IMG/VR virus record: IMGVR_UViG_3300025168_000469
Location: 1-28,711 of that record
DNA: 28,711 bases
Origin: a virus
Strand: one strand, 5' to 3'
Position 1 is the stretch's first letter, and each line of letters starts with the position of its first letter. The notes under the pieces are model-generated. The model had not been told where the DNA came from and ran no database searches. It worked only from the letters and a program-made list of their open reading frames with translations. Shown piece after piece: positions 1-28,711 of the stretch. The position numbers and the translations under genes are program-made.

Positions 1-64
1 GTAGCGACTGATCGCGCACCGTTCGCCAGACGTAGCCGGGGATCTCGACGGTCTCGCCGCTCAT
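1..64 (-). CDS. Primase-polymerase, N-terminal part (continues at 28711)
   Basis: This is the first 21 codons of a leftward gene that leaves the window at base 1. The ATG at 64-62 overlaps the TGA of the XRE repressor gene (ATGA) and is preceded by a GGGGGAGG ribosome site. Codons read MSGETVEIPGYVWRTVRDQ and onward. If base 1 is joined to base 28711, the split codon becomes CCA and the frame runs straight into the primase-like reading frame at 28711-27903 with no stop, giving one 290-residue protein. I therefore treat this as the 5' end of that gene rather than a separate gene. The alternative, an unrelated partial gene on a linear contig, cannot be excluded, because one in three random joins would keep the frame. 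Confidence 0.75.
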   Translation of the reverse strand, partial: MSGETVEIPGYVWRTVRDQSL

Positions 65-321
65 TGTGCCTCCCCCATCACGATCCAGACCGCAGCCTGC
101 CAAGCCTTCAGCTCCGACCGCCCCGCAATGATGTGGGCGATCTTGTGGGCGAGAGCCACGGGGCAACGTGTCGCGCCCCGCTCTATTGACGAGATCGAGC
201 CTTGTGCCATGTCGAGCCGCTTTGACAGCTCGGCCTGTGACATCCGAGGCACACACGCCTCTCGTAGTGCACGAATGGCGGCGCCGTGCTTGGCGTTTGT
301 CTCTTGTTGCTGTGCATCCAT
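61..321 (-). CDS. XRE-family helix-turn-helix repressor
   Basis: This encodes an 86-residue DNA-binding regulator. Residues about 28-50 (SQAELSKRLDMAQGSISSIE and on) are a classic XRE/Cro-type helix-turn-helix with the usual SIERG ending. A hydrophobic C-terminal helix (LKAWQAAVWIVM) may support dimerisation. The ATG at 321 is chosen over the longer frame because CGGAGG lies 7 bases upstream. It is the first gene of the leftward unit and overlaps the primase start by 4 bases, so it is probably co-translated with replication genes. The divergent gap just upstream holds a palindrome that could be its operator. It most likely controls the switch between the rightward recombination unit and the leftward unit. 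Family assignment is firm; the regulatory target is inferred. Confidence 0.85.
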   Translation of the reverse strand: MDAQQQETNAKHGAAIRALREACVPRMSQAELSKRLDMAQGSISSIERGATRCPVALAHKIAHIIAGRSELKAWQAAVWIVMGEAQ

Positions 322-360
322 GATTGAACCTCCGTGATTCACTGGCCCCCTATTGTGCGT

Positions 361-382
361 TTTCTGTTTGCGCAAGCGGAAA
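361..382. promoter_or_regulatory. Palindromic operator candidate
   Basis: A 22-base inverted repeat has half sites TTTCTGTTTGC and GCAAGCGGAAA, with 9 of 11 positions symmetric. It sits in the divergent gap between the XRE repressor and the exonuclease gene. A second TTTCTGTT half-like element begins at 393 and overlaps the rightward -35. Such paired sites are typical for phage repressor binding; binding by the neighbouring XRE protein is an inference. Confidence 0.55.
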
Positions 383-398
383 CCGTGCGCGCTTTCTG

Positions 399-427
399 TT
401 GACGACAGGCAACGGCGACCATACAAG
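399..427 (+). promoter_or_regulatory. Rightward promoter for the exo-recT unit
   Basis: The -35 TTGACG at 399-404 is followed after 17 bases by TACAAG at 422-427; CATACA at 420-425 is a shorter-spaced alternative. It lies 42 bases before the exonuclease start and its -35 overlaps the second TTTCTGTT element, so a repressor bound there would block it. Confidence 0.5.
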
Positions 428-468
428 ACCCGAGCCGCGGCGATGGATGCCGGGGCATCGGAGATCGA

Positions 469-1500
469 ATGTCTGCAAATTTGCCCGCGTGGCTCGACGC
501 CCTACGCGACCGCCTGACCATCCACGACAGCCGCGAAGACTGGCTCACAGCAAGAAAGGCGCGGATCGCTGCCGGGGGCATCGGCTCGACGACTGCGAGC
601 GCGCTGCTCTCTCTGTCACCGTGGCGGAATCCTTGGGACTGTTGGGCCGCTGTCCACGCTCCCGAGCTGCTGGACGACACCGTGACAAACGAGCGCCTAC
701 TCGCTCGGGGTCTCGCCCTGGAGCCCCTTGCTGATCAGCTCTACCGAGACGACACCGGCGCCGAGACCTGGGGAGTCTCGGAACACATGACAGCGACCCA
801 CCCCGACGGTGTGATCTGCGCCTCACCAGATGCGTTCTGTCGTCACCCGTCCGCGGGTGTGGGTGTCGCGGAATACAAGATCGTGCAACCGTGGCGGAAA
901 GACCGGTACCCCGCCGATGTGCTCGAGGTCCGCACCCTTGCCGATCTGGATGACGCCTCGACGCTTGGCCGCTGGCCTGTCGATCGGCAATACGTCGTCC
1001 AGTGCATGGTCCATCTTCTGGCCACTGGCTTGGATTACGTGGACCTCTTCGCCGTCTTCGCGCAAGATGTCCGACTCGGGCATCACGTCGAAGGGTGGGA
1101 CGTTCCGATCGCCGTTGACGGCTGGTCACGTCTGCGGATCTGGCGAGATGACAACACGCTCGCAAAAGTCGGCCGGTCGATCATGGCTGCACATGCCGAG
1201 ATCATCGAGGGCAACCGGGAGCCGGTGGCGTTCGCACCTCCGACGCCATGGGACGACACCCGCGACCCGTTGAGCGGAAAGCGAGAGGCAGAAGCGGAAG
1301 AGGTCGACCTCTTGGCCGATCTGTCGGAAATTTCGGCCCGATTCAAGGCAGACAAAGCCGAGATCGCCAAGATCCGCGCCTCATTGCGCGATGCCATCGC
1401 AGACAGCGGAAACAAGGGGATCTACGCCGAGAGCGACACCGGGGGACGGATCACCGCCTCCGTGTCGAAGATCGGACGCCTCACCGTGCGGGGGCTGTGA
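469..1500 (+). CDS. YqaJ-like viral recombinase / exonuclease
   Basis: The 343-residue protein belongs to the PD-(D/E)XK nuclease group that includes lambda exonuclease and YqaJ. Visible hallmarks are GGIGSTTASALLSLSPWRNP at about 36-55 (family IGGSD..A.L.G.SP motif), RGLALEP at 80-86 with Glu85, Asp121 in CASPDAF, and the E-x-K pair Glu135/Lys137 in GVAEYK. The enzyme should resect double-stranded ends 5' to 3', providing single strands for the RecT-like partner encoded next. The C-terminal third is charged and helical. The ATG at 469 follows GGAG at 460-463. Its stop overlaps the recT start by one base. Role in phage DNA recombination or concatemer formation follows from the family; no divergence of catalytic residues is seen. 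Confidence 0.88.
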   Translation: MSANLPAWLDALRDRLTIHDSREDWLTARKARIAAGGIGSTTASALLSLSPWRNPWDCWAAVHAPELLDDTVTNERLLARGLALEPLADQLYRDDTGAETWGVSEHMTATHPDGVICASPDAFCRHPSAGVGVAEYKIVQPWRKDRYPADVLEVRTLADLDDASTLGRWPVDRQYVVQCMVHLLATGLDYVDLFAVFAQDVRLGHHVEGWDVPIAVDGWSRLRIWRDDNTLAKVGRSIMAAHAEIIEGNREPVAFAPPTPWDDTRDPLSGKREAEAEEVDLLADLSEISARFKADKAEIAKIRASLRDAIADSGNKGIYAESDTGGRITASVSKIGRLTVRGL

Positions 1501-2306
1501 TGACGACGCTCCGCAAACGTGTGCAAGGCATGGCCGGATCGATGCTTCTCGACATGGTGGGGGAGGAACGCGCGACAGAAGCCGCGGCCCGGGTCGGGAT
1601 GGCATTCGCCGCCGCCCATCGAGCCGCCCGCAATCCGCGAGACATCGAGCGCTGCTCTCCTGAATCGATCGCCTCTGCGGTCGCGCTGTCAGCTCTCACC
1701 GGCCTTATGCCGGGCGGGGCGATGCCGTCGGTGTGGCTGGTCCCCCGCTCGGGTGACCTCCAGTGGATGATCTCCCATCGTGGCCTCACCACCCTCTGCC
1801 GCCGCGCGGGCTACCAGCTTTCCACCTGTGTGGTCGGCACCGCTGATCATGTGGTGATCCAGTTCGGGGAGGTCACAGAACACCGGGCCGCGGTCGACAA
1901 CCCGGCCACCGGTCTCGACGATCTCTCGGGCGTCATCGTGTCGTGTAAACGGCTGTCAGACGGCGCCATATTGGGCCGCTACTGGCTCTCGGGTGCAGAC
2001 GTGCGCAAGCGTGCCAGCGCACGCGGCGCGGGGCCTGTGTGGCGCTCGTGGCCGCTGGAGATGGCACAGAAGACGGCGATCAAGTGGGCATGCGCTCGGG
2101 GCCTCGTGCCCATCGAGTCGATCGAGCTGGATCAAGCCATCGCCGCGGACACACGCACGGAGATCGCCGCGCCTCCCCAGGTGGTCATTGCGCGCCCGGC
2201 GTTGCCGTCGCCCTCGGATGTGTTCGGATCAGACGATGAAGAGGAGCCCGAGCCCGAGCCCGTCGAGGTGTCTGCTGTCGTCATTCACGACCCCATGGCG
2301 CTGTGA
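1500..2306 (+). CDS. recT: RecT-family single-strand annealing protein
   Basis: The 268-residue protein matches RecT: an N-terminal helical part, RCSPESIASAVALSALTGL at about 45-65 (the family's S...A...A..LGL region), the PSVWLVPRSGDLQWMISHRGL strand region, and WPLEMAQKTAIKWACARGL near 195 (family M..KTA...). It should anneal complementary single strands produced by the upstream exonuclease. The tail from about 235 is acidic and proline-rich (EEEPEPEPVE), a low-complexity end of unknown role. The ATG at 1500 overlaps the exonuclease stop (GTGATGA), so translation is coupled; longer upstream frames are shadows of the exonuclease. The pairing with a YqaJ exonuclease strongly supports the call. 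Confidence 0.88.
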   Translation: MTTLRKRVQGMAGSMLLDMVGEERATEAAARVGMAFAAAHRAARNPRDIERCSPESIASAVALSALTGLMPGGAMPSVWLVPRSGDLQWMISHRGLTTLCRRAGYQLSTCVVGTADHVVIQFGEVTEHRAAVDNPATGLDDLSGVIVSCKRLSDGAILGRYWLSGADVRKRASARGAGPVWRSWPLEMAQKTAIKWACARGLVPIESIELDQAIAADTRTEIAAPPQVVIARPALPSPSDVFGSDDEEEPEPEPVEVSAVVIHDPMAL

Positions 2307-2572
2307 TGGCGCTGCCGTCGATCAATGCAAGCGCGATCGCGGTGCTCGATGTCGCGGCGAGCGCTTCCGATGGTGCATGGCTCTTGGCCTCAGACGTTGC
2401 AGACGACGCGCGCCTGTCGATTAAAGGCGTATGGCGTGCTCGGCGTCGGCTACGGTTGTGGGGACTGATCGAAGAGGCCGGAACATCAAGAGAGCCTGTT
2501 TTGCGGGCTACGTCGATGGGCCGCCTCCTGATCGATTCGTTCCATGATGGCGAGGTGATCGATGTTGAATGA
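2306..2572 (+). CDS. Small winged-helix-like protein
   Basis: This encodes 88 residues. The region LLASDVADDARLSIKGVWRARRRLRLWGLI resembles the recognition part of a winged helix-turn-helix domain, followed by a strand-like wing and a C-terminal acidic tail. No catalytic motif is visible. The ATG overlaps the recT stop by one base (TGATG), placing it third in the rightward operon. It could be a transcription factor for the recombination unit, or an accessory DNA-binding protein. Fold assignment is by eye and tentative; function unknown. Confidence 0.6.
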   Translation: MALPSINASAIAVLDVAASASDGAWLLASDVADDARLSIKGVWRARRRLRLWGLIEEAGTSREPVLRATSMGRLLIDSFHDGEVIDVE

Positions 2573-2786
2573 TCTGCCGTGGTTCCGCTTCGGGCGAGGT
2601 TGGCAAGCGTCCACCCGGGCGCCCTACGCCGACATCGAGATCACGCCGACTGATCACGGTTGGAGCTGGCGCGTTCTGCGGATTGATCCGGCCTCGGGTC
2701 AGTTTGTGGTCTGGGCACACGGGGAAGATCCGCGCCTCACACACGCCAAGATCGCCGCCATGGACGCCGCAACGCGTACGGGGTAA
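2562..2786 (+). CDS. Hypothetical protein, 74 residues
   Basis: This small protein has a tryptophan-rich middle (HGWSWRVLRIDPASGQFVVW) that suggests a beta-hairpin, then an alanine-rich helix (LTHAKIAAMDAA). It overlaps the preceding gene by 11 bases and ends the first rightward operon before the hairpin terminator at 2859. I do not recognise a family. Small phage proteins with a W-x-W strand followed by an A-rich helix are common and uncharacterised. Real-gene status is supported by position, strand and overlap. Confidence 0.6.
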   Translation: MLNDLPWFRFGRGWQASTRAPYADIEITPTDHGWSWRVLRIDPASGQFVVWAHGEDPRLTHAKIAAMDAATRTG

Positions 2787-2858
2787 CCTTGCGTCAGACG
2801 TGCCCCCCGGCCTCTCTCCGTGTGCCGGGCGCGGGCGTGGCGGTCCATCCACCCGCAG

Positions 2859-2891
2859 CCCCGCCGAATGTCCCCCGACTCGGCGGGGTTT
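2859..2891 (+). terminator. Hairpin terminator after the exo-recT unit
   Basis: CCCCGCCGA at 2859-2867 pairs with TCGGCGGGG at 2880-2888, a 9-base-pair stem with a 12-base loop, followed by a short T run. It separates the recombination operon from the next promoter. The T tract is short, so termination may be partial. Confidence 0.6.
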
Positions 2892-2930
2892 CCTGCGTCT
2901 GGGTATTTTGGTTTTTCTGTTATTTTGTGG

Positions 2931-2959
2931 TTGCGTTATCAGGATTCGCGATGTAGGTT
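2931..2959 (+). promoter_or_regulatory. Promoter candidate for the 3008 gene
   Basis: TTGCGT at 2931-2936 and TAGGTT at 2954-2959 are spaced by 17 bases, in a locally AT-rich stretch. The spacer holds TATCAGGATTC, a variant of the ATATCAG box found upstream of the other small-gene promoters. It is the weakest of the set. Confidence 0.4.
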
Positions 2960-2969
2960 GTTTGGGCGG

Positions 2970-2981
2970 GCCGGGGACGGC
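2970..2981 (+). promoter_or_regulatory. Leader hairpin with GGGA loop
   Basis: GCCG pairs with CGGC around a GGGA (GNRA-type) loop, 26 bases before the start codon of the 3008 gene and ahead of its CACGGAGA ribosome site. It belongs to the recurring leader family described in the findings. Confidence 0.5.
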
Positions 2982-3007
2982 ACCGCGACAACCACGGAGA
3001 AACAAAC

Positions 3008-3244
3008 ATGGTGCGCACCTTCAACGTTCCTGCTGACGCTGATCTTTTCTGCGTCGGTGAAGCATTCCGCGCCGACTACGAGGTCGGCGCTTCTCTCCTT
3101 GTCCGCGTCGACGCTCGGCGTGGCCAGACGTCCTACATCTACAAGTATTGCGCCGTGACACTTTCGGCTGATGGTCGCTGCGTGATCGACGCGGGTAGCG
3201 CGTTCGAAGACGTGTGGGATGAGGTAAGGCCCGTAGCAGCTTGA
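3008..3244 (+). CDS. Hypothetical small protein, 78 residues
   Basis: This encodes 78 residues with no family I recognise. The middle (GASLLVRVDARRGQTSYIYKY followed by AVTLSADGRCVIDAG) looks like a small beta-rich fold, with an acidic end. No signal peptide or membrane segment is seen. The start is fixed by the CACGGAGA ribosome site just upstream. It has its own promoter candidate and GGGA-loop leader, so it is probably expressed apart from the recombination operon, like the four small genes at 21425-22631. A host-interaction or anti-defence role is possible but only inferred from that cassette layout. Confidence 0.65.
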   Translation: MVRTFNVPADADLFCVGEAFRADYEVGASLLVRVDARRGQTSYIYKYCAVTLSADGRCVIDAGSAFEDVWDEVRPVAA

Positions 3245-3263
3245 AATAACGCCGCGCACATTC

Positions 3264-3290
3264 GCCCCGTACCGGTCGCCCGGTCGGGGC
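3264..3290 (+). terminator. Imperfect hairpin after the 3008 gene
   Basis: GCCCCG and CGGGGC at the ends, with inner CCGG pairings, form an imperfect GC-rich hairpin 19 bases after the stop codon. No T run follows, so it may act as an mRNA 3' end stabiliser or weak terminator instead. Confidence 0.35.
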
Positions 3291-3307
3291 TTCAGCAGTA
3301 GACAACC

Positions 3308-3323
3308 GCCCTGGGGACGGGGC
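3308..3323 (+). promoter_or_regulatory. Leader hairpin with GGGA loop
   Basis: GCCCTG pairs with CGGGGC (one T-G wobble) around a GGGA loop, giving a 6-base-pair stem. It stands directly before CACACGGAGACACA and the ATG at 3337. No promoter is evident here, so it may sit on a transcript from 2931. Confidence 0.55.
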
Positions 3324-3336
3324 ACACGGAGACACA

Positions 3337-3534
3337 ATGAACACGCACCAACGGACCCACCTCGTCTTGTGGCTGCTCCTGCTTTGGGACTACTGCGACG
3401 ACATCCTTACCGATGCCCTCCTCTGCGGAGATGGCCACCGGGAGACCATGGCGGCCCTCGACGACATCGAGACGGAGCTGGAGCGCCTCGGCCTCGATGC
3501 CCGCGACATCCCGGGGGCCATTCGCGCGCTATGA
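3337..3534 (+). CDS. Small hydrophobic-N-terminus protein, 65 residues
   Basis: The N-terminal stretch HLVLWLLLLWDYCDDIL at about 8-24 is hydrophobic but short and carries acidic residues, so it is a marginal membrane segment or an amphipathic helix. The rest (MAALDDIETELERLGL) is a charged helix. I recognise no family. It is preceded by a GGGA-loop leader and a CACGGAGA ribosome site, and its stop overlaps the next gene's ATG (ATGA), which links it to the membrane-anchored protein downstream. A lysis-related or small membrane role is possible by context only. Confidence 0.6.
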   Translation: MNTHQRTHLVLWLLLLWDYCDDILTDALLCGDGHRETMAALDDIETELERLGLDARDIPGAIRAL

Positions 3535-4010
3535 TTTACGTCGGCGGGTGCTGCATCACGTCACACATCAAAAAATCGACACGGTTGGAACCCGCAGCGC
3601 CCGTCGACACTCTCACCCCTGGATCTCCCATGCCCGCCGGAACCTTGACAGCCCTCGCCGTGATCTCTGCCCTTGTCGTCGGCTTTGGTGCCGGCTGGGG
3701 CCTTCGCCCGGTGCCGGACGCCTCCCAAGCCATCGAGGCGCAGACGGTCGCAATCAAAGCGATGCAGGACGGCCAAACGGAGCTTGCCGCGACACTCAGC
3801 CGCCCGGTGGTCATCGACGCCGAGATCAGATCGCAGCTCTCCGACATCCCGATCCAGTGTCGGAAGGATGCCGGCGGTGAGCCCCTGGGGGTCGCGTGCC
3901 TCTGGGCAAGCTGTCTGCAATTTGGGCAGTCGAATAGCCAGCGGCCGGAGTGTTCCGCGGTGCGGGATCTGCTGATCGACACGATGCGCGGCGAGGCGTG
4001 TGCAGATTAA
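3531..4010 (+). CDS. Single-pass membrane protein, possible lysis accessory (Rz-like)
   Basis: The 159-residue frame has one clear membrane segment at about 38-58 (LTALAVISALVVGFGAGWGL), then a helical stretch rich in A, Q and E (AIEAQTVAIKAMQDGQTELA), and a cysteine-containing C-terminal part (QCRKD, VACLWASCLQFGQ, RPECSAVRD). An N-terminal anchor followed by a helical periplasmic part is the layout of inner-membrane spanins, but no nested outer-membrane lipoprotein frame was identified, so this is tentative. The ATG at 3531 overlaps the previous stop; an alternative ATG at 3630 would give 126 residues starting just before the membrane segment and is quite possible, since neither start has a strong ribosome site. 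The holin and amidase candidates are on the opposite strand. Confidence 0.6.
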   Translation: MIYVGGCCITSHIKKSTRLEPAAPVDTLTPGSPMPAGTLTALAVISALVVGFGAGWGLRPVPDASQAIEAQTVAIKAMQDGQTELAATLSRPVVIDAEIRSQLSDIPIQCRKDAGGEPLGVACLWASCLQFGQSNSQRPECSAVRDLLIDTMRGEACAD

Positions 4011-4034
4011 ATCTCACAAATATCAGGAATCCTA

Positions 4035-4063
4035 TTGACGTATCGGGAGCGACGGGGCATAGT
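4035..4063 (+). promoter_or_regulatory. Sigma-70-type promoter for the 4112 gene
   Basis: TTGACG at 4035-4040 and CATAGT at 4058-4063 are separated by exactly 17 bases. ATATCAG lies just upstream of the -35, from 4020. The same arrangement is seen at 21750, 22148 and 22680 on the other strand. Confidence 0.75.
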
Positions 4064-4067
4064 AAAT

Positions 4068-4089
4068 GTGTCGCCGGGGACGGCGGCGC
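4068..4089 (+). promoter_or_regulatory. Leader hairpin with GGGA loop, longest stem
   Basis: A 9-base-pair stem (GTGTCGCCG against CGGCGGCGC, with two G-T wobbles) closes a GGGA loop. It starts within about 5 bases of the -10 and so would lie at the very 5' end of the transcript, ahead of CACGGAGAAAC. Confidence 0.65.
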
Positions 4090-4111
4090 TCACTCACACG
4101 GAGAAACGAAA

Positions 4112-4396
4112 ATGACCACCGCAACCGCAACCGCAACCGCAACCGCTATCACCTTCGACAAGATGGAAACCTACGACGGCGTTGGCGAGTGCTTCATGGT
4201 CGTTGACGGCAAGAACGTTGGCTCAATCAGCCGCGAGCGCCCTGTGCGTCTCGGCGCTCACCTTCGCGGGCTCGCTCGGGACACCAAGCAGTCCTACCAG
4301 TACACGGTCGAAGTGAACGACGTCCACATCGACATCGCAGACGGCACGAGCCTTCGCGCCGTCAAGAAGGCAATGATCGCAGCGTACAACGGCTGA
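4112..4396 (+). CDS. Hypothetical small protein, 94 residues, with TA repeat
   Basis: The protein begins MTTATATATATAIT, encoded by five ACCGC(A/T) hexamers, then continues as a compact charged domain (FMVVDGKNVGSISRERPVRL ... YTVEVNDVHIDIADGTSLRA ... KKAMIAAYNG). Alternating strands and a final helix suggest a small alpha-beta fold; no family is recognised. Start is set by the CACGGAGAAAC ribosome site. It has its own strong promoter and leader hairpin and is followed by a terminator, so it is a self-contained gene cassette. Accessory or anti-host function is an inference from this layout. Confidence 0.7.
   Translation: MTTATATATATAITFDKMETYDGVGECFMVVDGKNVGSISRERPVRLGAHLRGLARDTKQSYQYTVEVNDVHIDIADGTSLRAVKKAMIAAYNG
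4118..4147 (+). repeat. Hexanucleotide repeat ACCGCA x5
   Basis: Four ACCGCA units and one ACCGCT unit encode the Thr-Ala repeat at the N terminus of the 4112 protein. Unit length is a multiple of three, so slippage changes length without breaking frame. Confidence 0.85.
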
Positions 4397-4413
4397 GCAT
4401 CAAGACCGACCCG

Positions 4414-4434
4414 AGCCCCGCCCCGCGCGGGGCT
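4414..4434. terminator. Shared terminator between convergent units
   Basis: AGCCCCGC at 4414-4421 pairs with GCGGGGCT at 4427-4434 around a 5-base loop. It lies between the stop of the rightward 4112 gene and the stop of the leftward amidase gene, so it probably ends both transcription units. The T runs on both sides are poor. Confidence 0.65.
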
Positions 4435-4441
4435 TCGTCGT

Positions 4442-5014
4442 TCAGGGCCACGCGTCGAGAATCGCCCGCGCGTGTGTCTCGATGGCGTCACCGGTCAAGA
4501 GGTCGCGGTGATCTGGGTGGTCGATGAAACCCAGCTCTAAAAGCACCGCCGCGACACCTGGGGGCGTGACCGCGTAGGAGGGCTCGAGAAGGTTGGCCGC
4601 GTGGTTCCACGTGGAACGGGTCGCCGGGATGCACCGCGCCCGCCATCGCCCGTTGAACATGTCCGCGACCGTCGAGCACCACGCGCCCGCGAGACCCGCG
4701 CCCGTTGTCGATCGGGGGTCATTCATCCCGAGTATGTAGGAGCCCCCGCCCGCGTTGACGTGAAGGTGACACACGACGCCCGGGCCGCTGCCGATGGCTG
4801 CATGTGCCGATTCCCGCCGCGAGGTGTACGTGTACGGGCCGTCCGCGTCTGAATCATGCACAGACACCCGCGGGCCGCCAAGAGCCCTCACACGGGCCGC
4901 TACCGCCCGCACGATGTCTGCCTCTTGTCCCATGTCCGACGTAGCGCCCGGATCCCACCGGTAGGCGCCGTTCCGTGTGCGGTGGCCGTGACCGGGAATG
5001 ATCGCGATGTGCAT
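4442..5014 (-). CDS. N-acetylmuramoyl-L-alanine amidase (endolysin)
   Basis: The 190-residue enzyme matches the zinc-dependent Amidase_3 family, which cuts the amide bond between muramic acid and the peptide stem. Visible ligands are His9 in IIPGHG, Glu31 in MGQEADI, His85 in CHLHVNAGG, and catalytic Glu160 in LLELGFIDH, the usual order and spacing. There is no signal peptide and no cell-wall binding domain, so it should need the holin encoded just upstream to reach the wall. The ATG at 5014 overlaps the holin stop (TGATG); a longer frame upstream is a shadow of the holin. It is the last gene of the leftward unit. The coding region also contains a 14-base palindrome resembling a parS site (4604-4617). 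Confidence 0.88.
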   Translation of the reverse strand: MHIAIIPGHGHRTRNGAYRWDPGATSDMGQEADIVRAVAARVRALGGPRVSVHDSDADGPYTYTSRRESAHAAIGSGPGVVCHLHVNAGGGSYILGMNDPRSTTGAGLAGAWCSTVADMFNGRWRARCIPATRSTWNHAANLLEPSYAVTPPGVAAVLLELGFIDHPDHRDLLTGDAIETHARAILDAWP

Positions 5015-5295
5015 CAAGCAGACCGGTCGAGCTTGGCGTAGAGCCCACCAACCTTTCGCTCGATTCGTTCGCCTTGCTCTTTGCAATCGCGCATGCTTTC
5101 CAGCCACGCCTCTCGATCCTTGCCGTGTTCGTCGATGAGTCGATCGACTTGGGCGAGATGAGAGTCAACCCAGCGCGTGCAGGCTGGGATGATGGTGTTC
5201 TGCAGGAATCGCCACAGTGCGAGACCGATCGTCAGCAGCAGCAGGAGCGATGAGGTCGGGCCGGTGGCCAGACTAAGCCATGCCTGTTCATCCAT
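5014..5295 (-). CDS. Holin-like membrane protein
   Basis: This encodes 93 residues with a single hydrophobic segment at about 15-33 (SSLLLLLTIGLALWRFL), then a long charged helix rich in D, E, R and K (VDRLIDEHGKDREAWLESMR) likely to be a coiled coil. One-membrane-segment proteins directly upstream of an endolysin are typical class III holin or anti-holin candidates. The ATG at 5295 is chosen because GGAG at 5304-5301 gives it correct spacing; the GTG at 5301 lies inside that ribosome site. It overlaps the previous gene by 8 bases and the amidase by 1. Function rests on context and topology, not on a family match. Confidence 0.6.
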   Translation of the reverse strand: MDEQAWLSLATGPTSSLLLLLTIGLALWRFLQNTIIPACTRWVDSHLAQVDRLIDEHGKDREAWLESMRDCKEQGERIERKVGGLYAKLDRSA

Positions 5296-5575
5296 TTCCA
5301 CTCCAGGCGAGCACCGCCGCGGTGATCCCGAGCTGATCGAGATGGCTTTTCAAGACCCCGGTCTGACCCGCCGCTACCCGGGCTCGGATGTCTGCGGCGA
5401 CACCTGCGACCGTTGCGGAGTCAACGCCCGTGCAGATCATGCCGACCTCCAGATCATCGGCCGGGGTGAGCTGGAGCGATGGCGCGTCGATCGGCGCCGT
5501 GGCCTCGATGTGTGCGAGGGCGTCGCCGTTGTCCGCGTACGCGACCTCGACAAGCCTGATCCAATCGTTGTTCAT
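5288..5575 (-). CDS. Hypothetical protein at the end of the tail module, 95 residues
   Basis: The sequence opens MNNDWIRLVEVAYADNGD, has an acidic middle (TPADDLEVGMI) and ends with a helical region (VAADIRARVAAGQTGVLKSH). No membrane segment and no family recognised. It overlaps the fibre-like gene by 4 bases and the holin-like gene by 8, so it is co-translated with tail and lysis genes. It could be a small tail or fibre-assembly protein; this is inferred from position only. Confidence 0.6.
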   Translation of the reverse strand: MNNDWIRLVEVAYADNGDALAHIEATAPIDAPSLQLTPADDLEVGMICTGVDSATVAGVAADIRARVAAGQTGVLKSHLDQLGITAAVLAWSGNG

Positions 5576-6378
5576 TTGTACCTCTGCACGAGGATGCGAG
5601 TCACGGTGCAGTCTGCCTTCTCACCGACGCCGACGTAGGCGTTTAGGCCGTCACCTTGGTATATGGGCGTTGAATCGTTTAGGCCTACTGCATCTCCGCC
5701 CACTGTTATAGTGCCTGAACCGCCCGGTAGCGGTGTCGGTGGCGTGGTGCCCGACGTGTCCATGATCTCGACAATTGCCCCAGACAAAACAATCGACGTG
5801 ATGACCCGCGACGTCTTGATCGCGGTGGTCGCGAGTACGCTGCTGTTTGAGGTATTTGACCTTACCCGCACATCCTCGTTGGTGCCGTCGTTGTTGTCTT
5901 TTACGTATATGCCGCGCGCTTCTCCGCCGTTGTGGCTGGCATTGTTGCCCTTGTTGACCCCTATGAACGCCTGAGAAGACCCAGCGTTAGGGTATACAAG
6001 GGACGTGATGACTACGTGAACCGCGTAAATGTACGACGACACGTCCGCGCGCGTGTAGCTGTCAAGGAGCGCGTCAATGTCCCACGCTGCTGTGACCGTG
6101 CCTGATCCGGTCCCGCCGTCGCACAATAGCCCGGTGCCGTTCGTGGCTGTGACGCTGCCGTTTGCCGACGAGAACCGCGTAACTGTCTGCGATAGCGTCG
6201 CGTCGCTGCTCTCAAATTGCAACGTCACGGTGCCGCTCGTTTGCGCGCTTGCTGTGGTCACGTCTGTGAGATCGAGGTCGACAAGGGCGGTCCACGCTCC
6301 ACCGGACGCACCGCCGCCGCCGCCGCCGCTTGCCGCGTCGGGGGTCGCCGGGAACGATGGCGCCGCGGGGTAGGCCAT
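5572..6378 (-). CDS. Tail fibre / receptor-binding candidate
   Basis: The 268-residue protein has a short N-terminal part (MAYPAAPSFPATPDAA), a glycine hinge (GGGGGGASGG) and then a long Ser/Thr/Gly-rich beta-type domain with few charges, ending YVGVGEKADCTVTRILVQRY. A short attachment region, flexible linker and beta-sandwich-like body is the common plan of phage surface and fibre proteins. It lies after the tail tip genes and before lysis, where receptor-binding proteins usually are. No catalytic residues are apparent. The start overlaps the preceding stop by one base. The call is by composition and position, so moderate. Confidence 0.55.
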   Translation of the reverse strand: MAYPAAPSFPATPDAASGGGGGGASGGAWTALVDLDLTDVTTASAQTSGTVTLQFESSDATLSQTVTRFSSANGSVTATNGTGLLCDGGTGSGTVTAAWDIDALLDSYTRADVSSYIYAVHVVITSLVYPNAGSSQAFIGVNKGNNASHNGGEARGIYVKDNNDGTNEDVRVRSNTSNSSVLATTAIKTSRVITSIVLSGAIVEIMDTSGTTPPTPLPGGSGTITVGGDAVGLNDSTPIYQGDGLNAYVGVGEKADCTVTRILVQRYK

Positions 6379-6794
6379 CAGACGCCCCCGATCGTCGGGA
6401 TCACGTAGACGTCGACCGTTCCGGCGTTGTCGCTCGACCCATCAGGCACGAGCCGGACGTAGAGCGATCGGCCGCTGTCGAGGGCCACCATACCGCCGAT
6501 CCGCGCTGTGTTTGCCTGTACTGCCTTCGCTGTGCTGACCTCTTGAAAGAGCATCGCGGCGCCTGCGGGCACGGTGCTCTGACTCTCCACGGCCTCGTGG
6601 ATGTCGGTTCGGTAATTCGTGCACGAACCGCTCACCCCGTAGGTGTGCACTTGGGTAAGCACACACGCCGCGGGTAGATGCTCGTCCACTTTGAGCTCTT
6701 CCACGGTGGTCCCGCTCGCGCTCGCAAACGTGCACCGGAGGCGGTGAAGCTGCCGCCCGGCGGCATCTACGTGGATCGTCTTCGAGACAGCCAT
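6378..6794 (-). CDS. Small tail-associated structural protein, 138 residues
   Basis: The protein is beta-rich with a hydrophobic, low-charge ending (YVRLVPDGSSDNAGTVDVYV). I recognise no family. It has a very strong ribosome site (AAGGAGG, 4 bases before ATG at 6794), unlike the coupled genes around it, so it may be made in quantity. A 39-base gap separates it from the tail tip gene and contains the CGTGATAGGAT element discussed in the findings. It is probably a minor virion protein or a fibre partner. Confidence 0.6.
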   Translation of the reverse strand: MAVSKTIHVDAAGRQLHRLRCTFASASGTTVEELKVDEHLPAACVLTQVHTYGVSGSCTNYRTDIHEAVESQSTVPAGAAMLFQEVSTAKAVQANTARIGGMVALDSGRSLYVRLVPDGSSDNAGTVDVYVIPTIGGV

Positions 6795-6833
6795 GGGGCC
6801 TCCTTGTCTGTTGACCCGATCCTATCACGCGGA

Positions 6834-8411
6834 TCAGGATTCGGGGAGCACATGCAGACGGAGCGACACCACACCCGCGGTCCAGTCGCAAGAGATCGCG
6901 GTGACCATTGCCGGGCGCAAGATCCCGCCGCTTGTGGACATGCCGATACTACGATCGATCGTGGTTTTGTCCCACAACCCCGCGTGCGAGATGTCGACCC
7001 AATCGCCCACGCACAACTGAGCCGCTGACAGGTTCACTTGCACGTCAATGACGACGCAAATCCGCGTGTGCCACGGCCCCGAACGGCGCGCGATCGACTC
7101 GTTGATCACAACCTGATTCTGGTAGACGTTGGGCCACGCCTGGATCAGTGGGCCGCCTGCGACGGTGCCGATCATGGGCCGTGTATCAGGCGCCTCGATA
7201 ATGCCGAACGAGTCCGGTAGGGACGCCCCGATGACCGTGAAATACCGCGCCTCTGCACCGTTCCCGGGGTCGTAGTTCGACCGCTGGGGCAACACGGCGA
7301 GGATGTTTGATCGGTCGAGCTTCATCGTAAAGGCGGGCGTGTGGCGCCAGTAGTCGAGCGCCGGCCGGATGCTGATCTGCCCTTGCCGTGTGCAAAGCCA
7401 CAGCCCGTATCGAGCAAGCTCCGCCTGGAGCCACTGGATCGGGGGCGTCTGCGGCGAGGTTGCCGCGGTCTGCACGATGTAGGTGCCAGACGAGATCGTG
7501 CCGTTGAGCCGTCCGGCGGTTTGGCTGAACCCGTCCACGTCGATCAGATCGGCCGGGATGCCGAGCCCCCAAGCCTTGGGGAGCGTGTCGTGTGTGCCGT
7601 TCGTGCCTGCGCCTGTGCTGGTGAGGATGCGCCGGGCCATGTCGACGGGGTGGCGATTGACCCAGCACACCTCTTGGATCTTGTCACCTGTGACGGCGCT
7701 CGATCCCGTCGTGGCGAACTGTGCCGAGGTGCTGACCCCGGTGAGGTTGTTCCCCGAGACGCCCGTGTACGTGACGATGTAGGGCTCTCCGCTTGTCGGT
7801 GTCACGAGCACCGCGCCGTCCTGCCCGGTCTCGCGCTCCATCTGCGGGGACGATGTGAGCTGGATCGTCGTGTGCGTGCCAAAATTGAAATTTGCCGCCA
7901 GTGTGCCCGTGTGCGGGCTGTCGACTGTGCAATCGGGGAAAAGTCCGGCGTCCTGATTCGTCGTGACCGCTACCAGCGCCTCGGGCCGGCTGATGATCAG
8001 CGCCAGCGGCCCCCAGCCTGACACGATGCTTTGCGGCCCGACGCCCGACACGTCGCGCGCCTGCCCCACGATGATCCGCTCTGCCATGCCGACGCCGAAA
8101 AGACGCAAGTAAATCTCACACGCCGCGCCCCGGGGGAGCGATTGCACAGCCCACTCCCCAGCCTCGATGCCTGCGAGGGCGGTTCTCCACTGCGACTGAC
8201 TCACCGCAAAGCTGGGGATCGATAGCGACTGTGACGACAGCGAGAGCGGCGCCCCTGGTGACAGCGCGATCAACCCGTGCGACCCCTGATCGGAGCGCGC
8301 GTAGTCGCTCGGGATGCCGGGGACAAGCGTAAACGCGGGCATCTTGCGCATGGTGTAGGCGCACGAATTCGACCCGCCGAGCGCCGCAATGAAAGCCGCC
8401 GCCCACCCCAT
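6834..8411 (-). CDS. Tail tip / baseplate hub candidate
   Basis: This 525-residue protein starts MGWAAAFIAALGGSNSCAYT and is otherwise a soluble, beta-rich protein with long Thr/Ser/Gly stretches (EPYIVTYTGVSGNNLTGVST). The middle contains NRHPVDMARRILTSTG and WLQAELARYGLWLCTRQGQI, reminiscent of the hub domain arrangement of tail-tip proteins, but I cannot name a family. It is the second gene after the tape measure, the usual position of the tail-associated hub or lysin-bearing protein. No peptidase motif is seen. The ATG at 8411 overlaps the previous stop (ATGA); the longer upstream frame is rejected for that reason. Confidence 0.55.
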   Translation of the reverse strand: MGWAAAFIAALGGSNSCAYTMRKMPAFTLVPGIPSDYARSDQGSHGLIALSPGAPLSLSSQSLSIPSFAVSQSQWRTALAGIEAGEWAVQSLPRGAACEIYLRLFGVGMAERIIVGQARDVSGVGPQSIVSGWGPLALIISRPEALVAVTTNQDAGLFPDCTVDSPHTGTLAANFNFGTHTTIQLTSSPQMERETGQDGAVLVTPTSGEPYIVTYTGVSGNNLTGVSTSAQFATTGSSAVTGDKIQEVCWVNRHPVDMARRILTSTGAGTNGTHDTLPKAWGLGIPADLIDVDGFSQTAGRLNGTISSGTYIVQTAATSPQTPPIQWLQAELARYGLWLCTRQGQISIRPALDYWRHTPAFTMKLDRSNILAVLPQRSNYDPGNGAEARYFTVIGASLPDSFGIIEAPDTRPMIGTVAGGPLIQAWPNVYQNQVVINESIARRSGPWHTRICVVIDVQVNLSAAQLCVGDWVDISHAGLWDKTTIDRSIGMSTSGGILRPAMVTAISCDWTAGVVSLRLHVLPES

Positions 8412-9184
8412 CAGTATCCTCGCCCGAGCTGAGAGAATCGATCGATCACGGTTCGCGCCTGTCCAGTCGCACCGGTCAACGCCTCGCCCGATGCACCCAG
8501 CGCCCACGCTTCGGCCATGTCCTCGCGCAATTCGAGGCGCAGATCGAACGTCTGCCCTCTGGATGATGACGTGATGATCGGCGTTTCGAGCTGGTCCTCT
8601 GGCATCTTCAGGTGTGGGTAAAACGTCCGACGCCTGATCAAGATGCTTCCCGGGTGATCGTACCGGAGCGTCCGCGAGAGCTGGACCAAAAACGTCGAGC
8701 CGATCGCCGTGATGCTCTGGATCTTGTGGACCTCTCGCGCCCCGCCCGGGCTTGGAGACTGGATCACGACCTCATCACCCGAGATGAGAGACGCCGCGGC
8801 ATCCCACGGGGCGTATTTGTTCGCCGGGATCCCGATGACATCCACACCGCGAGACGCGCCCGCGACAGTGTACGAGCCAAACGCGGCCCGGCTACCGACT
8901 GCGACGCCGATCGAGTAGCCCGCCAGAAGGTGCGACTGAAGCGACCGCAGCCCACGGATCGCGATGGCCTCGGCCGTGACACTCGGTCGGAGGTGCTGAC
9001 GAATGAACACGACCCGCCGCCAGTCCCCGTATAGCTGCCGAGACATCCCGCCCGCGACCGTCTCCGACGTTGCCGCGATGACCTCTGGATCTTCGTCTTG
9101 TAGGTCGGTGATGAAATTCGGGATCGTGATGGTTTCGAGGTTCCCGATGCCCATCGGGTAGAAGCTGATCGTGGTTTCGCTCAT
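8411..9184 (-). CDS. Distal tail protein candidate
   Basis: The 257-residue protein is soluble, starts MSETTISFYPMGIGNLETIT and has strand-rich segments (GGAREVHKIQSITAIGSTFL). It comes directly after the tape measure gene, where siphoviruses encode the distal tail (Dit) protein that begins the baseplate. The C-terminal part (FDLRLELREDMAEAWALGAS) is helical. No specific motif confirms the family. Start and stop both overlap neighbours by 4 bases. Confidence 0.5.
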   Translation of the reverse strand: MSETTISFYPMGIGNLETITIPNFITDLQDEDPEVIAATSETVAGGMSRQLYGDWRRVVFIRQHLRPSVTAEAIAIRGLRSLQSHLLAGYSIGVAVGSRAAFGSYTVAGASRGVDVIGIPANKYAPWDAAASLISGDEVVIQSPSPGGAREVHKIQSITAIGSTFLVQLSRTLRYDHPGSILIRRRTFYPHLKMPEDQLETPIITSSSRGQTFDLRLELREDMAEAWALGASGEALTGATGQARTVIDRFSQLGRGY

Positions 9185-11442
9185 GTCGCCGGCCTGATCG
9201 TCGTAGAGGATGCCCGGCCATACGTCCCATACTGGGCGTCATACTGTCGGGCGAGGTCGTCGAACGGGTTGGAACGCACGACACCGCGACCGCGGCGGGG
9301 GCGAGTGCTCATGCTGGCGAGGCGGTCTGATTCTCGCGCGACTGATCGCTGACCATCGGTAGCGGTGCGGGCGGAGCTTGCGGTGCGGGCGGAGCTTGCG
9401 GTGCGGGCGGAGCTTTTGGATTCACCTGTGGCATTTTCAATAATGTCTTGCGTCATTGCTCCAACAGCAGCGCCACCGCCTGCGCCTGCTGCTGCTCCCA
9501 AGGGACCGCCCACAAGGAAGCCGACGCCCGCGCCAAGGAATGCGCCGATTCGTGCTCCTCGGTTTTCCTCGTCGCCTTTGAAAATACTGCGCAAAACCTC
9601 GCCAAGTGCTTTGGCAATCGAGATCGGGAGGTCTACCAACAGAGCTTTGAATAGTTCAGGAGCCGCTTCGATCAACGCCGGGACCAATTTTTGAACCAGC
9701 GAAATTCCGAGCCCGGGTAAAACCTTGCCGATCAACTCCGGTAAAATTTCAATCGCAGTGAGCAAGCCTTTTTCTAAACCTTTCAGAGCGTCTTTGATCC
9801 CCTTGATCCCTTGGTCGCCGATGAACTGGAGCCCCGACACGGCCGCGCCTGCGACGCCCAGACCAGCCATGCCCGCGGCACCGGCTACGGAAGAGATCGC
9901 CCCGCCTGCATCGCCTGAGAGCACTTGACCTGCGACGCCGATCCCGGTCTGTGCGCCTTCGAGACGTTCGGCTCTTGTGAGCGCGTCGATCTCTGCCTGA
10001 CTGAGCCCGCTTGGGTCGCCTGCCCGGCCGACGAGAGTAGGCCCGCCGGCCGCCGCTGCCGCGATTGCGGCGAGGTCGGAGCGGTCTCGGGGGTCGACTG
10101 TCGGCACAATTTGCCGGCCGGGTGTTTTGCCGTCGTCGATCGGCTCGTCGGGTGTGGTTTTCTTTTTTGCTGGCGTCTCAATTGCGGCTCTCAATTCTCG
10201 AAGCCTGCGAACCTCTGTAGTACCAGTTACCAAACCACCCTGAAGGCCCATCACTCCCGCTGTGGCAACGCCCTCCAGTAGCGGCCCGGTGACAGCGGTG
10301 ACCGTCGCGCCAACGGCTTCTGTAGCTGAATTTTTCAACTGATCTAAAGCGTCTGAAATTGTCAGCACACCGCCGCTAAAGTCTCCACTTTTGATTTGCT
10401 CAAGCGCTGCGAGTAAAGTTTCTAAAGAGCCAAGCAGACTTTTAAAAGGGGATTGAATTCTACGATTGGCGTTTTGCATTCCGACCGCGAAGCCGGTAAC
10501 CGCGCCCTTTGCAAAGTTAAAACTGAGAATAATAATTTCAGTTAGGTCGATCAGAGCGTCAGCGCCTCCGATCATGTCGAAGATTTCCGCTTTTAAACCG
10601 TCCATGACGACGCCAAGCTCTGCTGAGGCGCGCTGCCACTTACCCGCCTCTGCGGCTGCTTTTGGCCCGACGCCGACGCCAAATTCCTTTGCGAGAGCCA
10701 CGAAAGATTCCAGCTCGGTGCCGCTGAGAGCCTGCATCAGCTTTGCGCCTGACCTGCCCAGCGTCTCCATAGCGAGCGAGGATCGAAGCGCGCCCGACTC
10801 CATGCCGTTCAGCGCGGCGAGCGTGTCGCGCAGAACCGCGTCCCCGTCCCTGAGATCGCCGTTTACGTCGACAACCTTGACGCCGAGCTTTTCGAACGCG
10901 TCTGCGGTAGCGTTTCCGCCGTCGGCCGCCGCCGTGACACGTCGCCCGAACTGATCAAGGCTCGAAGTCAGCGCCGAAAACGACAGGCCCGAGCCCTCTG
11001 CGGCGAGGCGGAGCCCTTCGAGCGTGTCGGCCGCAATGCCCGATCGGGTCGATGCGTCTGTGATGTCATTCCGCAGATCGGCGATCTCTTGCCCCATCTG
11101 ATGAAACGCGCGTCCCGCGGCCGTCACAGCGCCCAGGAGCATTCCAGCGCTCAAACCACCTACCAGCCCGCCGACGCCCGCGGTAAGCCCTGACACCGCC
11201 CCCATGGCTCCGCGTAGTCCCGTCGCCATGCCCCGCAGCCCACCGCCCGCGGTTTTGCTCTTGCGGCCCATGGTCGTAAGCTGTCGGCCTGTCTGTGCGC
11301 TTTCATCTCCGAGGTTGTCGACCGCGCGGCTGGTTTGCTTCGTCTGGTTTTCGAGCTTCTGCGATCCGGCGACAGCCGACCGCGTGCCGGTTTTGGTGCG
11401 GTCGGTCAACCGGATCAGGTATTCGACGGTGCCGTCTGCCAT
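9181..11442 (-). CDS. Tape measure protein
   Basis: At 753 residues this is the longest protein of the window. It fits the tail length tape measure class: charged helical N terminus (TKTGTRSAVAGSQKLENQ), glycine/alanine-rich hydrophobic segments at about 80-110, 540-570 and 640-680, and long heptad-like helices between them. In long-tailed phages about 0.15 nm of tail corresponds to each residue, which predicts a tail near 110 nm. It follows the tail chaperone pair and precedes the distal tail gene, the canonical order. Near the C terminus a SSARTA motif repeats three times. The ATG at 11442 has GGGAG 8 bases upstream. Confidence 0.9.
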   Translation of the reverse strand: MADGTVEYLIRLTDRTKTGTRSAVAGSQKLENQTKQTSRAVDNLGDESAQTGRQLTTMGRKSKTAGGGLRGMATGLRGAMGAVSGLTAGVGGLVGGLSAGMLLGAVTAAGRAFHQMGQEIADLRNDITDASTRSGIAADTLEGLRLAAEGSGLSFSALTSSLDQFGRRVTAAADGGNATADAFEKLGVKVVDVNGDLRDGDAVLRDTLAALNGMESGALRSSLAMETLGRSGAKLMQALSGTELESFVALAKEFGVGVGPKAAAEAGKWQRASAELGVVMDGLKAEIFDMIGGADALIDLTEIIILSFNFAKGAVTGFAVGMQNANRRIQSPFKSLLGSLETLLAALEQIKSGDFSGGVLTISDALDQLKNSATEAVGATVTAVTGPLLEGVATAGVMGLQGGLVTGTTEVRRLRELRAAIETPAKKKTTPDEPIDDGKTPGRQIVPTVDPRDRSDLAAIAAAAAGGPTLVGRAGDPSGLSQAEIDALTRAERLEGAQTGIGVAGQVLSGDAGGAISSVAGAAGMAGLGVAGAAVSGLQFIGDQGIKGIKDALKGLEKGLLTAIEILPELIGKVLPGLGISLVQKLVPALIEAAPELFKALLVDLPISIAKALGEVLRSIFKGDEENRGARIGAFLGAGVGFLVGGPLGAAAGAGGGAAVGAMTQDIIENATGESKSSARTASSARTASSARTATDGQRSVARESDRLASMSTRPRRGRGVVRSNPFDDLARQYDAQYGTYGRASSTTIRPAT
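9362..9415 (-). repeat. Three 18-base tandem repeats in the tape measure gene
   Basis: Three identical 18-base units encode six residues each (SSARTA-type) close to the C terminus of the tape measure protein. They are perfect copies, suggesting recent expansion by slippage. Confidence 0.9.
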
Positions 11443-11446
11443 CTCA

Positions 11447-11656
11447 TCAGCTCCCGGGGGCGGGCATCACCCACATCACACTATCACCGTTGCGGTTGAG
11501 CCATTGCCGCTGGGTCTCAACCGCCGCGCCTGCGCACAACCGCGACACGAGCAGATCGAGCCACAGCGACAGAAGCGGTGGATCATCCAGCTTCGCGATC
11601 CATCGCCCCGGGGTCGTCCCGTAGCGCCTCGCCATCTCGTCGAGCGAGTGCAACAA
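11447..11656 (-). CDS. Tail assembly chaperone, downstream frame
   Basis: This frame overlaps the preceding chaperone gene by 74 bases and ends 5 bases before the tape measure start region. It encodes MARRYGTTPGRWIAKLDDPP and a hydrophobic C-terminal half (LLSLWLDLLVSRLCAGAAVE). In long-tailed phages the second chaperone is usually made as a frameshifted extension of the first. Here the frames differ by +1 and the overlap contains CCCCGGGGCGA (11613-11603), where a glycine tRNA on GGG could slip forward to another GGG. It may instead begin at the ATG at 11635 or TTG at 11656. Position makes the role likely; the mode of expression is inferred. Confidence 0.65.
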   Translation of the reverse strand: MLHSLDEMARRYGTTPGRWIAKLDDPPLLSLWLDLLVSRLCAGAAVETQRQWLNRNGDSVMWVMPAPGS

Positions 11657-12077
11657 CCTCGGATCGGCGGCGAAATCGTACCGCCCGCGCCGCTGCCTCC
11701 GCGTATGTTCGGATCCCGACGCCTGCGATCTCTCCGACTTCTTGCAACGGGAGACGACCCACCCACAACCGGCGCGCGGCGGTGTCCTCGTCTGCCTCAG
11801 ACAGCACGAACCGCACCGCCTCCGGTTCCCCGCCCGGCTGTCGGATGTGTCGCACTGTCAGACATGCCAGGATCTGCATGTTCTCCAGATCGGCCTTGAC
11901 CGGTTCCCGGGCGGGCTTGTCGGTGCCGTCGATGCCTGCGACAAGACCGAAAAGCGTCGCCGCGTGGCTGTCGAAATCGCCCGGCCCAAGCGGCACGCAG
12001 CCGAAATCGAACCGCTGACCGAGACCCGCGGTCTCAACCCAGACCGGAGCGGCGAGCGCCTGGAGGTCGATCGCCAT
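11583..12077 (-). CDS. Tail assembly chaperone, first frame
   Basis: The 164-residue soluble protein lies between the tail tube and tape measure genes, where siphoviruses encode the gpG-type chaperone that binds the tape measure. It has an acidic, helical middle (PVKADLENMQILACLTVRHI; VLSEADEDTAARRLW) and a basic helical end (AARAVRFRRRSEVVALARRD). No sequence family is recognised, which is normal for this fast-evolving class. Its ATG overlaps the tail tube stop by one base. The 3' end overlaps the next frame extensively, supporting a frameshift pair. Confidence 0.65.
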   Translation of the reverse strand: MAIDLQALAAPVWVETAGLGQRFDFGCVPLGPGDFDSHAATLFGLVAGIDGTDKPAREPVKADLENMQILACLTVRHIRQPGGEPEAVRFVLSEADEDTAARRLWVGRLPLQEVGEIAGVGIRTYAEAAARAVRFRRRSEVVALARRDGEALRDDPGAMDREAG

Positions 12078-13045
12078 CAGGAAGCCAGCGCGGACGAGTC
12101 GTCATTGACCACCACGAACTGGACGGGGGGATCGGTGCCGTCGTCGCGTGGCTCGAAGATCGCGCTCTCCTCGTTGAGCCCGACACTCTGAGCCGCGATG
12201 GTCACAGCCTCGGGGATCTGAGCGTTGAAGATATTGATCCGGAACTGATCGGTACCGTCTGTGAACGTGATGTCACCGTCGCTCTCGGTGCCGGCGGTCT
12301 GTGCGTCGGGCCAATTGTCGTTGGTTTTGTACCGGGTCACGGTCATTCTGGCGTTTCGGATCCCGGTGACAGCCGAGCCGGTGAGGCTGGACGCGCCGAA
12401 CCCGCGCAACCCCTCGACAGCGTTCTCCAAATCAAGCGAAAGCGAGCGCGGGGTGTAGTCCACCGAATTCCACGCAAACCGGTTTGCCTGATGGTAGATC
12501 ACGGGGTTTTCGTGTGCCGACAGGCTCGGAGTCGGGGCGGCACCTGGGGTGCTGCTCATGGCGACGAAATTCATGCTTAGACGCATGAGTCCGGGGGTCT
12601 GTGCTGACAGCGTGGCCGATGTGATCCGCGCGCCTGCGATGACGTCCCCGCGCTGGAGCGCGCCCGATGTGCTGAGCGTGTCCCGAGCTGATCGCAGGGT
12701 GATCGATGGAGGCTCGGCGCCCGGGTTCAAGACGTGGGTGTACGGGCCGGATCCGGTGGTCGACCATGTGCCGCCGATGCACGCCTGTAGGAAGGACGTC
12801 AACGCGCCGCCCTCGTAGTAGCAGATAATCTCGAAAGAGCCCGTAACCTCGACCTGTTCGAGATACCGCGCCTTCAGGTAGGACGTGCCGCCGAGGCTGA
12901 GATCGTCGATCCGTTGACGGGTACTCTGGACGGTGAGGGAGAGCGAGGCGAGACGCGCCCACAGTGCCGCCGCTACAGCGGTCCCCTCTGTGGATTCGAA
13001 TCCGATCCCCATTGCGGCGTTTCTGCCGAGCTGAACGGTGGCCAT
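12077..13045 (-). CDS. Major tail tube protein
   Basis: The 322-residue protein opens MATVQLGRNAAMGIGFESTE and has the features of tail tube subunits: the N-terminal segment, then alternating strands (YLEQVEVTGSFEIICYYEGG; TSATLSAQTPGLMRLSMNFV) and a central RSLSLDLENAVEGLRGFGA region typical of the tube fold, where a long inserted strand pair defines the tube wall. It ends with a negatively charged tail. The ATG at 13045 follows GGGGAGA, a strong ribosome site in keeping with high expression. Gene order (terminator, this gene, chaperones, tape measure) supports the call well. Confidence 0.82.
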   Translation of the reverse strand: MATVQLGRNAAMGIGFESTEGTAVAAALWARLASLSLTVQSTRQRIDDLSLGGTSYLKARYLEQVEVTGSFEIICYYEGGALTSFLQACIGGTWSTTGSGPYTHVLNPGAEPPSITLRSARDTLSTSGALQRGDVIAGARITSATLSAQTPGLMRLSMNFVAMSSTPGAAPTPSLSAHENPVIYHQANRFAWNSVDYTPRSLSLDLENAVEGLRGFGASSLTGSAVTGIRNARMTVTRYKTNDNWPDAQTAGTESDGDITFTDGTDQFRINIFNAQIPEAVTIAAQSVGLNEESAIFEPRDDGTDPPVQFVVVNDDSSALAS

Positions 13046-13046
13046 T

Positions 13047-13814
13047 TCAAGTCTCCCCTGCGGTGTGTGCGATGCGGAGCGCCGGGAAAATCAAGACGCG
13101 CGCGTATGATGTAGTCACAGTAATTTCGTCGGTGTAGGTCGCCGTGTCAACGGAACCGGTGATCCACATGTAGACAATCGTCCGGCCGTCGTATTCGCTC
13201 ATTCGAGTATTTGCGGGCACGTTGCCCGAATTGTAGGCGCTGCCGTCGTTGCGTGTGGCGACATTGACGATCGCGACGGTTTCGAGGTCTGCGGAGCCGT
13301 TCAGCGGGATCGCCTGCTTTTTGAGATGAGCCGACACGTCGAACCCGATCCAGCCTGCCTGACCCGGTGGCCACGCGTAGCGCGTGCGAGGCACATCCTC
13401 GCCCACGGGCGGTGCTTCGGCCTGAACGATGACAGCACCGGGCGCGGGCTTGCAAGCCAGCACAGTCCCGATCTTGGGGCCTGAGACGGTGAAGCTCGAC
13501 GCGGTATCGGTGGGGCTGCTCTGCCCCCAGTAGATGTAGGCGATGACGGTCCCGTCTGCGCTGTCGGGTGTCCAGTCGTTGATCTCAATGATTGCTGACC
13601 GGGCGGCGTGATCGAACGTGTCCCGGGCGAACGTCAGCGCGGTCACACCGTCGGAGTCGGTGATCTTGATGTCGTGACCATTCGTCTGGACGTTTGACCA
13701 GAATGCGCCCCAGTCGCTCGGAATGGTGACTGCTACGTCAATCGTCGACGCGCCGCCGATGTTATTGACGGTGATCGGCGCCCGGTAGAGGCTGTTTGCT
13801 GAAAACCACGACAT
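13047..13814 (-). CDS. DUF2341-like domain protein in the head-tail module
   Basis: The 255-residue protein begins YRAPITVNNIGGASTIDVAV and continues NGHDIKITDSDGV, EINDWTPD and VIAYIYWGQ. This matches the signature of DUF2341, a beta-sandwich domain known mainly from large secreted or surface proteins (YR.PI...N, DIRVT..DG, I.YYGN). The second half (about 115-255) is also beta-rich but unrecognised. Its place between tail terminator and tail tube genes implies a virion component, perhaps a tail decoration that contacts the cell or environment. The ribosome site is GAGG. Family match is by eye. Confidence 0.6.
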   Translation of the reverse strand: MSWFSANSLYRAPITVNNIGGASTIDVAVTIPSDWGAFWSNVQTNGHDIKITDSDGVTALTFARDTFDHAARSAIIEINDWTPDSADGTVIAYIYWGQSSPTDTASSFTVSGPKIGTVLACKPAPGAVIVQAEAPPVGEDVPRTRYAWPPGQAGWIGFDVSAHLKKQAIPLNGSADLETVAIVNVATRNDGSAYNSGNVPANTRMSEYDGRTIVYMWITGSVDTATYTDEITVTTSYARVLIFPALRIAHTAGET

Positions 13815-13817
13815 GAT

Positions 13818-14288
13818 CTATGTCCTCGACCAGAATAGTTCGACCGTCATGGCTACGTAAGCATCGCGGGATCGGCCGTCGACCTCGGGACCGGTGACGA
13901 TCTCCGTGGAGACTGTCAGATCGTGAACCGCAGCCGCGCCGAGGTTGCGCGCACCGTGAAGGGCAAGCACGATATCGGCCTCCAAATTGTTGGCCGCCGT
14001 GACCGCAGCCGCGGGCGATGCCCCGCCCGTGACGACTCCCAAAAGATCGATCGTCAACGTCTGCCCATACTGCGAGAGATCGGAGCCCGCGCCCCCTCGG
14101 ATGTCTTGGCGCGGCCCCAAGTAGTAAGCCACGTACGGGCGCACCCGGGACAACGGAGGACCAGCCAAGTCGAGCTGCTCTACCTGCCCCGTTCCGCTGA
14201 GATCGTAGGTGAAAGACCCCGATCCATTGATCGCAGACAGTACCCCGTCGAGCGCCGTCGCGATTGTGTTCCGGTTGACGGTGGTCAT
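13818..14288 (-). CDS. Tail terminator (minor tail U-like)
   Basis: The 156-residue protein has the size and layout of tail terminators: an N-terminal helix (TIATALDGVLSAINGSG), strands with RVRPYVAYYLGP and QTLTIDLLGVV, a helix (AAVTAANNLEADIVLALHG) and a final strand VAMTVELFWSRT, the last matching the common 'v...v.y..' ending of this family. It should form a ring that stops tail growth and joins the head. A strong GGAGG ribosome site precedes the ATG at 14288, and the start overlaps the upstream stop by 4 bases. Order after the gp10-like gene is canonical. Confidence 0.65.
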   Translation of the reverse strand: MTTVNRNTIATALDGVLSAINGSGSFTYDLSGTGQVEQLDLAGPPLSRVRPYVAYYLGPRQDIRGGAGSDLSQYGQTLTIDLLGVVTGGASPAAAVTAANNLEADIVLALHGARNLGAAAVHDLTVSTEIVTGPEVDGRSRDAYVAMTVELFWSRT

Positions 14289-14971
14289 CGACCCTCCGCG
14301 GCAATGCTACCGGGCGCGCGGTATGCCACGTCGACGGCATCCCCAAGGGTCTGCGGCACCTCGGATCGCGTCTTGAACCACGCGCGGCGAGCAAAGCCCG
14401 ACGCCGGGATCTCAACCTCTTTCCGCAGCCACCAGCGGCCAACGTTCTTGTCTCCGACCTTCTCCAGAAGCACCGCTGACGCGCTCTTGCCTGTGCCCTC
14501 TTGGATGACGTGAAACCACAGCCGCCCGGGGTAGTCGCGCGGCGAGGCGTAGCGGGCGACGCCTGCGCTCGTCTTTACGCTCTTGTCTGGGATGGCGAGC
14601 CACTGGGCATTCTTTGGGGTAACCGTGCCGCCCTGATCTTGGATCCGCGCGTAGATCACGTTTTTGCCCTTCGTGCGCCCGCCTCCGGAAAGAATCGCGG
14701 CGAGCGGTACGCCCTGCCTCGTGCGCCCAAATAGCGACGCCTGTCCGCTGTTGTCGACCGTGGCGACAACGCGCCCGCCCTGGACGACGCGCCCGGCGAT
14801 GCTCCGGCGCAGTGTGCCGGTCCTCGACCGCGGGCGGCTCGTGGCATTCTTGACCGCGCGACTCTGCATTTTGAGCGCGATAGCAGTGGCTCGACGTTGG
14901 AGCACACGGGCCAAACGCGGCCCGGCCTCCTCACACCTGCGTTCCCATTCCTCTGGCGTCAAGCGCTCCAT
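14285..14971 (-). CDS. HK97 gp10-like head-tail / tail completion protein
   Basis: The 228-residue protein has a basic helical start (CEEAGPRLARVLQRRATAIA, ALKMQSRAVKNATSRP) followed by RSRTGTLRRSIAGRVV, the R(T/S)G.L..SI signature of the HK97 gp10 family, then strands with ARIQDQGGTVTPKN (family Y...E.GT..). It is longer than the usual 120-150 residues because of an insert and a C-terminal extension. The ATG at 14971 overlaps the upstream stop (TGATG); a GTG one codon earlier is less likely. It should help close the connector after packaging. Confidence 0.7.
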   Translation of the reverse strand: MERLTPEEWERRCEEAGPRLARVLQRRATAIALKMQSRAVKNATSRPRSRTGTLRRSIAGRVVQGGRVVATVDNSGQASLFGRTRQGVPLAAILSGGGRTKGKNVIYARIQDQGGTVTPKNAQWLAIPDKSVKTSAGVARYASPRDYPGRLWFHVIQEGTGKSASAVLLEKVGDKNVGRWWLRKEVEIPASGFARRAWFKTRSEVPQTLGDAVDVAYRAPGSIAAEGR

Positions 14972-15570
14972 CACGGCACCGCAAGACGGTAGTCTGCGAG
15001 CATCTCGCGAACCTCAGGCAGAAGGGACAGCGGAGCCACGGAGCGAGAGCCCCCGCGGGTCTGTGTCGAGGTCGATCCGGCCGTCGACGTGTTGCCGATC
15101 TGGTGGATGCACTGGACAATTGCCGCGTCTGTCAGCGTCGGATGGTCCGCGATTGTGTAGCCAGCAGAAACGATCACTTTGTTTGCTCTGTGGCTGTGGC
15201 CCCAAGTGTGATCGGCGTCGACTGTCAGCTCAACCCGGCGGCCGTCCTTGACGTATTCGGCCGCGGCGAGGAGGCTGTTGGAGCCGTAATCCTGTTCGGC
15301 GTCGATGTGCACCGACGTGATCGACAGAATCGGCGGTGTGGGCACGACGCACACGTTCGCGTCATCGCCCATCCCGAGATCGTAGCGTCCCGGGAAAGTC
15401 GTATATGTGGCGGCCTCCATCGTTGGCGCCCCGCTGTCGGGGGACGGATGGAGGCAGTAGCGCGCAAACGCCGCGTCAATGCGAGCGATCAGCGCGTTGA
15501 TCGTCGTGTCATCGGCAGACGACAGCGACGGAGACAGCGCCCGAACTTGGGCAGCAGTGGCGAGAGCCAT
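14971..15570 (-). CDS. Head-tail connector (gp6-like adaptor)
   Basis: The 199-residue protein begins MALATAAQVRALSPSLSSAD, then DDTTINALIARIDAAFARYC, a helix pair typical of the gp6/gp15 adaptor family that binds beneath the portal. Later segments EYVKDGRRVELTVDADHTWG and VIVSAGYTI (family V.Y.AGY) and a final helical part agree. It follows the capsid genes and precedes gp10-like and terminator genes, the canonical connector order. The ATG at 15570 overlaps the previous stop by one base and has AGAGG upstream. Confidence 0.75.
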   Translation of the reverse strand: MALATAAQVRALSPSLSSADDTTINALIARIDAAFARYCLHPSPDSGAPTMEAATYTTFPGRYDLGMGDDANVCVVPTPPILSITSVHIDAEQDYGSNSLLAAAEYVKDGRRVELTVDADHTWGHSHRANKVIVSAGYTIADHPTLTDAAIVQCIHQIGNTSTAGSTSTQTRGGSRSVAPLSLLPEVREMLADYRLAVP

Positions 15571-15788
15571 CACAGACCTCTGATCAGGAGACGAGACCGC
15601 GCGTCAATTGCTGACAGCACAGCCCGCCGCCCCGAGCCGTCGATCTCGATGGCCCGCAGCGGCGCGAGGTAGGCGTCACAAGCGCCCGAGCGAACCCGGG
15701 CGATGATAGGCCGCGCCTCACCTGCGAGCGCCCCAAGGGGCACAGCAGGCGCCGGAATCGTGCCCCGGATGGCGCGGTCAATCACCAT
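15570..15788 (-). CDS. Small protein between capsid decoration and connector, 72 residues
   Basis: The protein is basic (MVIDRAIRGTIPAPAVPLGA ... RVRSGACDAYLAPLRAIE ... RRAVLSAIDARSRLLIRGL). No family is recognised. Both ends overlap neighbours by 1 base (TGATG), so it is a real part of the structural operon. Possibilities include a head completion factor or a translational linker; neither can be shown from sequence. Confidence 0.6.
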   Translation of the reverse strand: MVIDRAIRGTIPAPAVPLGALAGEARPIIARVRSGACDAYLAPLRAIEIDGSGRRAVLSAIDARSRLLIRGL

Positions 15789-16189
15789 CAGTCAGCGCGC
15801 ACCCGTTGCATCGTGACAGCAAGCGTACCCGCTACCGCGACGCCCGATCCGGTCTTAGTGATCGCGACCTTGACCGCTCCACCCTCGGCTACGAGGTTGG
15901 AACCGGCCGCCGAGAGCGTGATCGATGCGACCCCGCCGTCAGTGATGGTGCCGGTGCCGGTTGTGCTGGTAGTCATTGCACCGATCGAGACGCCCGCAAC
16001 CGACGCGGTGAACGTCTTATTGTTGGAATCGTTTGCGGTGACACCGCCGTCGGACACGTAGTCAACGGCTGTAACCTGCGCCTTACCGCCGAGGCGATTG
16101 ACACAGAACAGATCGTCGAGGTTGCCAGCGGTCGCGCTGTTGACCGGAATGTAGAGCTGGGCTGTGTAGAATTCGTTTGATTGGCTCAT
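15788..16189 (-). CDS. Head decoration-like protein candidate
   Basis: The 133-residue protein begins MSQSNEFYTAQLYIPVNSAT and consists of Thr/Gly/Val-rich strands (GVSIGAMTTSTTGTGTITDG; GVASITLSAAGSNLVAEGGA) with few charged residues, a beta-sandwich-like composition. It follows the capsid gene after 9 bases and has an AGGGA ribosome site, the usual place for a capsid stabilising or decoration protein. No specific family is recognised, so the role is inferred from position and composition. Confidence 0.5.
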   Translation of the reverse strand: MSQSNEFYTAQLYIPVNSATAGNLDDLFCVNRLGGKAQVTAVDYVSDGGVTANDSNNKTFTASVAGVSIGAMTTSTTGTGTITDGGVASITLSAAGSNLVAEGGAVKVAITKTGSGVAVAGTLAVTMQRVRAD

Positions 16190-16198
16190 GTCAGATCC

Positions 16199-17719
16199 CT
16201 ATTTGCTCATGTTGAAGGCGTAGCGAACGGCCTTGTCGGCGCTCTTGGTCATGTCCTTGAACCCGACGCGCTGACGTGCCCGCATGTAGGTTCCGGCCAC
16301 TGTGATGTCGTTCTGAAGCGACACGGTAGCGCCGGCCCGCACGATGCGGCGGAACATGCGACGGTTAAGCACGGTATAAGCCGTCTTCGTCTTAGTGGCG
16401 TTATCGTAAACGCCGGAAGCGTTGAGGTCGGCGGGCATCGCGTCGGTCATAATGATCGGATGACCTGCGATAGAGCCCACTTCACCGGCCGCGATTGGTG
16501 CCCGGTTGCCGTAGTCGTTGGCGCTGACAATGCCGGACAGTCCGACAAAGTTGGACAGGTAGCCCTCTGGCGAGGTGATGATCGGCATGTCAGAAGGAAC
16601 GGACCGCGGACCGCCTACAGCGTTGATATCGCTAAAGAGCGTCGACAGGCTGTGAGTGGAGCGGTTGACGCCGTTCGAGTCGTCGAGCGCGATAGCGCGT
16701 AGACCCATGAACGTACGTCTATAATCTATGGAGCCTGCGTCTACGGCTCCAAAATAGCCCCTTAGATTCCAGTTAGGAAGGTCGTCCTGGTGGGTCGCTG
16801 CGGTGTCTCCGTTAAGGATACAAAGGCGTAGACCCATCGCCAGACTGCGGCTGATGGCTTCACGGATGAACGGGAACGCGGCGACAATGGAGTCACTCGC
16901 GGCGTCTTCGTGAATCAGAACCATGGTGTACATGGGGTTTGCGGTGAGGGTGAGCTTGTCGGTGCCCACGCTTGCCTTGGCAAGTGCGGCCGGGTTGTCA
17001 CCGGTAGCGCCGCCGCCCTTGTAGGGGACCGGGTACGCGGTGCCGACGGGAAGCTCGACCGACTCAGACGGGATCGTGATTTGGTCGAAGAGACCGATCA
17101 GACCGTCGGGGTCGTACTCTTCGACTTGCCACATGGGCGAGGCGAGGAGCGGGGTCGGGATGAATTCGCCGCCGCTGCCGTTTTGGTCGTCCCATGCCCG
17201 ACGGATCGGGGCGGGCATGCGCGACCATGCGCGCTGTACCTTGTTCCAGGCTTTGGTTTCTTTGCGGATGACGTCGGCCCGGTAGCCCTGTCCGCGGTGG
17301 TCGAATGCGTCGCGACCGTGGCGAGCGACTGCGACCACATAGAGCGCCTCGGTTGCTTCGATCAGGTTGCGGTGTGCATCGTTGACGGGGCGAGAGGCGA
17401 GGAGCCCGGCCGAGTCGGAGCGGAAAAGCGCCGGATCGTCGGAGTCGTGGCCGCGAAGGAAGACGCGCCCGTCGGTATCGATGAACCGTTGCACCAGCTC
17501 GCGATCGGTGCCGCCAAGGGTGGCCATCGGGTCAACGTTGCGGGCGGTCGCTTCTGCGACCTCCTGCCGCACGGTGCGGAGATCGTCCGCCATGCGTGCG
17601 ATCTGCTCGCTTTGTTCGGTGTGAGTGCGGGCGCCTGCATCGACCTTGTGGGCGAGCTGCTGGGCCTTTTCAGTGGTAGAGGCGGCGAACGCCTTCCACT
17701 CGGCTTGCGTTTGGGGCAT
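16199..17719 (-). CDS. Major capsid protein, HK97 type with scaffold domain
   Basis: The 506-residue protein has an N-terminal helical, heptad-like region (about 1-70, WKAFAASTTEKAQQLAHKVD ... RMADDLRTVRQEVAEATAR), which in HK97-like phages is the scaffold domain removed by the head protease. The rest fits the HK97 fold: FDQITIPSESVELPVGTAYP, LTANPMYTMVLIHEDAASDS (E-loop and spine helix region), SLAMGLRLCILNGD (family hNGDG), and VGSIAGHPIIMTDAMPADL (G.PV....MP motif). It is longer than the 385 residues of HK97. The ATG at 17719 has GGAG 7 bases upstream; the longer frame is rejected. The protease gene directly upstream supports it. Confidence 0.9.
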   Translation of the reverse strand: MPQTQAEWKAFAASTTEKAQQLAHKVDAGARTHTEQSEQIARMADDLRTVRQEVAEATARNVDPMATLGGTDRELVQRFIDTDGRVFLRGHDSDDPALFRSDSAGLLASRPVNDAHRNLIEATEALYVVAVARHGRDAFDHRGQGYRADVIRKETKAWNKVQRAWSRMPAPIRRAWDDQNGSGGEFIPTPLLASPMWQVEEYDPDGLIGLFDQITIPSESVELPVGTAYPVPYKGGGATGDNPAALAKASVGTDKLTLTANPMYTMVLIHEDAASDSIVAAFPFIREAISRSLAMGLRLCILNGDTAATHQDDLPNWNLRGYFGAVDAGSIDYRRTFMGLRAIALDDSNGVNRSTHSLSTLFSDINAVGGPRSVPSDMPIITSPEGYLSNFVGLSGIVSANDYGNRAPIAAGEVGSIAGHPIIMTDAMPADLNASGVYDNATKTKTAYTVLNRRMFRRIVRAGATVSLQNDITVAGTYMRARQRVGFKDMTKSADKAVRYAFNMSK

Positions 17720-17761
17720 GGTTTTGCTCCGGTTGTGGTGAGGTGCCCAGCATGGGCGGTG

Positions 17762-17786
17762 CTCATGTTCTATCACGGAACATGAG
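17762..17786 (-). promoter_or_regulatory. Perfect hairpin upstream of the capsid gene
   Basis: CTCATGTTC and GAACATGAG form a perfect 9-base-pair stem with a 7-base loop in the 79-base gap between the protease and capsid genes. No T run follows. It could stabilise or process capsid mRNA, or act as an operator. The loop includes the CGTGATA element. Confidence 0.55.
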
Positions 17787-17798
17787 TAAGGGGACAAG

Positions 17799-18677
17799 TC
17801 AAGACCAGGGGAACCCGTCGCCCGGTGTGGGCTCGGGTGTGGGTGCGGGCGCGTACGGTAGGCCGCTGGCCCGGGGCGCCACGGAGACCGAGCGCGACAC
17901 GGGTTGCGCTTCGATCATACGGGCGAGAGCCGCACGCGGGTTCATGGGCATAGGGGTGACGCTCGCCTCCAGAAGCCGCGGCGACACGTAGACGGCCCCG
18001 CGATCGGCTCGGCGGTCGTCATCGGCGGCGAGGGATGCCCGGCTGATCACGGCGCCCGGGCGGAACCCTACCGATACGGTGCGAAGCACACCCTCTGACA
18101 GAAGCGCCGCGACCGTCTGTGAGAGCGGGTAGCTGTCGACAGGAGTAGGGATCAGCGTCCCCCGCAGCACACCGCCGGACGCCTCGACATTGACCCACCG
18201 GCCAATCGGGGGCGCGCTGTAGTCGTGATTGTAAGGCGCTACTGGGTTGAGTCGGAATTCTGACAGGTTCCACGTCTGCTCTACGATGTCATCCGCCCGA
18301 TCGGGCTCGGCGTCGGACATGACGAAGCGGTAGCTGGGTCGCTTTTCGTCGTCTTCCATGGTCCCGCGCTCCTCCTCCTCGTCGTCTTCCATGGCTGACA
18401 GATCAAAGCGCAAGACCGTCCGATAGGCCAGCGAGAGCGGCGACTCTCCGATCGATGTGGCGAGCCGTTGCACGAGATCGGGATCGAGAAGCTGATCGAG
18501 GTGAGGAGCCGAGCCACGCGCGACCGCGTACACGTCGCCAGCGGTGCCGCCGACAGACTCGGCCATACGCTCGACGAGATAGTCCTGTAGCCCTTCCCGG
18601 GTCGCTTCACCGATCCAGCGGCGCACGACATCGGCCGGGGTGGAGGTCACAAAGATCGGGTGTGTGTTGCTGCTCAT
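17799..18677 (-). CDS. Head maturation protease (peptidase U35 type)
   Basis: The 292-residue protein contains the HK97 prohead protease core: NPVAPYNHDYSAPPIGRW with catalytic His151, GTLIPTPVDSYPLSQTVAA, and VLRTVSVGFRPG with catalytic Ser202. The protease cuts the capsid scaffold domain and itself during maturation. An unusual feature is the long N-terminal extension of about 140 residues with an acidic duplicated stretch (MEDDEEEERGTMEDDEK). The C terminus is proline-rich and likely disordered. The ATG at 18677 has AGAGG 7 bases upstream and follows the head morphogenesis stop by 2 bases. Gene order before the capsid is canonical. Confidence 0.88.
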   Translation of the reverse strand: MSSNTHPIFVTSTPADVVRRWIGEATREGLQDYLVERMAESVGGTAGDVYAVARGSAPHLDQLLDPDLVQRLATSIGESPLSLAYRTVLRFDLSAMEDDEEEERGTMEDDEKRPSYRFVMSDAEPDRADDIVEQTWNLSEFRLNPVAPYNHDYSAPPIGRWVNVEASGGVLRGTLIPTPVDSYPLSQTVAALLSEGVLRTVSVGFRPGAVISRASLAADDDRRADRGAVYVSPRLLEASVTPMPMNPRAALARMIEAQPVSRSVSVAPRASGLPYAPAPTPEPTPGDGFPWS

Positions 18678-18679
18678 TC

Positions 18680-19927
18680 TCAACCTCTGATGTCGACCGG
18701 GCGCACGACGCACCGGCAATTGATGTCCTCGGACGGCACGAAGAAAAGCCCCGGGCCGAGACCGGCCGCGCCCGTGTCTGTGTCGAAGGGTTCGCCCGGC
18801 TGTCGGAGCTGACCGTCGAGGGCCTCGTGGGTCGGGCGTACCGCGTTGTCCCGACTGCTCACCCACTCGCGCATGAAGGTAACGCCGATGTTTGCCGCTT
18901 GATCAAATGCCATCTCCTGCCCCTCGGAAACGGTGCGGGCCGTCTCCGTGCGAGCAATGGTGAGCGCCCGGGCCGGAGAAAATGCGTGATCAGCCTGGAG
19001 CGCCCTTTGTAGGTCTCCGATGCTGGCACCTTCTGACAGGCTGGCTCTGACCAGCTTTGCAACGCGATCCTTTGTCGACTGCTGAACGTCCGTGATCATT
19101 TGCGCGATGATCTGTCGCGCCGGGTCGAGCGTCGGATCGAAGACGATCTCTGCGCTCAGCCGGGTAGCCACGACCGCATGGGCACGCCGGACGCCGCGCT
19201 CCACCGTCATGGGGTCGAACTCATCGCGGAGCATGGACAGCTCAAAGTCATCCATGAGGATCGCGCGTAACTCTTCGTCGGTGACATTCCGCCGGATCGA
19301 ACGTGTGCCCCGCAGAACGCGACCGATCCGCGCATTGTAGCGGGCGACCTGTGCCGGGAAGATCCCCGCGCTCCCGCGTCGCCATTGCCCGCGAATCTGA
19401 CGCTCTGTGGGCCGTTGCACGTTGTCGAGCCATGCCCGCCAGTACACGGCGCGCGGTGTGTCCTCACGGGTCAACACGGCCCGGGAAACTGGCCCGAGCG
19501 TGTCGGCGTGTGCCTTCTCCTGTCGTGCGTCTGCGGTCTCGATCTGGCGCCGCTTGTCCCGTGCCCACACGCGCCCGCCGTCGCCTCCCCACAGATCCCA
19601 CGCGATGCGGAGCGGCCCTATTTTGTCGCTGGTAGTGTCCCATTTTTCGGTTCGGCGCTGCCTCTGGGCCTCGTCTGCGAACCTCTCAAAAAACGAGAAC
19701 ATGTCGCGCACGTTGTCGGGGTGGATGCGTTGCCCGTCGAGGATCCGGTTGGCCATGGCGAGCGCTTTGCTCGTGCCCCCGCGGCGGTGCTTCTGGCGTA
19801 GCGCCTTGCCCCGTGCCGCTGCTCTTGCCATCTGTTTGGTGGCCGTCAACGTGATGTCATCGTAGATCGCCGGAATCGGGCCGCCCTCACGTACGACAGG
19901 CTCACCCGGTACCTCTGCCACGGTCAC
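18680..19927 (-). CDS. Phage head morphogenesis protein (Mu F / SPP1 gp7 type)
   Basis: The 415-residue protein ends with the minor head protein signature: ARALTIARTETARTVSEGQE near 330, WVSSRDNAVRPTHEALDGQ, and EDINCRCVVRPVDI at the C terminus (conserved N-C-R-C). The N-terminal part (about 70-115) contains MFSFFERFADEAQRQRRTEK and RIAWDLWGGDGGRVWA, a W.LWGG block seen in phage head proteins fused to this domain. It likely binds the portal and enters the head. The start is a GTG at 19927 overlapping the portal stop (GTGA), without a clear ribosome site, so it relies on coupling. Confidence 0.85.
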   Translation of the reverse strand: MTVAEVPGEPVVREGGPIPAIYDDITLTATKQMARAAARGKALRQKHRRGGTSKALAMANRILDGQRIHPDNVRDMFSFFERFADEAQRQRRTEKWDTTSDKIGPLRIAWDLWGGDGGRVWARDKRRQIETADARQEKAHADTLGPVSRAVLTREDTPRAVYWRAWLDNVQRPTERQIRGQWRRGSAGIFPAQVARYNARIGRVLRGTRSIRRNVTDEELRAILMDDFELSMLRDEFDPMTVERGVRRAHAVVATRLSAEIVFDPTLDPARQIIAQMITDVQQSTKDRVAKLVRASLSEGASIGDLQRALQADHAFSPARALTIARTETARTVSEGQEMAFDQAANIGVTFMREWVSSRDNAVRPTHEALDGQLRQPGEPFDTDTGAAGLGPGLFFVPSEDINCRCVVRPVDIRG

Positions 19928-21336
19928 GGCTGGTCCCGCAGCATCGGCCCCAAGAGGTCGAGCAATGCGCCCAGCTCCGTCCTTATGTCGTCCTCGTCGT
20001 CGGGGTCGTCATCTGTGAGCATCGAGGCGAGCGCGTCGGCCTGTGCCTGGATGTCTGCGACGGCCTCGACATCGACAGCGGCGGTGGGCTCCGGTGCGTC
20101 GACCGGTGCCCCTGGTGTGTCGGGGTCGACTCCAAACTCGGCAAGATCGGGCGCGTCGTCGAAGCCCTCGAACCGGTACGCGTCGGCCGGGCTCATGCCG
20201 TGGGCGATGTGGAGCGCGACACGTTGTAGGCGTTCGGTGCGGCCGTCCTCCATCTCGGGGAGCACATGACAGACCCGCATGTCGGGGAACCCGAGACGCC
20301 GGACCAGATCAGTCAGGGCGTCGTCGATGAGGCTGGCAAGCGGGGTCAAGGTGTCCGCGATGTAGGAGCGCCGCTCCATCTCCGCCGTGGCATAGTTCGC
20401 GCTCTGGAGCCCCAGAAGGGTAGGCGGAACCCCGGTCACAGCCACGATCACGGCTCGGGTGTACTCGCGCGCGGACATGCCCCCCAGCTCGTCAACGGTC
20501 CAATCGAGGGCCTCGAATTTGCCCGCGCCCGAGAGCACCGCGACTCCGCCCGTCTGCTCTGTGAGGATGCGATCGATCTGCGTCTGCATGTCCCGCACCT
20601 GGGGACGGCCCCATGTGTTTTTAGGGTCGCTCGGGACATAGGCGGCATCCGGTCGACCGCGCCCGGCTTTTTTCGCCATCTGCGCAGCCATGGCCACATC
20701 AGCCGCGAGATCCCGATCCATCGGCTGGACCTCGCCCGTACCGTAGAGCCGCTGGATGCCACCGCCCGCAGCGCTGTAGTGGAGGTGGGCAACAAGATCG
20801 GGCGGGTAGCTGACCTCTGCCCCTTGGGTGTCGTACACGTAGGCGAGCGCCGCGCCGTCTCTCCCGGGCGTGATGTTCACCCGGGCGGGCTCCAGTAGCA
20901 GAAGCGCCGCGGGTGCCGTGCCCGGTGTGCTGACGCCGACGGGGAGCACGTAGGCATTGCCACCGGGCAGCAGATCGGTAACGAGCTGGGTGCGAAATTG
21001 GCGCGCGGTCTGGCTGGTGTTCGGCCGCTTCAGCAGATCACAAAGCGGATGATCTTCGATAGTCTCGTAGCCGTCCGCGGTGTAGCGCTGGACCTTCAGC
21101 GGTAGAGCGGCGAGCGATGCCGCACGAATCGCAACGGCGCGCCAATACCACGGCGACGCCAGAAGCGCAGAAGCGGCCCGGCGCGGGTCGTAGGCGGTCG
21201 GAACGGCGGTAGCTGACGCGAAGTCGGATCCAGCGTTGAACGACTCCACATCGGCCGGCGGGTCGACTGTGACGACAGACAGCGCCCGCAAGATGCGAAC
21301 TGGTAGCGATTCGGGGCGGGTATGCGTCGGGCTCAT
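19924..21336 (-). CDS. Portal protein, HK97 family
   Basis: The 470-residue protein matches Phage_portal: ASPWYWRAVAIRAASLAALP (family V...CI..IA..va..P), DHPLCDLLKRPNTSQTARQF, a TDLLPGGNAYVLPV core (L...GNAY), VSYPPDLVAHLHYSAAGG, VLSGAGKFEALDWTVDELGG and VTGVPPTLLGLQSANYATAE (family gVPP..lG). It forms the dodecameric ring through which DNA passes. The C-terminal tail is very acidic (MLTDDDPDDEDDI). The ribosome site is weak and the gene follows a terminator (21383-21405), so it must either rely on read-through or have its own promoter in the 46-base gap. Confidence 0.92.
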   Translation of the reverse strand: MSPTHTRPESLPVRILRALSVVTVDPPADVESFNAGSDFASATAVPTAYDPRRAASALLASPWYWRAVAIRAASLAALPLKVQRYTADGYETIEDHPLCDLLKRPNTSQTARQFRTQLVTDLLPGGNAYVLPVGVSTPGTAPAALLLLEPARVNITPGRDGAALAYVYDTQGAEVSYPPDLVAHLHYSAAGGGIQRLYGTGEVQPMDRDLAADVAMAAQMAKKAGRGRPDAAYVPSDPKNTWGRPQVRDMQTQIDRILTEQTGGVAVLSGAGKFEALDWTVDELGGMSAREYTRAVIVAVTGVPPTLLGLQSANYATAEMERRSYIADTLTPLASLIDDALTDLVRRLGFPDMRVCHVLPEMEDGRTERLQRVALHIAHGMSPADAYRFEGFDDAPDLAEFGVDPDTPGAPVDAPEPTAAVDVEAVADIQAQADALASMLTDDDPDDEDDIRTELGALLDLLGPMLRDQP

Positions 21337-21382
21337 GTGTCCGACGATATCACGCGCCCCCGCTCATGTCCCAAGAATGCGA

Positions 21383-21405
21383 GAGCCCCGCACGGGGCGG
21401 GGCTC
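21383..21405 (-). terminator. Hairpin terminator after the 92-residue accessory gene
   Basis: GAGCCCCGC pairs with GCGGGGCTC (9 base pairs, 5-base loop), followed on the leftward strand by CTCGCATTCTTG. That flank is shared with the related hairpin at 21826-21841, indicating duplicated cassette ends. Confidence 0.65.
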
Positions 21406-21424
21406 GAATGGTGGACTGTGCTAC

Positions 21425-21703
21425 TCAGATCGCCTTGTTGAGCGCGAGGTCCTGCGCAAAGACAATAGCCGCAACGTGGAACGGAGCCCCAGTCACGTCG
21501 GCAACGAATCGCGCGCCTTCGCGCCGTCTGCCACTACTCAGGAGGACTCCATACGATTTCGAGGCCGTGTGTGCGTTTCCTTGACCGTGTGGGTTGTCGC
21601 TGAAAAACTCCACGAGGCGCAACTCTGCCTCTTCGACCATGGCTCGGAAGCCACCGACGTTGAAGGGAAGGGCGGAAGGAATGAGGAATGAGGATGCGGT
21701 CAT
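21425..21703 (-). CDS. Accessory small protein, 92 residues
   Basis: The protein begins MTASSFLIPSALPFNVGGFR, has an acidic helix (AMVEEAELRLVEFFSDNPHG) and a strand-rich C-terminal half (FVADVTGAPFHVAAIVFAQD). No family is recognised. The ATG at 21703 is fixed by CACGGAGAAACACA upstream; a longer frame is rejected. It has its own promoter (21750-21778) and terminator, and sits between the terminase and portal genes, a place where accessory (moron-like) genes interrupt structural operons. Function unknown. Confidence 0.7.
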   Translation of the reverse strand: MTASSFLIPSALPFNVGGFRAMVEEAELRLVEFFSDNPHGQGNAHTASKSYGVLLSSGRRREGARFVADVTGAPFHVAAIVFAQDLALNKAI

Positions 21704-21727
21704 TGTGTTTCTCCGTGGTATGTGCGG

Positions 21728-21739
21728 GGCGTCCCTGCC
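21728..21739 (-). promoter_or_regulatory. Leader hairpin, weak member
   Basis: GGC and GCC flank AGGGAC in the leader of the 21703 gene. The GGGA loop is kept but the closing pair is A-C, so this is the weakest member of the set. An alternative 5-base-pair stem GGGCG/CGCCC encloses it. Confidence 0.35.
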
Positions 21740-21749
21740 TCGCCCTTTT

Positions 21750-21778
21750 AGTATGGCCTGTTCTGCGCCTGCCGTCAA
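21750..21778 (-). promoter_or_regulatory. Sigma-70-type promoter for the 92-residue gene
   Basis: TTGACG (21778-21773) and CATACT (21755-21750) are 17 bases apart on the leftward strand, with ATATCAG just upstream of the -35. Matches the other three cassette promoters. Confidence 0.8.
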
Positions 21779-21825
21779 TAGACTTTCTGATATTTCTCAG
21801 GATTGACGGGCGCAAGAATGCGAGA

Positions 21826-21841
21826 GCCCCGCGCGGGGGGC
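21826..21841 (-). terminator. Hairpin after the 81-residue accessory gene
   Basis: GCCCC and GGGGC with a GCGC loop and a two-base bulge form a short GC-rich hairpin. The next bases on the leftward strand (CTCTCGCATTCTTG) are identical to those after the hairpin at 21383. Probably a diverged copy of the same terminator. Confidence 0.5.
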
Positions 21842-21854
21842 GGCCCGTCGCCGG

Positions 21855-22100
21855 TTAGGCCGCGGCCTTTTCGGCGTCAATGAGACGCCGCTCCAGGTGT
21901 GCCAAGTATTCCCCGCGGCCGTTGGCTACACAGTAGTTGAACGCCTCACGCCATGCTTGCAACCGTTCTGCCGTGCGCTTCCCGGTGCCGCTTTCAATCT
22001 GGATCCAGAGGGTGTAGACCATCTCCGGTGCCATGCGGTTACGGCTCTCGATCATGTAGACGAATGTGTTGGTGCGGTGGTTGTTGAATGCTGCGGTCAT
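21855..22100 (-). CDS. Accessory small protein, 81 residues
   Basis: The protein starts MTAAFNNHRTNTFVYMIESR, has aromatic and polar residues in the middle (MVYTLWIQIESGTGKRTAER) and a charged C-terminal helix (YLAHLERRLIDAEKAAA). No family recognised; no membrane segment. It starts after CACGGAGAAACCACA and has its own promoter (22148-22176) and a terminator. It is one of four small genes inserted between TerL and portal. The fold looks helical; function unknown. Confidence 0.7.
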   Translation of the reverse strand: MTAAFNNHRTNTFVYMIESRNRMAPEMVYTLWIQIESGTGKRTAERLQAWREAFNYCVANGRGEYLAHLERRLIDAEKAAA

Positions 22101-22125
22101 TGTGGTTTCTCCGTGTTGTGTGCGC

Positions 22126-22137
22126 GGCGTCCCCGCC
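22126..22137 (-). promoter_or_regulatory. Leader hairpin with GGGA loop
   Basis: GGCG pairs with CGCC around GGGA in the leader of the 22100 gene, between its -10 and its CACGGAGAAAC ribosome site. Member of the recurring leader set. Confidence 0.5.
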
Positions 22138-22147
22138 TCGCCCCATT

Positions 22148-22176
22148 ACTATGGCCCGTTCTTCTGGATTCGTCAA
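22148..22176 (-). promoter_or_regulatory. Sigma-70-type promoter for the 81-residue gene
   Basis: TTGACG (22176-22171) and CATAGT (22153-22148) are 17 bases apart, with AAATATCAG upstream. The box begins at the end of the preceding 57-residue gene. Confidence 0.8.
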
Positions 22177-22193
22177 TAGGTTTTCTGATATTT

Positions 22194-22367
22194 CTACACA
22201 TCGACCGGGATCAGGATCAGATCGCCGGCCTCATCGGTCCACCCCTGGTGAGTCTCCCTCAGCTCGGGAGCGGTACCGAAGCAGGCGCGGCACATCTCGC
22301 GAAAGTCCTCGGGGCCGTCGTAGGTGGATCCGTTCGGGTCGTAGCTGTCATCTATGCAAAGGTACAT
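22194..22367 (-). CDS. Accessory acidic protein, 57 residues
   Basis: This short acidic protein begins MYLCIDDSYDPNGSTYDGPE, continues DFREMCRACFGTAPELRETH and ends GDLILIPVDV. The start is supported by CACGGAGAAACC directly before the ATG. It is the second gene of a two-gene unit with the 75-residue gene, 36 bases downstream of it, and is preceded by a GGGA-loop hairpin (22398-22383). Strongly acidic small proteins are often DNA mimics or inhibitors of host proteins; that is only a suggestion here. No family recognised. Confidence 0.65.
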   Translation of the reverse strand: MYLCIDDSYDPNGSTYDGPEDFREMCRACFGTAPELRETHQGWTDEAGDLILIPVDV

Positions 22368-22382
22368 GGTTTCTCCGTGGGT

Positions 22383-22398
22383 GCCCCCTCCCGGGGGC
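22383..22398 (-). promoter_or_regulatory. Leader hairpin with GGGA loop, perfect 6-bp stem
   Basis: GCCCCC pairs with GGGGGC around GGGA, between the 75- and 57-residue genes. There is no promoter in this gap, which shows the hairpin can occur without the promoter and so is likely to matter in the RNA. Confidence 0.6.
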
Positions 22399-22403
22399 GG
22401 TTG

Positions 22404-22631
22404 TCAGTTGAGAGGCCAGCCGTCTCGATCGGTCTCGACTTCTCTCAAGGTTTTGATTTTTTCAATGTGGCGCTGTGCTTCGTTTGCGCTCATTCCGCCC
22501 GTCGTGATGCCGTACAAAGTGCCGGCAACCTTTACGCAGATGTTCCGGCCGTCCTCAATCTCGGAAGGTTGAAAGGTGGCCAGCTCATCGAGTAGCTGAT
22601 CGATAACCTTCTGAAGCGGTGCGGTGTTCAT
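22404..22631 (-). CDS. Accessory small protein, 75 residues
   Basis: The protein starts MNTAPLQKVIDQLLDELATF with an amphipathic helix, followed by a strand region (RNICVKVAGTLYGITTG) and a helical end (ANEAQRHIEKIKTLREVE). No family recognised. It starts after CACGGAGAAACCACA. Its promoter lies inside the last codons of the terminase large subunit gene. It is the first of four small accessory genes between TerL and portal. Confidence 0.7.
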   Translation of the reverse strand: MNTAPLQKVIDQLLDELATFQPSEIEDGRNICVKVAGTLYGITTGGMSANEAQRHIEKIKTLREVETDRDGWPLN

Positions 22632-22659
22632 TGTGGTTTCTCCGTGTGTTGTGGTGCGG

Positions 22660-22669
22660 GGCTCCCGCC
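22660..22669 (-). promoter_or_regulatory. Leader hairpin with GGGA loop, short stem
   Basis: GGC pairs with GCC around GGGA in the leader of the 75-residue gene. An alternative longer stem GGGGC/GCCCC encloses it. Short stem, so weak alone; included as part of the recurring leader set. Confidence 0.4.
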
Positions 22670-22679
22670 TCGCCCCTGA

Positions 22680-22708
22680 AGTATGGCCCGCTATCCCTCT
22701 CCCGTCAA
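22680..22708 (-). promoter_or_regulatory. Sigma-70-type promoter inside the terL 3' end
   Basis: TTGACG (22708-22703) and CATACT (22685-22680) are 17 bases apart, with ATATCAG upstream. The -35 and upstream box lie within the final codons of the terminase large subunit, whose ending AEISENLLTGEG is encoded by this element. Confidence 0.8.
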
Positions 22709-24547
22709 TAGATTCTCTGATATTTCAGCAATTAACCGCAACCGCCGCGCCTCCATCACGAGGTACCGCAGCGCGTCCCAAGCGTGATCTGCCCCTACTA
22801 CCTCCGTCTCTCGATGGACTGTGAGTTGAGACCGGCCGCCCGCGTCGGGGTCTCTCCATGCCAGCTCTGCGATCTCGGTGCGAAGGGGTGCGGTGCTTGG
22901 GTGGTCGTGGATGACGAGACCGGGCGATCCGTCTCGCACCTCCAGAAGCCGATCGACCGCGGCGAACCCTTCCCGGCGCGCCTTGATCGCGGCGCGGGTG
23001 GGTAGACCCATCTGTGCCCATCGGTCGCGCGCGTCTGCGTCTGCGGGGTCTGCCGCCCTGGCGTATGGCTCGGGTGTGGCTCGACCTGTGCCGTGACATG
23101 TCGAGCACGCCTCGGCCGCAGCGAACCGCCGATCCCACCAGCGATCCGCGGGCCAGTCCTCGCGCCCGATCCAGCACGCTGGGCACGACTCCTCGCGATG
23201 GATCGCGTAAATGTGGGCGTCTGTGTTGACCCCTGCGACATAGCGGCACCGGAGCACATGCAGCACCCCGCGCGGGTCGACTGCGCCCCAGATGTACGCG
23301 AGCGGCGCACGAAATCCAAAGTCCAGCCCATCGACCCGGGGCCAGTCGGTCATTGCCTCGGGCGGTAGCGCGGCGACCACGTGCACGGCCGGATCCCACG
23401 ACGGGTGAACCAGCCCATCGAGCTGGACGAATTGCGCGTGTCGTCGGACCTGCCTCTCTCGCTCTGTCATCGAGGCAAGCCACCGGCCCATGGCGTCGCC
23501 GTCGATCATCGGGTTGTCAACCGGATCCAGCCGGTACACCTCGACCTCGCCCGCAGCCCGGGGCGGGTCGCGAAACAGGATGTCGATCACGGCTGGGCTC
23601 TTGCCCCGCGTCGGGGTGAACGTGCCGAGCCACCGCCCGCCCTGATCAGCGACCGCGCGCACTTGCTCGCGCAATACGTCAACGTCTCCGTGATCCTCGT
23701 CGTTGTGGACCAGTGGTGTCGACGTGCCCTGCCAGCGCTTCGAGGCATCGGCGCCGCTGGTGGTTTTGAAGAGCACCGATCCCGGTAGCCCCGCCCCACT
23801 GCCGGGTTGCCATGTGCTCGCCGTCTGTGCCGCGAACCGTGCCGACCATTGCCAATCGTCGGGGAGCAGGCTGTCATAGATCGGGCGCAGGTAGTCCCGG
23901 CTGTCGTCGTTCGTGATCGAGCCGGCGAGCACGAGCGCCGGGCCAGATTGCAACCGGCCGCGGGTGAGCCCGTTGCGGCGTAGCAGTTCGACCACATCAG
24001 GATGGGCCGCGCCCATTGCCGACATCACCCCACAGACTGATCCGCTCCAGCTCTTACTCGACCGGTTGCCGCCGAGGGCCACGAAATAGAGCGCGGGCGA
24101 GACCAGCCACCGCCGGATCATCTCGCGTTGGCTTGTGCGCTCTTCCTCGACTCCACACCTGGGGCAACGGTGCACACCCTCGCCCGTGTGCGTCATCGGT
24201 ACGCCGTGCATCGGTCTATCGTCGTGTGGGCCTGTCCGGCCGCATGGTTTGCCGCCCGTGTTCAGCAGGTTGCCGTCTGGACCCCTCGGCCACGTCACAT
24301 CAGAGCACACCCGACACTCAGGCCGCCACAGCTCGACGAAGCGAAGCGGGCTCCCCGCGTGCTCCTGTCGTTGTGCGATCTCGTGTTGAACCAGCCGCAG
24401 ACACGCGCCGGCAATGTCGGGCGAGACCTCGCACCCGTGCCGGACGACGTACAGCGCCCACCGGAGGCGGTCATAGTGGGACGCGTCGACACCTGGGGGC
24501 GGTGGGGCCTGTGGACGCTCGACGGCCCGCAGCGCGGGAACGCTCAC
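22691..24547 (-). CDS. terL: Terminase large subunit
   Basis: The 618-residue packaging ATPase and nuclease contains a Walker A-like GGNRSSKS at 159-166 (usually GGNRSGKS), a Walker B-like LVHNDED at 279-285, the coupling motif WLGTFTPTRGK at about 307-316, and a C-terminal RNase H-like nuclease with LDFGF (Asp409) and ADHAWDALRY (Asp587, Asp591). Two cysteine clusters are unusual: C78, C81, C102, C128, C131 in the N-terminal region and CPAC (455-458) with CSTC (481-484) inserted in the nuclease domain, both looking like zinc knuckles. The GTG start at 24547 overlaps the previous stop (GTGA) and has no clear ribosome site. Upstream frame extension is a shadow. Confidence 0.9.
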   Translation of the reverse strand: MSVPALRAVERPQAPPPPGVDASHYDRLRWALYVVRHGCEVSPDIAGACLRLVQHEIAQRQEHAGSPLRFVELWRPECRVCSDVTWPRGPDGNLLNTGGKPCGRTGPHDDRPMHGVPMTHTGEGVHRCPRCGVEEERTSQREMIRRWLVSPALYFVALGGNRSSKSWSGSVCGVMSAMGAAHPDVVELLRRNGLTRGRLQSGPALVLAGSITNDDSRDYLRPIYDSLLPDDWQWSARFAAQTASTWQPGSGAGLPGSVLFKTTSGADASKRWQGTSTPLVHNDEDHGDVDVLREQVRAVADQGGRWLGTFTPTRGKSPAVIDILFRDPPRAAGEVEVYRLDPVDNPMIDGDAMGRWLASMTERERQVRRHAQFVQLDGLVHPSWDPAVHVVAALPPEAMTDWPRVDGLDFGFRAPLAYIWGAVDPRGVLHVLRCRYVAGVNTDAHIYAIHREESCPACWIGREDWPADRWWDRRFAAAEACSTCHGTGRATPEPYARAADPADADARDRWAQMGLPTRAAIKARREGFAAVDRLLEVRDGSPGLVIHDHPSTAPLRTEIAELAWRDPDAGGRSQLTVHRETEVVGADHAWDALRYLVMEARRLRLIAEISENLLTGEG

Positions 24548-24702
24548 TGCTGAACCGGTGCCGCGCCCTCGGCAATGGCGAGCGCGTAGCCAAGCCGATG
24601 CCCTGCCCGGTAGGAGAGCCACGCCGTCAAGCCGTAGGCGAGCACGACCACGATCAGCACTTGCCACGCCAGCGCCGTGAGGCGGTCGGGGTCGATGGTC
24701 AT
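24544..24702 (-). CDS. Small single-membrane-segment protein between terminase subunits
   Basis: The gene encodes 52 residues beginning [21 protein letters not shown] hydrophobic segment spans about 11-29 (LAWQVLIVVVLAYGLTAWL), followed by a short basic loop (SYRAGHRLGYALAIAEGAAP). It overlaps the small subunit stop (ATGA) and the large subunit GTG (GTGA), so it is real by coupling, not only by open frame. A small membrane protein here is unusual; a superinfection exclusion or holin-like role is conceivable but not shown. Confidence 0.65.
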   Translation of the reverse strand: MTIDPDRLTALAWQVLIVVVLAYGLTAWLSYRAGHRLGYALAIAEGAAPVQQ

Positions 24703-25115
24703 TCCATGCCCCCGGCGAGCATCGCCGCGAGAGCCTCGCCCGGGTCGACCGTGATCGATGCCGTGGTTTCAACACTTCCGCCCAGCTCGACCCGTTCGGC
24801 CTTGGGGTGTCCAGTGCGGTCGAGAAGGGTCTGGGCCGCCGACAGCGCGATCCGTTCGTCCTCACTGCTGACCAGCTCCAGAACGCGCGCCGCTGCGGCT
24901 TTCGCGCCTGCCTTCAGCGTTGCCCGGGCGGCCCGTTGGGTGTCTGCCAGGAGGGCCGCGACAAGGTGCCGGTATTCGTCAATCTCTCGCCAACGGTAGA
25001 TCGTGGCGCGGTGTGTCCCGACCTCCTCAGCAATCTCGACCGTCGACGATCCCGCGGCCTCCATGCGCGCCGCTCTGATCTGCCTCTCGTCAAGTGTCGC
25101 GCTCTGTCGCGTCAT
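24699..25115 (-). CDS. terS: Terminase small subunit
   Basis: The 138-residue protein has a helix-turn-helix at about 25-43 ([20 protein letters not shown]) as in small terminases that recognise the packaging site, then a helical middle ([20 protein letters not shown]) and a C-terminal part with [20 protein letters not shown], a common segment of phage small terminases. The ATG at 25115 overlaps the methyltransferase stop (ATGA) and follows CACGGAGGCACA. Its place before TerL makes the role likely; the HTH also resembles transposase-type domains. Confidence 0.78.
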
Positions 25116-26092
25116 TGTGCCTCCGTGCTGCCCATCCTATCAGCATCAACCACAGCACGCCCCACAACCGCCGCAAGACGGGGCGGTACCGCGTTTCCCA
25201 CCTGTCGATACTGCGCCGTCTTCGGTCCTTGCCACGGGTGCCCATCGGGGAAGTCTTGCAAGCGCGAACATTCCGCAATCGTCAACCGCCTGCGCCCTGT
25301 TGCCATGTAGAGCGCATCTGAGGCCCGATTAATCACGCCGCTTCTCCCGCGGTCTTTATCGGGGTTGGTATGGCCTTTGGCCTCTGTCGCCGTCACAGAC
25401 GGAGCGGGCCGCATGAGGTAGCGCGCATTGGTCGCACACACCCCCGACGACAGCCCGAGCGCCTCGCCCATCGACACCCACGGGAGCACACGCGGCCCGA
25501 ACAGGTCGCCCTGTCGAGCCTTGCCCGGGTCGCCGTGCGTTGCCCTTGGAGCCTGGAGCGGTGCCGGCCCTGCCCAGATGATGACCCGCCGCCGATGCTG
25601 TGGCACCCCGTAGTCTGCTGCATTGAGCAGCCACCACCCGACATGATCGAACCGCGCGCGGAGCTGCGCCAAGATCACGACCTCGAAGTAGCACCGCGGG
25701 CACTGATACGGATCGGGGTGTCCCTCTGTGCTGTGAGCAAGCAACCCGCGCACATTTTCGGCAAGGAACCACCGCGGGCGGAATCGGTCGATCGCGTCGA
25801 CTGTCCACGGCCACCCGTTGCGCTCGTCCGTTGCCCCTTTGCGCTGACCAGCCACAGACCACGCTTGACAGGGGAATGACGACCATAGCAGATCGACCGG
25901 CCCTGGACCGCTCACAGCCTCGATCGCGTCGAGGTCTCGCACATCCCCCTCCACCACCGGCCCGAGCCCCGCAGCGCGCAAAGTGGCGCACGCGTGGCGG
26001 TCCCACTCACACAGCGCCCGGTGCCCGATGCCCGCCGCCTCCAGTCCGAGAGCCGCGCCCCCTGCCCCCGCGAATAGTTCGATCGCTCTCAT
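25112..26092 (-). CDS. C5-cytosine DNA methyltransferase
   Basis: The 326-residue enzyme has all core motifs: I FAGAGG (7-12), IV SSFPCQ with catalytic Cys75, VI AENVRG (Glu112-Asn113-Val114), [12 protein letters not shown] (164-171), [16 protein letters not shown], and X QVGNAVPP (297-304). It transfers a methyl group from S-adenosylmethionine to cytosine C5 in DNA. The target recognition region lies between VIII and IX and cannot be read for specificity. No restriction enzyme partner is certain, but the gene overlaps a GIY-YIG-like gene by 4 bases. Most likely it protects phage DNA from host restriction. The ATG at 26092 follows GGAGGGG; the longer frame is rejected. Confidence 0.92.
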
Positions 26093-26469
26093 CGTGTCCC
26101 CTCCGGTTTCATCTCGCGCCAGTTGGGGACATGTCGATCGAGCAGGCAATACCGCGCCTCCAGAAACGGATCGAGCACTTCTAAACATCCGTCGAACCAC
26201 TCGCCACGGACCCGGAACGCTTGGAGCTTTTCGTGGAGCCACGTCTCGACCTTCGCGTCTCCAGCTACCGCCGAGTACAGCCGGAGTTTGTGCGGGTTTC
26301 CACACTGGAGGTTTCGGAACCGCTGAAGAACATTCGTGGTTCTACCGATCTTGACGTATTCGTCAGCCGATACGATGCAGTAGACCTGGGGTCCGAACGG
26401 TAGCTTACCCGGTGGGATCGGGATGAAATCAAACAGCCAGTGTTCGATGTCAATGTCCAGTGCGCTCAT
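26089..26469 (-). CDS. GIY-YIG-like (T5orf172/MUG113-type) protein
   Basis: The 126-residue protein contains [19 protein letters not shown] (about 27-45), resembling the GIY-YIG-related strand pattern VY(I/L)....YVKIG, then [20 protein letters not shown] and a helix with [19 protein letters not shown] (family E..lH..f...R..gEWF). This matches the T5orf172/MUG113 branch, whose members are usually predicted nucleases. The gene overlaps the methyltransferase gene by 4 bases. The ATG at 26469 is preceded by CACGGAGGACACA and a GGGA-loop leader hairpin (26498-26485). A nuclease working with the methyltransferase (host DNA attack or modification-dependent cutting) is an inference; catalytic activity is not established for the branch. 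Confidence 0.7.
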
Positions 26470-26484
26470 TGTGTCCTCCGTGTT

Positions 26485-26498
26485 GCCGCTCCCGCGGC
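26485..26498 (-). promoter_or_regulatory. Leader hairpin with GGGA loop before the GIY-YIG-like gene
   Basis: GCCGC pairs with GCGGC around GGGA, 15 bases before the ATG and just ahead of CACGGAGGACACA. It is the only member outside the small-gene cassettes. Confidence 0.55.
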
Positions 26499-26510
26499 GC
26501 ATTTTGGTGT

Positions 26511-26679
26511 GGTGGCTCTACCCTGGCTCTACCTCTTGCGAGGGGTTGGATCAGTCTCGTTGCGCTATCTGTGGCCCTTCTCGTCTTAGTGGCTCTATGA
26601 TCCAACCTTTTTCCAAGAAACAAAACAAAGAGAGAAAATAGAAAAAAGGTTTAGAAAAGGGGTGGCAGGTAGAGCCACC
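26511..26679. other. Candidate replication origin (repeats plus AT-rich tract)
   Basis: TGGCTCTA occurs three times in direct orientation (26513, 26524, 26590) and once inverted (26670). GGTTGGATCA at 26544-26553 and TGATCCAACC at 26598-26607 form a perfect 10-base inverted repeat. A purine-rich, AT-rich stretch at about 26608-26660 is strikingly different from the high-GC surroundings. Repeats next to an easily melted tract beside the helicase gene are the usual parts of an origin; the T-rich side may also serve the helicase gene's terminator. Confidence 0.45.
26644..26679 (-). terminator. Terminator after the VapE-type helicase gene
   Basis: GGTGGC (26679-26674) pairs with GCCACC (26666-26661) around a 7-base loop, and a T-rich run (CCTTTTCTAAACCTTTTTTC) follows on the leftward strand. 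It begins right after the TAA stop. It is the best intrinsic terminator in the window. Confidence 0.7.
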
Positions 26680-27906
26680 TTAGGCCGCGAACCAGCGCCA
26701 AACCCGCGAAGATCCGCGGGTGACCCGCTTTTTGGTGTACCCGAGCCGTCCAAGGATGCCGGCCACCCGCAATTCATGCCCCTTGTGCATTTTGTCAGTG
26801 TCCATGTCGATCGCGCTTTCGAGGATGTCAGCGACCGACACCCCGGCCGGCTGTGACGGCAACCACGCCGCGATCGAGCCTTCCCACGGATCAACGTTCT
26901 GGTACCGCTCCTGCATGTCTGCGAGCGCCTGATCTTCATCCCGAGACAACCACCACACCTCGCCGGCCTGGAAAGCCGCGACGGCCTCGGCCCACAGCAT
27001 CAACCGATCCCGCTTGATCGCTTCGAGGTCGATGGTGCCGACGGTCACGGGCCAGAATCGTCTGGCGCCACTCGGATCCGACAAGAAGGTCTCACTGTTT
27101 GTGCTCCCTGTGAAAATGACCTGCCTGTGACTCTCGACGACCGTCTTGCCGTATGCCGGGCGATAGCGATCGGTCGCGGCGCTGAGAAACGCCTTGACCG
27201 TCTCGGCATCCCGGGCGCGTGTCGAGGCAAGCTCGGCAAGCTCATAGATCCAGATGTTCCCGCGGATCTGCTGGTAGCAGTCTTTCGGGTTCCGCAGGTC
27301 GAGCGCCGAGTCGCTGAACCACTGATCCGACGCCAGCAACCGCAGCGCCGTGGATTTCCCGGCCCCCTGTGGCCCCGCCAAGATCAGGACACTGTGAACC
27401 GGCACAGGCTTTTCTCCGCAGCCCATCGCCCGGGCCACACACGACACGAACCACCGCCGCGAGATCGCCCGCGTCACCTCCGAGTCGACCGCCCCAATGT
27501 GCGTCGACAGGAAGCCATCGATCCGCGGCTGTCCGTCCCACAGAAGCCCCGACAGAAAGCGCGCGATCGGGTGATACGTCCGCTGTCGGGCGGTCTGCTC
27601 GCACATCGCGTAGACCGCTTGGGCGCTGTATTCGAGCCCGTAGGTGCGGCCGATGGCGATCCGTATGTCGGTGATGTGACTGTCCCGCAGCCGCGCCCCC
27701 TCCCACTCGATGACCTCTGACAGCCCATTGAACCGCAACCGGTCGCGGATCCACGGGTCGAGCTTGAACAAATTGTCGAGGTTCGTGAATGTCCTTTTCG
27801 GTTTGTGCCTCTCGCCGTCCCGGTAGGTGTGGTCGAGCTGGTCGATCACCGTCCTGATCTGCTGCGCCCGCTCGTCAATCGCGTGCGCGTCTTCTGCTGT
27901 GTTCAT
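26680..27906 (-). CDS. VapE/VirE-type P-loop helicase (primase partner)
   Basis: The 408-residue protein matches the virulence-associated E family: Walker A GPQGAGKST (178-186), the Walker B region NIWIYELAEL, ETVKAFLSAATDRYRPAYGK, sensor FTGSTNSETFLSD, and arginine finger GARRFWPV near 280-287. Such proteins are superfamily 3-like ATPases working with primase-polymerases in phage and plasmid replication. The N terminus (about 1-110) is a helical dock. The ATG at 27906 overlaps the primase stop (ATGA), and CGGAG lies upstream. The gene ends before a strong terminator and the origin candidate. No DNA polymerase is encoded, so host polymerase probably extends the primers. Confidence 0.87.
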   Translation of the reverse strand: MNTAEDAHAIDERAQQIRTVIDQLDHTYRDGERHKPKRTFTNLDNLFKLDPWIRDRLRFNGLSEVIEWEGARLRDSHITDIRIAIGRTYGLEYSAQAVYAMCEQTARQRTYHPIARFLSGLLWDGQPRIDGFLSTHIGAVDSEVTRAISRRWFVSCVARAMGCGEKPVPVHSVLILAGPQGAGKSTALRLLASDQWFSDSALDLRNPKDCYQQIRGNIWIYELAELASTRARDAETVKAFLSAATDRYRPAYGKTVVESHRQVIFTGSTNSETFLSDPSGARRFWPVTVGTIDLEAIKRDRLMLWAEAVAAFQAGEVWWLSRDEDQALADMQERYQNVDPWEGSIAAWLPSQPAGVSVADILESAIDMDTDKMHKGHELRVAGILGRLGYTKKRVTRGSSRVWRWFAA

Positions 27907-28711
27907 CCCATCTCCGTTTTGATGTCGTAGGGTGGATCCGCGGTCCCGGCAGAGTAGCCGCTGCGGATTGTGCGGGAGACCTCGGCCGCGGACAGACCAC
28001 ACGCCGCCCCCGCCTCGGTCAATGATTCAAGAGCGATCGACACGTCACACGCGCCCGCGCTCACCAACTGTGCAGCGAGCCGCGCCGCCCCAAACAGACG
28101 GCAATTGCGCCCGCCCTCACCTGTCGTGGAGAGCTGCCGCGCCCGGTACAGGATCAGCCCGTTGCCAAATGCTCGCCGCCGCTTGTCGTGCTGTTCTGCG
28201 CTCGCCGTGCCCGCGCCTGCGGTGATCCGAACCGTCACCCGCTCCCGGGGAGGCTCCGGCCACGCCGACACGAGCGACGCCCAGCACATCAGCGACCGCC
28301 GCCGAGGCGGTAGTGCTCCCTCGACCGGTGCGGCCCCTGGTGGGTCGTCGTCATATCCCCACGCGGTGAACGTCTCCGCACACTGCACGAACGGCCCGAA
28401 ATACAGCCGTGACGGGTCTTTCGCTGCCGCGTCGACTGTTACCCCGTGCGATGCCGCCCAACGCGATGCAGCGCCCCACACGCGGCCCCAGTGAGCCACC
28501 GGGCACGGTCGCGAGAACGGAAACACGATCCGCGCTTTGGGATGCCCGGGCGTATGGCTCCAGCTCGTGTGGCCGATCCTCATGTATTCGTCCCCAAGGC
28601 TCTCCAGGCGCTCGATCGGCTCTCCCGAGTCACAGTCGAGCACGAGCATCGACACCGCGCGAACATTCGCCGCCGCACGCCGCGCCCCGGGCTCGACCAT
28701 CTCGACCGGTG
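27903..28711 (-). CDS. Primase-polymerase (AEP-like), main part
   Basis: This frame runs off the right end and joins 1-64 to give 290 residues. In the joined protein the features of phage archaeo-eukaryotic type primases are visible: VLDCDSG with a D-x-D metal pair, GHTSWSHTPGHPKARIVFPF and SRPCPVAHW (the S.H-type motif followed by R(I/V)V.P.SRP), then AAKDPSRLYFGPF. The C-terminal part (QHDKRRRAFGNGLILYRARQ and onward) is helical and may contact the helicase. It would make primers for phage DNA synthesis with the VapE-type helicase encoded next. An internal ATG at 28700 exists, but the junction supports the longer gene. Confidence 0.75.
   Translation of the reverse strand, partial: PVEMVEPGARRAAANVRAVSMLVLDCDSGEPIERLESLGDEYMRIGHTSWSHTPGHPKARIVFPFSRPCPVAHWGRVWGAASRWAASHGVTVDAAAKDPSRLYFGPFVQCAETFTAWGYDDDPPGAAPVEGALPPRRRSLMCWASLVSAWPEPPRERVTVRITAGAGTASAEQHDKRRRAFGNGLILYRARQLSTTGEGGRNCRLFGAARLAAQLVSAGACDVSIALESLTEAGAACGLSAAEVSRTIRSGYSAGTADPPYDIKTEMG

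Follow-up and report, generated by a model that had tools for sequence, protein, structure and literature searches.

A putative portable leader with a conserved GGGA-loop RNA hairpin precedes exchanged genes in a family of uncultured tailed phages

Accessory genes in a family of uncultured tailed phages very probably share a portable leader in which a conserved RNA hairpin with the loop GGGA stands ahead of exchanged open reading frames (ORFs). The stretch of DNA under study, hereafter the window, is a 28.7-kb IMG/VR record of such a phage, with genes for a portal, a capsid protein, YqaJ, RecT, a VapE-type protein, a C5-methylase and the terminase large subunit. As judged from sequence comparisons, the leader is a module composed of a promoter, the GGGA-loop hairpin, a short unpaired spacer, the ribosome site CACGGAG and a start codon. 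An earlier sequence-only reading of the window had recognized the hairpin but had missed this promoter-hairpin-ribosome-site module with its exchange of whole ORFs.

That reading placed the leader at eight gene starts, and it is present at all of them (Table 1), with the GGGA-loop hairpin just upstream of a CACGGAG that lies 5-8 nt ahead of the ATG. The stems listed for these copies are there, but several are longer than had been given (genes 3008 and 22100, and gene 4112, where GTGTCGCCG forms a stem of 9 bp). Two copies described as weak 3-bp stems, at genes 21703 and 22631, are in fact composite stems that continue below a mismatch, and that of gene 21703 has an A.C mismatch at loop closure. 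The stem of gene 3337 has six pairs, one of them G-T. The hairpin of gene 22631 is predicted from the leader alone, whereas with 24 nt of the coding sequence added it is outcompeted by a long-range fold. CACGGAG occurs 18 times in the window against 7.6 expected, and it also precedes a few genes (25127, 336) without a hairpin.

Table 1. Leader features of the window, with positions counted from its first letter.
Feature	Position	Strand	Remark
Hairpin GCGG-GCCG[GGGA]CGGC-A-CCGC, leader of gene 3008-3244	2966..2986	+	pair probability 0.99
CACGGAG ribosome site, gene 3008	2993..2999	+	
Intercistronic hairpin GCCCTG[GGGA]CGGGGC, leader of gene 3337-3534	3308..3323	+	CACGGAG 3325-3331
Promoter-like TTGACG-17-CATAGT, gene 4112	4035..4063	+	
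Hairpin GTGTCGCCG[GGGA]CGGCGGCGC, leader of gene 4112-4396	4068..4089	+	CACGGAG 4097-4103
Hairpin GCG-A-GGC-A[GGGA]C-GCC-C-CGC, leader of gene 21425-21703	21724..21743	-	CACGGAG 21711-21717
Promoter-like TTGACG-17-CATACT, gene 21703	21750..21778	-	
Hairpin GCG-A-GGCG[GGGA]CGCC-G-CGC, leader of gene 21855-22100	22122..22141	-	CACGGAG 22109-22115
Promoter-like TTGACG-17-CATAGT, gene 22100	22148..22176	-	
Intercistronic hairpin GCCCCC[GGGA]GGGGGC, leader of gene 22194-22367	22383..22398	-	CACGGAG 22373-22379
Hairpin GCG-A-GGC[GGGA]GCC-C-CGC, leader of gene 22404-22631	22656..22673	-	CACGGAG 22640-22646
Promoter-like TTGACG-17-CATACT, gene 22631	22680..22708	-	
Hairpin GCCGC[GGGA]GCGGC, leader of gene 26089-26469	26485..26498	-	CACGGAG 26476-26482
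terL-portal interval, four leader-driven cargo ORFs, content exchanged between relatives	21337..22690	-	

The leaders fall into two classes. Class 1 copies bear a promoter, which in the window is TTGACG-17-CATAC/GT directly upstream of genes 4112, 21703, 22100 and 22631 and in some relatives takes TAGACA/TAGACG forms. In this class the stem typically begins 2-6 nt from the predicted -10, and 13-17 nt separate the loop from CACGGAG. Class 2 copies are promoterless and often follow another gene directly, as at 3337 and 22367; their loop is 6-9 nt away from CACGGAG. The leader of gene 3008 is spaced as in class 1 and has a poor promoter match. Just 5' of the -35, relatives carry AT-rich inverted repeats (e.g. 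AAGAAATATCA..TGATATTTCTG) at L018:944, L018:1581, L010:1777, L020:908, L020:1393 and L015:1399, which are operator-like and reminiscent of the ESAS considered below; the window copies have only the half-like AAATATCAG at this place. Elsewhere in the window, repeated GTGGCTCTA / TAGAGCCAC words lie around an A-rich stretch at ~26505-26690, where the VapE-type gene is separated from the 26469 leader. This is possibly an origin or operator region.

Searches with TerL and the portal led to 12 related IMG/VR records that contain the leader, the window counted among them; most related records are fragments. Together the 12 hold 36 leaders with a GGGA loop. Of these, 34 have C(A/T)CGGAG, a count from which two chance rows (L036:1010 and L037:8297) were taken out, and the other two are the leaders of L007 and L016, which keep the hairpin and have CCGAGAG, without a GGA, at the ribosome site in place of CACGGAG. 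A sister clade (L006, L009, L012, L013, L031 and L032) has no leaders, and its terL-portal gap is just 62-91 nt. A TerL search of genome_contigs found no relative. In the comparison with cultured phages, TerL was ~25-33% identical to that of Arthrobacter phages over part of its length, the portal and RecT had remote matches only, and the capsid had no match. The host search found no tRNAs; a VapE scan across viral contigs returned nothing, and VapE is widespread and thus uninformative on the host. Across 84,980 species genomes of bacteria and archaea the leader pattern gave 27 matches and no prophage of the window's phage family. Those matches that were inspected were unrelated, mostly coding-like sequence, with neither a promoter-leader context nor repeated leaders. 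The viral pattern search beyond the family returned single matches, or one record repeating an identical segment without such a leader.

A strict GGGA stem was defined as having at least 4 Watson-Crick pairs. The two strands of the window contain five, and shuffled sequence is not equally rich in them (mean 1.64), though its maximum reaches 7; taken alone, the raw count is only moderately unusual. Because this excess is too weak by itself, the case for selection on the RNA rests on placement and covariation. All five strict stems of the window are followed by CACGGAG within 2-11 nt. In the non-redundant family set, GGAG and a start codon follow 31 of 38 strict GGGA stems as against 188/3844 for all other tetraloops, where one of the 31 (L007:1340) is a chance match inside terL and the remaining seven include the two leaders of L007 and L016. 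At the leader position, this set shows no enrichment of other tetraloops. The element is absent from structural genes in both the window and the family set, and GGGA stems were not found at the leaders of other genes.

The sequence-only reading had taken compensatory stems around a constant loop as a sign of selection on RNA structure and had looked to related phages for covariation with the GGGA loop kept. Both expectations were borne out. MAFFT shifted the C-closing leaders by one base, and we therefore used loop-anchored counts and an alignment of G/A-closing leaders. With the loop as anchor, 25 distinct flank pairs, the two chance rows among them, form a mean of 4.88 contiguous pairs compared to 1.43 when the 3' flanks are re-dealt; the maximum of this partner shuffle was 2.88, and the observed value was reached in 0/10,000 trials. 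In the true register 92% of cells are paired, as opposed to 32-52% at slides of -2, -1 and +1 to +3; the slide of -3 gives 76% from only 25 cells. The 12-sequence alignment of G/A-closing leaders has two-sided changes at 6/6 stem pairs and a covariation score of 0.63 against 0.24 shuffled and ≤0.16 slid, controls that model relatedness incompletely. Stem differences are found mostly between separate sites and less between orthologues. About a dozen different stems carry one and the same loop. G-C, C-G and A-T closing pairs all occur with GGGA throughout, and the closing pair is formed in 23/25 distinct flanks, two copies having an A.C mismatch there. The loops are of the GNRA tetraloop type, a G-N-R-A loop on a closed stem, with GGGA in 36 leaders and GGAA in one. 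Together, these observations support selection of the hairpin as an RNA structure with a constant loop.

Folding of single sequences predicts the hairpin in nearly all leaders, while the accessibility of the ribosome site varies between folds. A covariance model built from 12 leaders strongly recovered the other promoter-type leaders, with rough E-values, and scored C-closing, class 2 and degraded copies weakly or near noise. Outside the family it returned just preselected chance matches. No Rfam family matched at the gathering score, nor at E up to 1.

The genes downstream of the leaders had been called unrelated and small. The former was confirmed by blastp at 1e-3, which sorts the 34 leader-bearing ORFs into about 31 unrelated protein families. 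The latter is mostly true, but leaders of relatives also precede three larger families, a C5-methylase, an N6/N4-methylase and a ResIII-type helicase. With the exception of a GIY-YIG-type ORF, the small cargo ORFs have no match of weight in Pfam, PHROG or PADLOC. Pairs of leaders with 70-98% identity over 64 nt are followed by ORFs whose identity is at the level of chance. The junctions can be followed in L023, a close relative that is 97% identical to the window over 3.5 kb. Homology between the two spans terL, the promoter and the leader, ends at window 22622, ~10 nt inside the ORF, reappears with the promoter and leader that follow (22195-22093, 95%), is lost again 8 nt into their ORF and is regained at the terminator (21406). 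The terL-portal interval is a cargo hotspot that has four unrelated small ORFs in the window (21337-22690) and two others in L023 (3479-4343). Likewise, the 26469 leader drives the GIY-YIG-type ORF (MUG113/T5orf172) in the window, where this ORF (26089-26469) sits between leader and C5-methylase, and drives the C5-methylase directly in L023. These alignments indicate that cargo ORFs are swapped behind fixed leaders.

One cargo family of ~106 aa is found behind two leader types (L016:1241, L015:1851 and L023:3918), and thus cargo and leader re-assort. Gene 4112 opens with an ACCGCA repeat run (MTTATATATATA, window 4112-4150), and several other leader-driven ORFs also open with ATGACCGCA.

We rank first a mechanism, to which we give an even chance, in which a hairpin at the 5' end would stabilize the mRNA and keep the ribosome site free whatever the cargo. 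In the promoter-bearing copies transcription would start at the base of the stem, 6-8 nt after the -10, and the 5' end of the mRNA would be the hairpin itself. This would block decay that depends on a free 5' end, and would prevent base pairing between the ribosome site and the changing sequence upstream or in the cargo. Any ORF inserted behind the leader would then be expressed at once, and promoterless intercistronic copies may do the same service for the downstream cistron. The fixed loop may act as a compact GNRA-type cap, or may additionally be read by some factor. As cited in PMC3997798, it is established that 5'-terminal stem-loops stabilize mRNA in E. coli (Emory 1992, Bouvet 1992). 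The main problem of the 5'-end model is that stabilization needs no fixed loop, yet GGGA is kept on the many different stems. The class 2 copies, which lie away from any predicted 5' end, also count against it.

The main rival, which we regard as possible though not probable, is that an RNA-binding protein of phage or host binds the hairpin, reads the GGGA loop and switches the translation or stability of the accessory genes. A GGGA loop kept in 36 leaders while stems vary is what such a protein would call for, but orthologous copies of one intercistronic (class 2) site differ in their loops, with GGGA in the window, GGAA in L024 and an unrelated, larger one in L005, and two leaders close the loop on the A.C mismatch. 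The loop and CACGGAG are the sole upstream positions near 100% identity when all leaders are compared in pairs, in part through the selection of leaders by GGGA/CGGAG, yet the distance between them varies from 6 to 17 nt. The lack of the element at structural genes fits this explanation as well, although no candidate protein was found. The wider form, a phage RNA regulon in which a dedicated factor recognizes the GGGA-loop hairpin that starts every accessory mRNA and brings recombined-in genes under common control at once, is offered tentatively, as possible though less likely than not.

We consider it highly unlikely that the leader is a CsrA/RsmA-type dual site, at which one dimer would bridge the GGA of the loop and the ACGGAG over the ribosome site and repress translation. 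The layout is as in glgC, with one site in an upstream hairpin loop and one over the SD (PMC7652899); CACGGAG fits A-N-GGA, and two leaders read CA[GGGA]TG, near the SELEX consensus CARGGAUG. However, the high-affinity CsrA loop is ANGGAX, defined by the A before NGGA (PMC4005645), and this A precedes GGGA in just 4/25 distinct flanks and is missing in 21/25. The hairpin is also kept in L007 and L016, where the GGA at the ribosome site is gone, and a search of 21 phage records, mostly fragments, turned up no CsrA. More improbable still is a site of folded single-strand DNA through which cargo would be recombined, as at integron attC. Cargo ORFs are indeed exchanged adjacent to the element and structure is kept more than stem sequence, but in one close pair the junctions fall outside the hairpin, 8-10 nt beyond the ATG at one side and at the terminator or the following promoter at the other, which makes such a site unlikely; in addition, the element is invariably on the sense strand right ahead of the ribosome site, and ordinary homologous recombination would be enough in a phage with YqaJ and RecT genes. 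Least credible is a leader spread by duplication and recombination whose hairpin is a by-product of GC-rich sequence with no RNA function: promoter-type copies are near-identical and perhaps recent, and the stem count of the window exceeds shuffles only moderately, but this is contradicted by the covariation, with compensatory change at every pair of about a dozen stems on one loop, and other loops have no such placement. A double-stranded DNA operator was rejected, as it would preserve the sequence of the stem and not its pairing.

Phages carry many small, quickly changing genes, and the leader would be a standard expression slot for them, with the family holding the module at defined places and changing the ORF behind it. 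This gives a handle for mining, as ORFs behind the leader are very likely real accessory genes despite matching nothing. If the regulon reading were true, it would amount to plug-and-play expression of small genes that can be exchanged, perhaps for host takeover or anti-defence. With the leader, start-associated phage elements of the SAS type, known since 2011, also gain an RNA structure that Rfam lacks.

The claim that no phage regulon of this pattern had been described does not hold, as an analogue exists in SAS/ESAS, which has a different sequence and comes without evidence for a hairpin (PMC3203893). These elements of cluster K mycobacteriophages are the nearest described pattern (PMC3203893, PMC11373665, PMC12699233). 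Like the GGGA leader, they are specific to a phage clade, recur where non-structural genes from many families begin, and include the ribosome site. A subset of SAS copies has an upstream repeat with a promoter in it. SAS is a fixed 13-bp GGGATAGGAGCCC, for which the window has one 2-mismatch match, as expected by chance. ESAS is a 17-bp inverted repeat, for which its authors argue against an RNA hairpin; at the comparable place upstream of the -35, an AT-rich inverted repeat of another kind is present in several relatives, and the window has only its half-like word. The GGGA leader, in contrast, has an RNA hairpin with a covarying stem and a conserved GGGA loop, and its ribosome site is CACGGAG.

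Among host systems, the ompA and papA leaders, as cited in PMC3997798, resemble the form predicted for the promoter-bearing copies, with a stem right at the 5' terminus of the mRNA and a free ribosome site after it. They are single host genes with no fixed loop, whereas the GGGA leader serves many unrelated phage genes with one loop and has intercistronic copies. The glgC-type CsrA/Rsm leaders share a GGA in the upstream hairpin loop and, with most copies, a GGA motif at the SD (PMC7652899, PMC4005645). The GGGA leaders differ from them in that the leading A of the loop is mostly absent, some copies lack the GGA of the ribosome site and the 21 phage records searched yielded no csrA. Frpo is a promoter of single-stranded DNA. 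As described in PMC11541004, Frpo promoters resemble the GGGA leader as one repeated expression element before different accessory genes, there anti-defence genes in plasmid leading regions; in the GGGA leader, by contrast, a conventional promoter precedes the hairpin, which shows covariation as RNA.
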